Source of the DNA: Bhargavaea sp. CC-171006
Lineage (GTDB): Bacteria > Bacillota > Bacilli > Bacillales_A > Planococcaceae
Direction of reading: 5' to 3'
DNA: 52,559 nt
Assembly: GCF_009761675.1 (NCBI RefSeq)
Contig: NZ_QUZH01000031.1
Location: forward strand, 1-52,559
The notes beneath the pieces were generated by a model. It was given only the letters and a program-made list of their open reading frames with translations. It did not search any database and was not told where the DNA came from. Below, one piece after another: positions 1-52,559 of the stretch (positions within the stretch are counted from its first letter, which is position 1; each line of letters starts with the position of its first letter). A program made the translations under genes and the position numbers.

Positions 1-63
1 CTCAGTTGGTAGAGCATCTGACTTTTAATCAGAGGGTCGCAGGTTCGAGCCCTGCATGGCTCA
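1..63 (+). tRNA. tRNA-Lys (TTT anticodon), 5' end outside the window
   Basis: The D arm, anticodon arm, variable loop, T arm and 3' acceptor strand are visible. The anticodon stem TCTGA/TCAGA encloses the loop CTTTTAA, giving anticodon TTT (Lys). The T arm carries GGTTCGAGCC. The acceptor strand ends ATGGCTC followed by discriminator A at 63. No CCA is encoded after it. The first acceptor strand lies upstream of base 1. Confidence 0.95.
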
Positions 64-68
64 TACGG

Positions 69-101
69 AACGCCTTCCCGGCAGCGGGAAGGCGTTTTTT
101 C
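69..101 (+). terminator. Intrinsic terminator after tRNA-Lys
   Basis: Perfect GC-rich stem AACGCCTTCCCG / CGGGAAGGCGTT with loop GCAG, followed by a run of T. It ends the tRNA transcript and lies just before the stop codon of the opposing gene at 107, so it may serve both directions. Confidence 0.9.
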
Positions 102-106
102 TTATG

Positions 107-793
107 TCAGTTTTCCAGCCCGCCCATTTTGCGTTCCTTTCGATCCTCCTCGTCTTCCTCTCCGTCCCGCCTGATTTCCTGATCCCCGGAAGGTTCTTTC
201 ATTTCCTCGGCGGCTTCTTCCACTTCTTCCATCTGCTCCTCGAGTTCCTCCATCTCTTCCTGGTACTCCTCCTCAACCTTGGTGGTGGAGGGGATGAACG
301 GTTCATTATTGTAATCGACACGCTTGCCGTAGCGGAGCATCTCGTAGATGATCATGCCGTTGTTGGGCATGCCGTTGACGGTCTTCATCGGAACGATGTC
401 GAACAGCACGTAATAGAACTGATAAAACAGGAAGCGGTTCCAGAAGGTCTCGTATTCAGTGACAACACCGTTCGCGATCAACGCGTTCAGGACCAGTGCC
501 GGAACGAGGTTGATCAGGATCGGTCCCGCATAGATGAGCACGTAAGCGAATTTACCTTTCCGTTTCAGGTCATCATAAGAGTACCAGCTGTAGAGATGGT
601 AATACTTCCTCACATCGAAAATCCAGAACTTGAATATGCGTGGTCCAGAACCGACTGTGAGGCGCGGGTTCACTACGCCGAAGATCGCGCTCGTGATCAC
701 GTAGCCGAGCTCACGCAAAAATATGACGACCGGCAGGATGATAAATGCCGAGATGATCAACGAAATCAGATCCGTAAGTCCGAACACCGGCAT
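107..793 (-). CDS. M50 (site-2 protease)-like membrane protein, probably catalytically dead
   Basis: 228 aa. An N-terminal hydrophobic helix (about residues 8-25) runs into LRELGY, placed where M50 metalloproteases carry the zinc motif HExGH. The first His is replaced by Arg and the second by Tyr. A second membrane region near residues 85-130 is followed by FDIVPMKTVNGMPNNG, resembling the M50 NxxPxxxxDG element but also altered. The C-terminal 60 residues are an acidic, Glu-rich, probably coiled-coil cytoplasmic tail. The start at 793 has an AAAGGCGGAG Shine-Dalgarno close upstream. The fold assignment is inference from motif placement. If right, the protein binds rather than cuts a membrane substrate. 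The neighbouring tRNA and deaminase give no functional hint. Confidence 0.6.
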   Translation of the reverse strand: MPVFGLTDLISLIISAFIILPVVIFLRELGYVITSAIFGVVNPRLTVGSGPRIFKFWIFDVRKYYHLYSWYSYDDLKRKGKFAYVLIYAGPILINLVPALVLNALIANGVVTEYETFWNRFLFYQFYYVLFDIVPMKTVNGMPNNGMIIYEMLRYGKRVDYNNEPFIPSTTKVEEEYQEEMEELEEQMEEVEEAAEEMKEPSGDQEIRRDGEEDEEDRKERKMGGLEN

Positions 794-889
794 CTCCGCC
801 TTTCCATCCGCTGTTTCTACCCTATCTCTATACCCTTTAAACAGAGGTGTATGACTGCCACTTTATGGGGATGGCTGTCGGGAAGCGGT

Positions 890-922
890 CTGACGGGATT
901 CCGTCAGGGAGATTGATATAAT
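890..922 (+). promoter_or_regulatory. Probable codA promoter region with inverted repeat
   Basis: A good -10 box TATAAT lies at 917-922. Just upstream is the hairpin TGACGG-gatt-CCGTCA (891-906). No convincing -35 at normal spacing is seen, so the inverted repeat could be an activator or repressor site. The start codon is at 955. Confidence 0.4.
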
Positions 923-954
923 AGTCATGGATTAATTGAGAGGGGGATTCGACG

Positions 955-2214
955 TTGATTCTGAATAACGCGAAGCTGTATGGCCAGGATGGCCTGTGGA
1001 CAATCGATATTGAGGATGGACGGATCCTATCGGTGACCGCTGCCGGAGAGACGGACGTATCGGGCAAGGATGTAAGAGACCTGGAAGGTAAACTGGTCCT
1101 GCCGCCTTATGTGGAGCCGCATATCCACCTCGACTACGTATTTACGGCAGGCACGCCGCGCTGGAGCAAGTCGGGTTCGGTCTTCGAGGGAATCGAGATC
1201 TGGGCAGAGCGCAAAAAGCTGTTGAATGAAACGAAGGATGACCTGAAAAAGCGCGCGCTGCGGGCGATCGAACTCCAGGTGAAAAACGGTATCCAGCACG
1301 TCCGGACACATGTCGACGTCAGTGATCCGACACTCAAGGGCATGGAAGCGCTTCTTGAAGTGAAGGAGGAAGTGAAGCCATGGGTGGACCTCCAGCTTGT
1401 GGCGTTCCCTCAGGAAGGGCTGTACACGAAGCCGGAAGGCGAAGAGCTGCTGATTCGCGCAATCGAGATGGGCGCGGACGTCATCGGCGGTATCCCTCAC
1501 TATGAGCTCACCCGCGAAGATGGCGTGAAATCGGTGATCCGGGCGCTTGAACTCGCGGATGAGTACGGCAAGCTCGTTGATATCCACTGCGACGAGATCG
1601 ACGATGACCAGTCACGATACTTGGAAGTGCTGGCGGGAGAAGCGCTCCGCCGCGGCATGGGCGACCGGGTGACGGCAAGCCACACCACTGCGATGGCTTC
1701 CTACAGCAACGCCTACACGTACAAGCTGTTCCAGACACTTAAAAAAGCCGGTATCCACTTCGTGTCGCTTCCGAAGGCGAACCTGCATCTGCAGGGCCGC
1801 TTTGACGCACACCCCGTCCGCCGCGGCGTGACCAGGGTCAAGGAGATGCTGGCGGAAGACATCAACGTCTGCTTCGGGCTCGACTCGATCGTGGACCCAT
1901 GGTACCCGCTCGGAAACGGCGAGCTGATGAGCGTGGTCGACGCCGGCCTGCACGCCTGCCACATGACTGATTACGCCCATATCGTCAAGGCGCTCGACCT
2001 GGTCAGTGTCAACGGTGCAAAGGCGCTCCATCTCGGTGACGAAGAATACGGCGTGAAGGAAGGCAATCCGGCCAACCTCATCGTCATCAATGCCGACTCA
2101 GAATACGAAGCGGTCCGCACACAGGCACCGGTCCTCCTGTCGGTCAGGAACGGCGAAGTGATCGCAGAGACACAGCCGGCAGTGACGGAGACGACCTTCA
2201 GGACGGAAGAATAA
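955..2214 (+). CDS. codA: Cytosine deaminase-type amidohydrolase
   Basis: 419 aa, close to E. coli CodA in length and collinear with it. Metal ligands and catalytic residues are recognisable: HIHLD (56-60), HVRTHVDVSD (115-124), HCDE (211-214), ASHTTAM (His243) and Asp310 in GLDSIVDPWYPLG. CodA hydrolyses cytosine to uracil and ammonia in pyrimidine salvage. At the active-site loop the E. coli His-Asp-Asp (312-314) becomes Leu-Asp-Ser (309-311). The metal-binding Asp is kept, but the neighbours that shape substrate choice differ, so the natural substrate may be another aminopyrimidine or a creatinine-like ring. Start TTG at 955, with GAGAGGGGGA upstream. No codB permease is adjacent. Confidence 0.8.
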   Translation: MILNNAKLYGQDGLWTIDIEDGRILSVTAAGETDVSGKDVRDLEGKLVLPPYVEPHIHLDYVFTAGTPRWSKSGSVFEGIEIWAERKKLLNETKDDLKKRALRAIELQVKNGIQHVRTHVDVSDPTLKGMEALLEVKEEVKPWVDLQLVAFPQEGLYTKPEGEELLIRAIEMGADVIGGIPHYELTREDGVKSVIRALELADEYGKLVDIHCDEIDDDQSRYLEVLAGEALRRGMGDRVTASHTTAMASYSNAYTYKLFQTLKKAGIHFVSLPKANLHLQGRFDAHPVRRGVTRVKEMLAEDINVCFGLDSIVDPWYPLGNGELMSVVDAGLHACHMTDYAHIVKALDLVSVNGAKALHLGDEEYGVKEGNPANLIVINADSEYEAVRTQAPVLLSVRNGEVIAETQPAVTETTFRTEE

Positions 2215-2241
2215 GCTTAATCTAAAGAGCGAGGTGGCAGT

Positions 2242-2817
2242 GTGCGGGTTCTCGAATTGAATGGCGTCAGGCTCCGGCCGCTTGAACGAGGAGATTTCGA
2301 AGCGCTCTGGGAATTGTATTCACCGGATATATTCTTCTTTATGCTGCACCAGGTCGAGACGAAAGAGCGTTTCGACCAGTGGCTTGAAACAGGAATTACT
2401 GCGATGGAGACAGGCTCCAGCTGCCTGGCATTTGCGGTGGAAGACGCCGGCACGGGAGCCATGATGGGGACTACCCGGATTTTCGGCATCGACCCGTTCA
2501 ATAAGCTTTGCGAGATCGGCTCCACCTTCTACGGCAAGTCATACCAGCGGACCCATGTCAATACGACATCGAAGTACCTGCTGCTCCGCCACTGCTTTGA
2601 ATGAATGGACATGATCCGTGTCCAGTTCAAGACCGACTCGGAGAATGTGCGATCACAGAAAGCACTCGAGCGGATCGGCGCGAAGCTGGAAGGCGTCATG
2701 CGGAACGAGCGTATCCGCTCCAACGGCAATCCGCGCGACGTCCACCTCTACTCGGTGATCGACCGCGAATGGCCGGAAGTGAAACGGCATCTGGAGCGGC
2801 TGATGGAAAGGGATTGA
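2242..2817 (+). pseudogene. GNAT (RimJ/RimL-like) acetyltransferase interrupted by an in-frame TGA
   Basis: Two pieces lie in the same frame. Residues 1-120 (GTG 2242 to TGA 2602-2604) hold the N-terminal GNAT half. Then 70 codons (2605-2814) continue it with MIRVQFKTDSENVRSQKAL and RIGAKLEG, the classic RimJ/L strand-helix carrying the end of the acetyl-CoA site. Joined, they give about 191 residues, normal for this family. The TGA sits after HCFE, where relatives often carry a short linker including Trp, so a single TGG to TGA change would explain it. GAGGTGG precedes the GTG start, 27 bp after codA. The product is probably inactive unless the stop is read through. A sequencing error is possible. 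Confidence 0.75.
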
Positions 2818-2819
2818 AG

Positions 2820-2858
2820 AAACCGGCATACCATCCGTAAAAGGAGGCATGCCGGTTT
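2820..2858. terminator. Bidirectional intrinsic terminator
   Basis: Stem AAACCGGCAT (2820-2829) / ATGCCGGTTT (2849-2858). It separates the GNAT remnant from the convergent small gene, whose TGA stop (complement 2858-2860) overlaps its edge. Confidence 0.7.
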
Positions 2859-3022
2859 CATTTCCCGGTCAGGTCATTTAATTTCGCTTCGATTCTATCG
2901 AGCTGCTCTTTCCGCTTTTTGGCGGAACGACTGAACAGCACAAAAGCGGCGATGATGCCTGCTGCAACGGCCAGGTAAAAAATGATGGTTAAAAGGTCAC
3001 CCAGGTTGGTCAATGATCCCAT
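2858..3022 (-). CDS. Small single-pass membrane protein
   Basis: 54 aa by translation of the complementary strand. It starts MGSLTNLGDLL, then a hydrophobic helix (about 11-32), followed by a basic and charged amphipathic tail (SRSAKKRKEQLDRIEAKL). A Shine-Dalgarno AAGGGAG abuts the ATG, so the better-spaced start is probably the TTG three codons in (3013). Function not recognised. The layout, one helix plus a short coiled-coil-like tail, is common for conserved small Bacillales membrane proteins. It is divergent from the AlkD-like gene at 3114. Confidence 0.6.
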   Translation of the reverse strand: MGSLTNLGDLLTIIFYLAVAAGIIAAFVLFSRSAKKRKEQLDRIEAKLNDLTGK

Positions 3023-3113
3023 CTCCCTTATCATGTTGTTTATAGCTTAACTCACAAGTAGAATATGAAAAGACTAGAAGTGATCAAAACAGGCTGGAAG
3101 GGAGTCATCCAAT

Positions 3114-3821
3114 ATGGATTTCGAAACAGTCATGCAGGAGCTTGAATCCCTGGGCAAGGAACGCACGAAAAAGATGTACATGTCCAACGGCGCGCATGAG
3201 CCTCTTTTCGGTGTGGCGACTGGTGCGATGAAGCCGATGAAGAGAGCGATCAAGATCAACCAGCCCCTGGCGGAGGAATTGTATGCGACGGGAAATTATG
3301 ACGCCATGTATTTCGCAGGGGTCATTGCCGATCCGAAAACCATGACGGAAACGGATTTTGACCGCTGGATGGACGCAGCGTATTTCTACATGCTGTCCGA
3401 TTATGTGGTGGCCGTAACTCTGTCCGAGTCGCCACTGGCACAGGAGATCGCCGACAAATGGATCGCGAGTGGCGAGGAGCTCAAGATGTCGGCGGGCTGG
3501 AGCTGTTATTGCTGGCTGCTCGGAAGCCGCCCGGACGATGAATTCTCAGAAAGCAAGCTTGCCGGGATGTTAGAGGCCGTGAAAAACGGCATCCATGACG
3601 CCCCGGAGCGTACAAAATCGGCGATGAGCAACTTCATGTATACCGTGGGGATCTCTTACAGTCCGCTCAGTGAACTGGCGGTCGGAACCGCACGGGAAGT
3701 CGGCACTGTCGAGATGAAGCGTCCCAACAAGAAAAACAGTTTACTGAACGCCTCCGAAAACATCCAGAAGGACCTGGACAAAGGAAGGCTCGGATTCAAG
3801 CGAAGATATGTCCGGTGCTGA
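3114..3821 (+). CDS. DNA alkylation repair (AlkD-like) protein
   Basis: 235 aa, nearly all alpha-helical in composition, matching the DNA alkylation repair enzyme family made of HEAT-like ALK repeats. Visible family features include an N-terminal helix ending in a YMSNGA(H)EPLFGV turn, NYDAMYFAGVIAD, a Trp-rich DKW...SAGWSCYCWLL stretch, and a basic C-terminal end (RRYVRC). AlkC/AlkD relatives remove alkylated purines by flipping without base intercalation; whether this one is catalytic cannot be told. GGAAGGGA lies 10 nt before the ATG. Monocistronic, closed by a strong terminator. Confidence 0.75.
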   Translation: MDFETVMQELESLGKERTKKMYMSNGAHEPLFGVATGAMKPMKRAIKINQPLAEELYATGNYDAMYFAGVIADPKTMTETDFDRWMDAAYFYMLSDYVVAVTLSESPLAQEIADKWIASGEELKMSAGWSCYCWLLGSRPDDEFSESKLAGMLEAVKNGIHDAPERTKSAMSNFMYTVGISYSPLSELAVGTAREVGTVEMKRPNKKNSLLNASENIQKDLDKGRLGFKRRYVRC

Positions 3822-3828
3822 GACCGAA

Positions 3829-3876
3829 AAAAGCCTGTATCTGGGAGGAGGCGCCTCCTCAGATACAGGCTTTTAT
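3829..3876. terminator. Bidirectional terminator between convergent genes
   Basis: Long stem AAAAGCCTGTATCTG / CAGATACAGGCTTTT (3829-3874) with an inner palindromic GGAGGCGCCTCC. A/T tracts on both sides serve the AlkD-like gene and the opposing VOC gene. Confidence 0.9.
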
Positions 3877-4331
3877 TAGGAGTTCAGCTTTTCCCACTTG
3901 CTCAGTGTCATCCGTTCCGTCAGCTTGTTCGGATTGTCCATCTTGCAGATGAACTCCAGGCTGTTGCCATCCGGGTCGTTAAAGTGGATCTTGGCATGGG
4001 CGTAGTCCTCCTGCGGCATCACGAACGGTTCGTCCGGACCGAATCCGAATGCCTCCCTCGGCTCGTATCCCCTTTCCCTGAGCCAGCTGATAGAGTTTTT
4101 CAGACCATCAAGCGACACTTGAAAGGCGATGTGCCGGATGGATGGATGATAGTCCAGTTCGACTTTGTCGGTTTGCCATAGCCCCAGCCAGCTTTTGTCT
4201 TTCTCAATCCACAGAAAAGCCAGCCCCTCCCCGTGGGTATGCGCAATTTCCAGCCCGAGACCGGTATAAAACTTCAGTGAACGATCCAGGTCTCTGACCG
4301 GCAGATGGGCTTCATACAGTCCCGTGATCAT
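3876..4331 (-). CDS. VOC-superfamily (glyoxalase/bleomycin resistance fold) protein
   Basis: 151 aa from the ATG at 4331, chosen because GGGGGTG lies 5 nt upstream; an upstream ATG (4367) has no such site. One full VOC unit is present: LYEAHLPVRDLDRSLKFYTGLGL at the N-terminus with metal-ligand-type His, IRHIAFQV mid-protein, and FNDPDGNSLEFIC near the C-terminus with the last Glu ligand. It probably acts on a small molecule or thiol adduct. No specific substrate can be named. Confidence 0.75.
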   Translation of the reverse strand: MITGLYEAHLPVRDLDRSLKFYTGLGLEIAHTHGEGLAFLWIEKDKSWLGLWQTDKVELDYHPSIRHIAFQVSLDGLKNSISWLRERGYEPREAFGFGPDEPFVMPQEDYAHAKIHFNDPDGNSLEFICKMDNPNKLTERMTLSKWEKLNS

Positions 4332-4421
4332 CTCAACACCCCCATTTTCCATGCAGTCTACAGCCATTATAACGAAACAGACAGACTCTTCCGATGAATA
4401 ATTATCCTAATCTTTGTCCGG

Positions 4422-4451
4422 TTGAGCCATCTGCCCTTTTCGATTCATAAT
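4422..4451 (+). promoter_or_regulatory. Candidate rocF promoter
   Basis: TTGAGC (4422-4427) and CATAAT (4446-4451) with an 18-bp spacer, 33 bp before the arginase start. Reasonable but not perfect match to a sigma-A promoter. Confidence 0.45.
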
Positions 4452-4483
4452 AGTAGCCAAGATCGGAAAAGGGGGATGGCAGC

Positions 4484-5389
4484 ATGAACAGTCACAAAGA
4501 AATCTCAATTATCGGGGTTCCCGCGGATTTCGGCCAAAGCCGGCGCGGGGTCGACATGGGGCCGAGCGCGATCCGCTATGCGGGTGTCGTGGAGCGGGTT
4601 GAGGCGCTGGGGCATATCGTAAGGGATGAAGGGGATATCCCGGTCGATATGGATGCGCCGCGCGAAGTGTCGGGCACGAACCTGAAAAACCTCAAGGCGG
4701 TGACCGAAGGGAACCGGAAACTCGCCGAAAAGGTATCGGAGACAGTCCGCGACGGGCGCTTCCCGCTTGTCCTCGGCGGCGACCACAGCATCGCGATCGG
4801 CACATTGGCCGGGCTGAACGAGCATTACAGCAACCTCGGGGTCATCTGGTATGACGCGCATACCGACCTGAACACGGCAGAGACATCGCCTTCCGGAAAC
4901 ATACACGGGATGCCGCTTGCCGTCGCGATGGGACTCGGGCACGGGGATCTTACCTCGATCGGCAGCGGGCCGAAGGTGAAGCCTGAAAACATCGTGGTCA
5001 TCGGGGCTCGCTCGATTGATCCGGGTGAGCGTGAGCTTGTCAGGGAAAAGGGGATCCGTGTGTATACGATGCACGAAATCGACCGGGACGGCATGACCGC
5101 CATCATGCAGGATGCCATCCGCTACCTGGAAGAACGCGGGGTGGACGGTGTGCATCTGTCGCTGGACCTCGACGGGCTCGATCCGCTTTACACACCGGGT
5201 GTCGGCACGCCGGTGCAGGGCGGCCTCAGCTACCGGGAAAGCCACCTGGCGATGGAGATGCTCCATTCGACCGGCCGCATCACTTCCGCTGAATTTGTAG
5301 AGGTGAATCCGATCCTCGATGAGCGCAATAAAACAGCAGACGTCGCAGTCGGACTGATGGGCTCTTTGTTCGGCGAAACCTTGATTTAA
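4484..5389 (+). CDS. rocF: Arginase
   Basis: 301 aa, normal length. Hydrolyses arginine to ornithine and urea in the cytoplasm. The dimanganese ligands are all visible: GGDHS (98-102, His101), WYDAHTDLN (Asp124, His126, Asp128) and SLDLDGLDP (Asp228, Asp230). The SPSGNIHGMPLA loop (135-146) and GLSYRE identify arginase rather than agmatinase. Start ATG with GGGGGATGG upstream. It sits alone, upstream of sigW, with its own promoter and terminator and no other roc genes nearby, so it may serve urea or ornithine supply rather than a full Roc catabolic operon. Confidence 0.92.
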   Translation: MNSHKEISIIGVPADFGQSRRGVDMGPSAIRYAGVVERVEALGHIVRDEGDIPVDMDAPREVSGTNLKNLKAVTEGNRKLAEKVSETVRDGRFPLVLGGDHSIAIGTLAGLNEHYSNLGVIWYDAHTDLNTAETSPSGNIHGMPLAVAMGLGHGDLTSIGSGPKVKPENIVVIGARSIDPGERELVREKGIRVYTMHEIDRDGMTAIMQDAIRYLEERGVDGVHLSLDLDGLDPLYTPGVGTPVQGGLSYRESHLAMEMLHSTGRITSAEFVEVNPILDERNKTADVAVGLMGSLFGETLI

Positions 5390-5399
5390 AGGCACTTTA

Positions 5400-5429
5400 G
5401 CCGGTTCCCGCTTAAGGGAGCCGGTTTTT
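5400..5429 (+). terminator. Terminator after rocF
   Basis: Hairpin CCGGTTCCC / GGGAGCCGG (5401-5424, one G-T pair) with loop GCTTAA, followed by a T run. Confidence 0.75.
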
Positions 5430-5541
5430 CAGTTTTTCAACATTTTTAGATTTTCCTTTGATACAATGAAGTCAATAAATGGGCCGGAGTCGAACGGAAG
5501 GAAAAAGGGTATTCTGATTTCAAACTTTTTCGCGGAAAAAG

Positions 5542-5568
5542 TGAAACCCTTTGGTGCGCCCGTCCGTA
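5542..5568 (+). promoter_or_regulatory. Sigma-W autoregulatory promoter
   Basis: TGAAAC at 5542-5547 and CGTA at 5565-5568 with a 17-bp spacer, the established sigma-W -35/-10 pattern, lie 40 bp before the sigW start. This is direct sequence support for an autoregulated sigW-rsiW operon. Confidence 0.92.
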
Positions 5569-5607
5569 TACCAACTAGCCGCATGAAGCGGGGGGAAATC
5601 GAGAAGA

Positions 5608-6171
5608 ATGGAAGACATCGTCAAAAAACGAATCAAACAAGTCCTGAAGGGGGACCAGTCGGCGTTCGAAGAAATCGTTTCCCTCTATCAGAACCGGCTA
5701 TACCAAGTATGCTATCGGATGCTGGGCAATCGGCATGAAGCCGAGGATATCGCGCAGGAAGCGTTCATCAGGGCGTACATCAACCTGCATACCTTCGACC
5801 AGAAGCGGAAGTTCTCGACGTGGCTGTACCGCATCGCGACGAACCTCTGCATCGACCGGATCCGCAAGAAAAAACCGGATACGTTTCTTGATGCGCCGGT
5901 GCCGGGGACCGATGGGCTGGACCATTATTCCAGCCTGGCACACGATTCTCCGCTGCCGGAAGAGGAAGTCGAGAAGATGGAACAGCAGGAGCGGGTCCAG
6001 TACGAGATCAGCCGGCTGCCGGACAAATACCGGTCGGCGATTGTTCTGCGTTACATCGAGGAACTGCCCCTCCAGGAAATCAGCGAAATCCTCGAGCTGC
6101 CGCTGGGCACAGTGAAGACGCGCATCCATAGGGGTCGCGAAGCTCTTAGGAAACAAATGAAGAAGTTGTAG
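5608..6171 (+). CDS. sigW: ECF RNA polymerase sigma factor SigW
   Basis: 187 aa. Region 2 is present (YQNRLYQVCYRMLGNRHEAEDIAQEAF with the RKFSTWLYRIATNLCIDRIRKK part of 2.3-2.4), as is region 4 (LPDKYRSAIVLRYIEELPLQ with the helix-turn-helix LPLGTVKTRIHRGREALRK). It directs transcription of cell-envelope stress and antimicrobial-peptide defence genes. The adjacent RsiW and the canonical sigma-W promoter upstream support the name. Start ATG at 5608, with GGGGGAAATC upstream. rsiW begins 12 bp after the stop. Confidence 0.93.
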   Translation: MEDIVKKRIKQVLKGDQSAFEEIVSLYQNRLYQVCYRMLGNRHEAEDIAQEAFIRAYINLHTFDQKRKFSTWLYRIATNLCIDRIRKKKPDTFLDAPVPGTDGLDHYSSLAHDSPLPEEEVEKMEQQERVQYEISRLPDKYRSAIVLRYIEELPLQEISEILELPLGTVKTRIHRGREALRKQMKKL

Positions 6172-6183
6172 GAGGGAATCGGG

Positions 6184-6828
6184 ATGAAACCGTGTCCGGA
6201 AGAAATTGTCCAGTATATGCATGACTATCTGGACGGGGAAATCACCCGCCGGGACGAGCAAATTCTGAGCGAGCATCTCGAGAAGTGTCAGGCCTGCCAA
6301 AAACATATGGATCAGCTCAGCCGTTCGGTCGCATTCCTGAAAAGCGCCTCGCACATCGAAGCGCCGGAAGGTTTCAGCGACCGCATCATGGCTTCGCTGC
6401 CAAAGGAGCGCCAGGGCGCAGGCGTGCGCCGCTGGTTTGGGCGTCATCCGATGCTTGCCGCGGTCGCCATGTTCGTGCTCCTCGCCGGGCTCGCCCTGTT
6501 CTCGAATTTCAATACATCCGACCAGCAGCTGGCCGTGTCCACCCAGCCGAACCTCGTCGTCGAAGGGAACAAAGTTATCGTTCCCGAAGGCGAGAAGGTT
6601 GAAGGCGATCTGTTTGTGAGAAACGGTGAGCTGCATATCGAAGGGGAAGTCGAGGGTGACGTCACCGTCATCAATGGCTCCAAATACATGGCCTCCACGG
6701 CCGTCGTCACCGGCAAGATCGAAGAGATCGACCGCGCTTTCGAGTGGCTCTGGTACACGATCAAGTCCGGCGTCAAAGAGGGCCTCTCCGTCTTTGAAGG
6801 CCCTGATCCCGACGACGAAGAAAAATAA
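6184..6828 (+). CDS. rsiW: Anti-sigma-W factor RsiW
   Basis: 214 aa. The N-terminal zinc-binding anti-sigma domain has His31, Cys35 and Cys38 (HLEKCQAC). One transmembrane helix lies around residues 90-107 (AAVAMFVLLAGLALF). The extracytoplasmic part contains a beta-solenoid-like stretch (NGELHIEGEVEGDVTVINGS), as in B. subtilis RsiW. It holds SigW inactive at the membrane until cut by PrsW and RasP-type proteases. It is translated from the sigW transcript. Two hairpins follow it. Confidence 0.92.
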   Translation: MKPCPEEIVQYMHDYLDGEITRRDEQILSEHLEKCQACQKHMDQLSRSVAFLKSASHIEAPEGFSDRIMASLPKERQGAGVRRWFGRHPMLAAVAMFVLLAGLALFSNFNTSDQQLAVSTQPNLVVEGNKVIVPEGEKVEGDLFVRNGELHIEGEVEGDVTVINGSKYMASTAVVTGKIEEIDRAFEWLWYTIKSGVKEGLSVFEGPDPDDEEK

Positions 6829-6834
6829 AGGGAA

Positions 6835-6900
6835 GCACCCGCTGCGGAGCGGGTGCCGGACTGCAGGCGAAGGGATTTTCTCTTTGCCTGCGGTTTTTTT
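6835..6900 (+). terminator. Double hairpin terminator after rsiW
   Basis: First hairpin GCACCCGC-tgcg-GAGCGGGTGC (6835-6856). The second has stem GCAGGCGAAGGGA / TCTCTTTGCCTGC with G-T pairs (6863-6891) and is followed by seven T. Confidence 0.88.
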
Positions 6901-6922
6901 AGTCAGGGTTATTGGCCGCTGT

Positions 6923-6975
6923 AAATGATGAGATTGGGTGGCCGATGCCGAAACTTGGAGCGATAGTGGTGAAAC
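6923..6975 (+). repeat. Decayed array of the GAATGACGAAA type (weak)
   Basis: Three 11-nt segments resemble GAATGACGAAA at 8, 8 and 7 of 11 positions (6923, 6943, 6964), spaced 20-21 bp. Like the better arrays elsewhere in the window, it lies directly beside a terminator. On its own it could be chance. Confidence 0.35.
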
Positions 6976-6995
6976 TGAAGAGAGTCTAGGAATAA

Positions 6996-7036
6996 AACGG
7001 GAATGGGAGAGTGACATCTTTCATTCCCGTTTTTTT
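6996..7036 (+). terminator. Terminator-like hairpin in the rsiW to 7212 gap
   Basis: Stem AACGGGAATG / CATTCCCGTT with inner GGAGA/TCTTT pairing, then T7. No gene between the rsiW terminator and this one was found, so it may end a short untranslated transcript or belong to the decayed array. Confidence 0.75.
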
Positions 7037-7211
7037 ATTGATTGCAAGGCCTTGCCGGGCGAGCAGGATGCATAGTGACATTCTCCCGAACTGGGGAATA
7101 TTCTCTGTGCGATTACCTCATTCATTGAAATTAAGAATCAAAGGCATTTGTCCAAAGTTAGATTTTCACCTTTGAATATATTAAAGAAGTATAGGGAAAG
7201 GAGGGGAAATC

Positions 7212-7457
7212 ATGAGCAAAGTCTGGATGAACGATTCCTTCTTCGAAGATTGGAACCGGGATAAAAACGAGCAGCGGGAAAATCGTCAAAAGCGTCAATC
7301 CGAGAAGGATGAGCGGGACAATCGCAAAAATCGATCTGGCGACAATGAAGTCAAAGTTGAAATCAATATTAACGTTAACAGCGACTCTGAGGTCAAGGTT
7401 CGTTTCCGCAATGAATCTGATTCTGATCAAGAAAAAAGAAAGAGATACGATTTCTAA
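7212..7457 (+). CDS. Small highly charged hydrophilic protein
   Basis: 81 aa with a strong AAAGGAGGGG Shine-Dalgarno. After an N-terminal aromatic patch (SKVWMNDSFFEDW) it is almost entirely Glu/Asp/Lys/Arg/Asn. A short beta-like segment (EVKVEININVNSDSEVKVRF, 46-65) alternates hydrophobic and polar residues. No membrane helix, signal peptide or metal motif. Not recognised. The composition resembles low-complexity spore or coat-associated Bacillales proteins, but that is only a guess. It is flanked by its own terminator and a repeat array. Confidence 0.7.
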   Translation: MSKVWMNDSFFEDWNRDKNEQRENRQKRQSEKDERDNRKNRSGDNEVKVEININVNSDSEVKVRFRNESDSDQEKRKRYDF

Positions 7458-7476
7458 AAAGTCCTTAAAGGCTAGT

Positions 7477-7507
7477 GGGTACCAGTTCAATCTGGTACCC
7501 CTTTTTT
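7477..7507 (+). terminator. Terminator after the 81-aa gene
   Basis: Perfect stem GGGTACCAG-ttcaat-CTGGTACCC followed by a T run. Confidence 0.9.
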
Positions 7508-7529
7508 CTTTTTGAGATGGATAAAGACC

Positions 7530-7630
7530 GAAAGACCAGGCGCGCGCGATAAGAGTCCAAACAGAAACAACGAAAGACCAGGCACGCAAGATAAGAGTCC
7601 AAGCAGAGACAATGAAAGACCAGGCACCAC
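7530..7630. repeat. 42-bp tandem repeat made of two 21-bp half units
   Basis: GAAAGACCAGGC starts at 7530, 7572 and 7614, exactly 42 bp apart. Midway between lie AAGAGTCCAA segments, so related AAAGACCA/AAGAGTCCA cores recur about every 21 bp. The array lies between two terminators at the convergent ends of the 81-aa gene and the SulP gene. It shares the 21-bp geometry of the other arrays in the window but has a different core. Confidence 0.8.
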
Positions 7631-7654
7631 GGCCAAACTTCGCAACTTGCACAT

Positions 7655-7690
7655 AAAATCCGCCGCCCCAGTACCGGGACGGCGGATTTT
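7655..7690 (-). terminator. Terminator of the SulP gene
   Basis: Stem AAAATCCGCCG / CGGCGGATTTT around CCCCAGTACCGGGA, adjoining the SulP stop codon. T-rich on the minus strand. Confidence 0.88.
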
Positions 7691-9276
7691 CATTTCACCA
7701 TATTCTCCGTGCCGATCTTTTCATACAGGCCGCTTTTTCTGAGAAGGATTTTTTTCTCTTCGGGGATGCCCTGGAAAAGGAGCCGGACCCCCTGGCGGTC
7801 TGCAAGATCATGGGCGAATGACAGGGCGGCCACGCCCCCGGCATCCAGTGCGGAAAGGCCATGGAGCCGGAGCATGATGGCATCGGCAGGCGTCTCGAGC
7901 TGTTTCTCGATTTCCCGCTCAAACTGCTGGGCGGTTCCGAAAAAGAGGGGGCCGTCGACGCGTACGCTGCGGAATACCGAACCCTTCGGAACCCCGCTGT
8001 AGATAAAGTCATCGGCCGTGGCTTCACCCGTCTGAAGCTTCAGCTTGCCGCTCATCTTCTTCAGGAAGACAAGGACGGCGAGCAGGAAACCGACCTCGAC
8101 GCCGACAGTCAGGTTGACAAAGACGGTCAGCAGGAACGTCACCCACAGAACAGCCGAGTCTCCCGTCTTCAGGTGTGAAATCTTAGCGAACGACCGCAGT
8201 CCGCTCATGTTCCATGCGACCAGCATAAGGATCGGCGCCATGCTGGCGAGCGGGACGTGGGAGGCAAAAGGTGCGAACAGCAGCAGGACAAGAAGGACAA
8301 ACAGACTTTGGACGACGCCGGACAGCGGACTGACGGCCCCGGCACGGATGTTTGTCGCCGTGCGGGCGATGGCGCCCGTTGCCGGGATGCCTCCGAATAG
8401 CGGAGCGGCCATATTCGCGACACCCTGCCCGAACAGTTCACGGTTGGAAGCCGACTTCTTGCCGCCGGCCATATTGTCGGCGACGACTGCGGACAGCAGC
8501 GACTCGATTGCGCCCAGTGCCGCGATGATCAGTGCCGGCTGCCACAGCTCGAGGATCTTGCCGCCTGTGATTTCCGGCAGGCGGAATTCCGGAAGCTGCT
8601 GCGGGATGCCGCCGTAGGCAGTCCCGATCGTCGGGAGCTGGCCGGGATAGAAAAGCACAGACACCAGCGTCGGAATGAGAAGTGCGGCGAGGAAGAGCGG
8701 GACGCGCGGCGCGATCCGGGGCAGGATGATGATCACGGCCAGCCCGATCGCCGCCGTCAGGAACGCATACCCGTTGAATGTGCCGATGGTCCGGAAAATC
8801 TCCCACATGTTCTCGTGGAAGAATTCACGGCGCTCCAACCCCTCGAGGCCGAGGAAGTTGCCGATCTGGCCGGTAAAGATCGTGACGGCGATCCCGGCGG
8901 TGAAGCCGATCGTCACCGCCCTCGGGACGAAGTGGATCAGATCCCCGATCTTCAGGAACGACATGATGACAAGAAACACTCCGGCCATGAAACCGGCGAC
9001 GAGCAGGTCCTCGTAACCATATTCCAGGACGATGGCGAGCAGGATCGGAATGAACGCGCCCGTCGGTCCTGCAATCTGAAAACGGGAACCGCCGAGAAGT
9101 GCTACAAGAAGCCCGGCGATCACGGTCGTGTAAATGCCGTATTCCGGCTTTACGCCCGAAGCGATCGCGAACGCCATGCCGAGCGGAATGGCGACAATCC
9201 CGACCGTGATGCCGGCGAGAATGTCCTTCCTTGCCGTCCGGCCATTGAGTGACTCGAAACGGCCCAAATTCCTCAT
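7690..9276 (-). CDS. SulP (SLC26)-family anion transporter with STAS domain
   Basis: 528 aa. About 12 membrane segments fill residues 15-400, including the SulP signature zone (GITVGIVAIPLGMAFAIASG and ATGAIARTATNIRAGA). The C-terminal cytoplasmic STAS domain (about 415-525) contains the AMLRLHGLSALDAGG-like anti-anti-sigma fold segment. Members carry sulfate, bicarbonate or dicarboxylates; the substrate is not readable here. ATG at 9276 with TGGAGTG upstream. It is oriented against, and placed between, the rsiW and cdaA halves of a block that is usually contiguous in Bacillales, suggesting insertion or rearrangement. Confidence 0.88.
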   Translation of the reverse strand: MRNLGRFESLNGRTARKDILAGITVGIVAIPLGMAFAIASGVKPEYGIYTTVIAGLLVALLGGSRFQIAGPTGAFIPILLAIVLEYGYEDLLVAGFMAGVFLVIMSFLKIGDLIHFVPRAVTIGFTAGIAVTIFTGQIGNFLGLEGLERREFFHENMWEIFRTIGTFNGYAFLTAAIGLAVIIILPRIAPRVPLFLAALLIPTLVSVLFYPGQLPTIGTAYGGIPQQLPEFRLPEITGGKILELWQPALIIAALGAIESLLSAVVADNMAGGKKSASNRELFGQGVANMAAPLFGGIPATGAIARTATNIRAGAVSPLSGVVQSLFVLLVLLLFAPFASHVPLASMAPILMLVAWNMSGLRSFAKISHLKTGDSAVLWVTFLLTVFVNLTVGVEVGFLLAVLVFLKKMSGKLKLQTGEATADDFIYSGVPKGSVFRSVRVDGPLFFGTAQQFEREIEKQLETPADAIMLRLHGLSALDAGGVAALSFAHDLADRQGVRLLFQGIPEEKKILLRKSGLYEKIGTENMVK

Positions 9277-9434
9277 GTTGATTCACACTCCATCATCTTG
9301 ATGCGGACCGGGAAGTGAGAAAAAAGGCCCGGTCCCCTCTATAAGTAATTATAAGTCAAAATGAGGAAATATGAAATATCGCTATAGTAAAATAGTTTTG
9401 TATTGAATGCGGCGCAGCATCAAGAAATGGTCTC

Positions 9435-9501
9435 CCTGATGAGCGTTCGTCAGGCTTCTGTGGCCCGCCCGGAATCCGTCCTGACCCGCAAGTCTTCCGG
9501 G
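9435..9501 (+). other. Structured GC-rich stretch upstream of cdaA
   Basis: In the 321-bp gap between SulP and cdaA, two hairpins are visible: CCTGA...TCAGG (9435-9454) and CCCGGA...TCCGGG (9468-9501). No known riboswitch consensus was recognised. It precedes the main candidate promoter, so it may be DNA-level structure or part of a longer leader from the -10-like TAAAAT near 9390. Confidence 0.3.
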
Positions 9502-9556
9502 CACCGGTTCCTGCCGCCAAAAGTCTCCATCAGCCGAGCGGTGAAGTGGTCCGGTA

Positions 9557-9565
9557 TGGTATACT
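9557..9565 (+). promoter_or_regulatory. Extended -10 promoter for cdaA
   Basis: TGG-TATACT at 9557-9565, an extended -10 element 32 bp before the cdaA start. No clear -35 is seen. Confidence 0.5.
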
Positions 9566-9597
9566 ATCGGATATGCATGCGTTAAGAAAAGGCGGGG

Positions 9598-10440
9598 ATG
9601 CCTGTGGCGTTCTTTGAGCGTTTTACGGACCTGACTTGGGTGGAAGTCCTGGTGAATATCCTGGACATTCTTCTGGTCTGGTACGTTCTTTATAAACTGA
9701 TTACCATCATCAAGGGCACGAAGGCGGTTCAGTTGCTGAAAGGCGTGTTCGTTGTCGTCATCGCCTGGTTCGTCACGAAACAGCTCGGCCTGACGACGAT
9801 GTACTGGATCATGGAGCAGGTGTTGACGTGGGGGTTCCTCGCAGTCATCATCATCTTCCAGCCGGAGCTCCGGCGCGCGCTCGAGCAGATCGGGCGCGGG
9901 AAGCTGTTTGCCCGGAGCAGCATGGCGGAGGAAGAGGAGCGGGACCGCCTCGTCGAAGCCGTCACGAAATCGGTCGGCTATATGGCGAAGCGGCGCATCG
10001 GCGCGCTCATGTCCATTGAGCGGGAGACCGGGCTGTCGGAGTACGTCGAGACCGGAATCCCTATGAATTCCAATCTCACGTCGGAGCTCCTCATCAACAT
10101 CTTTATCCCGAATACACCGCTCCATGACGGGGCGGTCATCATCCAACAGGATCGTATCGCGGCAGCGGCCTGCTACCTGCCGCTGTCGGAAAGCCCGTTC
10201 ATCTCGAAGGAGCTCGGCACGCGCCACCGCGCGGCGCTCGGCCTGAGCGAGGTGACCGACGCCATCACGATCGTCGTTTCCGAGGAGACCGGGGCTATCA
10301 GCCTGACGCGCAACGGCGATCTTCACCGCAACCTGCCGCCTGAGGAGTTTGAGACATTGCTCCGGAAAATGTGGTTTGGTCCTGTGCCGGAGCCTCAGGC
10401 CGCCTCGAAGCGGAAACGGGGAGGGAAGAAGAATGGATAA
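9598..10440 (+). CDS. cdaA: Diadenylate cyclase CdaA
   Basis: 280 aa. It makes the second messenger c-di-AMP from two ATP. Three N-terminal membrane helices (about 15-35, 40-60, 65-86) anchor it. The DAC domain follows, with the catalytic LHDGAVII (DGA at 177-179) and GTRHRAALGL (RHR at 209-211). AAGGCGGGG lies before the ATG; a GTG two codons later (9604) is an alternative. Its last codons overlap cdaR by 8 bp, indicating translational coupling to its regulator. c-di-AMP controls potassium and osmolyte balance and cell-wall integrity. Confidence 0.93.
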   Translation: MPVAFFERFTDLTWVEVLVNILDILLVWYVLYKLITIIKGTKAVQLLKGVFVVVIAWFVTKQLGLTTMYWIMEQVLTWGFLAVIIIFQPELRRALEQIGRGKLFARSSMAEEEERDRLVEAVTKSVGYMAKRRIGALMSIERETGLSEYVETGIPMNSNLTSELLINIFIPNTPLHDGAVIIQQDRIAAAACYLPLSESPFISKELGTRHRAALGLSEVTDAITIVVSEETGAISLTRNGDLHRNLPPEEFETLLRKMWFGPVPEPQAASKRKRGGKKNG

Positions 10441-11824
10441 GTTCATGGACAACCCGTGGTTTATCCGCGGCATCGCCCTGTTCTTCGCCGTCCTGATGTT
10501 CCTCGTCGTGCAGTCGGATGAGGAGCAGGGAAGCCGCGCCGCGGGCGGGACGGATATCGCCGTCCTGCAGGATGTGCCGATTGAAGTGTATTATGATGAT
10601 GAAAATACGGTCGTCACCGGAGCGCCCGAGACGGTCAGTGTCACCATCGAAGGGCCGGGCAACCTCGTCCGGACGACAAGGTCTCTAAAGGACTTCACGG
10701 TGTTCGTCGATCTGCGCGCTCTCACAATGGGCGCGCATGAAGTCACGGTGCAGACGGAGAATCTTTCGGAAAAGCTGGAAGTATCCATCGATCCCGAAAC
10801 AGTCGATGTCGTCATCGAAGAACGGATCAGCCAGGAATTCCGTGTGGATCCGGAGATGAATGAGCGGCTGCTCGCAGAAAACCATGTCATCAACTCGCTT
10901 GAGGCAGAGCCGTCGACCGTCATGGTCACGGGTGCCAAGAGTGTCATCGAGTCGATCAGCTTCGTCAAGGCGTCGGTCACCGCCGACCCGGGAGTGGACG
11001 GGCCGCTCGAACAGCAGGCAAGCGTCCGTGTGCTCGACCGTGACCTGAATAAACTGAACGTCATCATCGAGCCGGCCGAAGTGACGGTCAAAGCGGACAT
11101 ATCGGAGTATTCGCGGTCGGTACAGGTCGCGCTGGAGCAATCCGGCACGCCGGAGGAAGGCGTCACCATCGATTCGATCAGCACGGCAACGGAGACCGTC
11201 AAACTTTTCGGGCCCAGGAATGTTCTTGATGAAATCGGCGAACTTTCCGTCGCGGTCGATGTTTCGGAAGTGACCGCCAGCGGGAAAGTGACCGTGGAAC
11301 TTAAGAAGCCGGCAGGAGTGACCAAGGTGTCGCCGGGGTCGATTGATGTGGACGTCCGTGCGACTGTCAACGGCAATGATGAAGAAACGGCGGAAGCGCC
11401 GGACGAGACGGAGGAACAAGTCGCCGAATCCGGCCAGCCGGAGGAGGAAGAGGAGCCCGAAAGCCCGGCCGCTGGGTCGGCCGCCGACGGGGATACCGCC
11501 CAGAGCGATGAATCCGGCCCCGAATCCGGCAGTACTGCAGAAGAAGAGGCGTCCGGCACCCTCGACGGACTTGCAGTGGAAGTCCGGGGTCTTGAGGAAG
11601 GGCAGACCGGAGAGGTCATCCAGCCGGACGGGCCGCTCTCCCTCAAGATCCGGGGGCCGAAAAGCGCCGTGGACAGCGCCAAATCCGGCGACTTTAAGCT
11701 ATTTGTCAATGCAGGCGGAGTCAGTGAAGGAGAAGCATCACTCGTGGTGCATGTGGACGGGCCATCCGGCATCAAAGCCGAACCGGCTCCGGGACGGGTC
11801 ACCGTGCGCATCGCCACCGCCTGA
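10433..11824 (+). CDS. cdaR: YbbR-domain protein CdaR, CdaA regulator, with acidic linker
   Basis: 463 aa. It starts at ATG 10433 inside the end of cdaA. The N-terminal membrane anchor (WFIRGIALFFAVLMFLVV, about 8-25) is followed by three consecutive YbbR beta domains (about 45-310) exposed outside the cell. Then a long acidic, Pro/Ser/Gly-rich linker (about 315-375: ETEEQVAESGQPEEEEEPES and more) leads to a fourth YbbR-like domain (about 378-463). CdaR binds CdaA in the membrane and modulates cyclase activity. The linker is unusually long and may let the last domain reach into the wall. Confidence 0.88.
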   Translation: MDKFMDNPWFIRGIALFFAVLMFLVVQSDEEQGSRAAGGTDIAVLQDVPIEVYYDDENTVVTGAPETVSVTIEGPGNLVRTTRSLKDFTVFVDLRALTMGAHEVTVQTENLSEKLEVSIDPETVDVVIEERISQEFRVDPEMNERLLAENHVINSLEAEPSTVMVTGAKSVIESISFVKASVTADPGVDGPLEQQASVRVLDRDLNKLNVIIEPAEVTVKADISEYSRSVQVALEQSGTPEEGVTIDSISTATETVKLFGPRNVLDEIGELSVAVDVSEVTASGKVTVELKKPAGVTKVSPGSIDVDVRATVNGNDEETAEAPDETEEQVAESGQPEEEEEPESPAAGSAADGDTAQSDESGPESGSTAEEEASGTLDGLAVEVRGLEEGQTGEVIQPDGPLSLKIRGPKSAVDSAKSGDFKLFVNAGGVSEGEASLVVHVDGPSGIKAEPAPGRVTVRIATA

Positions 11825-11862
11825 ATATGAAATGAACGTCAACAGTGAAGGAGAGAGTCATG

Positions 11863-13215
11863 ATGGGTAAATACTTCGGAACAGACGGGGTGCGCGGTGT
11901 CGCCAATGAAGGCCTGACACCTGAACTCGCATTCAAGCTCGGCCGCTATGGCGGATATATCCTCACAAAACACGCATCCGGCAAGCCCCAGGTGCTGATC
12001 GGACGTGACACTCGCATTTCCGGCCATATGCTCGAAAACGCGCTTGTCGCAGGACTTTTGTCAATCGGGGCAGACGTCATGCTCCTCGGCGTCATCAGCA
12101 CGCCGGGCGTCGCCTACCTCACCCGTGCGATGAGCGCGGATGCGGGGGTCATGATCTCCGCGTCGCACAACCCTGTGGAAGACAACGGCATCAAGTTCTT
12201 CGGCGGCGACGGCTACAAGCTGAGCGATGAGCAGGAAGCTGAAATCGAAGAACTGCTGGACAAGGGAACCGACGAACTCCCGCGCCCGACCGGTGTCAAT
12301 CTCGGCACAGTCACCGATTACAAGGAAGGCGGCCAGAAGTACATCCAGTACCTCAAGCAGACGGTCGATGAGGACTTTACCGGCATCCATGTCGCACTTG
12401 ATTGCGCACACGGCGCCACGTCCTCCCTTGCGACCCATCTGTTCGCCGACCTGGATGCGGATATCTCGTCGATGGGCTCTTCGCCGAATGGCCTGAACAT
12501 CAATGATGGCTGCGGCTCGACCCATCCCGAAGTGCTCGCCGGTTTCGTCGGGGAAAAGGGCGCCGATATCGGCCTCGCCTTCGACGGTGACGGCGACCGC
12601 CTGATCGCGGTCGATGAAAACGGAGATGTCGTCAACGGCGACCAGATCATGTTCATTCTCGCGCGCCACCTGAAAGAGGAAGGCCGTCTGACCAAGAACA
12701 CGGTCGTCTCCACGATCATGAGCAACCTCGGCTTCTACAAGGCGATCGGCGAATACGACATGGATAGCGTCAAGACTGCAGTCGGCGACCGCTACGTCGT
12801 CGAAGAAATGAAGAAAAACGACTACAACCTTGGCGGCGAGCAGTCCGGCCACATCATCATGCTGGACTACAACACTACGGGCGACGGCCTGCTGACCGCG
12901 CTCCAGCTTGTGAACGTCCTGAAGATGACCGGACGCACGCTGTCCGACCTTGCCTCGGACGTCCGGATGTTCCCACAGGAACTGGTCAACGTCCGCGTGA
13001 CCGACAAGCATGCCGTCACGGATAATGCCAAGGTCGCAGCCGTCATCTCGGACGTCGAGAAGGATATGGCAGGAAACGGCCGCGTCCTCGTACGCCCTTC
13101 AGGCACCGAGCCGCTCGTGCGTGTCATGGTCGAAGCGCAGTCCGAGGAAGAAGCCTCCCGCTACGTAAACCGCATCGCGGAAGTCGTCCGCGCGGAAATG
13201 GGCACGGAAGCTTAA
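11863..13215 (+). CDS. glmM: Phosphoglucosamine mutase GlmM
   Basis: 450 aa from ATG 11863, chosen because the family begins [12 protein letters not shown] and AAGGAGAG lies 7-8 nt upstream. Converts glucosamine-6-phosphate to glucosamine-1-phosphate for UDP-GlcNAc and wall synthesis. Visible: the phosphoserine loop ISASHNP (Ser101), the Mg loop DGDGDR, the sugar loop GGEQSGH and the phosphate-binding [10 protein letters not shown]. Third gene of the cdaA-cdaR-glmM operon. GlmM is known to bind and restrain CdaA. A terminator follows, with no glmS or glmS ribozyme. Confidence 0.95.
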
Positions 13216-13226
13216 TAGAATGATGG

Positions 13227-13260
13227 AGATCCGTCCGGAAATTCCGGGCGGATCTTTTTG
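13227..13260 (+). terminator. Terminator after glmM
   Basis: Stem AGATCCGTCCGGAA / TTCCGGGCGGATCT (13227-13254) followed by T5. Confidence 0.9.
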
Positions 13261-13327
13261 ATTTGGGATGGATCGGGTAAACAAGATGGTAAAGAAGGGA
13301 TCACTTCCCAGAAAGGGGCAGATGCAG

Positions 13328-14125
13328 ATGGCGCGGTTTAGTTGGCTCCTATTCCCCGCAACCTTGCTGCTCGTATTCGGGGCATGCGGGCCGGAGGATG
13401 TAGATAAACCTGAAGCCGGGGAAGAGCAGGCCGAAGCGGAACACGACGAACTGCCGGCTGGAGCGGACCAAAGTCAGGCACAGGATGACCCAGAACAGGT
13501 GAAGCAGGACGTGCTGGCGGACGTTTGGGAGAAGGTCATGCAGAAGTCGGCTGCGGAACCGAAGCTTCCGCGTGATCTGGAGACCGGCGACCGTTATCTG
13601 ACTGCCAGGGTGACCGCCAACCCCGAAGGATATGAGGTGTTCTATTATCTGATGGAGGAGCCGGTGCCGGTGAATGATGCGCAGCTGGAGCAAAAGGACC
13701 CTTATCTGACCGTCAGCGCAATCGTCTACGACACTGCTGAAGGCGCCCGGGCCGGAGTCGATTACGAGCCGGAGAGGAAAGCCGGACAGCCCGCAGACCT
13801 CGGTCATGGCATCACAGGCTATATGGATGCCGGCGCGGGAAGCATCGGTCTCGTCTGGCACGAGGGTCGATGGTCGTTTCTGATTCACGAACGGAACGGG
13901 GAAGACGCGGGCGAAGAGATGGTCGGACAGGCAAAAGAGATTGTGAAGAAACTCGAGGAAAAGATGCTCCCGGCACCTCAGGAAGTCGGGTCAGGTACAT
14001 TCGACATGACCGGAGACGGGGCATCGGCCCATTCGCTTCAGTGGCAGGCCGAGAATGTGGTTTATACCGTACATTTCGGAGAACCGCTGGAACTGATCGA
14101 CATTGTGGCCAAGATGAATGAATAG
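13328..14125 (+). CDS. Secreted lipoprotein of unknown function
   Basis: 265 aa from ATG 13328, with AAAGGGG 9 nt upstream; two upstream in-frame ATGs have worse spacing. The signal peptide (MARFSWLLFPATLLLVFGAC) ends in a lipobox with Cys20. An acidic disordered stretch follows (to about residue 65), then a mixed alpha/beta domain with YLTARVTANPEGYEVFYYLM and GITGYMDAGAGSIGLVWHEG. The second element resembles glycine-rich strands seen in several YP_-type lipoproteins, but no family is named with confidence. It sits alone between two terminators after glmM, so a wall or membrane role is only suggested by position. Confidence 0.75.
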   Translation: MARFSWLLFPATLLLVFGACGPEDVDKPEAGEEQAEAEHDELPAGADQSQAQDDPEQVKQDVLADVWEKVMQKSAAEPKLPRDLETGDRYLTARVTANPEGYEVFYYLMEEPVPVNDAQLEQKDPYLTVSAIVYDTAEGARAGVDYEPERKAGQPADLGHGITGYMDAGAGSIGLVWHEGRWSFLIHERNGEDAGEEMVGQAKEIVKKLEEKMLPAPQEVGSGTFDMTGDGASAHSLQWQAENVVYTVHFGEPLELIDIVAKMNE

Positions 14126-14130
14126 ACGGA

Positions 14131-14163
14131 AACCGTCCGCTTGCGAGAACCGGACGGTTTTTT
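14131..14163 (+). terminator. Terminator after the lipoprotein gene
   Basis: Stem AACCGTCCG / CGGACGGTT followed by a T run. Confidence 0.9.
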
Positions 14164-14200
14164 CGCTTGGTGGAGGGGAAGGATGGACTATGGCCAATCC

Positions 14201-14261
14201 TATAAACAATTGTCCGCAATATAAACACTTGACGAGGTTGTGAGCAAAAGTTTATAATCGA
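14201..14261 (+). promoter_or_regulatory. psuKG promoter with three operator-like 12-mers
   Basis: Promoter TTGACG (14229-14234), 18-bp spacer, TATAAT (14253-14258). TATAAACAATTG (14201-14212) and TATAAACACTTG (14220-14231) are direct repeats 19 bp apart. A third, inverted copy CAAAAGTTTATA (14245-14256) covers the spacer and -10. Such overlap suits repression, plausibly by the helix-turn-helix part of PsuK itself or by another sugar regulator. Confidence 0.6.
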
Positions 14262-14291
14262 AACAAATGTTAGAGGAAGGAGTGCCGGTGG

Positions 14292-15386
14292 ATGAATGAG
14301 AAAGAAGCAGCCATCGTGGAGCTGATCCGGCGTAATCCGTACCTTTCCCAGCAGGGGATGGCGGAATCGCTCGGCATCTCCAGGCCGGCGCTGGCAAATC
14401 TGATTTCCGGGCTCATGCGGCGGGGGATCATCCGGGGGCGGGCATATATTCTCGCCGAGGAAAACCGCGTGGTCGCAATCGGCGGGGCGAACGTCGACCG
14501 GAAATTCCATCTGAAGGCAAATGCCCAGGCGGGAACGTCCAATCCGTCGACGGTGACCTCGTCGGTCGGCGGCGTCGCGCGAAACGTTGCGGAGAACATC
14601 GGACGCCTCGGACATCCGGTGAGCCTCCTGACGGTCGCGGGCAATGATGCCGACTGGCAGCGCATCGAGCAGGCGACTGCACCCCATGTGGAACTGGCGC
14701 ATGCTGCGCTTCTTCCGGGCCGGACGACAGGCTCCTATTCCGCCGTACTTAACCCAGACGGCGAGATGGCCATTGCGCTGGCGGACATGGATGTGTATGA
14801 CGACCTTTCCCCGGATTACATCGACTCCCACGCCCCGGTGATCCAGGGAGCGGCACTCGCGGTGATTGACCTGAACTGTCCGAAGGAGACGGTCGCCTTT
14901 GTGCAGGAACTGTCCCGGCAGAGCAGTACGGAACTGGCGGTCGTCCCGGTTTCTTCCCCGAAGATGGATAGGATGCCGGATGATCTCGGAGGCGTCACCT
15001 GGCTCGTCTGCAACCGGGATGAGACGGAGACCTATACCGGCATCCCGGTGGAAGACGAATCTTCCTGGAGAGAAGCGGTACAGCTCTTATTGGACAAAGG
15101 GGTCGAAAATGCGGTCGTGACGGCCGGTGCCAAGGGCGTCATGGCAGGCAACAGGGACGGAATCCGTCACTACCCGGCAATCAGCGGTGTCCATGTGGAA
15201 GACGTGACGGGTGCAGGCGATGCGTTCGTCTCGGGTCTGCTCCACGGTCATCTGTCAGGCTTCGGCTTTGATGACAAGATCCGCTGCGGGCTGGTGAACG
15301 CTGCGAAAACACTTGCTTCGGACGCGACCGTGCGCCCGGAGCTCTCGGCAGAACAACTCAAACTTGAAATGGAGGAACTCCGATGA
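14292..15386 (+). CDS. psuK: Pseudouridine kinase with N-terminal winged-helix domain
   Basis: 364 aa. Residues 1-55 form a helix-turn-helix ([20 protein letters not shown]) joined to a PfkB-type ribokinase fold (about 58-360). The kinase signatures are [27 protein letters not shown] and the anion-hole/catalytic [13 protein letters not shown] near residue 303. Phosphorylates pseudouridine to its 5'-monophosphate. AGGAAGGAG lies 9 nt before the ATG. It overlaps psuG by 4 bp (ATGA), so the two are coupled. The HTH fusion suggests the enzyme may also regulate its own operon. Confidence 0.88.
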
Positions 15387-16300
15387 AACAATATCTCGAA
15401 TTTTCCAAGGAAGTCAAAGAAGCGATTGAAGCAGGCAAGCCGATCGTGGCGCTTGAGTCGACAATTATCTCCCATGGCATGCCATACCCTCAGAACGTGC
15501 AGACCGCCCGCGAAGTCGAGCAGATCGTCCGCGACGGCGGAGCCGTTCCTGCTACGATGGCGCTGATCGACGGCAAGATCAAGATCGGCCTGTCCGACGA
15601 TGAGCTTGAAATGTTCGGCAACGCGGACAATGTTGCGAAAGCTTCCCGCCGTGACATCGGCTACCTGCTCGCAACGAAGCAGCTCGGCGCGACAACGGTC
15701 GCAGCCACGATGATCTGCGCCGACCTCGCCGGCATCCGTGTGTTCGTAACGGGCGGCATCGGCGGTGTACACCGCGGTGCGGAAACGACGATGGACATTT
15801 CCGCGGACCTCGACGAACTCGGCAAGACGAATGTCGCAGTTGTCTGTGCGGGTGCCAAGTCGATCCTCGACATCGGCCTCACGCTCGAATACCTGGAGAC
15901 AAAAGGTGTTCCGGTCGTTGGCTACGGCACAGATGAACTTCCTGCATTCTTCACGCGCAAGAGCGGCTTCCCGCTCAGCATCAGCACCGACAGTGCAGAA
16001 GATGTGGCGGGCATGCTGAAGGCGAAATGGGACCTCGGCCTCGAAGGCGGAGCGGTCATCGCAAATCCGATTCCGGAAGAGGACGAGCTCGACCCGGCCT
16101 TCATCAACGGAATTATCGAGAACGCCCTGCAGGAAGCGAAAGAGAACGGCATCTCCGGCAAGGAAACGACTCCGTTCCTTCTGGGCAAAGTAAAAGATCT
16201 CACCGAAGGCAAGAGCCTCGTCGCCAACATCGCGCTCGTCAAGCACAACGCGAAAGTCGGCACGGAAATTGCGGTTGCCTACAACGAACTGAACAGCTGA
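15383..16300 (+). CDS. psuG: Pseudouridine-5'-phosphate glycosidase
   Basis: 305 aa, family-typical. Begins with the diagnostic [20 protein letters not shown], then [40 protein letters not shown] and [10 protein letters not shown], covering the Mn-dependent active site and catalytic Lys region. Cleaves the C-C glycosidic bond of pseudouridine 5'-phosphate to uracil and ribose 5-phosphate. With psuK it forms a complete pseudouridine catabolic pair. The released uracil could feed the same pool as the CodA reaction encoded 13 kb upstream. Confidence 0.95.
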
Positions 16301-16306
16301 TTTTGG

Positions 16307-16337
16307 AAAGCCGTCCGGATGGGCGGCTTTTTCTTTT
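16307..16337 (+). terminator. Terminator after psuG
   Basis: Stem AAAGCCGTCC-ggat-GGGCGGCTTT followed by T-rich sequence. Confidence 0.88.
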
Positions 16338-16454
16338 GAATTAAGCAAAGATGGGCGAGTGCTTTTATACTGAGCCGGAATGCAGACTGAACATCAGATG
16401 AGTGCGCCCGAACTGAACCGGGTACTTCCGGGACATCATTTCAGATATTGGTTC

Positions 16455-16503
16455 TTGCAATCCAGGTTAAGGGGATTATAATAATGGAATGAACGTTCAT
16501 TCC
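16455..16503 (+). promoter_or_regulatory. tetR-type promoter and operator O1
   Basis: TTGCAA (16455-16460), 16-bp spacer, TATAAT (16477-16482). The perfect 18-bp palindrome GGAATGAACGTTCATTCC occupies 16486-16503, at the likely transcription start. This is the expected place for autorepression by the TetR protein encoded next. Confidence 0.85.
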
Positions 16504-16536
16504 GGATTTGCTGCCGGAGAGAACAGGAGGGGTTTT

Positions 16537-17103
16537 GTGGCGGAGAATAAGCATGAAATGATACTGAAGGCTGCGCAGAAGTTGTTTGCCGAGCGCGGTT
16601 ATGACGGAACAACGGTGCCGATGATTGCAGAAGAGGCGAAGGTCGGCGCGGGGACGATCTACCGATATTTCGAGAACAAGCAGAAGCTCGTGAATGAATT
16701 GTTCCGCGGATCGGTGGCGCAGTTTGCGGCCACGCTCCGGGACGGCTTTCCGGAAGAAAAGGATTTCCGGGAAAAATTCCGTCATGTGTTTTACCGGCTG
16801 ATCCGGTATTCCCGCGAGCAGCCGGAAGCTTTCCGGTTCATCAATGCGACGGTGAACGCATATTTCCTCGATGAACAGAGCAAGTCGGATTTCGAGGGCT
16901 TCATGGACTTTATCGAGCGCCACCTTGATGAGGGGAAGGAAGCGGGGCTGCTGCGCGCTCTGCCGGCCCAGGCCTTTATTGCGATTGTCTACGGGACGAT
17001 CTTCCACCTGTCCCGGATGTTTGAAGACGGGACGCTTGAGCCGTCGGATGAGCTGCTGGCCGGCCTCGAGAAAAGCTGCTGGGACGCTATCAGTGCAGAC
17101 TGA
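16537..17103 (+). CDS. TetR/AcrR-family transcriptional repressor
   Basis: 188 aa from GTG 16537, preceded by AGGAGGGG. The upstream ATG at 16489 falls inside the operator and is rejected. The N-terminal TetR domain is clear: MILKAAQKLFAERGYDGTTVPMIAEEAKVGAGTIYRYFENKQKLVNELF. The C-terminal ligand and dimer domain is helical and includes FREKFRHVFYRLIRYSREQPEAFRFI. The same 18-bp palindrome precedes this gene and lies twice before the MMPL exporter, so it most likely represses both. The inducer is unknown; a hydrophobic drug or lipid is plausible. Confidence 0.9.
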   Translation: MAENKHEMILKAAQKLFAERGYDGTTVPMIAEEAKVGAGTIYRYFENKQKLVNELFRGSVAQFAATLRDGFPEEKDFREKFRHVFYRLIRYSREQPEAFRFINATVNAYFLDEQSKSDFEGFMDFIERHLDEGKEAGLLRALPAQAFIAIVYGTIFHLSRMFEDGTLEPSDELLAGLEKSCWDAISAD

Positions 17104-17122
17104 TGGTTTTCCCATCTTAAGC

Positions 17123-17174
17123 GGAATGAATCTTCATTCCGGAACTTGCACAAAACGGAATGAACATTCATTCC
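17123..17174 (+). promoter_or_regulatory. Operators O2 and O3 before the MMPL gene
   Basis: GGAATGAATCTTCATTCC (17123-17140) and GGAATGAACATTCATTCC (17157-17174) are 18-bp palindromes differing from O1 only in the central bases. Their centres are 34 bp apart. They lie between the tetR stop and the exporter start. Confidence 0.88.
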
Positions 17175-17204
17175 TCATGCAGAGATAAGACGAAAGGTGA
17201 TCCA

Positions 17205-20200
17205 ATGATGAAATCAAAAACAGCAAGAATTACGGCGCTCGTCCTTTGGCTGGCGGCCACGGTGCTGGCCGTCGTCACGATGCCGGACATGGAACAGCTG
17301 GTCCGGGAAAAAGGGCAGGTCACGATTCCAGACTCGTTCCAGAGTGTCGTTGCGGACGAGATGGCGAAAGACCTGAGCGGGGAGGGGGACCGGTATGAGC
17401 TGATCGCCGTCTTTAACAGCGGCAATAGTGAGGCGCTGACCGAAACCCAGAAAGAAGAGATCCGGTCGGTCATCGAAGGGCTGGAATCGGACCGGGGAAA
17501 ACTCGGTATCACGGATCTTCTGACACCGTTTGACAGCGAGCAGGCGGAAGCCCAGCTTGCATCCGAAGACGGAACGACCTACCTGACCCAGATTTCTGTC
17601 GACCAGGCACAGGGTGAGCTGAAGGACGTCCGGAAAGACATCCGGGAAGCGGTTCAGGCGGACGGCATCGACACATACCTGACCGGCGCCGGTCTGATTA
17701 CCGATGACTTCTCGAGCTCGACGCAGGACGGGGTGAAAAAGACCGAGCTGATCGCGGTGGTCTTTATCGTGCTGATCCTGATCGCGGTGTTCCGCTCGCC
17801 GGTCGTGCCGTTTATCTCGCTGCTCGGAGTCGGGGTGTCGTACCTCGTCTCGCTTGGCGTCGTCACACAGATGGTCGACAAGTTGGACTTCCCGTTTTCG
17901 AACTTCACGCAGGTGTTCCTCGTCGTCATTCTGTTCGGGATCGGGACCGACTACAACATCCTGCTGTTCACGCGCTTCAAGGAGGAACTGAGCCGCCAGG
18001 AAAGCAAGGTGGCCGCCCTTATTGAAACGTATCGGACCGCCGGGAAAACGGTGCTTTACAGCGGCGTCGCGGTCATGATCGGTGTCGCAGTGCTTGCGCT
18101 TGCCGAGTTCTCGCTGTACCAGTCGACGTCCGCGATCGGCATCGGCGTCGCGGTGCTGCTGCTTGTCCTCATGACGCTGAATCCGTTCTTCATGGCGCTT
18201 CTCGGCCGGAAGATGTTCTGGCCGTCGAAGAAGTTCGAAGGACACGGCGACAGCAAGCTCTGGCATTTCCTGTCCAGACAGTCGGTGCTCCGGCCGTTTC
18301 TCGCCGTACTGTTCACGCTCGCAATCTGCGTACCGTTCATCCTTCTGCATGACGGGACGCTGAACTACAACGACCTGTACGAAGTGGACGATAAATACGA
18401 ATCCAAGCAGGGCATCAACGTGATCGAAAAGCACTTTGAACCGGGCTTTTCGTCTCCTGCGACCATCCTGATCCAGACGGACGAACCGATGGATTCACAG
18501 GAAGATCTAAAGACATTGGATGAACTGGCCGCCAAGATCGGCAAGGTCGATGGCGTCTCCAAAGTGCTGTCACCGACAAGACCTGCCGGCGAACGCATTG
18601 GCGAACTCTATATCGACGACCAGTCCAGGACGCTGAACAGCGGGCTCGGCGATGCCAAATCGGGTGTTGAAGAGATCCGTGGCGGCCTGACGGATGCGGA
18701 AGGCCAGGTCGGCAGCGGAAGCAGCACCGACCTTTCCAATGTCCAGCGCCTGATTGACGGCACCGGCGAACTGAGCCGGGGCGCGGTCTCACTGCAGGAC
18801 GCGCTCGGCCAGGTGACGTCCGGCATGCAGGACGGGGCAGCAGGTGCCGGAGACATCCGGCAGGGCCTCTCATCGGTCAATGAAAACGTGCAGACCCTCC
18901 AAAATGGGGTCGCAGAACTTCAAGACGGCTATACGGCGATTGAATCGGGCCTCGGCTCGTTCACACAGTACTTTAATGGCATCCGCGAAGCGGTGGCCGG
19001 TGCACAGGGAGCGTTCGGCCAGATCGAGGCCTCGCTGGGCGCACTGATCGAAAGCAACCCTGACATGGCGCAGGATCCGAATGTCCAGCAGGCACTCGGA
19101 ACGGCCAAAGCGGCCCAGGAACAGCTCAGCGGCCTGACCGCGCAACTGGACGAGATGACGCCGCAGTATGAGGGTGCGCTTGCCAAGTTCCGCGAAGCGA
19201 ACGCCTCGCTTCAGTCCGTGGAAGACGGCCTTGCCGCCCTGCAGACAGGGGTCGGCCAGCTTCAGTCCGGCGCATCCGAACTGGAATCGGGCCTGAATGA
19301 TGGGGCAGCCGGCGCCGGTCGGATCCAGCAGGAATCCGGCGGGCTCGCGACCGGTCTGGATACGGTCAATGACGGACAGCGGCAACTGCTGGCCGGGCTC
19401 TCCGACCTCCAGGAAAAGATGGGTCAGCTTCAGTCCGGACTCGCGGCGAGTACGGAAGGTCTAGGCCAGGTCAGCGAAGGGCTGGAAGAGGCCCAGAGCT
19501 ACCTCGGCGGCCTGAGCGACTCGGAAGCTTCCGGCGCGTTCTTTGTTCCGGAAGATGTCCTGGAAGGCGAGGACTTCCAGCAGGCCCTCGATATGTACAT
19601 GTCGCCTGACCGGAAAACTGCTCAGATGACGGTCATCCTCGACGTCAACCCGTTCTCCGCGGAAGCGATGGATGTCGTCCAGGTGGTCCGCGACCAGGCA
19701 CAGTCCGCAGTAAAAGGAACGGAACTTGCGGAGGCAGACATGGCCGTCGGCGGCAAATCTTCCGAGAACGCCGATCTCCAGGAAATGTCGTCAGGCGACT
19801 TTAGCAGGACGGCAACGATCATGCTGGTCGGCATCGCGATCGTGCTGATTTTCATCACGCGCTCCGTGCTCCAGCCGATCTTCATCATCATCTCGCTGAT
19901 CCTGTCCTACTTCACGGCCCTCGGCGCCACCGAGATGCTGAGCAGCTGGTTCCTCGACATGAGCGAACTCGGCTGGAACGTACCGTTCTTCAGCTTCATC
20001 ATGATTGTCGCGCTGGGTGTCGACTACAGCATTTTCCTCATGATGCGCTATAAGGAGACTGACGGAGATCCAAAACGCGCGATCGTCGATGCCGCCCGCC
20101 ACATGGGCAGTGTCGTCATTTCGGCCGCGATCATCCTCGGCGGCACATTCGCCGCGCTGATCCCGTCCGGCATCCTGACGCTCATCCAGGTTGCGATCGT

Positions 20201-20297
20201 CGTCATCGTCGGACTCGTCCTCCTGGCCTTCATCATGATGCCGATCCTGCTTCCGGCACTGATTGCGCTCTCGGACAGGACGAAACTGGAGAATTAA
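17205..20297 (+). CDS. MMPL/RND-type exporter with long periplasmic-style insert
   Basis: 1030 aa. Start ATG 17205 or 17208, with AAAGGTGA upstream; the upstream ATG overlaps operator O3. RND layout: TM1 near residue 10, a first extracytoplasmic domain (about 30-185), helices 2-6 (about 190-390) with GIGTDYNILLFTRFKEEL carrying the proton-relay Asp, a very large second insert (about 390-850), then the C-terminal helix bundle with ALGVDYSIFLMMRYKET. The insert holds many hydrophilic SGL/LQxG-type repeats (GVAELQDGYTAIESGL, LQSGASELESGL), like YhgE/Pip and YdgH proteins. Probably exports lipids or drugs, controlled by the adjacent TetR. Confidence 0.9.
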   Translation: MMKSKTARITALVLWLAATVLAVVTMPDMEQLVREKGQVTIPDSFQSVVADEMAKDLSGEGDRYELIAVFNSGNSEALTETQKEEIRSVIEGLESDRGKLGITDLLTPFDSEQAEAQLASEDGTTYLTQISVDQAQGELKDVRKDIREAVQADGIDTYLTGAGLITDDFSSSTQDGVKKTELIAVVFIVLILIAVFRSPVVPFISLLGVGVSYLVSLGVVTQMVDKLDFPFSNFTQVFLVVILFGIGTDYNILLFTRFKEELSRQESKVAALIETYRTAGKTVLYSGVAVMIGVAVLALAEFSLYQSTSAIGIGVAVLLLVLMTLNPFFMALLGRKMFWPSKKFEGHGDSKLWHFLSRQSVLRPFLAVLFTLAICVPFILLHDGTLNYNDLYEVDDKYESKQGINVIEKHFEPGFSSPATILIQTDEPMDSQEDLKTLDELAAKIGKVDGVSKVLSPTRPAGERIGELYIDDQSRTLNSGLGDAKSGVEEIRGGLTDAEGQVGSGSSTDLSNVQRLIDGTGELSRGAVSLQDALGQVTSGMQDGAAGAGDIRQGLSSVNENVQTLQNGVAELQDGYTAIESGLGSFTQYFNGIREAVAGAQGAFGQIEASLGALIESNPDMAQDPNVQQALGTAKAAQEQLSGLTAQLDEMTPQYEGALAKFREANASLQSVEDGLAALQTGVGQLQSGASELESGLNDGAAGAGRIQQESGGLATGLDTVNDGQRQLLAGLSDLQEKMGQLQSGLAASTEGLGQVSEGLEEAQSYLGGLSDSEASGAFFVPEDVLEGEDFQQALDMYMSPDRKTAQMTVILDVNPFSAEAMDVVQVVRDQAQSAVKGTELAEADMAVGGKSSENADLQEMSSGDFSRTATIMLVGIAIVLIFITRSVLQPIFIIISLILSYFTALGATEMLSSWFLDMSELGWNVPFFSFIMIVALGVDYSIFLMMRYKETDGDPKRAIVDAARHMGSVVISAAIILGGTFAALIPSGILTLIQVAIVVIVGLVLLAFIMMPILLPALIALSDRTKLEN

Positions 20298-20302
20298 ACA
20301 AG

Positions 20303-20337
20303 AAAGCCTCCGAACCGATCATGGTTCGGAGGCTTTT
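20303..20337 (+). terminator. Terminator after the MMPL gene
   Basis: Stem AAAGCCTCCGAACC / GGTTCGGAGGCTTT, loop GATCAT. Confidence 0.92.
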
Positions 20338-20403
20338 GCCGTGTGAAGGAGAACGGGAACGGGAAAGAGAATGTTACTGAACAAGGATTCAGGAGGGATA
20401 CTG

Positions 20404-20820
20404 ATGAGCGGAAAGTTGTTGAGAGTCGGCACGGTCTACATTCCGGTGACGGATGTGGAACAATCTGCCGGATGGTATGCGGATCACTTAGGTGCGGAAG
20501 TCAGTTACCGGGACGAGGACAAAGCAATCGTCAATCTTGCGGACCAAAGCTTTTTTCTTGTGAAAGCGGCGGAAGGCGAATGCTCGAATTTCATCGATAT
20601 CCACGGGAAGGAGCGGTTTTCGCTGACCTTCGAGGTGAATGGCCTGGAGGCTCTTGAATCCGTCCATGAGGAATTCAGGGTTAAAGGAATCCATGTCGGT
20701 GACATCGAAGACCGGGGCCATGCCGGGCGGAATTTTGTGTTCGATGATCCGGATGGCAACCGGTTCGATGTATGGAGCGAACTGAGCCCGGCCTACAAAG
20801 AGAAATTCCTTTCGCATTAA
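20404..20820 (+). CDS. VOC-superfamily protein
   Basis: 138 aa from ATG 20404 with CAGGAGGGAT upstream; an earlier in-frame start at 20371 has none. A single VOC module: VGTVYIPVTDVEQSAGWYADHLGAEV at the start and NFVFDDPDGNRFDVWSEL at the end with the terminal metal-ligand-type acidic position. Substrate unknown. Monocistronic, and convergent with the membrane gene that ends at 20829, with no strong terminator between. Confidence 0.75.
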   Translation: MSGKLLRVGTVYIPVTDVEQSAGWYADHLGAEVSYRDEDKAIVNLADQSFFLVKAAEGECSNFIDIHGKERFSLTFEVNGLEALESVHEEFRVKGIHVGDIEDRGHAGRNFVFDDPDGNRFDVWSELSPAYKEKFLSH

Positions 20821-20828
20821 GTTGGGGT

Positions 20829-21248
20829 TCAGACATAACGCCTGATGAGTCCGCCGACCGCCCAGCCGAACACGGCATGGCCGAGCGTCCACCAGATCCA
20901 CGCCTCGCCGTCAGAGAAGTCCGGAGGTTGCTCGGATAGCGCCGTCAGCGAAAACAGCAGCCCGCCGCCGATTGAATAGACGGCTATGTACGGCGCAATT
21001 TGCTTCTCCATCCCGAACGGCCTCAGCAGGTAATACAGCACGACCGCACTCACGATGCAGGTGATGTTGTGGAACATGAACCCGACCAGCCATACGGGCT
21101 CCCAGGTGTTGACGACCGGTATGTAGTCAAAGTTGAACAAAAGCACATATGCCGGGCTTCCGGTCACCCATTGGATCACTTTCATGACCGCAATCAGCAC
21201 CAAACCCGCTATAAAACCGATGAGTGCAAGCTTTCCGACCTTTTTCAT
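20829..21248 (-). CDS. Four-helix membrane protein, paralogue of 23706-24140
   Basis: 139 aa. Four hydrophobic segments lie near residues 8-25, 50-75, 85-105 and 115-135. Diagnostic pieces are VLLFNFDYIPVVN (about 35-47), MFHNITCIVSAV and WWTLGHAVFGWAVGGL at the C-terminus. The gene at 23706-24140 has matching TLLMNVDYIPVVN and WWLAGHALYGTVLGWL, so the two are paralogues 2.5 kb apart in the same orientation. GGGGTGG precedes the ATG. No function recognised. The conserved NxDYIPVVN loop is probably extracytoplasmic. Confidence 0.75.
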   Translation of the reverse strand: MKKVGKLALIGFIAGLVLIAVMKVIQWVTGSPAYVLLFNFDYIPVVNTWEPVWLVGFMFHNITCIVSAVVLYYLLRPFGMEKQIAPYIAVYSIGGGLLFSLTALSEQPPDFSDGEAWIWWTLGHAVFGWAVGGLIRRYV

Positions 21249-21356
21249 TGTCTGCCACCCCGGAATCCTGAGAATAGTTTTCTATTCCCCGGCTCCGGAC
21301 GGACAAACAGAATCAAATAGTAAAGTGAGAGCCAATCAGGAAAGGAGTTGGAGAGG

Positions 21357-22235
21357 ATGGATCATCAGACGGAATGGAGACTGGACGCCGCCCGCGCGCT
21401 CGCGGAGAAACTGAAAGGGAAAGCCGGCATCCGGGCAATCATCGCCGGGGGTTCTGCGGCTCGCGGCTATGCGGATGTCTATTCGGACCTGGAACTGATC
21501 GCCTACTGGGACAGGGTGCCGGGCACAGAGGAAAAACGGGTCATCTCAGGAGAACTGGGTGCCGTCCACCGTTATCCGGAAATCGATCATGGCCATGAGA
21601 GCGCACTCGAGATCGAAGGCTTCCCGGTGGATCTGTGGCATAAGTCTATAACGGAGGAAGAGGATGTCCTTGACCGCGTGATGAAGGACCTCAGCACCGA
21701 TCTAGTGGACAACAATGTGGTTGACACGGTGCGAACCGGCATCCCGCTGTACGGGGAGGAACTGGTTCAGGGGTGGCAGAAGAGGACAGAGCCGTACCCG
21801 GATGAGCTGGCCCGCCGTTTCCTGGATGAGTATCTGCCGCACTTTCATCTGCGCCAGGTCCAATTCGCGGCCCACCGCAACAATCCGGCTGCTTTCTATA
21901 ACATCCTGAGCAACATCCATTCCAGCCTTTTCATCGTCCTCTTGGCGTTGAACGGCTCCTATTTCCCGACCTATAAATGGATGTTCAAGCGGCTTCACGA
22001 ACTGCCGGCCAAACCGGAAAACCTGGAATGGCGGCTGAGGGAGATGTACAGGGAAGCCCCGACTGACGCGGCTGATAGACTTCGGGAAGTGCTTGGAGAA
22101 ACGTTGGAGCTTGTGGAAGCGCAATATCCGGATCTTGATATCGATTTTCCAGATACGGCGTGGACCAGCCATTGCCGGAGCGGTTCTCTGACAGTCCGTT
22201 TGATCCGAATAAACAGGGATAAGGAGATGGATTGA
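21357..22235 (+). CDS. Nucleotidyltransferase-fold protein
   Basis: 292 aa from ATG 21357 with AAAGGAG 9 nt upstream (TTG 21348 is the alternative). The N-terminal nucleotidyltransferase motif GGSAARGYADVYSDLELIAYW (about 31-51) fits the Gly-Ser plus acidic-x-acidic pattern of MNT/aminoglycoside-type transferases, with a further acidic strand VDLWHKS. The C-terminal half is helical (HLRQVQFAAHRNNPAAFYNILSNI). It probably moves a nucleotidyl group onto a small molecule or protein. Resistance is possible but not shown. The HAD gene starts directly after its stop codon. Confidence 0.7.
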   Translation: MDHQTEWRLDAARALAEKLKGKAGIRAIIAGGSAARGYADVYSDLELIAYWDRVPGTEEKRVISGELGAVHRYPEIDHGHESALEIEGFPVDLWHKSITEEEDVLDRVMKDLSTDLVDNNVVDTVRTGIPLYGEELVQGWQKRTEPYPDELARRFLDEYLPHFHLRQVQFAAHRNNPAAFYNILSNIHSSLFIVLLALNGSYFPTYKWMFKRLHELPAKPENLEWRLREMYREAPTDAADRLREVLGETLELVEAQYPDLDIDFPDTAWTSHCRSGSLTVRLIRINRDKEMD

Positions 22236-22856
22236 GTGTATAACACCATTATTTTCGATGTCGACGGTACGCTGATTGATACGGAAAAAGCCGTCTTGGG
22301 TTCGCTCCAGAAAATGCTGAAAGAAGACTATGGCAAACAGGTGCCGATGGAAGAGCTGACGTTCGTTCTTGGAATCCCGGGCTCCAGTTCACTTCCCCGG
22401 CTGAATATCAAGGATGTCGATCAGGCAAACGAACGATGGAATCATTTCATGAAAGATTTCTTTCATGAGATCAAGGTGTTTGACGGCATTAAGGGAGTAT
22501 TGGAGACCTTGGAGGACCGGGAATTTGCTGTGGGGATCGTGACCTCAAAAACGAATCAGGAAATCATAGATGACTTCGAGCCATTCGGACTTTCAGGTTA
22601 TATGACGTATACGGTCTCCGCCGATGACACCGAAAAACACAAACCGAACCCTGATCCGTTGTTGAAGTTTCTTGAGGTTTCGGGCGCTGATCCGAAGACA
22701 TCGATCTACATAGGGGACACGGTTTACGACTATGAATGTGCAAGGGATGCAGGCATCGACTTCGGTTTGGCATTGTGGGGCTGCAAACATCCGGAGCGGA
22801 TTTCCGCGACTTACAACTTTGAGAAACCCCAGGATATCATTCGGATTCTTGGATAA
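22236..22856 (+). CDS. HAD-family phosphatase (phosphoglycolate phosphatase-like)
   Basis: 206 aa. Start GTG 22236 immediately after the upstream TGA, so probably coupled. HAD motif I DVDGTLIDTE (9-18) carries the nucleophile and acid/base Asp. Motif II is VTSKTNQEI. Motif III is Lys in KHKPNPDP. Motif IV is GDTVYDYECARDAG. The small helical cap after motif I fits the PGP/beta-PGM group. Substrate unknown. Twelve bases separate it from the following GNAT gene. Confidence 0.82.
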   Translation: MYNTIIFDVDGTLIDTEKAVLGSLQKMLKEDYGKQVPMEELTFVLGIPGSSSLPRLNIKDVDQANERWNHFMKDFFHEIKVFDGIKGVLETLEDREFAVGIVTSKTNQEIIDDFEPFGLSGYMTYTVSADDTEKHKPNPDPLLKFLEVSGADPKTSIYIGDTVYDYECARDAGIDFGLALWGCKHPERISATYNFEKPQDIIRILG

Positions 22857-22868
22857 GAGGAGAAGACA

Positions 22869-23705
22869 ATGATCAAGGAATTGAAACAAACCGATTTCCA
22901 AAAGTGCAGGGCTTTGCTGAATGAACAGGGCCAGTTGGAAGCGAAAGCGATTGTTGAAGGGGTGAATCCGGGCCGGATTTTTGTGGATGATGTGGAGGCC
23001 CCTGCATCCGGACTGATTTGGTTGGGAAACAACGATGGGTTTTTGTTTATCGGGGATGAAAAGAATCAGGGGTTCAACGCTGGAATCAATCATTTCATCG
23101 ATAACGTCATCCAGCCGGAGGCGAAGAAGGCCGGATTAACTTGGTTCGAGGGTATTGGGAACCATTCTGGTTGGAATGAGACGATTGAAAAGGCGTTTGA
23201 ATCGCGGGATTTAGGAAGCTGGAATCAGAAGGTGTATACCTTGGGGAAAGAGGAGTTTGATTCCGGCTTGGCATTTCCTCTTGAAGACGGATATGCGATT
23301 AAAAAGATAAGCAAAACACTTTTTGAAAACGGCAATCAATTGATCAGCAACATCGGTTTTCTGCATTCCAAAATACTTGAATTCTGGCCTTCACCTGAAA
23401 GCTTCTTCCAAACAGGTGTGGGTTATTGTGCGGTTACCGAAAATGAAGTGGTCAGTGTCTGTTTTTCCGGGTTTGTCGTGGACCATGTTCACTGTGTGGA
23501 CATTGAGACACTGAAAGAACATCAGGGAAAAAAGCTGGCGCAACGTGTGGCTGTTGCTTTTGTGAAGGATTGTCTGGAACGTGGTCTTCTCCCTTATTGG
23601 GACTGTATGGAGTCCAACAAGGGTTCCGTTGCAGTCGCAGAGAATCTGGGATTCAGAAATGCTTTTGACTATAAGGGATATGAATTTAAGCTGGAAGGTA
23701 ACTGA
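22869..23705 (+). CDS. GNAT-family acetyltransferase
   Basis: 278 aa, longer than simple GNATs, matching the two-part group with a degenerate N-terminal half (about 1-125) and a catalytic C-terminal half. The second half shows the expected beta strands and acetyl-CoA region: GYCAVTENEVVSVCFSGFV, HCVDIETLKEHQGKKLAQRVAVAFV, then WDCMESNKGSVAVAENLGF. The usual R/QxxGxG/A is replaced by HQGKKLA, a tolerated variant. AGAGGAG lies upstream of the ATG. Base composition becomes more AT-rich here than in neighbouring genes. Substrate unknown. Confidence 0.75.
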   Translation: MIKELKQTDFQKCRALLNEQGQLEAKAIVEGVNPGRIFVDDVEAPASGLIWLGNNDGFLFIGDEKNQGFNAGINHFIDNVIQPEAKKAGLTWFEGIGNHSGWNETIEKAFESRDLGSWNQKVYTLGKEEFDSGLAFPLEDGYAIKKISKTLFENGNQLISNIGFLHSKILEFWPSPESFFQTGVGYCAVTENEVVSVCFSGFVVDHVHCVDIETLKEHQGKKLAQRVAVAFVKDCLERGLLPYWDCMESNKGSVAVAENLGFRNAFDYKGYEFKLEGN

Positions 23706-24140
23706 TCAGTCTTCCGTTTCCCGATTGAGCCACCCCAGTACGGTGCCGTAAAGTGCATGTCCTGCGAGCCACCAGGCGAGCGACGCCCAGTCGCCGGGTG
23801 CCGGCGTGCGGTCAGACAGGGAAGTGACCGGCCATATCAGGACACCGATCAGTGTATTTACGGTGACGAGCCAGACGATGACGCGGGAGCCGAGCATCCT
23901 CATCCGCCTGACGAGCCACAGGAGAACGACCGAGAGAATGACCGACACGACCAGGTGGAAGAGGAATTCGACCGTAGCAGGATAGGTGACCGAGTTCACA
24001 ACCGGAATATAGTCGACATTCATAAGCAGCGTGTACACACGCCGGCCGCTCTGTTCTTCAACCGCCCAGAGGAATGCTCCAAGCAGGATGCCGCCGATGA
24101 TTCCGGCACCGATGCCGTGCCAAATCCATTTCCGTCTCAA
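23706..24140 (-). CDS. Four-helix membrane protein, paralogue of 20829-21248
   Basis: 144 aa from TTG 24140; GGAGGTGA spans the GTG at 24149, making the later TTG the better-spaced start. Four hydrophobic segments are present. TLLMNVDYIPVVN, EFLFHLVVSVILSVVLLW and WWLAGHALYGTVLGWL match the paralogue. The stop lies immediately against the end of the GNAT gene, so transcripts converge. The upstream (divergent) side carries an inverted repeat array. Function not recognised. Confidence 0.72.
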   Translation of the reverse strand: MRRKWIWHGIGAGIIGGILLGAFLWAVEEQSGRRVYTLLMNVDYIPVVNSVTYPATVEFLFHLVVSVILSVVLLWLVRRMRMLGSRVIVWLVTVNTLIGVLIWPVTSLSDRTPAPGDWASLAWWLAGHALYGTVLGWLNRETED

Positions 24141-24222
24141 TCCGGTCACCTCCCATCTTTCTCCAAGTGTACAGGATTAGGAGAAGGATGTTAATCGGCG
24201 GATGCAGGTAGCGCTCCGCCGG

Positions 24223-24366
24223 TTTTGTCATTCATCGGCTTAGTTTCGTCATTCAACCAATTAATTTCGTCATGCGTGACCGTTTTCACAGCGAATGACG
24301 AAACTGGAAGGCGGAATGACGAGATTGCAGTCTCCAATGACGAAATTGCGAATCGGAATGACGAAA
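24223..24366. repeat. Inverted array B of GAATGACGAAA units (3 reverse, 4 forward)
   Basis: Reverse copies (TTTCGTCATTC type) at 24223, 24244 and 24265. Forward copies at 24293, 24314, 24335 and 24356. Within each half the spacing is exactly 21 bp. Spacer sequences differ. The array lies between the divergent starts of the membrane gene (24140) and the HIT gene (24391), so it would be transcribed in or sit beside both promoters. Its forward spacers CTGGAAGGCG and TTGCGAATC also occur in array C. Confidence 0.92.
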
Positions 24367-24390
24367 TCAATTTTGGAAGGGGAAAAGTCT

Positions 24391-24801
24391 ATGCCGTCCT
24401 GTATCTTTTGCGACATCATCAATCGGAAAGCCGAAGCAAATATCGTCTATGAGGATGAACTTGTCTGCTGTTTCCTGGACAAGTTTCCGATCAACCCGGG
24501 ACATATTCTTGTCGTGCCGAAGCGGCATGCTGTGGAGTTCACCGAGGTGGATCCGAAGAGCCTGCAGTCGGTGATTCTCGCTGCCCAAAAAGCCGCGCGG
24601 GCAATCGAGTCAACCCTCGGTACCGACGGCATCACCGTCATGCAGAACAACGGGGCATTCAAGGATGTGGAGCATTATCATATGCACATAGTTCCCCGAT
24701 ACATAGGAGACGGATTCGGCTGGACGGAGCCGGAGATCGACGCAGCTACGGTCGACTTTCACTCCTTAGAAAAGAAGTTCAGGGGAGCGATGGCAGAATG
24801 A
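24391..24801 (+). CDS. HIT-family nucleotide-binding hydrolase
   Basis: 136 aa from ATG 24391 with GGAAGGGG upstream, just after array B. Earlier in-frame ATGs belong to the repeats. Typical HIT protein: CxxC-type Cys4/Cys7 (CIFCDII), KFPINPGHILVVPKRH, the QNNGAF strand and the catalytic triad HYHMHIVPR. Such proteins cleave adenylylated or dinucleoside compounds. It overlaps the following GNAT gene by 4 bp (ATGA), forming a two-gene unit bracketed by arrays B and C. Confidence 0.9.
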   Translation: MPSCIFCDIINRKAEANIVYEDELVCCFLDKFPINPGHILVVPKRHAVEFTEVDPKSLQSVILAAQKAARAIESTLGTDGITVMQNNGAFKDVEHYHMHIVPRYIGDGFGWTEPEIDAATVDFHSLEKKFRGAMAE

Positions 24802-25301
24802 CCATGCAAAGCGCCCGATGTGTATTGGCGCCGCCGGCTGCAGAGGACCTGAATAACGTCAAATTGCTTTACGGGGATGAGCAAGTACGCGCCTATCTCG
24901 GCGGAACAAGAGAGGCGACTGAAGTGGAGAAGGCCTTCGCTGACATGCTCGAGAATCCTGACGGTTGCTGGGTGATCCGGCAGCAGAATGACGGGGAATT
25001 CATCGGAACCATTTCACTGGATCTCCACCATGACGGGGAGGCGCTGGAGATTTCCTATCAGCTTCTGCCTGAGTTCTGGGGCAGGGGGTATGGAACCGAA
25101 GCAGTCAGGGAAGTGATCCGACATGCCTTCCGCAACCTTGGCCAGGAGCGCTTGCTCGCGGAAACCCAGGCCGCCAACACCGCCTCCCGCCGGCTGCTGG
25201 AGCGGCTGGGAATGAAAGAGGAGCGGCGAGTTAAACGGTTTGGGGAGAAGCAGGTCATCTATTCGCTTAGCCGGGAGAGTTTTGGGATGGATGAATCGTA
25301 G
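24798..25301 (+). CDS. RimJ/RimL-like GNAT acetyltransferase
   Basis: 167 aa, intact. Pieces of the fold: FIGTISLDLHHDG, LEISYQLLPEFWGRGYGTEAV (acetyl-CoA pyrophosphate loop GRGYG) and LLAETQAANTASRRLLERLGM. Translationally coupled to the HIT gene by ATGA. It probably acetylates a small molecule or an N-terminal amine. Array C follows it immediately, and a terminator lies after that, so the array is within the transcript. Confidence 0.82.
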   Translation: MTMQSARCVLAPPAAEDLNNVKLLYGDEQVRAYLGGTREATEVEKAFADMLENPDGCWVIRQQNDGEFIGTISLDLHHDGEALEISYQLLPEFWGRGYGTEAVREVIRHAFRNLGQERLLAETQAANTASRRLLERLGMKEERRVKRFGEKQVIYSLSRESFGMDES

Positions 25302-25305
25302 CCGA

Positions 25306-25470
25306 TTTCGTCATTCGAGCTCTAGATTTCCTCATTCATCGGCTAAATCTCGTCATTCACCCGATTAATCTCGTCATTCATGGCTGTCTCTAAAGCGAAT
25401 GACGAAACTGGAAGGCGGAATGACGAAATTGCCGTTCCGAATGACGAAATTGCGAATCCGAATGACGAAA
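25306..25470. repeat. Inverted array C of GAATGACGAAA units (4 reverse, 4 forward)
   Basis: Reverse copies at 25306, 25327, 25348 and 25369. Forward copies at 25397, 25418, 25439 and 25460. The period is exactly 21 bp in both halves, with a 17-bp centre. Several spacers match array B (CTGGAAGGCG; TTGCGAATC; CATCGGCT in the reverse half), so B and C derive from one element placed on both sides of the HIT-GNAT pair. Confidence 0.93.
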
Positions 25471-25486
25471 TTGATTCCGGAATTGA

Positions 25487-25528
25487 AGAAGCCGTCCGGC
25501 ATCCGCCGGACGGCTTTCCTCTATTTTC
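25487..25528. terminator. Bidirectional terminator after array C
   Basis: Perfect stem AAGCCGTCCGGC-atcc-GCCGGACGGCTT. Serves the HIT-GNAT transcript and the opposing small gene. Confidence 0.9.
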
Positions 25529-25532
25529 TCCA

Positions 25533-25655
25533 TTACAGCCAATCTTTCACATAGGCAAGCAGGCCGAGTATTGCACCGCCCACGGCGCCAAAGAAGATGT
25601 AGTAGCCGGTGTGGATTTCAGCTGGGCTGAACGATTTGTTCTCATTCTCCAACAT
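25533..25655 (-). CDS. Small single-helix membrane protein downstream of ytoQ
   Basis: 40 aa on the complement: a short polar N-terminus (MLENENKSFSPAEIHTG) followed by one hydrophobic helix rich in Gly and Ala (YYIFFGAVGGAILGLLAYV). GGAGGG lies about 7 nt upstream of the ATG. It starts 13 bp after the ytoQ stop on the same strand, so the two are likely co-transcribed. Not recognised by name. Confidence 0.65.
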   Translation of the reverse strand: MLENENKSFSPAEIHTGYYIFFGAVGGAILGLLAYVKDWL

Positions 25656-25668
25656 CGGAACCCTCCGC

Positions 25669-26109
25669 TCAATCCAAGATGTACTTGAGCGCCTTGATTG
25701 CCTGGTCGCAATTTTCCACGGTGGCGTTCGCCTTGCGGGAAAGTTCCTTCAGCGCGTGGATGTGTTGCTCCGGACGGATGAGGATGAGCGGCTTGCCGAG
25801 CGCGACCGCTGCACTTGCGTCCATTGCGGTGTTCCACTGCTTGTATTTCTCGCCGAACAGGGCGATAACGAGATCAGCCTTCTGCATGAGCACTTCCGTG
25901 CGCAGGTTGTTGAAGCTGGATGCTGCCCAGTCCTTGTAGAACGCACCCGGCTGCTCACCAATGATTTCTTCACCGATATTGTCTGAGCGGTCATGGTTCT
26001 CCTGCGGCCCGACAAAGTCAATCGGCATCTTTAGGGCAGCCGCCTTTTCCTTGATCTCATCACGCCAGGACGAATGGATCTCCCCGGCCAAATAAACAGT
26101 CAAACGCAT
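25669..26109 (-). CDS. ytoQ: YtoQ-family protein
   Basis: 146 aa from ATG 26109 with GGAGGGGATAGGT upstream. Begins LTVYLAGEIHSSWRDEI, the YtoQ signature, with VGPQENHDRSDNIGE and ALFGEKYKQWNTAMDASAA later. The fold resembles nucleoside 2-deoxyribosyltransferases: a Rossmann-like core with a conserved Gly-Glu pair at the nucleotide-binding end. Biochemical role is not established for the family. Followed by a tiny membrane-protein gene. Confidence 0.85.
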   Translation of the reverse strand: MRLTVYLAGEIHSSWRDEIKEKAAALKMPIDFVGPQENHDRSDNIGEEIIGEQPGAFYKDWAASSFNNLRTEVLMQKADLVIALFGEKYKQWNTAMDASAAVALGKPLILIRPEQHIHALKELSRKANATVENCDQAIKALKYILD

Positions 26110-26222
26110 ACCTATCCCCTCCGCAGAAAATTCAGTCTGCTTCATTGTATCATGAGTCACCGAACAATTGCTAAAATGGAACCAGCCACAGGAGGCGTGA
26201 CGGGGATAAAAGGGGGATGGGC

Positions 26223-27107
26223 ATGGCGGTTACAATCAGGCCAGCAGCTGAACAGGTGGAGTCTTGGGTCGATCAATTTGTTCCTGAGAAGGATCTATTT
26301 TTCATGGATGATTCCATGTTGGAGGAGTTGGATGCGTATCTGGACGGAGTCCTGATCACGCCGCAGAAAGAATTTTCCGCGCACTCTACCTACAGTCAGA
26401 TCCAGATGAACAACAGCTATATGTATTGGACACTCTCCAAGCAGGCCACGTCTGTCATTGTGGCCCCGCCGGAATGGCTCGAACAATTGCCCGGCCAGGA
26501 GAGGCGGACTCTTCTATTCAATCAGTGCAGGATGGGCAAGGGTATGATTTTTCCAATCGGATTGTTTCCTTCTGAAGAGGGGATTCCTGACGACCATATC
26601 GTGGAAGTGGAAGAGGGGACCTTTGTCGTCATACGGAAAGGAATGTGGAAAGGGCTGCCGCATCCGGTAAAGGCACTTGCCATTCAGGCGTATGCCCGGA
26701 TGTGGGACAAATGGGAAGCTGCAAAAGTGCCTGAAGAGACACCGGTCCATATCAGGAAGTATGCCAACCGTTTTACAGCCATCCCCGGAAGCAACTGCTT
26801 CGCTGCTGCCCTGTATGCCGTAACAGAACAAGAATGGATGATTCATGAATGGATTCATCCCGGAACGCTGATGAACGGATTGCGGCGGGCCGGTTATTCT
26901 CCGGCAAAAGGGGATTTGATGCAGGGTGATGTTATCACGTATGTGGATCAGGCTGGTGAGATCCAGCACGCAGCCTATCACATCGGAAATCACATGATAT
27001 TCAATAAGAATGGCCAGACGTTCTTTAATCCTTGGAAGATCGTCAGTTTGGAGGAGCTCAACGTGGAGTGGGCTCAGTATCAGGTCAGAATTCATCGCAA
27101 GAGCTGA
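26223..27107 (+). CDS. Probable NlpC/P60-like cysteine hydrolase, non-secreted
   Basis: 294 aa from ATG 26223 with AAAAGGGGG upstream. No signal peptide. The C-terminal 110 residues fit a papain-like NlpC/P60 layout: candidate nucleophile in GSNCFAAALYAV, then GDVITYVDQAG, IQHAAYHIGNHMIFNKNG with candidate His, and FFNPWKIV. The N-terminal two thirds are unique, with a Trp-rich centre (MYWTLSKQATSVIVAPPEWL). Substrate unknown; a cytoplasmic peptide or ester hydrolase is possible. The catalytic assignment is inference from pattern only. Confidence 0.55.
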   Translation: MAVTIRPAAEQVESWVDQFVPEKDLFFMDDSMLEELDAYLDGVLITPQKEFSAHSTYSQIQMNNSYMYWTLSKQATSVIVAPPEWLEQLPGQERRTLLFNQCRMGKGMIFPIGLFPSEEGIPDDHIVEVEEGTFVVIRKGMWKGLPHPVKALAIQAYARMWDKWEAAKVPEETPVHIRKYANRFTAIPGSNCFAAALYAVTEQEWMIHEWIHPGTLMNGLRRAGYSPAKGDLMQGDVITYVDQAGEIQHAAYHIGNHMIFNKNGQTFFNPWKIVSLEELNVEWAQYQVRIHRKS

Positions 27108-27149
27108 TGCAATGGTATGGTCCAACGTCTGATTCGGGAGGTGTCGGTG

Positions 27150-27230
27150 GTGAACATAAACTATCGTCACCTGGTGGTTGCCATTTTGATCTTTGGCGGT
27201 GTCTGGACGAATCAGAAATTGAAAAAATAA
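27150..27230 (+). CDS. Possible 26-aa membrane peptide
   Basis: GTG 27150 to TAA 27228-27230, with GGGAGGTG upstream. One hydrophobic helix (LVVAILIFGGVW) is flanked by NINYRH and a basic tail QKLKK. The stop overlaps the stem of a strong terminator, as expected for a real terminal gene. It lies 42 bp after the NlpC-like gene on the same strand. Short, so confidence is limited. Confidence 0.5.
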   Translation: MNINYRHLVVAILIFGGVWTNQKLKK

Positions 27231-27274
27231 ATAGACAGCACAGATTCCGGGCGGGATCTGTGCTGTCTATTTTG
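27229..27274 (+). terminator. Long-stem terminator
   Basis: Seventeen-bp stem AAATAGACAGCACAGAT / ATCTGTGCTGTCTATTT followed by T. Confidence 0.92.
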
Positions 27275-27332
27275 TAACGGAAGTGAAAGCCCTAGCTACC
27301 GCTAAGCATGAGAATGCAGTGTCGAACCAAAG

Positions 27333-27362
27333 TAAAAAGACCGCATATTCTGGCGGTCTTTC
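27333..27362 (-). terminator. Terminator of the siderophore operon
   Basis: Stem AAGACCGC / GCGGTCTT with T-rich flank on the minus strand, just past the end of the FhuF-like gene. Confidence 0.8.
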
Positions 27363-27374
27363 CGCATTTCCGTT

Positions 27375-28097
27375 CTACGATTGAACCCGGGGGGCGATCG
27401 GACATCCATTACAGCAATTCCGAGTTTTGAGCATGTAAGACAGGCAACAAGTGCTCCGCCCCAATTCGGCCGTTCCTGCAAATGCAGTCAGGGGGTTTTC
27501 TACTGAGGCTCCGAAGGCCGACGCAGGGGCCTCATGGAAGATATAATGCAAGTCATCCATGGCTAACCGTCTCAAATCAGGAATTGCGGAAATCTGATTA
27601 TAGATCCAATGAACGTATAGCGCTGTATTTTCCCACATAATCGATTCCTTTAGGCGGGTCTGTTCCTTCAGTCTGCGGATCACAGGGGATAGTGTTTCGC
27701 CAAATACATGCTCCACAATCTGTGCACGCCACTTTGTCCGTGACCCTACCGGCTCTTCTATGGAGAAGTTCCCAAAGTCGAACACGGGAAGCCAGAGCTC
27801 TTCCCGGGACTCATCGACTAATTTAAATTCCCGCAAATCGACACGGAGCCGTTTCCCGAGTACGGTCATCGCATACAGGTGAATCACCGCATAAAAGGCC
27901 AGACGTTTCGTCAGAATGGAGGCGGTCACACAGGCGTTTGGTGCTTCCAATCTCCGGGTGAGGCGGTCGAGGACATCGGGTAACTGTTCAGGATCTGCAA
28001 TGGATAAATAATCAACCGTTTCTCCTGCTGCATCCAGTTTCAGGCGGTATCTCGACAGTTGCTCGATTTCCTGTTTATTGAGCAATGGGTACGGCAT
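27375..28097 (-). CDS. FhuF-like siderophore iron reductase
   Basis: 240 aa. The C-terminus carries the FhuF [2Fe-2S] ligand pattern, CC near residue 219 and CCNGC at about 229-233 (STCCLSYMLKTRNCCNGCP). The middle is helical, with ALYVHWIYNQ. FhuF-type proteins reduce ferric siderophores in the cytoplasm to release iron. Its start overlaps the ATPase gene by 23 bp, and it is the last gene of the Fur-regulated minus-strand operon, which fits the role directly. Confidence 0.85.
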   Translation of the reverse strand: MPYPLLNKQEIEQLSRYRLKLDAAGETVDYLSIADPEQLPDVLDRLTRRLEAPNACVTASILTKRLAFYAVIHLYAMTVLGKRLRVDLREFKLVDESREELWLPVFDFGNFSIEEPVGSRTKWRAQIVEHVFGETLSPVIRRLKEQTRLKESIMWENTALYVHWIYNQISAIPDLRRLAMDDLHYIFHEAPASAFGASVENPLTAFAGTAELGRSTCCLSYMLKTRNCCNGCPIAPRVQS

Positions 28098-28905
28098 TCA
28101 GTTTCCCGCCTTTTAGGATGCAACGGCCTTTTCCGTGTGGAATACAGAGAGGTGTGCCGAAAATCGGGTCGGTTGTGATATTGCAATCCATTCCGAATAC
28201 GTCCTGCACCAGCTTGCAGCTGACGACTTCTTCCGGTTTCCCCTGTGCATAGATCGTTTGATCACGAATGGCGATGACGTTGTGTGCGTATCGGCAGGAG
28301 AGGTTCAGATCATGCAGGACCATCACGATGGTCCTGCCTTCATTTGCATTCAGCTCATACAGGAGATCCAAGATTTCAATCTGGTGGGCCATGTCAAGGT
28401 ACGTGGTGGGCTCGTCCAGAAGAATGATATCGGTATCCTGTGCGAGTGTCATGGCAATCCATGCCCGTTGGCGCTGGCCGCCTGACAGTTCATCCACTTG
28501 CCGGTCCTTAAATTCAGTCAGGCCGGTTGCGTCAAGGGCTTTTTTCACAATTTCCTCATCCCTTTTTGACCATTGCTTCAGCCAGCTCTGATGCGGGTAT
28601 CGCCCCTGTTTGACAAGCTGAAGAACAGACAGGCCTTCCGGAGGTACCGGTGACTGCGGAAGCATCGCCATCTTCCGCGCGACTTCCTTCGTCGGTAGCT
28701 TGGCAATATCTGATCCTGAAAGCAGTACTGAACCGCTTTTCGGCTTCAGCAGCCTTGCGATGGATTGAAGCAGCGTCGATTTGCCGCAACCGTTGGCCCC
28801 GATGAATACCGTGATTTCCCCTTTGGGAATTGCCAAATCCAGATCATCTATAATGATCCGGTCACCATAGGAAAGGGTCAGGGAATCCGTTTGAATCACG
28901 TTCAT
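28075..28905 (-). CDS. Siderophore ABC transporter ATPase
   Basis: 276 aa from ATG 28905 with AAAAGGAG upstream. Complete ATPase: Walker A IGANGCGKST (about 35-44), Q-loop MLPQSPVPPEG, signature LSGGQRQRAWIAM, Walker B DIILLDEPTTYLD and H-loop VLHDLN. FecE/FhuC/YusV type. Powers uptake through the two FecCD permeases encoded upstream. Ends inside the FhuF-like gene. Confidence 0.93.
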   Translation of the reverse strand: MNVIQTDSLTLSYGDRIIIDDLDLAIPKGEITVFIGANGCGKSTLLQSIARLLKPKSGSVLLSGSDIAKLPTKEVARKMAMLPQSPVPPEGLSVLQLVKQGRYPHQSWLKQWSKRDEEIVKKALDATGLTEFKDRQVDELSGGQRQRAWIAMTLAQDTDIILLDEPTTYLDMAHQIEILDLLYELNANEGRTIVMVLHDLNLSCRYAHNVIAIRDQTIYAQGKPEEVVSCKLVQDVFGMDCNITTDPIFGTPLCIPHGKGRCILKGGKLNAVPIAQ

Positions 28906-28925
28906 TTGAGGTTCGGCTCCTTTTA

Positions 28926-29981
28926 TCATGAATTTCTTGTCTTTAGCAGAAGATAAATAAAGTACGGTGCTCCAATGGTCGCGGTGAACACGCCGGCCGG
29001 CACTTCGAGCGGAAGGAAAAGCGTCCGGCCGATCATATCCGCAAATAGGACAAGGAGGCCGCCGATCAGTGCAGCAGCCGGAAGCAGTGCGCCATAGGTG
29101 CCCCCGACCAACCTTCTTGCCATATGGGGTGCCATCAGGCCAACAAAGCCCATTGTTCCGCCAAAAGCAACGGCCGCACCGACAAGTGCAGTACTGATGA
29201 CCAGCATGAATAGGCGCTGTGCCTGTACACGGCCGCCAAGCCCGGTGGCCAATTGCTCACCAAGCTCCTGGATATTGAGCTTGGAGGCTGTTATAAATGC
29301 TGTCAGCAGCAATACAGTGACCAGAGGAACGAGCACCTGGACGTTCCCCCAGTTAGAGCCATTGACACTTCCTGTAATCCAAATATTGGCCTGGGCCGCA
29401 CGATGGATAGGCCCCATGATCATCAGGAAAGTCGTAAGCGCCTGCATCAGAGCCGAAACGCCAATCCCGATTAATACTAGCCGCACAGGAGAGATGCCGT
29501 CTTTATAGGCCAGAAAATAGACAATCGATGCTGTCAGCAATGCACCGAGAAATGCAGCCAGTGATATCCAGTTCACACTGACAGTGAGTGCATTGGATTC
29601 GTTGCTGAACACTGCCAGAAATCCGACGACCGCTGCACCTGCACCACCGGTCACCCCAATGATGTCAGGGGAAGCAAGCGGGTTGCGGATCATTCCTTGT
29701 AAAACGGCACCAGCCGCAGCCAGCGCCATACCTACAAACACGGCTACAATCGTTCTCGGCAGACGAAATTCGGTGACCACCAAGCGTTCCAAATCGGAAC
29801 CACCGCCGAAAAACACATTCAAAACGTTCATCGGTGACACCTTTACATCGCCTAAACCTGTGCTGGCTACAATGGCTGCCCCCATGATTAAAAAGAGTGT
29901 GGTAATTGTTAATGCCGCCTTTTTCTCGGTAAGGACGGAGATGCGTCCTCCTAAGATCCTAAGGCTTTTATACTTTCTCAT
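28926..29981 (-). CDS. FecCD-family siderophore permease 2 (YfhA-like)
   Basis: 351 aa, about nine to ten membrane helices. FecCD hallmarks: EFRLPRTIVAVFVGMALAAAG, GMIRNPLASPDIIGVTGGAG and GGTMGFVGLMAPHMARRLVG, the last being the ATPase-contact loop. Overlaps the end of the first permease gene by 4 bp. It forms a heterodimeric channel with that permease and resembles the B. subtilis YfiZ/YfhA pair, which handles citrate-hydroxamate siderophores. Confidence 0.92.
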   Translation of the reverse strand: MRKYKSLRILGGRISVLTEKKAALTITTLFLIMGAAIVASTGLGDVKVSPMNVLNVFFGGGSDLERLVVTEFRLPRTIVAVFVGMALAAAGAVLQGMIRNPLASPDIIGVTGGAGAAVVGFLAVFSNESNALTVSVNWISLAAFLGALLTASIVYFLAYKDGISPVRLVLIGIGVSALMQALTTFLMIMGPIHRAAQANIWITGSVNGSNWGNVQVLVPLVTVLLLTAFITASKLNIQELGEQLATGLGGRVQAQRLFMLVISTALVGAAVAFGGTMGFVGLMAPHMARRLVGGTYGALLPAAALIGGLLVLFADMIGRTLFLPLEVPAGVFTATIGAPYFIYLLLKTRNS

Positions 29982-30982
29982 GAGTGGTTGAACCCCTTTC
30001 TCGCGATGTAAATGAAAAAGGGTGTTCCAATAACTGCAGTCATCACCCCGACCGGCACTTCCTGCGGCATGAGTGCATACCTTGCGCCGATATCAGCGGC
30101 AAGGAGGAGAATTCCGCCCAGTACCCCTGAAAACGGAATAAGCCAGCGATGATCCACACCGATGATCTTCCGGGCAATATGAGGAATGACGATGCCGATG
30201 AATCCGATTGGACCGGCAATCGCGACCGCGCTTCCGGCCAAAATGACGATGGAAACCCCGGCAGTCAGCTTAACGAGTCCGGTTTTCAGGCCGAGGCCTC
30301 TGGCTACATCTTCACCCATCATTAAAACGTTCAGCTTGGATGCCAGTAACAGTGCGAGCAAAAAGCCAACCGCCATATAGGGAAGTACAGCCGTCAGCAT
30401 TTCAAGCTTTCGTCCGGCAATCGACCCCGCCAGCCAGAATAGCACCTGCTCAAGTGCCGCTTCATTCATAACAAGCAGCCCTTGTGTGCCTGAAGCGAAG
30501 AGTGCTGCCATCGCTGCTCCGGCCAGAGTCAATTTCATAGGCGTTAGCCCTTCCCGGCCATATGAACCGATGGTATACACCGTGATGGCTGCAAAAGTTG
30601 CGCCCAGAAACGCCATCCACGCAAATGTCTGAAGGTCCGTGATATGAAAAATCACAACCCCCGTCACCACGGCAAACCCGGCACCCGCGTTGATGCCCAA
30701 GATTCCGGGAGAAGCCAGCGGGTTTCTCGTCAGGCTTTGGGCGATTACACCAGCGATAGCGAGACACGCCCCAACCGATGCTGCGATCAAGGCTCTCGGC
30801 AGGCGGATCGACTGGACGATGATATGTTCGTTGGATCCGTCGAAGCTTGTAAATGCATCTATAGCAGTCTGGATGGATGTATCCGTATATCCCAAAACGA
30901 TACTCAACCCCATCAGCAAGACTAAAGCTGCTGTACTAACGGATAGCCAGACAATCTTTCCTATATGTTGAACAATCTTCAT
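29978..30982 (-). CDS. FecCD-family siderophore permease 1 (YfiZ-like)
   Basis: 334 aa, about nine to ten helices. IRLPRALIAASVGACLAIAG, TRNPLASPGILGINAGAG and GPIGFIGIVIPHIARKIIG are the family motifs. First gene of the minus-strand operon. Its start lies 38 bp inside a promoter region carrying a Fur box. The ATG at 30982 has AGGAAGGTA upstream. Confidence 0.92.
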   Translation of the reverse strand: MKIVQHIGKIVWLSVSTAALVLLMGLSIVLGYTDTSIQTAIDAFTSFDGSNEHIIVQSIRLPRALIAASVGACLAIAGVIAQSLTRNPLASPGILGINAGAGFAVVTGVVIFHITDLQTFAWMAFLGATFAAITVYTIGSYGREGLTPMKLTLAGAAMAALFASGTQGLLVMNEAALEQVLFWLAGSIAGRKLEMLTAVLPYMAVGFLLALLLASKLNVLMMGEDVARGLGLKTGLVKLTAGVSIVILAGSAVAIAGPIGFIGIVIPHIARKIIGVDHRWLIPFSGVLGGILLLAADIGARYALMPQEVPVGVMTAVIGTPFFIYIARKGFNHS

Positions 30983-31019
30983 ATTTCAAATGTACCTTCC
31001 TGTTGGTCTTGACCGCTCA

Positions 31020-31048
31020 AGTGTAATAAATCTGGCATCTTGTGTCAA
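31020..31048 (-). promoter_or_regulatory. Promoter of the permease operon
   Basis: Read on the minus strand: TTGACA (31043-31048), 17-bp spacer, TACACT (31020-31025). Fur box 1 adjoins the -35 side. Confidence 0.75.
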
Positions 31049-31052
31049 TGAC

Positions 31053-31071
31053 ATTGAAAATCATTATCAAT
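31053..31071. promoter_or_regulatory. Fur box 1
   Basis: ATTGAAAATCATTATCAAT fits the 19-bp Fur inverted repeat (7-1-7 pattern) closely. It lies between the divergent promoters and can control both. Confidence 0.88.
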
Positions 31072-31077
31072 ATAATA

Positions 31078-31106
31078 TTGACAGTCTTCTCTGTGGTTTG
31101 TATGAT
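31078..31106 (+). promoter_or_regulatory. Promoter of the binding-protein gene
   Basis: TTGACA (31078-31083), 17-bp spacer, TATGAT (31101-31106); a near-consensus sigma-A promoter. Confidence 0.85.
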
Positions 31107-31116
31107 AGGGTTGTTA

Positions 31117-31135
31117 ATTGATAATGCTTTTCATT
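31117..31135. promoter_or_regulatory. Fur box 2
   Basis: ATTGATAATGCTTTTCATT, a second Fur-type inverted repeat just downstream of the -10 of the binding-protein promoter, placed to block initiation when iron is plentiful. Confidence 0.8.
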
Positions 31136-31154
31136 TACGAGGAGGAAACAAGGG

Positions 31155-32120
31155 ATGTCTTTTAATAAAAGGTTCTGGTTGATAAGCATTTTGCTGTCCG
31201 TGCTTGTGCTCGGAGCATGCGGTGGAAACACCGATAAAAAAGAGGAGTCCGGAGGGAAAGAGTCCGGAGGAAACAGTTACACCGTTGAGCATGCAATGGG
31301 AACGACTGAAATCCCGGATACGCCGAAGCGAGTCGTCATTCTGACCAATGAAGGAACGGAATCACTGCTCTCAATGGGTGTAAAGCCGGTGGGTGCTGTG
31401 AAGTCATGGGTTGGAGAACCTTGGTATGATCACATCTCTGATGAGATGGAAGGCGTGGAAGTCGTCGGTGAGGAGAGCCAAGTCAATGTTGAGGCAATTG
31501 CCAAACTTAAGCCGGATCTCATCATCGGGAATAAGATGCGTCAGGAGGATATCTATCCTCAGTTGGAGAAAATCGCTCCGACAGTGTTTGCCGAGACACT
31601 GCGCGGGGATTGGAAGGAGAACTTCAAACTTTATGCTGAAGCCCTCAACAAACAGGAAGAGGGGGAAAAGGTCCTTGCCGATTTTGATGCGCGCATCGGT
31701 GAACTGAAAGAAAAATATGCGGATCAACTGGATACGGAGATTTCGCTTGTCCGCTTCATGGCGGGGGATGTCCGGATTTATCATAAGGATACCTTTGCTG
31801 GTGTGATTTTAGAGCAAATCGGATTTAGCCGACCGGAAAGCCAGAATGTGGATGACTTTGCAGAGAAAAATGTTTCTGAAGAACGCATCCCGGCAATGGA
31901 CGGGGACCTCATCTTCTATTTCACCTATGAAACGGGTGACGGAGAAGCACAGGCTTTGGAAGACGAGTGGTTGAACAAGCCTTTATTCAAGAACCTCGAG
32001 GCTGTTCAGGCAGGAAATATTTATAAAGTCAACGACTCGATATGGAACACTGCCGGCGGTGTGATCGCAGCGAACCTGATGCTTGATGACTTGGATGAGA
32101 TCATGGAACAGCATCAGTAA
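31155..32120 (+). CDS. Siderophore-binding lipoprotein (YfiY/FecB-like)
   Basis: 321 aa. Signal peptide and lipobox LVLGAC (Cys23), then a Ser/Gly/Lys linker and a periplasmic-binding-protein fold of the helical-backbone type (TPKRVVILTNEGTESLLSMGVKPVGAV ... PDLIIGNKM ... GGVIAANLMLDDLDEI). GAGGAGGAAA lies before the ATG. It is divergent from the permease operon, sharing a Fur-controlled intergenic region, so it captures the ferric siderophore for that transporter. No siderophore synthesis genes are in the window, hence uptake of a xenosiderophore or one made elsewhere. Confidence 0.92.
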   Translation: MSFNKRFWLISILLSVLVLGACGGNTDKKEESGGKESGGNSYTVEHAMGTTEIPDTPKRVVILTNEGTESLLSMGVKPVGAVKSWVGEPWYDHISDEMEGVEVVGEESQVNVEAIAKLKPDLIIGNKMRQEDIYPQLEKIAPTVFAETLRGDWKENFKLYAEALNKQEEGEKVLADFDARIGELKEKYADQLDTEISLVRFMAGDVRIYHKDTFAGVILEQIGFSRPESQNVDDFAEKNVSEERIPAMDGDLIFYFTYETGDGEAQALEDEWLNKPLFKNLEAVQAGNIYKVNDSIWNTAGGVIAANLMLDDLDEIMEQHQ

Positions 32121-32146
32121 AAGTATTTAGAAATACATGACAATGT

Positions 32147-32190
32147 AAAAGAGCCCCTGGAAACGATATGCGTTTCCAGGGGCTCTTGAT
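32147..32190. terminator. Bidirectional terminator between siderophore and copper loci
   Basis: Perfect 17-bp stem AAGAGCCCCTGGAAACG / CGTTTCCAGGGGCTCTT with loop ATATG. Confidence 0.93.
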
Positions 32191-32199
32191 GCTACTGGT

Positions 32200-34623
32200 T
32201 CACTTGGACAGTTTCACTCTCTGCAGCCTCAAAGCGTTCAGAACAACCGACACGGAGCTGAAAGCCATCGCGGCGCCTGCGACCCAGGGGGCGAGGAGGC
32301 CTGCCGCGGCAATCGGGATGCCGGCGCTGTTGTAGGCGAATGCCCAGAACAGGTTCTCTTTGATGTTGCGCATGGTTTTACGGCTCATCAGGATGGCGTC
32401 GGCGATGCTGTTCAGGTCTCCGCGGATGAGCGTGATATCGGCGGCTTCCATCGCAACGTCCGTGCCTGTGCCGATCGCCATGCCGACGTCGGCGGTGGCA
32501 AGGGCAGGGGCGTCGTTGATGCCGTCGCCGACCATGGCGACTTTCTTGCCTTGTTTTTGAAGTTTCTCGACTTCCTTCGCTTTGCCTTCCGGAAGCACTT
32601 CGGCGATGACGGCATCGACACCGACTTCTTTTCCGATCGTTTGTGCCGTCCGTTCATTGTCTCCCGTCATCATGATGACGGTGATGCCCATGTCTTTCAG
32701 GCGTTTGATGGCTTCGGCAGACGTGTCCTTGATCGTGTCCGCGACGGCGACCATTCCGGCGTATTGGCCGTTGATGCCTGCAATCATTGCCGTTTTGCCT
32801 TGGCGTTCCAGTTTTTCCATGACAGGAAGGACGGTCTGCACGTCTATGCCGTATTCCTGCATCAGTTTGCGTGTGCCGATGATGATCCCTTGCCCGTCGA
32901 CGGTTGCGATGACGCCATGGCCCGGCACCGCTTCGAAGAATTGAACATTGCCGAGTGGGATTCCCTTATCCGTGACGCCCTGGACGATGGCTTCAGCCAA
33001 TGGGTGCTCGGACTGCTTTTCGGCCGCGCCGACCAGCGCGAGGAATGCCGCTTCATCTTGGCCGTCCGCAACGCGGACATCGGTCAGTACCGGCTTTCCG
33101 TGCGTGACCGTACCGGTCTTATCGACGACTACCGTGTCGAGCGCCTGTGTCTGCTCGAGATGTTCGCCGCCCTTGAACAGGATTCCATATTCCGCTGCCC
33201 GGCCGGAGCCCGCCATGATGGAGGTCGGGGTCGCAAGGCCGAGGGCACAAGGGCAGGCGATGACGAGGATGGCGATGAGCACTTCCAGTGCCGGTGTGAA
33301 TTCACCCGGCTGGATGAAGAAGAACCAGACGAGAAATGCCAGGACAGCGATCCCGACGACGATCGGGACGAAGATGCCCGAGATCTTATCCGCCATTCTC
33401 TGGATCGGTGCCTTCGAGCCCTGTGCATCTTCGACCACTTTGATGATTTGGGCAAGTGCAGTGTCCCGTCCGATCTTGGTCGCGGTCATCTTGATGAACC
33501 CGTTTTTATTGATGGTGGATCCGAAGAGCGCATCGCCGGCCTGCTTGTCGACCGGAAGGCTTTCGCCGGAAAGCATCGATTCGTCCACCGCGGTGTTCCC
33601 TTCAAGCATTTCACCATCGACCGGGATCTTTTCGCCCGGTTTCACGAGGATGGTGTCCCCGGCAAGGACTTCATCCAGCGGAATCTCTTTTTCCGTTCCG
33701 TCTCTCAGGACGGTCGCCGTTTTGGCTTGGAGGCCCATCAGTTTCTTGATGGCCTCGGAAGAGCGTCCCTTGGCTTTCGCTTCAAAGAGTTTCCCGAGGA
33801 CGATGAGCGTGATCAGCACCGCACTTGTCTCAAAGTACAGGTGGGGCGCATGGCCGGTTCCTGCAGTCGCGATTGCCTGATAGACACTGTAGAAGTAGGC
33901 GGCAGAGGTACCCATCGCGACGAGAACGTCCATGTTCGCGCTGCCGTTGCGGAGGGCTTTATAGGCGCCCTCATAGAACTGTTTCCCGATGATGAACTGG
34001 ACGGGAGTCGCGAGCGCCATCTGCACCCACGGATTCATCAGGATCTCCGGCACGTACATAAATGAAGTGAAGGAGAAGTGCGCAAACATCGTCCAGAGCA
34101 GCGGCAGGGAAAGGATCAGGGAAGCGAAGAACTTGCCCTGCTGGTCTTTGATGTGCTGTTCCCGGTAGTCGGCAGGCTCCTGGCCGTCCTGCTTCTGATG
34201 TGCACCGTAGCCGAGTTTTTCAACCTTCCCGATGAGGTCACGGACCGATACTTCAGAAGGATTGTATTCGATTGTCGCTTTTTCAAGGGCCAGGTTGACG
34301 TTGGCCGCGGTCACGCCGTCCGTCTTGGACAGGCCTTTTTCGATCCGTGTCGCACACGCGGCACACGTCATTCCCGTGATTTCAAATTCTGCTTTCTGTT
34401 TTACCACTCCGTACCCGAGCGCTTCGATTTTCTCTTGAAAGTCAACTTCGCTTAATTTGGACGGATTGTACATGATCGAGGATTTCTCAAGGGCCAGGTT
34501 GACGGACGCCTGCTCCACCCCCTCCATCTTGTTCAGCCCTTTCTCGATCCGGGTTGCGCAAGACGCGCAAGTCATCCCTGTGATTTGGATGCTTGCTTCT
34601 TTGGCTGACACAGTCATTTTCAT
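32200..34623 (-). CDS. copA: Copper-exporting P1B-type ATPase CopA
   Basis: 807 aa from ATG 34623 (ATG 34617 has better spacing to AAGGTGG and is the alternative). Two N-terminal metal-binding domains with GMTCASC (Cys19/22) and GMTCAAC (Cys87/90). Eight helices. The intramembrane CPC is in ACPCALGLATP, the phosphorylation site is DKTGTVTHG, followed by SEHPLAEA, MTGDNERTA and VGDGINDAPAL. Exports Cu(I) from the cytoplasm. It lies 46 bp after copZ, under the CopY-box promoter. MRMKN-type HG/NAS variation is not seen, so copper rather than zinc or cadmium is expected. Confidence 0.95.
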   Translation of the reverse strand: MKMTVSAKEASIQITGMTCASCATRIEKGLNKMEGVEQASVNLALEKSSIMYNPSKLSEVDFQEKIEALGYGVVKQKAEFEITGMTCAACATRIEKGLSKTDGVTAANVNLALEKATIEYNPSEVSVRDLIGKVEKLGYGAHQKQDGQEPADYREQHIKDQQGKFFASLILSLPLLWTMFAHFSFTSFMYVPEILMNPWVQMALATPVQFIIGKQFYEGAYKALRNGSANMDVLVAMGTSAAYFYSVYQAIATAGTGHAPHLYFETSAVLITLIVLGKLFEAKAKGRSSEAIKKLMGLQAKTATVLRDGTEKEIPLDEVLAGDTILVKPGEKIPVDGEMLEGNTAVDESMLSGESLPVDKQAGDALFGSTINKNGFIKMTATKIGRDTALAQIIKVVEDAQGSKAPIQRMADKISGIFVPIVVGIAVLAFLVWFFFIQPGEFTPALEVLIAILVIACPCALGLATPTSIMAGSGRAAEYGILFKGGEHLEQTQALDTVVVDKTGTVTHGKPVLTDVRVADGQDEAAFLALVGAAEKQSEHPLAEAIVQGVTDKGIPLGNVQFFEAVPGHGVIATVDGQGIIIGTRKLMQEYGIDVQTVLPVMEKLERQGKTAMIAGINGQYAGMVAVADTIKDTSAEAIKRLKDMGITVIMMTGDNERTAQTIGKEVGVDAVIAEVLPEGKAKEVEKLQKQGKKVAMVGDGINDAPALATADVGMAIGTGTDVAMEAADITLIRGDLNSIADAILMSRKTMRNIKENLFWAFAYNSAGIPIAAAGLLAPWVAGAAMAFSSVSVVLNALRLQRVKLSK

Positions 34624-34669
34624 TCCACCTTCCTCATACCGCATGGGGGTATGTTTTGGCAAAAAAGAA

Positions 34670-34876
34670 TTAGGCTACTTCATAACCCTGATCTTCAATG
34701 GCTTCTTGGATTTCTGAGAGGGATACCGCTGATTCGTCGTAAGAGAGGGACAGCTGGGCTTTCTGAAGGTCCACCTTTACATGACGGACTCCTTGGAGTT
34801 CACCGACACTTCCTTCAATGGCATTTACACAGTGTCCGCAAGACATGCCACGGACATCAAGAGTGATTTCTTTCAT
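34670..34876 (-). CDS. copZ: Copper chaperone CopZ
   Basis: 68 aa from ATG 34876 with ATAGGAGGA upstream. A single heavy-metal-associated domain: MKEITLDVRGMSCGHCVNAI with Cys13 and Cys16 (GMSCGHC). Delivers Cu(I) to CopA and, in related systems, exchanges zinc for copper on CopY. First gene of the copZ-copA transcript. Confidence 0.95.
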   Translation of the reverse strand: MKEITLDVRGMSCGHCVNAIEGSVGELQGVRHVKVDLQKAQLSLSYDESAVSLSEIQEAIEDQGYEVA

Positions 34877-34924
34877 TTGTTTTCCTCCTATAATGAGAAA
34901 ATTCATCACCGGCTGACAGCAATG

Positions 34925-34980
34925 GTTTACGTTTGTAGTCTTTCTAACTTCAGTCTACATTTGTAAACGAATAGTGTCAA
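34925..34980 (-). promoter_or_regulatory. copZA promoter with two cop boxes
   Basis: Minus-strand promoter TTGACA (34975-34980), 17-bp spacer, TAGACT (34952-34957). The cop box TACATTTGTA (34956-34965, TACAnnTGTA consensus) sits between -35 and -10. A second box, TACGTTTGTA (34928-34937), lies downstream. Both are within 16-bp GTTTACGTTTGTAAAC-like palindromes. Confidence 0.88.
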
Positions 34981-35064
34981 GAGTCTGGCTTAAATACTTG
35001 CAGGGGGTATATGAAAGGCGAAAAAGTTGTCCTATTACTGCACCGTAATAAGACAGGGTGAAAC

Positions 35065-35511
35065 TCAGTGATGATGCACGTTGCAATGACATTGCCCCGG
35101 GACGCAATTGCAGGGAACCACATCCACAGCAACTTTCTTTTTCGCCTCTAGCACTTCCTGGAGAAGGGCAATGTCCTGATGGCTTAATGTGGCCTCTGAC
35201 AGAACTTCCGCGATTGTCTTTCCGACTTCCTTATTGCACACATGGCTGAAAAAGTCGCCCAGCGAATGGCGGACAAACTTGTTTTCACTAACTTTCGCCG
35301 AGTACAGGTAACGTCTGCCTTCCGTCTGGGTATCCAGCATGCCTTTGGTGACTAGCCTGCCGATGAAGGTTTTGGTCGTGCCGGGCTTCCATCCCATTTT
35401 CTGCTCAAGGACGTTGATGATCTCCTTGCTGGATACTTGGCCGTGTGCCCAGACAACACGCATGACCTCCCATTCGGAGTCGGTGACTTTGAAATCTGTT
35501 TCAGTACCCAT
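35065..35511 (-). CDS. copY: CopY-type copper-responsive repressor
   Basis: 148 aa from ATG 35511 with GGGAGG upstream. N-terminal BlaI/MecI-type winged helix (VTDSEWEVMRVVWAHGQVSSKEI, then KPGTTKTFIGRLVTKGML and GRRYLYSA). The C-terminal CxCxxxxCxC metal site is C134, C136, C141, C143, followed by NVHHH. Known for Enterococcus CopY: Zn-bound protein represses, and Cu(I) displaces Zn and releases DNA. CopY in a Bacillales-like genome is notable because CsoR is the usual copper repressor there. A third cop box overlaps its own promoter, implying autoregulation. Confidence 0.9.
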   Translation of the reverse strand: MGTETDFKVTDSEWEVMRVVWAHGQVSSKEIINVLEQKMGWKPGTTKTFIGRLVTKGMLDTQTEGRRYLYSAKVSENKFVRHSLGDFFSHVCNKEVGKTIAEVLSEATLSHQDIALLQEVLEAKKKVAVDVVPCNCVPGQCHCNVHHH

Positions 35512-35551
35512 CCGGCAATCCTCCCTTCCCATCCGTTTTAGTGTTGATTAA

Positions 35552-35580
35552 AGTTTACGTTTGTAAACGATTCGTGTCAA
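35552..35580 (-). promoter_or_regulatory. copY promoter with cop box
   Basis: Minus-strand TTGACA (35575-35580), 17-bp spacer, TAAACT (35552-35557). The palindrome GTTTACGTTTGTAAAC (35553-35568, core TACGTTTGTA at 35556-35565) fills the spacer. Confidence 0.87.
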
Positions 35581-35710
35581 GGACAGACGCCTAAACGTGC
35601 AGAGGTAATTGTTCACCTGGATGCGGTAAAGATTCGCCGGTCCCCGGTAAAATCCTGATGTTGGGGTAAAGATACTCAAGAGATGAAGGATCGGACGGGA
35701 GGACGGCATC

Positions 35711-36610
35711 ATGAAAGTCGGTTATGCCTGCATCAATACGACATTAAAAGGCGGTTTCCGCACGTGCCGGGTGGCGACGGCGGAAAAGGAGGGCGAGCGG
35801 GTGCTCAAAGAGCTGACGCTCGCAAATCTGCGCCATACAAAGAAAATCATCGGGTGGAACATCGTCCACGGCACCGGATTTTACCGTCTGAGCAGCGACC
35901 TGATCGTGCTCGCGACGCACCCGGTGAACACGTGGGACTGGGCGAATGACCCCGACGTGCAGGAAATCTGCGGGGAAATCAAAGCCCTCCGTGATAAATT
36001 CAATCTACGGATCTCGATGCATCCTGGCCAGTACTCGGTGCTGAACTCGCCTAACCCCGGGGTCGTCAGGAAGACGCACGAGGATCTTGAGCACCACGCA
36101 ACCCTCATGGAACTGACCGGGGCGGAGGATATGATCCTCCATCTCGGCGGCAAATATGGCGACCCGGAGGCAGCGCTCGGGCGGCTGATTGACGAGACGG
36201 AGCGGCTCCCGGAGTGGATTCGCACGAAACTGAGATATGAAAATGACGACCGTACATATAATCTGGCGGACGTGCTATATGTATGTGAAGCGGCCGGCAT
36301 CCCGGCCTGCTTCGACATCCACCACCACCGCTGCCATCCGGCGGACGAACCGCTGGACGAACTGCTTCCCCGTGTCTGGAAGACGTGGGAGCCGGTCGGC
36401 ACCCCTAAAGTCCACATCAGCTCGGGCCGCGACCGACCTGATGACCGCCCGCATCATAACTACATCGTTCCCGAAGACCTGGACTGGCTGCTTGCCGAGC
36501 TGGACGGGCAGGACGTCGACATCATGGTCGAGGCGAAGATGAAGGAACAGGCCGCGCTCGGCGTGATTGAGATGCTGAAGGAGCGGGGGATCGAGGTGGA
36601 TCAGCCGTAA
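35711..36610 (+). CDS. uvsE: UV damage endonuclease UvsE
   Basis: 299 aa, standard length. TIM-barrel UVDE family: GYACINTTLKGGFRTCRVAT, NIVHGTGFYRLSSDL, ISMHPGQYSVLNSP (metal His), MILHLGGKYGDPEAAL, FDIHHHRCHP and HISSGRD..HHNYI, with metal-binding VEAKMKEQAAL at the end. Nicks DNA 5' to UV dimers and other lesions in an NER-independent pathway. Follows copY divergently, monocistronic. Array F and a terminator follow. Confidence 0.93.
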   Translation: MKVGYACINTTLKGGFRTCRVATAEKEGERVLKELTLANLRHTKKIIGWNIVHGTGFYRLSSDLIVLATHPVNTWDWANDPDVQEICGEIKALRDKFNLRISMHPGQYSVLNSPNPGVVRKTHEDLEHHATLMELTGAEDMILHLGGKYGDPEAALGRLIDETERLPEWIRTKLRYENDDRTYNLADVLYVCEAAGIPACFDIHHHRCHPADEPLDELLPRVWKTWEPVGTPKVHISSGRDRPDDRPHHNYIVPEDLDWLLAELDGQDVDIMVEAKMKEQAALGVIEMLKERGIEVDQP

Positions 36611-36643
36611 GCAGAGAGAGGGTCCTCGGCGTCTGGCAGCTTA

Positions 36644-36715
36644 GTGTACTTTCAAGAGCCGGTTGTGTACTTTCGGGGACGCTTGTGTACTTTCGCGGTC
36701 CGTTAGTGTACTTTC
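36644..36715 (+). repeat. Array F of GTGTACTTTC units (4 copies)
   Basis: GTGTACTTTC at 36644, 36665, 36685 and 36706, spaced 21, 20 and 21 bp, with variable GC-rich spacers. Located after uvsE and 20 bp before a GGACCATC terminator. Array G has the same layout. Confidence 0.92.
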
Positions 36716-36734
36716 AGCAAAATAGTCGATCAGG

Positions 36735-36766
36735 AAAGGGACCATCGTTGGCGATGGTCCTTTTTG
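36735..36766 (+). terminator. GGACCATC-type terminator after array F
   Basis: AGGGACCATCG-ttgg-CGATGGTCCTTTTT. Nearly the same stem as those at 43213 and 44422. Confidence 0.9.
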
Positions 36767-36843
36767 CATCGCCTTTCATGAAGTGGTCCAGGGACCTCAG
36801 GAATCGTATGATAGACGTAAACATATGCGAAGGGGGGATCCAT

Positions 36844-37587
36844 ATGAGCGGTTACGAGCGTTTTTACGACAAAGTCGGTAAGGTGAATGGATGGGATTTT
36901 GGTGATGTGAAGGTTTTATCCGAAGGCGTGGAATGGGACTTTGTTCAAGAGGTGAAAAGCAGGTGCAACAGCAGTGAGGTGCTGTTGGATATCGGCACTG
37001 GCGGCGGGAAAAATCTGTTGAAGCTTTCACCTTCACTGCTTTTTGCAATTGGAATTGACTTATCCAAAGAAATGATTCAAACAGCCGAATCAAACCTTCG
37101 GAATTCAGCTGTGTCCAACATCAGGTTCTTTCAAATGCCTGCTGAAAAGCTGCAATTCCCGGATGGATTTTTTGATCTGGTTACCAGCCGCCACGCTCCA
37201 TTCTCTTCAAAGGAAGTATTTCGAGCTCTAAAAACCGGTGGATTGTTTATGACACAGCAAGTGAGTGAATCTGATAAATTGAATATCAAAAAGGCGTTTG
37301 GCAGAGGGCAATCGTTAAATCATGAAGATGGCGCATTGAAAAAAAGGTACATACAAGAATTGCATGAAGCCGGCTTCTCACATGTTCAGGCACTTGAATA
37401 TGATGCGACGGAATACTATGAGCGGCCGGAAGATCTCCTTTTCTTATTGAAGCATACCCCCATCGTTCCGGACTTCGGGCGCGATCAGAAAGACTTCAAC
37501 ACCTTGAATGATTTTATCGAAAAAAATCGGACTGACAAGGGAATCCGGACAAACTCCAAAAGGTTTTTGATCATTGGGGGAAAATGA
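36844..37587 (+). CDS. Class I SAM-dependent methyltransferase
   Basis: 247 aa from ATG 36844 with GAAGGGGGG upstream; the longer open frame runs back into array F. SAM-binding motif I LLDIGTGGGKNLL (about 42-54), FAIGIDLSKEMI with the acidic ribose-binding Asp, RFFQMPAEKLQFPDGFFDLV and LKTGGLFMTQQV. Resembles the rRNA/tRNA or small-molecule group without clear target. AT-rich compared with uvsE next door. Ends at a terminator. Confidence 0.82.
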   Translation: MSGYERFYDKVGKVNGWDFGDVKVLSEGVEWDFVQEVKSRCNSSEVLLDIGTGGGKNLLKLSPSLLFAIGIDLSKEMIQTAESNLRNSAVSNIRFFQMPAEKLQFPDGFFDLVTSRHAPFSSKEVFRALKTGGLFMTQQVSESDKLNIKKAFGRGQSLNHEDGALKKRYIQELHEAGFSHVQALEYDATEYYERPEDLLFLLKHTPIVPDFGRDQKDFNTLNDFIEKNRTDKGIRTNSKRFLIIGGK

Positions 37588-37617
37588 AAAAACGACCTGC
37601 AATGGGTCGTTTTTTGG
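37586..37617 (+). terminator. Terminator after the methyltransferase
   Basis: Stem AAAAAACGACC / GGTCGTTTTTT with loop TGCAATG. Confidence 0.9.
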
Positions 37618-37666
37618 TGAAGATGTATTAGAAGAAGCCCGTACAGCGGACTCTACTGGGCAAACT

Positions 37667-37906
37667 TCATCGATTGCCAAAATCCCCGGAGAATTTCCTC
37701 ACGACGGCCTGTACTTCCTCCAGCCGTTCCGGCTTGATGAGGCCGATCATCTTCGGAACGAACTCCTGGATCTCCTGCTGAGAAAACGTGCCCTCATCCT
37801 GCTTCCGGAAATTCTCCTTCAGGATCGCTCTTGCTTCGTCCTCTTTGCCATCCTGCACCCGCTCCAGGATGAAACTCAGGAACTTTTCCTGGCCCTGCTT
37901 GTCCAT
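37667..37906 (-). CDS. Small helical protein of unknown function
   Basis: 79 aa from ATG 37906 with GGAGGCGAG 8 nt upstream. Almost wholly helical and charged: GQEKFLSFILERVQDGKEDEARAILKENF, then SQQEIQEFVPKMIGLIKPERL. No Cys pairs, signal or membrane helix. Not recognised. Lies after, and in the same direction as, the 122-aa membrane gene, separated by 91 bp. Confidence 0.7.
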   Translation of the reverse strand: MDKQGQEKFLSFILERVQDGKEDEARAILKENFRKQDEGTFSQQEIQEFVPKMIGLIKPERLEEVQAVVRKFSGDFGNR

Positions 37907-37997
37907 GTCACTCGCCTCCAAGGGAAAAATGAATTGTACTGTAATGATAACACGGGACGCGGACTGTTGACGTCCATGATGTGGATTCAACGGGAGC

Positions 37998-38366
37998 TTA
38001 AAACTTGTCTTCACTGGCCGGGTCGTCCCGCTTAAATAAACGAAATAGAAATGTAAATAGTGCGAGGAGCGCAGTGATTCCGGTAGAAATAAGGATGCCG
38101 ATATCCCGGTAGCGCCAGTACATTCCGACCACTAGTACAGCTATCAAGACGGAATCCAGGAATTTAAAGGCCTTGTGGTCAAAGACAGTATCGAGGTCTT
38201 TTGCAATCGTCTTGTTTAGAATCTCCCGGATAGTGCCAAGGGCGAGGAACACAAGTATGGCTTCCCACTCTGATGTACGTTCGAACACCGAAACAATCGC
38301 GGTGACTGCTGACAGATAAAAGAGCAGCTCGAAGGTGATTTTCCATTGGTTGGCGGTGATGATCAT
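37998..38366 (-). CDS. Four-helix membrane protein
   Basis: 122 aa from ATG 38366, which overlaps the stop of the upstream methyltransferase as ATGA, so translation is coupled. Four hydrophobic segments (about 11-27, 34-50, 70-86, 91-113). A conserved-looking loop REILNKTIAKDLDTVFDHKAFK lies between helices 2 and 3. No family named. The C-terminus is charged (KRDDPASEDKF). Confidence 0.7.
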   Translation of the reverse strand: MIITANQWKITFELLFYLSAVTAIVSVFERTSEWEAILVFLALGTIREILNKTIAKDLDTVFDHKAFKFLDSVLIAVLVVGMYWRYRDIGILISTGITALLALFTFLFRLFKRDDPASEDKF

Positions 38367-39115
38367 GGCTCTTCTATCCTGCAGACACATATCATCTGTC
38401 CGCTTTCCGCTTCAAAAGGGCGCCCGCTCCAGTCACCGTACATGGTCTCCAGCCGGAAGCCTTGCTGCCGGAGGAGCCGCTCCAGTTCGAGCGGATAGGT
38501 GTAGCGGAGCGAGATGGCATCCTGGCCGAGCGGTGCGCCGTCTTCGGTGAACTTCTCCGTCGTGCAATGAAGGATCTGTGTGACGGGGTCATAGGTCTCG
38601 GTGTGAACCTCTCGGATCCGACGACCGCCGGCTTCCGCATCCACTTCATAACGGTCCGGTACGGCGAGTTCCGATGGCACGGGATTTCGCGTATCGAAGA
38701 TGAACCGGCCGCCCGGCTCGAGATGCCGCCGGACGCTTTCCATCATCCGGTCTTGGTCCTCATTCGTCAGGAAGTGCTGGAACGAGTTGCCCGCCATGAC
38801 AATGAGCTGAGAGGAAACAGGAAGGTCGAGCGACCGGCAGTCCTGCTGGAGGAAGCGGACGGGCAGTCCTTGTTCCGCCGCTTTCTCCCGGGCACGTTCA
38901 AGCATTCCCTCATGCAGGTCGACGCCGGTCACTTCATACCCGACTTCTGCGAGTGGCAGCGTGATCCGCCCCGTACCGCAGGCAAGGTCGATGACTACCG
39001 AGCCGGCGGGGGGCAGGTGCCCGAGAATGAACCGGACATCTGCGTCGTACCCACCGTATTCCCTGTCATATTGGAGCGGGTCATTATAGATCTCCAGGTT
39101 ATCCGTTGTCTTCAT
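38363..39115 (-). CDS. SAM-dependent methyltransferase
   Basis: 250 aa from ATG 39115 with GGGGGAGG upstream. Motif I VVIDLACGTGRITLPLAEVGYEV (about 43-65), GVDLHEGML with the ribose Asp, FLQQDCRSLDLP, MAGNSFQHFLTNED and LEPGGRFIFDTRNP. Methyltransf_25/11 type. The NP/PP-type catalytic motif of DNA methylases is absent, so a small molecule or RNA target is likelier. Upstream partner of the 122-aa membrane protein by 4-bp overlap. Confidence 0.85.
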   Translation of the reverse strand: MKTTDNLEIYNDPLQYDREYGGYDADVRFILGHLPPAGSVVIDLACGTGRITLPLAEVGYEVTGVDLHEGMLERAREKAAEQGLPVRFLQQDCRSLDLPVSSQLIVMAGNSFQHFLTNEDQDRMMESVRRHLEPGGRFIFDTRNPVPSELAVPDRYEVDAEAGGRRIREVHTETYDPVTQILHCTTEKFTEDGAPLGQDAISLRYTYPLELERLLRQQGFRLETMYGDWSGRPFEAESGQMICVCRIEEP

Positions 39116-39129
39116 AAGAGTGCCTCCCC

Positions 39130-39675
39130 CTATTGTTCCCTTTCCATTTTCGCAATGCAATTTTCGTATTTCATTTTCACCAGTAAGGTCCCGCAAGCCT
39201 TTCCGGTGTCATTATAAATTTCTTTGCCGACTTTGAGCTCTACGCTGCGGTCGGAATCGGGATAGCCCGGCTCTTCATACGTGACGGAAAGGAGGCCTTC
39301 ATCCGTCCATTGGACATCAAAGCGGCTGTTGGCTTCCGCGTAGTAGACCGTCTTCGGTTTGCCGCCATCTCCCGTAACATCCACCCAGACCGTGACACCG
39401 CCGGCCGCTCCTCCGTACGGACGATAATAGGCGCTTGCGGTGTATCGGCCGGAAGGGGAATCGAGCGGCTCCATGTAGGATTCTCCTCCGCTGCGGTCGA
39501 ACGGGTGGAATTGCGTTTCATAAATCGAAAGACCGATGGCGACTGCCGCCAGTCCCAGAAATGCGGCGAGCATCCCTTTTGGAGCCTGCTTTTGCGCAAG
39601 CAGCCGGACCAGCAGCAAGATGCCGGCCAGAGCGGCACAAAGTACAAATAGTGAAATCAGCAGAAAACTCCCCAT
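39130..39675 (-). CDS. DUF5412-like membrane-anchored protein
   Basis: 181 aa. Two N-terminal helices (about 1-22 and 33-50), then an extracytoplasmic beta domain: PLDSPSGRYTASAYYRPYGGAAGGVTVWVDV, then KTVYYAEANSRFDVQWTDEGLLSVTYE. The Gly-Gly-Ala-Ala-Gly-Gly strand turn and the YYA(E/D)AN(S) element match the DUF5412 family as I remember it. Role unknown. Fourteen bases upstream of the methyltransferase start, possibly one transcript. Confidence 0.65.
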   Translation of the reverse strand: MGSFLLISLFVLCAALAGILLLVRLLAQKQAPKGMLAAFLGLAAVAIGLSIYETQFHPFDRSGGESYMEPLDSPSGRYTASAYYRPYGGAAGGVTVWVDVTGDGGKPKTVYYAEANSRFDVQWTDEGLLSVTYEEPGYPDSDRSVELKVGKEIYNDTGKACGTLLVKMKYENCIAKMEREQ

Positions 39676-39757
39676 CTTTATCCCCCAAATCCCCCTGTTA
39701 TTTCCACTATACTGTAAAATCAGAGTTTGATGTAGAGGGAATTGAAATCATTCTGAC

Positions 39758-39804
39758 AAAAGCCCCCCCGCCGAATCGCTTCATCGCAATCCGGCGGGGG
39801 CTTT
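39758..39804 (-). terminator. Terminator upstream of the GNAT stop side
   Basis: Imperfect stem AAAGCCCCC...CGCCG / CGGCGGGGGCTTT around 39759-39803, T-rich on the minus strand. Ends the 39823 gene. Confidence 0.8.
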
Positions 39805-39822
39805 GCAACTTTCTGGGCTAGG

Positions 39823-40260
39823 TTAGTCAAGGGCCTTCCTGAACACGTAACTGACCCGGTCATACTCCATCTTTTCTTCATAGAAACGGTGTGCATCCTC
39901 ACGCTGCAGGCCCGAAGACAGGGCGACGCTTGTGTAGCTGTTCTCCTTCGCCCAGCCGTGAACGTAATCCAGCAGCTTTTGACCGTATCCGCCGGAGCGG
40001 CGGTTCTGATCGGTGACCAGGTCGCACACCCAGACGAATCTGCCGTAGTAGAGCGTGATCATCGGTTTAAAGCCGATCACCGAAATAATTTCATTGCCGT
40101 CCTGAAGGGCCAGAATCCTGTAGCTGTCCTTTTCCTTTGCTTCTTTCACAAGTTCAAGGTAGGTGGTTTCATCAAGATGCGTCCGCAATTGCTTCATGAC
40201 CGGAAATGCGGCCAACAGCTCACTGGTTGACTCAAGTTCTTTAATGATCAGTGTGTCCAT
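39823..40260 (-). CDS. GNAT-family acetyltransferase
   Basis: 145 aa from ATG 40260 with AAGGGGG 8 nt upstream. MKQLRTHLDETTYLELV, ISVIGFKPMITLYYGRFVWVCDLVT and RRSGGYGQKLLDYVHGWAK (acetyl-CoA loop GGYG) then LSSGLQREDAHRFYEEKM. Similar to the AAC(6')-like small GNATs. Substrate unknown. Last gene before the MFS gene's stop on the same strand, so possibly downstream of it in one transcript. Confidence 0.82.
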   Translation of the reverse strand: MDTLIIKELESTSELLAAFPVMKQLRTHLDETTYLELVKEAKEKDSYRILALQDGNEIISVIGFKPMITLYYGRFVWVCDLVTDQNRRSGGYGQKLLDYVHGWAKENSYTSVALSSGLQREDAHRFYEEKMEYDRVSYVFRKALD

Positions 40261-40292
40261 GTCTACATCCCCCTTGGTGGTCTTCATTTCTT

Positions 40293-41501
40293 TTATGCAC
40301 TTTCCGCCTCAAAGTATCCGGCTTTCTTCCGGTCAAATACCGAAACGGACAGGATGCCCGCGAGCACAATCGCTAGCAGGGCGAAGCCGATCGCCGCCCC
40401 CTGAACGCTGAACCATTCCGCCAGCATGCCAAGCAGAAGGGTGAAGAGAATCTGCAGGACGTTCTGGAAGATGGCCGCCAGACTGCCGACGCGTCCCATG
40501 AGAGCGGTCGGCACGTTGCGCTGATAGAACGTGTCGTATCCGGCATTGCTGAACGCCATGAAGATGCCGAGCAGGACAAAGGCGGCCATCGCGGTATAAA
40601 AGCCGGCCGAGCTGTAGAATGCCGCATACGCCACCATTGTCAGCACGGTCCCGAATCCGAGGTAGGCCTGCAGAGACAGCTTTTTCGCAAATGCGGCAGA
40701 TAGCGACGCCCCAATGAGCGACCCGGCTCCCGCAATGCTCACGAGCAGCCCGTACTTCTGGTCGCCGAGAGCCAGGTCCTGCTTGATGAACGTCACTTCC
40801 TGTGAGTCCAGGGCAAACGCCAGCATGAGCGCGGTCTGGAAGATCAAGTAGATGCGGAAGAAGAACGGCTCCGACCGGATAAATCGGGCGACTTCGCCGA
40901 AATCATCACGCAGCATCTGCCAACCAAACCGTCCGGATGGGGCACCCGTTTCTTTTGGTACCGGCAGAAGCGCGATGGCGGCAGCGCAGACGAAGAACGT
41001 CGCGCTGTTCAGGAAAACCGTCCAAGTCGTCCCGACAGTCATGATCAGCACACCCGCAAGCGCCGGACCAACGAGGAACGCTCCGGAATTCATCATCCCC
41101 ATGAACGAATTAAACCGCTTGCGTTCATGGTCCGGGACAAGCTTCGTGATGACGAATGTTGAACTCGGACCGAAAAACGTACCGGTCGCGTTTGTCAGGA
41201 AGACCAGCAGATAGACCACCCAGATCGACCCGGCGAATGGCATCATGAAGACAAGCACGCCCCTGATGATGTCGGAGGCGATCATGAGCCGCTTCTTGTC
41301 GGAGCGGTCAATCACCGAGCCGGCGAACAAACTCATGACTACCCGGGCGGAAGGGCCGATGACATAAAGAAGCGCGACGGCCGCTGCCGAACCGGTCATG
41401 TTAAACACGAGCAGATTCAGCGCGATCAAATAAATCCAGTTGCCGAACTGGGACACCCCGATGCCCCCGATCAGCAATCCGTACAGCGTACTCCTCCTCA
41501 T
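40293..41501 (-). CDS. MFS transporter, DHA3 (macrolide efflux/EntS-like) type
   Basis: 402 aa from ATG 41501, 6 nt after a GGGGGG Shine-Dalgarno (ATG 41507 is too close). Twelve membrane helices. MFS signatures include FAGSVIDRSDKKRLMIASDIIRG (motif A-like loop between helices 2 and 3) and FFGPSSTFVITKLVPDHERKRFNSFMGM. Drug:H+ antiporters of this type export macrolides or siderophores. It might export a metabolite related to nearby uptake genes, but there is no direct link. Confidence 0.85.
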   Translation of the reverse strand: MRRSTLYGLLIGGIGVSQFGNWIYLIALNLLVFNMTGSAAAVALLYVIGPSARVVMSLFAGSVIDRSDKKRLMIASDIIRGVLVFMMPFAGSIWVVYLLVFLTNATGTFFGPSSTFVITKLVPDHERKRFNSFMGMMNSGAFLVGPALAGVLIMTVGTTWTVFLNSATFFVCAAAIALLPVPKETGAPSGRFGWQMLRDDFGEVARFIRSEPFFFRIYLIFQTALMLAFALDSQEVTFIKQDLALGDQKYGLLVSIAGAGSLIGASLSAAFAKKLSLQAYLGFGTVLTMVAYAAFYSSAGFYTAMAAFVLLGIFMAFSNAGYDTFYQRNVPTALMGRVGSLAAIFQNVLQILFTLLLGMLAEWFSVQGAAIGFALLAIVLAGILSVSVFDRKKAGYFEAESA

Positions 41502-41600
41502 CCGCATCCCCCCGGAAAAACGTGTTAACCCAACTATACTGCAAGGACAGAAGGATAAGGAAAGGGAATTGTTGCAATTTTTATACATTGGATAGCTTCC

Positions 41601-41699
41601 GAATGTGAAATCTGGGTGGCCGAATATGCAAACTGCGGCTCCAACAAGCAGACTCGCGGTCCTAACGTGCAATCTCAAGCACCGAACGTGCAAACTCGC
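41601..41699. repeat. Array H of GTGCAAACTC-type units (5 copies)
   Basis: Related segments start at 41601, 41622, 41642, 41663 and 41684 (GAATGTGAAATCT, GAATATGCAAACT, CAACAAGCAGACT, TAACGTGCAATCT, GAACGTGCAAACT), spaced 20-21 bp. Located in the divergent region between the MFS gene and the DUF2975 gene, next to a terminator. Confidence 0.85.
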
Positions 41700-41710
41700 C
41701 CGTCAGCCCA

Positions 41711-41750
41711 AAAGCGTGCTGCTGCCCGACCAGGGTGCAGCACGTTTCTT
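41711..41750 (+). terminator. Terminator after array H
   Basis: AAAGCGTGCTGC...GCAGCACGTTT with one bulged G. No gene ends upstream on the plus strand, so it terminates only the array region or an unannotated transcript. Confidence 0.75.
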
Positions 41751-41849
41751 GTGTGAAGAAAAAGTTTTTCGAATTCCAATCATTATTTATTGATATTCGA
41801 TATACATTTATCTATAATCGAGAAGAATCAACGGGAAGAGGTGTGCTTG

Positions 41850-42329
41850 ATGAAGAGGGGATCTACATTGTTCCTGAGGCTCACTTTGATTGTGATGGGC
41901 CTGCCGGTGCTTGCGGTCGTCCTCCAGCTTGGCTTCGAAGTATCGCTTGCGCTGATCCGCGGGGAAGCACTGCCGTTTGCTGACTGGGGACTATTCGCCG
42001 TTTTGGCCGGATCGGCAGTACCTTATTTCATGGCACTGCGTGAGACTTGGCGGCTGTTGGTCATGATCGACCACGGGGAGGCGTTCTCGGAGCCGTCTAT
42101 CCTTGCATTAAGGAAGATCCGGCGCTGTGCCGCGATCGTCGGCGTCATGTTTGCATTCGGTCTGCCTGTGTTTGCTGCCCTCGCACGAATAGAAGACGCT
42201 CCTGGCCTCGTCGTCATCGGCATGGGCATCGTCGGGATTTCAGTCGTAATCGCCGTTTTCTCGGCGGTGCTCGGGCATCTTCTGAAACAGGCCATCTCCA
42301 TCCGTGCGGAAAATGAATTCATTGTCTGA
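41850..42329 (+). CDS. DUF2975 membrane protein, copy 1
   Basis: 159 aa from ATG 41850 with GAGGTG upstream. Four hydrophobic helices. The family pattern GEAFSEPSILALRKIRRCA, EDAPGLVVIGMGIVGISVVIAVFSAVLGHLLKQAI matches the DUF2975 (YoaS-like) family. Copy 2 follows 29 bp after its stop, then a YozG-type regulator, as in the B. subtilis yoaS-yozG arrangement. Function unknown. Confidence 0.88.
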   Translation: MKRGSTLFLRLTLIVMGLPVLAVVLQLGFEVSLALIRGEALPFADWGLFAVLAGSAVPYFMALRETWRLLVMIDHGEAFSEPSILALRKIRRCAAIVGVMFAFGLPVFAALARIEDAPGLVVIGMGIVGISVVIAVFSAVLGHLLKQAISIRAENEFIV

Positions 42330-42358
42330 TCCATCAATTAAGAAACGAGGTGCACGAT

Positions 42359-42850
42359 ATGAAAAAAGGTTCTACGTTACTTCTGAGGCTTGCAGTCATC
42401 GTAATGGGCATCCCGGTGCTCCTGATTGCGGTACTGATCCTTCCGAAGATTGTCCTGGAAGCAATGGGGTATATCGGCGAAGGGATGCAACTGCCTTCGA
42501 TTGTCCTCGGCCTGATGGCCATCATGTACATTTCGGCCATCCCGTTTTACATGGCTCTTTACCAGGCATTGAAGCTCCTAGGCTACATCGACCGCAACGA
42601 GGCGTTCTCGGAGCTGTCGGTCACGTCGCTCAAGATAATCCGCAACTGTGCCGTCACGATCAGTGCACTGTATGTGGCCGCGCTTCCGCTCATCTTCATG
42701 ATCGCCGAATGGGATGACGCCCCGGGCCTCGCCCTGATCGGCCTGGTCATCGTCGGCGCGTCGCTCGTGATCGCCGTCTTCGCCGCGGTGCTCCAGCGGC
42801 TGCTGAAACAGGCGATCGACATCAAACAAGAAAACGAACTGACGGTCTGA
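42359..42850 (+). CDS. DUF2975 membrane protein, copy 2
   Basis: 163 aa from ATG 42359 (GTG 42350 possible) with GAGGTG upstream. Four helices. NEAFSELSVTSLKIIRNCAVTIS and DDAPGLALIGLVIVGASLVIAVFAAVLQRLLKQAI align with copy 1, so a tandem duplication. It precedes the YozG-like regulator by 12 bp, forming a three-gene operon. Confidence 0.9.
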   Translation: MKKGSTLLLRLAVIVMGIPVLLIAVLILPKIVLEAMGYIGEGMQLPSIVLGLMAIMYISAIPFYMALYQALKLLGYIDRNEAFSELSVTSLKIIRNCAVTISALYVAALPLIFMIAEWDDAPGLALIGLVIVGASLVIAVFAAVLQRLLKQAIDIKQENELTV

Positions 42851-42862
42851 GGAGGGAGTCAA

Positions 42863-43072
42863 ATGCCAATCATTATTAATCTCGACGTCATGCTCGCCAA
42901 GCGCAAAATGAGCGTCACCGAACTCTCCGAAAAAGTCGGCGTCACGATGGCCAACCTGTCCATCCTGAAAAACGGAAAGGCCAAGGCCGTCCGCTTCTCG
43001 ACGCTTGAAGGCATCTGCAAAGCGCTCGACTGTCAGCCGGGGGACATTCTGGAGTATAGGGAAGAGGAGTAA
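42863..43072 (+). CDS. YozG-like Cro/C1 helix-turn-helix regulator
   Basis: 69 aa with GGAGGG upstream. Helix-turn-helix of HTH_26 type: MLAKRKMSVTELSEKVGVTMANLSILKNGKAKAVRFSTLEGICKALDCQPGDIL. Typical partner of DUF2975 proteins; the pair may act as a membrane-sensing switch. Very small, binding DNA as a dimer. Array G follows its stop. Confidence 0.92.
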   Translation: MPIIINLDVMLAKRKMSVTELSEKVGVTMANLSILKNGKAKAVRFSTLEGICKALDCQPGDILEYREEE

Positions 43073-43094
43073 AAGCGGGCGTATTTGTCGCATA

Positions 43095-43188
43095 GTGTAC
43101 TTTCGGGCACGGATGGTGTACTTTCAAGGACTCTTGGTGTACTTTCGCGGACCTTTAATGTACTTTCGTGAGACGATTGTGTACTTTC
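43095..43188 (+). repeat. Array G of GTGTACTTTC units (5 copies)
   Basis: Copies at 43095, 43116, 43137, 43158 (ATGTACTTTC) and 43179, each exactly 21 bp apart. Ends 24 bp before a GGACCATC terminator. Same architecture as array F, 6.4 kb away. Confidence 0.93.
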
Positions 43189-43212
43189 ACCACATATAGA
43201 GGAATCATGAGG

Positions 43213-43245
43213 AAAGGGACCATCCATCGCGGATGGTCCTTTTGG
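43213..43245 (+). terminator. GGACCATC-type terminator after array G
   Basis: AAAGGGACCATCC-atcgc-GGATGGTCCTTTT. Confidence 0.9.
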
Positions 43246-43359
43246 TAACTCAATTTATTAGCGAGTTATAAATAAAATCAGGAAATACAGGACCTTTTTG
43301 GTATAATCTATCTGTATGCCGTTGTATTACTTCGTGTAGCTAAGCCTGGGGGGGGTTAG

Positions 43360-43857
43360 ATGAAAAAAGGTATTAAAATCGTTATTAACATAAGCTTTGT
43401 GTGTTATTTAGTTGCGTTGGCCGTTTTGCTGTTCTTAAGTTCCAGAGGCTTTTTATGGTCCGGTTTAACGTGGATGGAATACATCAGAAACTCCTCGAAT
43501 TTTGTACCGTTTAAAACTATAAGTACATATGTTACAAGGTTTTTCGATGGCAGCATGAATAGGGATATTCCTATAAAAAATCTCTTCGGTAACTTACTGC
43601 TGTTCTTGCCAATGGGAATCTATCTGCCTTACTACATAACAAAGATAAATAAAATAAGAGATTTAGCGATTGCGATGAGCGTCATTTTAATTTTGATTGA
43701 AGTGGTGCAAGTGGTTACTAGAAGAGGAAGCTTTGATATTGATGATTTCATTCTTAACATGCTTGGTGCTTTGATGGGATTTGGGATCTGGAAAACTAAG
43801 ATTATACAGAAGCTGTTGAGGCAGAACCTTCAGGGTCAGGTTAATGAAAATTTTTAA
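43360..43857 (+). CDS. VanZ-family membrane protein
   Basis: 165 aa, about four to five helices. VanZ motifs: NSSNFVPFKTI, NLFGNLLLFLPMGIYLPYYI, VILILIEVVQVVTRRGSFDIDDFILNMLGALMGFGIW. VanZ-like proteins give low-level teicoplanin or lipopeptide tolerance by an unclear mechanism. GGGGGG before the ATG. Distinctly AT-rich relative to flanking genes, consistent with horizontal transfer. Confidence 0.9.
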   Translation: MKKGIKIVINISFVCYLVALAVLLFLSSRGFLWSGLTWMEYIRNSSNFVPFKTISTYVTRFFDGSMNRDIPIKNLFGNLLLFLPMGIYLPYYITKINKIRDLAIAMSVILILIEVVQVVTRRGSFDIDDFILNMLGALMGFGIWKTKIIQKLLRQNLQGQVNENF

Positions 43858-43931
43858 GGAACGGACTTGTGTATTCTCATGGCCTCTCAGTGAAGCCTAA
43901 TATAAACAATAATAAACAGGAGCGTACGCGC

Positions 43932-44408
43932 ATGATCCCTTTCTTTGAATACAACTGGCAGGTAAGAGACGAGTGGTTTGCCTGGTGCAGGCAGCTGCCT
44001 GAAGAAGAGCTGGTCAGGTCCAGAACCGGAGGCGTGGGCAGTATCTTGAAGACGCTATTTCATATCATTGACGTCGAATACAGCTGGATCCGGGGAATTC
44101 AGGACAAGGAAGATATCGTGTTCGACTTTGCCGACTTCGATACGCTTGAGAAAGTACAATCCCTTTCTGCCCGATGCAGAAATGAGGTCGTAGAGTTTCT
44201 GAAGGTTAAAGGAGAGGGGCGGAATGAGGAAGTGGTACGTGTCCCGTGGGAGGATGAGGTGTACACAGTGGATGAGGTGTTGCATCACCTCATCGCACAT
44301 GAAATCCACCACATCGGACAGCTCTCGGTCTGGGCGAGAGAACTTGATCTCACTCCTGTCCCCGCACATTATGTGGGACGTTCATTAAAGCCGCTCTTCT
44401 CTTATTAA
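43932..44408 (+). CDS. DinB-family protein
   Basis: 158 aa from ATG 43932 with AGGAGCG upstream; the longer frame start at 43869 has no ribosome site. Four-helix DinB fold with the metal-binding His triad: His in LKTLFHIIDVEYSWI (about 46) and HEIHHIGQL (about 132-137). VPWEDEVYTVDEVLHHLIAHEIHHIGQL is diagnostic. Probably a thiol-dependent metalloenzyme; induced by DNA damage only in the founding member. Ended by a GGACCATC terminator. Confidence 0.85.
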   Translation: MIPFFEYNWQVRDEWFAWCRQLPEEELVRSRTGGVGSILKTLFHIIDVEYSWIRGIQDKEDIVFDFADFDTLEKVQSLSARCRNEVVEFLKVKGEGRNEEVVRVPWEDEVYTVDEVLHHLIAHEIHHIGQLSVWARELDLTPVPAHYVGRSLKPLFSY

Positions 44409-44421
44409 AAGAAATACAGCA

Positions 44422-44456
44422 AGAAGGGACCATCGATTGCCGATGGTCCCTTTTTC
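44422..44456 (+). terminator. GGACCATC-type terminator after dinB-like gene
   Basis: AAGGGACCATCG-attgc-CGATGGTCCCTTTTT. Here the terminator precedes the repeat array rather than following it. Confidence 0.92.
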
Positions 44457-44470
44457 ATGCGATTAAGGTT

Positions 44471-44565
44471 GAATGACGAAACTGCGGCCACGAATGACGA
44501 AATCGGCGTCACGAATGACGAAACCGGAGCCGCGAATGACGAAACCGCCGCCGCGAATGACGAAA
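44471..44565 (+). repeat. Array D of GAATGACGAAA units (5 forward copies)
   Basis: Perfect copies of GAATGACGAAA at 44471, 44492, 44513, 44534 and 44555, exactly 21 bp apart. Spacers are GC-rich (for example CCGCCGCCGC). Lies between convergent gene ends, beside a GGACCATC terminator. Strongest of the single-direction arrays. Confidence 0.95.
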
Positions 44566-44579
44566 CCGCCGCCCCTGAC

Positions 44580-45146
44580 TTAAGACGGTTCTCCCGGCAA
44601 CTGCTCCCGTCCGGACCTCCCCGGAAACTCGATCACCTGCGCAGAAGCAGGCCGCTCGTACAGGCTCATCAGCTCCACCGGTGTCTTCCTCAAGCGGTAG
44701 CTCATCTTCACGCGGTCCCACTCCGCCCCGAACTTGATTTCGTATTCATCCCGGAGCGCGCGCATCATGAATTCCAGATACGTCATGTCGTTCCGGTTTT
44801 CCCTTGAATACACCTTCTCCGGTGTGATGATCCGGATGCCCCGGGCCATCATCAGGCCCATCATCGTGTCCCAGTCGAACTTGATTCCTAGTCCAAATGA
44901 ATGGATGTGCCGCGTAACGATGGCATCGAATTCGCCCATGTCGGCCCACCTCAGCAGTTCCATCGCGGCTTCGTTCCGCTTGTAGCTGCTGGCTTCGTAA
45001 AAAAGATCATAGTCACAGCGCCCCTCGACCACCCGCAAGAGGAGCTCTTCATTGTCGTCGGCAGATGCATGGAGCGGCGCGCGGCCCCAGTAGGTCGAAC
45101 GGACATATACGGCAGCTTTTCGGATCGGCGGCAGTTGGATGGTCAT
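44580..45146 (-). CDS. Stand-alone serine-recombinase-like N-terminal domain
   Basis: 188 aa. Aligns in outline with the resolvase/invertase catalytic domain: AVYVRSTYW in place of YxRVS..Q, MGEFDAIVTRHIHSFGLGIKFDWDTMM for FDxLVVxxLDRLGR, GIRIITPEKVYSRENRNDMTY for GVxxxS, and EYEIKFGAEWDRVKMSYR for the E-helix. Typical Arg and Ser residues are partly replaced. No zinc ribbon or recombinase domain follows. Could be a domesticated or regulatory derivative. No att sites are visible. ATG at 45146 with GGAGGAGAT upstream. Confidence 0.55.
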   Translation of the reverse strand: MTIQLPPIRKAAVYVRSTYWGRAPLHASADDNEELLLRVVEGRCDYDLFYEASSYKRNEAAMELLRWADMGEFDAIVTRHIHSFGLGIKFDWDTMMGLMMARGIRIITPEKVYSRENRNDMTYLEFMMRALRDEYEIKFGAEWDRVKMSYRLRKTPVELMSLYERPASAQVIEFPGRSGREQLPGEPS

Positions 45147-45283
45147 AGCGGATCTCCTCCAATAGATTCTGAGATGAACCTAGTGTGGGAGATTCGGCGG
45201 GGGATTATACACCCATACGGCTAACTGATTTCGTACATTTCGCGCGAAAATAATCGGAACGTTGGTACAACACGCAGTACACT

Positions 45284-45319
45284 AGACCGCCAAATCGGCT
45301 ACGACTTGGCGGTCTTTTT
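45284..45319 (+). terminator. Terminator-like hairpin in the 45147-45390 gap
   Basis: Stem AGACCGCCAA / TTGGCGGTCT followed by T5. No gene ends upstream on this strand, so it may isolate the promoter at about 45347 (TATGGTAAAATGG). Nothing else is seen in this gap. Confidence 0.75.
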
Positions 45320-45390
45320 CGATGTGCAATGTATGGATTTTCCTGCATATGGTAAAATGGCGGAAAGGAAGGGCGAAGTGGGGGATTCAG

Positions 45391-45810
45391 TTGGTCAGGT
45401 TTATTGCTGCCATAGCATCATCGGTCATCTTAACGGCATTGCTGAGCTCGCTCCTATACACACCGAAAGATGAGCTCGAGCATGGGGTTTATCATTTCGG
45501 GTGGACCGAGTTATTTATCATTAACGTCATGTATATCGCTCCGATTTATTTAACCTTGGGGATTGGCGTGTCGTGGACAGCAGCCCAATACACTCGCAGC
45601 AAGTTTAAGAAACTGCAGGCCTATGTACTCAGCGGAGCCGGTAACGCAGGGTTGATCGCAATTTTGGCAATGCAGGATGACTTCGTTCTTCCAGCGCTCC
45701 TACTTTCCATCTTAATTGGAACTGTCGTTGCGCTGGTTTATTGGATTGTCGAGGTAGTGTTGGAACGGCTCTTTAAGAACAAGCGACACGTGCATCAGGC
45801 TCGGGCATAG
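45391..45810 (+). CDS. Four-helix membrane protein
   Basis: 139 aa from TTG 45391, chosen for the GTGGGGGA site upstream; the longer frame begins inside the probable promoter. Four clear hydrophobic segments (about 3-22, 39-60, 75-94, 100-127). Not recognised. AT-rich, in a nest of small membrane proteins. The next gene starts 38 bp after its stop. Confidence 0.6.
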   Translation: MVRFIAAIASSVILTALLSSLLYTPKDELEHGVYHFGWTELFIINVMYIAPIYLTLGIGVSWTAAQYTRSKFKKLQAYVLSGAGNAGLIAILAMQDDFVLPALLLSILIGTVVALVYWIVEVVLERLFKNKRHVHQARA

Positions 45811-45847
45811 CCGGTCCGGAGAAGTGATTGGGGAGGGGGAAGGTTGG

Positions 45848-46045
45848 ATGGACGCTGATCGCAGGTATACCTTCTTCGGTATAGGTTTGTTGGTGTATGG
45901 GACCATTGTAAACTTGCTGTTCGGGCCTGGCCCATTTGTGCCTTCCATATGGTCTTTTATAACCGTAGCCATTGTAGGGGTGATGGTTGATGTTGTGAGA
46001 TTCCTCTTTAGAAAAATCAAATCGATAAAGAAAAAGAATTCTTGA
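45848..46045 (+). CDS. Two-helix membrane protein
   Basis: 65 aa from ATG 45848 (GGGGGAAGG upstream). Two hydrophobic helices (TFFGIGLLVYGTIVNLLF; FITVAIVGVMVDVVRFLF) and a Lys-rich tail (KIKSIKKKNS). No family named. Likely co-transcribed with the preceding gene. Confidence 0.6.
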   Translation: MDADRRYTFFGIGLLVYGTIVNLLFGPGPFVPSIWSFITVAIVGVMVDVVRFLFRKIKSIKKKNS

Positions 46046-46098
46046 CCCGAATAAGACGACTACGCAACCATCTTCTTCTGTATATCATAGGAGTCATT

Positions 46099-46281
46099 CT
46101 ACGATGCATGATCTTTCCTGAAAAAAAGAAACACGTTAAAGGCGCCAAACAGGATGGTTAAGGTGAATAAAGGTACATGGAAATTTCTCGGGTCAACGGT
46201 GAAATAGGCAATGACCAATCCGATTAGGTAGATCCAATAGCCAATGTTAAAAAGCCTTTTCTTTTGGCGAGACAACCTCAT
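46099..46281 (-). CDS. Two-helix membrane protein
   Basis: 60 aa. ATG 46281 abuts AAGGGGGA, so TTG two codons in (46275) may be used. Basic N-terminus RQKKRLF, two helices (YWIYLIGLVIAYFTV; LFTLTILFGAFNVFLFF), short tail. Similar in size and layout to the neighbouring small membrane proteins. Unknown. Confidence 0.55.
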   Translation of the reverse strand: MRLSRQKKRLFNIGYWIYLIGLVIAYFTVDPRNFHVPLFTLTILFGAFNVFLFFRKDHAS

Positions 46282-46320
46282 TCCCCCTTATAAGTTGGAG
46301 AAGCCTTTTTGTTTGAGAGA

Positions 46321-46575
46321 TCATGAATTCTTTTCGTATTCGTGTTTCCTCCACATACAATATTCGTAGAAAAACTGAATCGACGGGAGGGTGAGAAGGA
46401 AAAGACCAAACAGTATATTGGGTTCCTCTTTCCATTCGATCAAATAATAGCCTGCAATTAAGATTAGGATGAAGAATGGAAAGAGGGAAAGGGTCCGGAT
46501 CATTTTCCTTCTGTGAGTTAATTTCGCGTAAAAGAACTCACGGCCTCGATCCACTTTTTCCGTCCCTAAATACAT
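46321..46575 (-). CDS. Two-helix membrane protein related to 46764 family
   Basis: 84 aa with ATG 46575 assumed; the Shine-Dalgarno is weak and GTG 46554 is possible. KLTHRRKMIRTLSLFPFFILILIAGYYL then EWKEEPNILFGLFLLTLPSIQFFYEYCMWRKHE. The plan (charged N-end, helix, W/E/P loop, helix, YxY..W tail) matches the genes at 46764 and 47411, so a divergent paralogue is likely. Confidence 0.55.
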   Translation of the reverse strand: MYLGTEKVDRGREFFYAKLTHRRKMIRTLSLFPFFILILIAGYYLIEWKEEPNILFGLFLLTLPSIQFFYEYCMWRKHEYEKNS

Positions 46576-46763
46576 ACGATAACAGGGCGGATAAGAGAAT
46601 CCCGGCGGCAAGAATAATCACCAGATACGTCGTACTCACTTTGTCCTTCCTTCACGTCAAACTGTCTGCCCATCGTAACATATTTATCCATATGACAAAT
46701 TGATTTTCTGGAAATTTATATGGGTTTTATGAATAATGGTAAAGTGTATGTGAGGGTGGCGGC

Positions 46764-46997
46764 ATGAAAAAGGAGTTCAAGATTTTCTATTGGGAGCTGG
46801 ATGCCAAAGGAAAGTTCATCCGATCGCTTTGGAGTGGCTTTTTAGCTCTGCTATTTCTGTACTGGGCTGTTTGGTTTGCGCCTGAACATCCTTCGTTTGA
46901 CAATATATTTTTTGAAGAGTGGGTTCCACTTTTATTTACGCTGCTTTACTTCGCAGACTTAGTATATAAGTACAGAAAGTGGAAAAAAGAATCATAA
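46764..46997 (+). CDS. Two-helix membrane protein, founder of a local duplication
   Basis: 77 aa, GAGGGTGG upstream. MKKEFKIFYWELDAKGKFIRSLW, helix, WFAPEHPSFDNIFFEEW loop, helix, DLVYKYRKWKKES. Function unknown. Nearly the same DNA recurs at 47411-47656 without a start codon. Confidence 0.75.
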   Translation: MKKEFKIFYWELDAKGKFIRSLWSGFLALLFLYWAVWFAPEHPSFDNIFFEEWVPLLFTLLYFADLVYKYRKWKKES

Positions 46998-47065
46998 AGC
47001 AAGTTCTAACGTCCAATTTACCAGCACTCGCATTTAGGGGAGTACATAAAAATGGGGATGTAGCT

Positions 47066-47350
47066 ATGTGGATCATATTAGGGGTTCTCGCGATAGCCGC
47101 AACGATTACGAATCTTTATTTGTACAAAGCAGGGAAGGATTATAAGCTTGCCATGGCGATGGGGTTATCGCTCACGGCTTTAACCCATTGTGCAGAATAC
47201 AGCCTGGTATCCGGCTGGGTGAAAGCTGAAGATTGGGCAGCTCTAATGGATGTCGTGCCTGGCATGGAACGGGCATTATGGGTATTGACCGTCGCCTCGA
47301 TCTTGATTAATAGCGCACCGATTCTTTTGGAGCTAAAAGGTAAAAAATGA
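47066..47350 (+). CDS. Three-helix membrane protein
   Basis: 94 aa from ATG 47066 with GGGGA 7 nt upstream. Hydrophobic segments near 1-18, 30-45 and 70-90. AEYSLVSGWVKAEDWAAL between helices. Not recognised. It lies between the two copies of the duplicated two-helix gene, so either it was caught inside the duplication or the duplication spans it. Confidence 0.65.
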   Translation: MWIILGVLAIAATITNLYLYKAGKDYKLAMAMGLSLTALTHCAEYSLVSGWVKAEDWAALMDVVPGMERALWVLTVASILINSAPILLELKGKK

Positions 47351-47410
47351 TTGCTCAATGTTTGAGAAACTGAGTGGCGGCGCCGAGGAGGATGAAACGG
47401 GGGTGTTGGT

Positions 47411-47656
47411 ATCAAGAAAGATATTAAGATTGGCTACGGGGAACTGAATGCCAAAGGAAAGTTCATCCGAACGCTTTGGGGTGGCCCTTTAATTCTGGCG
47501 TTTTTGTACTGGGCAGTTGCAGAGGCGGAAGGCCATCCGGATTTTGATAATGTGTACTTTAGGTTCTGGATACCACTTATTGCTACTCTGGCCACTCTCG
47601 GTGACATCGTGTATGAGTATCTAAAGTGGAAAAAAGATGAGAAAACTAATCAATAA
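47411..47656 (+). pseudogene. Duplicate of the 46764 gene lacking a start codon (ATC in place of ATG)
   Basis: An open frame of 81 codons, IKKDIKIGYGELNAKGKFIRTLW to EYLKWKKDEKTNQ, aligns residue by residue with the 77-aa protein at 46764. The position of its ATG is ATC here (47411-47413). An in-frame TGA lies 18 bp upstream with no ATG, GTG or TTG between. The Shine-Dalgarno-like GGGGGTG is kept. The DNA is highly similar across GGAAAGTTCATCCGA and neighbours, so the copy is recent. Either a pseudogene by start loss, or one that uses a rare ATC start. Confidence 0.8.
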
Positions 47657-47746
47657 GGCCCCGGAATTGGAACACGCCGGAAAAGCCTGGAAACGGATTT
47701 GTTCTGTGACTTCCCCAGCAGGGAAAACGACCGCGGATTCCGGCGG

Positions 47747-47827
47747 TTTCGTCATTCGGGCACTCAGTTTCATCATTCAACGCCCCGATCTCGTCATTCG
47801 TCCTTTTCCGGACCGCGAATGACGAAA
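47747..47827. repeat. Array E of GAATGACGAAA units (3 reverse, 1 forward)
   Basis: Reverse copies at 47747, 47768 and 47789 (21 bp apart) and one forward copy at 47817. Lies between convergent ends (duplicate gene and the small 47938 gene). The remaining sequence 47657-47746 and 47828-47886 shows no gene. Confidence 0.88.
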
Positions 47828-47886
47828 TCATCGCCTACTGCCGATTACATGCAGCATCACCCTTGTCCGACAATATTTTTCTGAAC

Positions 47887-47930
47887 GTGAAAGCCTGCCG
47901 ATCCTTCATGATCTCGGCAGGCTTTCAGGT
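47887..47930. terminator. Terminator after the 33-aa gene
   Basis: Stem GAAAGCCTGCCGA / TCGGCAGGCTTTC (47889-47926), T-rich on both sides. Confidence 0.88.
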
Positions 47931-47937
47931 TTCTTAT

Positions 47938-48039
47938 CTACCCCTTGGCCTTCAGCACGTTCAACGCCATGTCCAGGTCCAGCTCGAGGTACCAGGCGAC
48001 CTGATACAGTTCCTCCTTGTCCATGAAGTTGGGCAACAT
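47938..48039 (-). CDS. 33-aa helical protein
   Basis: On the complement: MLPNFMDKEELYQVAWYLELDLDMALNVLKAKG-type sequence (33 residues, read 48039 to 47938). CGGGAGG lies upstream, tight to the ATG. One amphipathic helix, no membrane segment. Followed directly by a terminator. Divergent from uppP. Possibly a small regulator of unknown kind. Confidence 0.6.
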   Translation of the reverse strand: MLPNFMDKEELYQVAWYLELDLDMALNVLKAKG

Positions 48040-48177
48040 CGGCCTCCCGTCTTTCCTGAGACGTTTCACTACCAGACAAACTCAAGAAGAAAAGCCTTCG
48101 AATCCCGAAGACTTTTCCTTGTTTCATCCACCGGCCAGGTCAGATAGAATGGGGAGGGGTTTTACAAGGAGGACAAC

Positions 48178-48990
48178 ATGGAAACTGATTTAATACTCAT
48201 CATCAAAATGATCGTGATCGGGCTCGTCCAGGGATTCACCGAACCGATCCCGGTTTCGTCCAGCGGACACGTCATGGTGGCGAGCGAACTGCTCGGGCTC
48301 GGGGAGCAGGGGTTCACATTCGCGATCCTGACCAATACCGCTTCGTTGCTTGCGATCCTGTTTATCTACCGTCAGGACATCGCAAGGCTGACGATCAACT
48401 CATGGCACTATTTGAAGACGAAAAATGAACGATACAAAAGCGACTTCCGCTTCGTCTGCTTTATCGTCATCGGAACCATCCCGGCAGGGGCCCTCGGCTT
48501 TTTGCTGAGCGACTATATCGCGGAGAACGTCAGCATGACGACGATCGCGATCATGCTATTCGTCACGGGGATCGCCCTGTGGCTGATCCGTAATATGAAA
48601 GGCGCCAAGGGCGAAAGCGACATCACGACGAAAGATGCCATCCTCGTCGGTCTGGGACAGGCCGTTGCGCTGACACCGGGCATCAGCCGATCCGGCGCGA
48701 CGATCATTTCGGCAATCGCCGTCGGCATGAAGCAGGAGACTGCCCTGCGGTTCTCGTTCATGCTCTACATCCCCGTGAGTCTCGGCGGCCTGGTACTCGG
48801 TGTGAGCGACTTTGTGGACGAACCGAACAAAGCGGACCTGATGATCCCTTACCTCGCCGCATTTGTCGCCACCCTGTTCATGACCTACTTTGCCCTGAAA
48901 TGGTTCATGGGCGTCATGAAAAGCGGGAAGCTCGTGTACTTTACATACTATTGCTTCATCGCCGGTATTCTGCTGCTGATCTTTTTCTGA
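48178..48990 (+). CDS. uppP: Undecaprenyl-diphosphatase UppP
   Basis: 270 aa, about eight helices. The two BacA/UppP signature loops are QGFTEPIPVSSSGH (about 18-31) and PGISRSGATIISAIAVGM (about 166-183, with the catalytic Arg). Recycles undecaprenyl diphosphate to the lipid carrier of wall synthesis; also confers bacitracin tolerance. GGAGGA upstream of the ATG. The first loop has Gln rather than Glu before GFTE, a known variant. Confidence 0.92.
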   Translation: METDLILIIKMIVIGLVQGFTEPIPVSSSGHVMVASELLGLGEQGFTFAILTNTASLLAILFIYRQDIARLTINSWHYLKTKNERYKSDFRFVCFIVIGTIPAGALGFLLSDYIAENVSMTTIAIMLFVTGIALWLIRNMKGAKGESDITTKDAILVGLGQAVALTPGISRSGATIISAIAVGMKQETALRFSFMLYIPVSLGGLVLGVSDFVDEPNKADLMIPYLAAFVATLFMTYFALKWFMGVMKSGKLVYFTYYCFIAGILLLIFF

Positions 48991-49012
48991 CTGGGAATAA
49001 CAATAAACAAAA

Positions 49013-49063
49013 GAGAAGTCCCTTCGGATGCCGACAACTGGCGTCTCGAAGGGACTTCCTTCA
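49013..49063. terminator. Bidirectional terminator after uppP
   Basis: Stem GAAGTCCCTTCG / CGAAGGGACTTC (49015-49058) between uppP and the convergent VOC gene. Confidence 0.9.
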
Positions 49064-49073
49064 TTAATGGAAT

Positions 49074-49451
49074 TTACTTCTTCTCCATCACCGCAAAATA
49101 GTTGTCTTCATTGTCGGCAAAGTTAAACACCCTGCCCGACGGCATCTCCACGATTTCCCCGATAGTCGTCTTCTCTTTTAAATCACGATGTAGTTGATCG
49201 AAATTGTCCGTGAAGAACATCAAGGAAGGCGTGCCCAGGTTCAAGCCGGGTGACATCTTCGAAACGAATTCCTTGTCGTGAAGGATGATGCTGGTTTCCG
49301 CGTCTTTGGTTGGCGCAATTTCAATCCATCGCAGGCCCTGCTGATTGTTCTCTTCATTGATCACGGCAAACCCCAATTGTTCCGTCCAGAATTTCACGGC
49401 CTCGTCCTGGTCATTGACATACAGCATAATCTGGCCGACTTTACTGATCAT
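49074..49451 (-). CDS. VOC-superfamily protein (glyoxalase-like)
   Basis: 125 aa. KVGQIMLYVNDQDEAVKFWTEQLGFAV at the start, LRWIEIAP, SLMFFTDNFDQLHRDL and FNFADNEDNYFAVMEK at the end. The late metal ligand Glu is replaced by Tyr-Phe-Ala context (NYFAVME). Similar to B. subtilis YraH-like small VOC proteins. Substrate unknown. Confidence 0.82.
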   Translation of the reverse strand: MISKVGQIMLYVNDQDEAVKFWTEQLGFAVINEENNQQGLRWIEIAPTKDAETSIILHDKEFVSKMSPGLNLGTPSLMFFTDNFDQLHRDLKEKTTIGEIVEMPSGRVFNFADNEDNYFAVMEKK

Positions 49452-49512
49452 TCATCGTTCACCCCTTATCGGAAGGATGGTGTTGCTGATTACACCATTT
49501 CTTTGGCCGGAA

Positions 49513-49574
49513 GTGAAAGTCCTTCATCCATAGTTGGATGAAAGAAAATCTTTCACACTGAGAGGGCTTCGCCC
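49513..49574. other. Nested hairpins in the 49452-49681 gap
   Basis: Outer GTGAAAG/CTTTCAC (49513-49556) enclosing CTTCATCCA/TGGATGA, then GGGCTTCGCCC (49564-49574). No gene or known motif is seen in the 230-bp gap. May be a leader structure for the VOC gene at 49682. Confidence 0.35.
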
Positions 49575-49681
49575 ACTCGGAGGCGAACATAAAACCTGGT
49601 AAGGGGTGTAATTGGCGCAACGTTGATCATTAGGTTTCATGTCGAACAAGAACCATTCAGGATGAGGAAGGGGAATGCAAA

Positions 49682-50077
49682 TTGGGGAGACCGATTCACT
49701 TTGAAATTCACGTCGATGACATGGAGCGCGCGAAGAAGTTTTACGGGGAAGTATTCGGCTGGACGTTCGAAGACTGGAGCGAATACGCCGGCATGCCGTA
49801 CTTCGGGGCTGTGACCGGGGACAAGGACGAAATGGGCATTAACGGCGCCCTCATGCAGCGCCAAGGCCCGCCACCGGAGTCCGGGCAGCCGCTCAACGGA
49901 TTCGCCTGCACAATGGGTGTCGAAGACTACGACACCACGGATGAGAAGATCCTCGCAAACGGCGGCACTGTCGCTCTCGCAAAGCACGCTCTCCCCGGCA
50001 TGGCCTGGCAGGGCTACTACACCGATCCGGAAGGCAACCTCTTCGGAATCCATCAGCCGGATGAGAATGCCAAGTAA
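49682..50077 (+). CDS. VOC-superfamily protein
   Basis: 131 aa from TTG 49682 with AGGAAGGGG upstream. RPIHFEIHVDDMERAKKFYGEVFGWTF, NGFACTMGVEDYD, QGYYTDPEGNLFGIHQPDE. Matches the predicted-lyase VOC group common in Bacillales. Ends at a terminator. Confidence 0.82.
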   Translation: MGRPIHFEIHVDDMERAKKFYGEVFGWTFEDWSEYAGMPYFGAVTGDKDEMGINGALMQRQGPPPESGQPLNGFACTMGVEDYDTTDEKILANGGTVALAKHALPGMAWQGYYTDPEGNLFGIHQPDENAK

Positions 50078-50079
50078 AA

Positions 50080-50110
50080 CGAAACCGCCGAGGGAATCGG
50101 CGGTTTTTCA
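50080..50110 (+). terminator. Terminator after the VOC gene
   Basis: Stem AAACCGCCGA / TCGGCGGTTT followed by T. Confidence 0.88.
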
Positions 50111-50179
50111 AGTTGTTGAAATGGTTGGTAGACAGCAAACCAATAGGAACGAATGTCATGAGTACAGAAGGTGAGGAAC

Positions 50180-50671
50180 ATGGAGCAAGTCACTTTTTTC
50201 GAGAACAATTTTGAACATGCGAAAGAAGCATTTTTGTCAAACAAGAAAATAATAAGCGGACAGCTGCCATTTGCTGATATCCAACATGTAGGAAGTTCAG
50301 CCATACCCAATTGTCTGACTAAAGGCGATCTGGACATTCAGGTGCGTGTTACAAGGGAACAATTTCCGACTGCAGTAAAATCACTTGATGCGTTATATGA
50401 GATTAATGAAGGCAGCTCAAAAACGGATTATTTCAGAGCATTTCAAGACGACTCAGCCATTCCTCCTTTGGGAATCCAATTAACTGTTATCGATTCTGAA
50501 GTAGATTTCTTTTGGAAGTTCAGAGAGGTTCTACTGAAAAATAATAAATATTTGAAGGAATATGATGAGCTAAAGAAAAGTCATGAAGGAAACGATATGG
50601 ATAAGTACAGAGAAGCGAAGAGCGGTTTTTTTATAAAGCTCATGGAGACATCCGAATACAAAAAACTATGA
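50180..50671 (+). CDS. GrpB/UPF0157-family nucleotidyltransferase-like protein
   Basis: 163 aa from ATG 50180 with AAGGTGAGG upstream. ADIQHVGSSAIPNCLTKGDLDIQVRV is the family motif, a nucleotidyltransferase Gly-Ser plus Asp-x-Asp pattern. The end FFWKFREVLLKNNKYLKEYDELKKSHEG and YREAKSGFFIKLME fits. AT-rich compared with neighbours, so perhaps acquired. Substrate unknown. Confidence 0.85.
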   Translation: MEQVTFFENNFEHAKEAFLSNKKIISGQLPFADIQHVGSSAIPNCLTKGDLDIQVRVTREQFPTAVKSLDALYEINEGSSKTDYFRAFQDDSAIPPLGIQLTVIDSEVDFFWKFREVLLKNNKYLKEYDELKKSHEGNDMDKYREAKSGFFIKLMETSEYKKL

Positions 50672-50698
50672 TCGAGCCCATCAGCAGAAGAGTATACG

Positions 50699-50728
50699 AT
50701 ACCGCCGAAGCATTCGGCGGTTTTTTTA
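50699..50728 (+). terminator. Terminator after the GrpB-like gene
   Basis: Stem ACCGCCGAA-gcat-TTCGGCGGT followed by T7. Confidence 0.92.
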
Positions 50729-50890
50729 TTCTGGCTTAATCAGATGTTTAACAAAAGTTTATACCCAGTTAACAATGTATCAACAGACCTTACCTACACT
50801 AGAGCGAGAAGAGATGCCAAATCATGGAGGGACGGTGAAATTGGGAGCAAGCCTGCGCAACACTACATACATAGGAAAGAGGGTCTTATC

Positions 50891-51991
50891 ATGAAGTGGA
50901 AATCGCTGGCCGGCATCATCGCCATTGCCTGTGCAGTCGTTCTGATGACAACCAGCCTCATCAGCCCTTCGGTAGAGGGGAAGACGAACGAGAACAAAAA
51001 GCTGCAATTCAACGCTGACGGCAACTATAAGATTGTTCAGTTCAACGATATCCAGGATGACGAGGAGATTGATCCACGGACGATCGAACTGATGAATACG
51101 GTGCTGGATGCGGAAAAACCGGATCTGGCCATTCTGAACGGCGATATGATGAACGGGGACATCGACACGGAAGAAGAGGTCAAACAGGCTATAGATAATA
51201 TCGCCAAACCGATGGAAGACCGGGGCGTCCACTGGGCCGTGACTTTCGGAAACCACGATGAAGACCACACATCGAAGACCGGCATGACCGAAGCAGATAT
51301 GCTGGATGTCTACATGTCGTATGAACACAACGTGAACAAACCGGGTCCTAACGGAGTCACCGGAACCGGCAATGCATCGATTGAGATCAAGAACTCCAAG
51401 AACACGGCGGCGGCATTCAACGTCTGGCTGTTCGACAGCGGCCGCTATGCGCCGGATCAGATCGAAGGACAGGACTTCAAAGGCTACCAGACATGGGACT
51501 GGCTTCGCCACGACCAAGTCCAGTGGTACTACGAGACTTCTGAAAAGCTGGAACAGACAACAGGACACAAAGTCCCGTCACTCGCATTCATGCACATCCC
51601 GCTCCCGGAGTTTGAGTATATGTGGTACGCCAGCCCGTTTGAACGGACAGAAGAAGCCCATCAGAAAGCGGTCGACAAGCATGACATCGTCGGAGAAAAG
51701 AACGAATGCGTCTGCACCGGACCATTCAACAGCGGCATGTTCGCCGCCATGCTGGAGCGCGGCGACGTGCAAGGCGTCTTCTCCGGCCATGACCACATCA
51801 ACACCTTTGTCGGCGACTACTATGGCATCAAGCTCGGCTATGCAGGTAGCGCCGGATTCGGTTCCTACGGCCTTGGTGGCGAGGAAAACGACCGCCTCCG
51901 CGGCGCACGCGTCTTTAACCTCGATGAAAACGCAGAAGGGGTCCTCGTCGACACCAAGATGGTCTTCGCGAGAGACTTTGGAATCGAATAA
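50891..51991 (+). CDS. Secreted calcineurin-like metallophosphoesterase
   Basis: 366 aa from ATG 50891 with AAAGAGGG upstream. The N-terminal helix (SLAGIIAIACAVVLMTTSLI) is a signal peptide or anchor. Metal motifs are FNDIQDD (first Asp, with Gln where most relatives have His), LNGDMMNGD (GDxxxGD), FGNHDED (GNHD), FMHIPLPE and VFSGHDHIN. The pattern fits the purple-acid/Icc-like class of two-metal phosphodiesterases. FNDxQDDExIDP is, as I recall, conserved in the Bacillus subgroup, so the Asp-x-Gln may be functional. Probably acts on the cell surface. Confidence 0.85.
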   Translation: MKWKSLAGIIAIACAVVLMTTSLISPSVEGKTNENKKLQFNADGNYKIVQFNDIQDDEEIDPRTIELMNTVLDAEKPDLAILNGDMMNGDIDTEEEVKQAIDNIAKPMEDRGVHWAVTFGNHDEDHTSKTGMTEADMLDVYMSYEHNVNKPGPNGVTGTGNASIEIKNSKNTAAAFNVWLFDSGRYAPDQIEGQDFKGYQTWDWLRHDQVQWYYETSEKLEQTTGHKVPSLAFMHIPLPEFEYMWYASPFERTEEAHQKAVDKHDIVGEKNECVCTGPFNSGMFAAMLERGDVQGVFSGHDHINTFVGDYYGIKLGYAGSAGFGSYGLGGEENDRLRGARVFNLDENAEGVLVDTKMVFARDFGIE

Positions 51992-52002
51992 TCGGGATAT
52001 GG

Positions 52003-52030
52003 AAAAACCGCCGGAACCCCGGCGGTTTCA
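52003..52030 (+). terminator. Terminator after the phosphoesterase
   Basis: Stem AAACCGCCGG-aacc-CCGGCGGTTT followed by short T run. Confidence 0.85.
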
Positions 52031-52559
52031 GACTGTAGACAAAACGGACCTAGAGGAAATCTCTCTAGGTCCGTTTAGTAATTTTATTGGAAATTTATCG
52101 TGGTTTTCTCCTTAAATCCCCTTGGAATGACCGGCCGTCAGGCCGGTTCGGGTGACTCCCAGGTCCAGCAGGCCAACCTCTTCAGATTCAGGGCAGCAAA
52201 AGTAAGCATCGCCTGCATGGACATTTTTGCCCTTCCACGAAGGGTTGTCCAACGCATGCCACACTTCTCCTTGGCATCTCCGAAACCGCGTTCTACGGTC
52301 TCTTTCCGCCTTGCATAGATTTCTTTGTTTTCTGGGGTGAGCCGAATGGCCTCTGCCTGATCGAGGTAGTCCTGCCAGATATGCCGGGTGATGACTTTTA
52401 CATGATTCTTGCTTTGAGTGCATTGAGCAAGCAGCGGACAACCTGCACATTTGGCCCCGTTCGATTTGTACTCCCGGTAGCCCTGCTTATTGGTGGTCGA
52501 ATACCGGAGTTCCTGTCCGTTCGGACAGATATAGGCATTCCTTTCGGAATCGTAGTGGA
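52031..52559 (-). mobile_element. IS1182-like insertion sequence, partial
   Basis: Transposase gene reading out of the window end, with a long palindrome AAACGGACCTAGAG / CTCTAGGTCCGTTT (52042-52076) between its stop and the phosphoesterase terminator. The palindrome may be a terminator or lie near the element end. The terminal inverted repeat cannot be fixed because the other end is outside the window. Confidence 0.75.
52138..52559 (-). CDS. IS1182-family transposase, C-terminal part
   Basis: About 140 codons in the correct minus frame, ending TGA at 52138. Visible: ICPNGQELRYSTTNKQGYREYKS, the zinc-like CAGCPLLAQC, then NKEIYARRKETVERGFGDAKEKCGMRWTTLRG, the DDE_Tnp_1_6 block with the catalytic Glu (ETVERGFGDAK), and FAALNLKRLACW. 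This is the diagnostic C-terminal half of IS1182-type transposases. The N-terminal part lies beyond 52559. The frame is intact in the visible region, so possibly active. Confidence 0.9.
   Translation of the reverse strand, partial: HYDSERNAYICPNGQELRYSTTNKQGYREYKSNGAKCAGCPLLAQCTQSKNHVKVITRHIWQDYLDQAEAIRLTPENKEIYARRKETVERGFGDAKEKCGMRWTTLRGRAKMSMQAMLTFAALNLKRLACWTWESPEPA

Follow-up and report, generated by a model that had tools for sequence, protein, structure and literature searches.

Phased arrays in the window

The window, the whole 52,559-nt stretch of Bhargavaea sp. CC-171006 DNA analysed here, carries arrays (A to H) in which a short core recurs about every 21 bp. Array A (7529..7627) alternates AAAGACCA and AAGAGTCCA in half-units of ~21 bp that make up a 42-bp pair, as read from TRF and from the sequence, and is flanked by the terminator-like hairpins of convergent genes. 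Its core type is also present in the orthologous stretch of two relatives (G005 and G007) and recurs in the own genome at C8:152585. Array B (24223..24366), with divergent genes on either side, consists of 3 inverted and 4 direct GAATGACGAAA units around a 28-bp centre, based on the sequence, the GAATGACGAAA search and an alignment of the orthologous locus. Array C (25306..25470), for which an alignment of six species was also used, has 4 inverted and 4 direct GAATGACGAAA units and the same 28-bp centre; it starts 4 nt past the stop codon of an acetyltransferase-like gene, and a hairpin comes after it. The short array D (47747..47827) has 3 inverted units and 1 direct GAATGACGAAA unit, again with a 28-bp centre. 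The other four are on the forward strand. Array E (44471..44565) is a one-sided run of 5 GAATGACGAAA units inside a convergent gene pair. Array F (36644..36715) holds 4 GTGTACTTTC units at steps of 21, 20 and 21 bp, with uvdE upstream, then a terminator-like hairpin, and array G (43095..43188) holds 5 GTGTACTTTC units, with a small HTH gene before it and a terminator-like hairpin after it. Array H (41601..41697), backed by a five-species alignment, comprises 5 units of GAAYGTGCAAACTC type with a hairpin plus T-run after them.

GAATGACGAAA is found 24 times in the window with at most one mismatch (1.57 expected; none of 100 shuffles reaches 24). GTGTACTTTC is found 12 times (1.55 expected), nine of these inside arrays. 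Taken alone, GTGCAAACTC is not significant in the window (2 matches, 2.97 expected); array H is nevertheless supported by its five drifted units, which occupy the same place in five species. TRF called period 21 at 24222, 24293, 25332, 25396, 36635, 43089, 43095 and 44471, and period 42 at 7529, corresponding to the two alternating half-units of array A; in the window it reported neither array H nor the short array at 47747.

An earlier note, made from the letters of this DNA, had described these arrays as one geometry with interchangeable cores. The arrays are real, occur throughout the own genome and are present in Bhargavaea relatives, and the combination of a single geometry with several unrelated cores is borne out. 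The period, which the note called exact in most arrays, needs correcting by one 20-bp step in F and one, by eye, in H. Its account of their structure needs correcting for B, C and D, which are two-sided (inverted units, a 28-bp step, direct units), and for A, which alternates two related cores. The note knew of no described element class of this kind. Rfam at gathering thresholds returned only a tRNA in the window, and the open-access literature yielded no account, for Bhargavaea or Planococcaceae, of arrays phased at 20/21 bp. None of the three outcomes that the note had named as refuting its view came about.

Period and cores across the genome and the genus

A core-blind detector applied to 410 kb from eight Bhargavaea genomes returned 49 arrays at period 21 and, for the remaining periods between 12 and 40, 4 in all. 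In 853 kb of the own genome, where each arm of a two-sided array counts separately, the same detector scored 43 detections at period 21. Shuffling left no array in any of 10 replicates, and in both scans the period is far from random. The 853 kb also contain a separate period-20 class (16 arrays with other cores), by which the note's account has to be amended. In the own genome 162 pairs within 3 mismatches were found at dozens of places on many contigs, against 0 in the control. At least four cores other than GAATGACGAAA, including those of window arrays A and F, recur at separate loci of the own genome, which makes trans-acting factors plausible. A shared 'GAR' or 'YTC' anchor across cores looked suggestive by eye but was dropped, as by our own estimate chance alone would place one in about half of such words.

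Architecture of the commonest class

For GAATGACGAAA, the commonest core, 309 of 320 same-orientation steps measure 21 bp, and 48 of 51 divergent double arrays have a 28-bp centre; no convergent GAATGACGAAA step appeared in this step count. The unit logo reads YGAATGACGARAYYR and then runs into bases with almost no constraint, the conserved part being ~11-15 bp long. Two-sided arrays reach 4+4 units, and the outermost unit of their arms is distinct (C at position 13 in 85%, vs 26% in the central unit). This divergent higher-order design was absent from the original description, the interpretation of which is supported in part. One-sided forms make up 18 of 69 GAATGACGAAA arrays, one of the 18 coming from a Bacteroidales bin, and GTGTACTTTC arrays have one side only, except for an overlapping match in L061 that is probably spurious.

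Position relative to genes

With an unmasked gene caller, 45 of the 49 arrays are intergenic, in agreement with the placement first proposed; at the B and C loci or orthologues of these, the remaining four run into predicted ORFs that look like over-extended calls. Convergent genes flank 43 of 84 period-21 arrays, vs 85 of 563 background gaps. Among two-sided GAATGACGAAA arrays, 23 of 45 lie between convergent genes and 4 between divergent ones, while convergent surroundings are less common in the period-20 class (4 of 17, with 12 co-directional). The adjacency to terminators that had been noted is visible by eye at a few loci and is better put as a bias to gene 3′ ends, mainly those of convergent pairs. 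Such a bias could arise simply because insertions are least harmful between 3′ ends.

A cognate gene close to the arrays was considered and rejected: in a sample of the own genome, no gene family recurs within two genes of the arrays except ABC transporter ATPases. No cognate protein was found, and no replication gene was seen among the small neighbouring proteins examined. A polar roadblock, for which one-sided GAATGACGAAA arrays in co-directional gaps should uniformly face the polymerase, was rejected, given that 2 arrays were for and 3 against (the count omits one Bacteroidales row, also against).

Divergence and turnover at orthologous loci

At three orthologous loci (C, E and F), cores diverge by 9.5%, spacers by 38.9% and flanks by 33.5%; the spacers drift through point changes. 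Once pairs of records from one genome are excluded, 66 of 91 orthologous comparisons between genomes retain at least three cores (66 of 83 if only the six carriers are compared), while 25 of the 91 have fewer than three left and 15 have none. Unit number varies: orthologues of the F locus have 5 units in G003, 2 in G001, 1 in G007 and none in G005, and the E locus has, by eye, 5, 1, 6, 6, 6 and 5 units in G000, G003, G006, G007, G005 and G001, respectively. Since counts range so widely between orthologues (from 1 to 6 at E), a precise dose is not required. Among the eight genomes array G is present at its place only in G000, and G007 bears a different core there. Identical, recent units occur at C22:61038-61132 in G000 and at C5:143191-143242 in G003. 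Alignments of two loci at which some species have no array revealed no clean empty site.

Alternative origins

The two-sided arrays might be the left and right ends of a transposon of the DDE type (IS21 or Tn7-like), or else small non-autonomous elements made up of two ends alone, each end carrying several transposase sites. We consider this unlikely, although an IS21 origin had to be considered strongly because IS21 ends resemble the arrays in design. According to PMC10122671, IS21 ends carry L1-L2/R1-R2 repeats with two conserved blocks ~10 bp apart. Like the arrays, they are built of direct repeats spanning about two turns of the helix, each element with a core of its own. Searches for istA in 121 family genomes and for istB in the own genome, the period detector on 30 IS21 loci and end alignments were brought to bear on the question. 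By reading, the ends of 16 of 31 IS21 loci of the same family show a similar several-repeat design with other cores and steps of ~21-24 bp. The recurrent two-sided plan, its 28-bp centre and its distinct outermost unit would suit copying of a whole element. Also in favour of this origin, a leader is found ahead of 9 of 10 array starts in the sister genome G004, starts at the insertion sequence being left aside. Three carriers do have IstA matches (three in G001, one of them intact-looking; one in G006; one in G007, E = 9.9e-4). Against this, IstA (NF033546) is unmatched in the GAATGACGAAA carriers G000, G003 and G005, three of the six, and also in G002 and G004. The 31 IS21 loci (118,554 bases) contain no GTGTACTTTC, no GGACGACTC and, within one mismatch, three GAATGACGAAA, about chance level by our own estimate. 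An IS21 origin was rejected: these searches found no IS21 element with the array cores, the step and the two-block repeats of IS21 differ, and the own genome is without istA. PF01695 matches in the own genome reach 50 bits (4 of 5 above the Pfam cut-off of 24.1); as control genomes match too, one match overlapping dnaA, we take them for related AAA+ proteins. Among the eight Bhargavaea genomes, we found no rve (DDE) or IS21 transposase that all array carriers have in common, and G005 has arrays yet no rve match of any kind, so that no resident rve transposase maintains its arrays and DDE transposases in general were set aside. Flanks of the 51 two-sided arrays showed no consistent repeat indicative of a target-site duplication (flanks matched at 0.43 at best, shuffled flanks at 0.49 on average; old duplications could have decayed), and the cores have diverged little at places common to species, not merely in moving copies.

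Other readings fare worse. That the arrays act as RNA in 3′ untranslated regions, the two-sided ones folding into long hairpins that stabilise or terminate messages, appears distinctly improbable. Several arrays lie, by eye, between a stop codon and a terminator-like hairpin, and array C (4+4) folds far better than its shuffles (z = −7.95), but the inverted cores alone explain that fold. One-sided GAATGACGAAA arrays cannot form a long hairpin, nor can those with GTGTACTTTC, the one probably spurious match apart; array A sits between two terminator-like hairpins; nothing about RNA evidently calls for an exact step of 21 bp; and the mixed orientation of arrays to transcription and to the upstream gene points to DNA rather than RNA. 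Neutral minisatellites, in which slippage yields functionless 21-bp tandem units, seem scarcely credible: identical recent units and unit numbers that differ between species would fit, but neutral decay would be even, while divergence in the cores is about a quarter of that in the spacers, and slippage alone would neither favour only 20 and 21 bp nor bring one core, with a divergent centre of constant length, to dozens of loci. We attach very little probability, too, to chromosomal decoys or remnants of iteron-type sites for plasmid or phage replication proteins. Iterons are typically tandem sites set at a helical step, their cores specific to the replicon, and centromere arrays of plasmids are likewise tandem phased sites with a replicon-specific core. 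The Bhargavaea arrays, however, are chromosomal and occupy dozens of loci, and with an E-value limit of 0.1 array C matched none of 72,556 plasmid and 50,697 phage records, in a search that the variable spacers make not very sensitive. A viral origin was likewise discarded, as two scans of viral contigs returned only four and one stretches of exact matches, two units each, in surroundings that look unrelated.

Comparison with known repeat systems

PMC1525189 presents REP/BIME elements as repeats scattered outside genes, past gene ends and often where two genes converge. Insertion sequences target them, and some of these sequences interrupt the repeat always at one point; binding by gyrase, Pol I and IHF is cited there as well. 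By that account, the arrays share with REP/BIME/REPIN of enterobacteria and Pseudomonas their dispersed extragenic location behind genes, their convergent bias and their use as insertion-sequence targets. They differ in that, by reading, GAATGACGAAA and GTGTACTTTC are not palindromic, units within an arm being direct repeats at a 21-bp step, and in their several unrelated cores. A RAYT/REP origin was rejected, since the RAYT domain (Y1_Tnp, PF01797) is unmatched in all 8 Bhargavaea genomes and matched in 5 of 14 control genomes. CRISPR arrays also combine a conserved repeat with a variable spacer of constant length, but CRISPR repeats are ~23-47 bp long, whereas the conserved part here is shorter and the spacers drift by point changes between orthologues. 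Minisatellites (VNTR) differ in that array units do not evolve evenly (core 9.5%, spacer 38.9%).

Proposed function

Tandem protein-binding sites fit both the helical step and the confinement of constraint to the core, and the proposal of the earlier note that the sites lie on one face of the DNA is supported to this extent at the sequence level. We give about an even chance to the reading that the arrays are helically phased binding sites of putative host proteins with an extragenic architectural or insulating role. In such a scheme, each array would be a series of double-stranded DNA sites whose core of ~10-15 bp a sequence-specific protein would recognise; the 21-bp step (two helix turns) would place bound proteins on one helix face, with neighbours in contact, and the two-sided form, up to 4+4 units, would allow a symmetric complex. 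Arrays may lengthen when whole 21-bp units are duplicated, and may also be copied to new places, persisting mainly behind genes, above all between convergent ones, where selection would keep core and spacing while spacers drift. Their most likely role would be to hold or shield DNA where converging transcription raises torsion, a function like that of REP/BIME elements minus the palindromes. The number of cores would require many proteins, or one that changes fast.

As a tentative conjecture that may well prove wrong, we suggest that the arrays form an undescribed class of Planococcaceae chromosomal elements, phased at 21 bp (20 bp in the second class) and with an exchangeable core. New cores would arise, amplify, be held by selection in 3′ spaces and be replaceable in situ, driven by a diversifying, unnamed family of DNA-binding proteins. 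If the binding-site reading holds, a Bhargavaea genome would bear many conserved binding platforms (the 43 detections in 853 kb), and a Gram-positive, non-palindromic counterpart of REP/BIME elements would be added. The two-turn step and exchangeable cores would make it testable whether bacteria insulate convergent genes by protein arrays and how binding specificity and many sites co-change within one genus.

A genome-specific core and its insertion sequence

Cores are species-specific and have been amplified, as the sister genome G004 illustrates: its own core, GGACGACTC, gives 123 pairs there and 0 in seven other genomes. An insertion sequence of G004 sits inside GGACGACTC arrays in all nine copies examined and lies 7 nt past the core in seven of eight measurable copies. 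This fixed register in one genome adds a case of repeat-targeted transposition.

A 21-bp period in the window and beyond

The earlier note had described intergenic arrays in which a conserved core and a variable spacer recur about every 21 bp, and arrays A, B, C, F, H, G and E, with the short array at 47747-47827, are present in the window as claimed. With up to one mismatch, the core GAATGACGAAA (arrays B, C, D and E) occurs 24 times in the window against 1.57 expected; GTGTACTTTC (F and G) gave 12 matches against 1.55 expected, nine of them inside arrays. Although the count for GTGCAAACTC, the core type of array H, was not significant when searched alone in the window, array H gains support from its occurrence at one and the same position in five species.

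To assess periodicity we used a detector that presupposes no particular core or period: it calls three or more units sharing a 9-base core, allows no more than one mismatch from one unit to the next, and counts the arms of two-sided arrays separately. Run on the window together with its counterparts in seven relatives (410,559 bases), it returned 49 arrays at period 21; the remaining periods between 12 and 40 gave four in total. The proposed 21-bp period is also non-random genome-wide: 852,559 bases of the own genome, a 26% sample, gave 43 detections at period 21, and ten shuffles of that sequence gave none. The same scan returned 16 detections at period 20 and harmonics at periods 40 (10), 42 (16) and 60 (7); no other period between 10 and 63 gave more than two.

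Arrays B and C (24223-25470) flank a HIT-family-like gene and an acetyltransferase-like gene, both named by eye. Their right halves have spacers in common, which suggests gene conversion between the two arrays.

Architecture of GAATGACGAAA arrays

In a set of 69 sequence-distinct GAATGACGAAA arrays that includes one from a Bacteroidales bin, neighbouring units of like orientation stand 21 bp apart, a two-turn spacing, in 309 of 320 steps. Fifty-one arrays are two-sided with divergent arms, most commonly as 3+4 (18) or 4+4 (16) units around a centre step of 28 bp (48/51); no convergent step between units was found in the 69. In each unit, some six almost unconstrained bases come after YGAATGACGARAYYR. 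Unit composition shifts with rank in 83 two-sided arms: C at position 13 rises from 26% of central to 85% of outermost units, and A at position 10 from 78% to 97%, so a unit's place in the array matters. Array C folds into a strong hairpin (z = -7.95) because its cores are inverted, a structure that one-sided arrays cannot form.

Gene context

With genes from our own gene caller, array positions penalised, and with arms and orthologues counted separately, 84 period-21 arrays fell into 43 convergent, 32 co-directional and 9 divergent gaps, against 85, 313 and 165, respectively, for 563 background gaps of at least 100 bp. Sequence-distinct two-sided GAATGACGAAA arrays were convergent in 23 of 45 cases and divergent in four, and 45 of 49 arrays remained non-coding when the caller was run without the penalty. 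The arrays lie mainly behind genes, terminator positions having been read by eye. Their orientation relative to transcription is mixed, which favours a role at the DNA level rather than the RNA level.

Distribution across genomes

The arrays are not confined to the window, since the own genome holds 162 GAATGACGAAA pairs at 21 bp with up to three mismatches (control, zero) and pairs within one mismatch occur in six of eight genus genomes; none of 33 genomes outside the genus has them (41 genomes searched first). An exact three-unit pattern, scanned over 84,980 species in a set that may omit records very near the own genome, matched 24 stretches of Bhargavaea and, outside the genus, one Bacteroidales bin. 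The latter carries a five-unit TTTTTTCGTCATTCACYGRAG array of period 21 (L236, 4175-4269), apparently unrelated judging by composition. Of 261 family genomes, six carry GTGTACTTTC pairs within one mismatch: five belong to the genus and one to another genus.

In the two genus members devoid of GAATGACGAAA, the period-21 arrays are built on other cores. Within the family but outside the genus, 18 stretches, each from a different genome (354,319 bases in all, including L109, chosen because of a prior match), yielded five period-21 arrays and one of period 20. Beyond the family but within the class, 31 stretches of 30 genomes (620,000 bases) were scanned, and a single genome gave arrays, two at period 21. 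Beside dnaA, on the window's arm, GAATGACGAAA pairs within one mismatch are absent from about 215 kb of G000:C11 (own genome, its placement on that arm being an assumption), 295 kb of G003:C7 and 370 kb of G005:C11.

A period of exactly 20 bp marks a separate class, with cores TAAGTCCGATT, CATGYGGCAAATC, TTACTCCAAAT and CCTTATTGCAACT and 16 detections in 853 kb of the own genome (contigs C6, C8 and C19, e.g., C19:340043-340294 and C8:46280-46433; loci L179-L216). The core-blind detector found none in the window. Gene context was convergent in 4, co-directional in 12 and divergent in 1, so the convergent bias of the period-21 arrays is absent.

Core constraint and possible roles

Between species, divergence at loci C, E and F is low in the core only: 351/3,697 comparisons (9.5%), against 1,367/3,511 (38.9%) in spacers and 2,168/6,476 (33.5%) in flanks. 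Every ordered species pair enters the tally, which makes the comparisons non-independent, and the core is somewhat favoured, as a unit was picked if it had up to two mismatches in one member of the pair and alignment is anchored at the cores. Twenty-seven arrays have an orthologous place in another genome; at least three cores are kept in 66 of 91 between-genome comparisons (66 of 83 within the six carrier genomes); the remaining 25 retain fewer than three, 15 of these without any.

The spacing is shared by several cores, and other cores occupy the same gap in other species: GAGTGCTTCG-type units at the B locus in G006 and G001 (by reading), TGATCTTTCG at the H locus in G001 and GAGTTTGAAGATTA at the G locus in G007. 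These cases are only consistent with exchangeable cores, since dense arrays make such coincidences not rare.

Proteins may bind the arrays and, once bound, would contact one another along one DNA face, possibly managing or insulating the DNA between converging genes. The strongest rival takes the arrays for transposon ends, because the recurrence of one two-sided form at dozens of loci implies copying; yet no rve or IS21 transposase was found in all carriers, array ends show no duplication, and constraint at places common to several species is left unexplained. Protein binding and transposon ancestry can both be partly true, the arrays having spread like a small mobile element and been retained as putative binding sites.

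Birth and spread of arrays

Amplification is species-specific in G004, another Bhargavaea genome (listed completeness 98%, contamination 7%), whose core GGACGACTC forms 123 exact pairs at 21 bp there and none in the seven other genus genomes. Its array spacers are, by reading, still alike between loci, and a leader of type TGGAAATAAAACCT precedes nine of the ten array starts that have no insertion sequence at that point. These arrays look like a young family, and the GAATGACGAAA arrays like an old one with drifted spacers and retained cores. New units arise by tandem duplication, as the identical spacers at G000 C22:61038-61132 illustrate.

A 1,265-bp insertion sequence of G004, encoding a 310-residue rve protein, is taken for a putative IS3-type element from its size, ends and domain. 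Nine of its ten best-scoring copies were examined (L163, L168, L173, L177 and L262-L266), and all nine adjoin a GGACGACTC period-21 array on at least one side, though L173 and L177, neighbouring copies with one flank masked as N, may be one event. Insertion is in register: the element begins 7 nt past the core in seven of eight measurable copies and 9 nt in the eighth. Where a regular core lies close by on both sides, which is the case in five copies, the spacer exceeds its usual length by three bases, the amount expected of a 3-bp duplication; among these copies the three bases are identical only in L262. This repeat-targeted insertion parallels ISPsy8, an IS3-type element that invariably interrupts REP at a single point and with a 3-base repeat (PMC1525189).

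For two other insertion sequences, both of the own genome, 12 loci with one flank each (L267-L278) contain no array. By eye, these elements often appear to lie in terminator-like hairpins, and many of the 12 flanks read show an A-run and a GC-rich half-stem at the junction.
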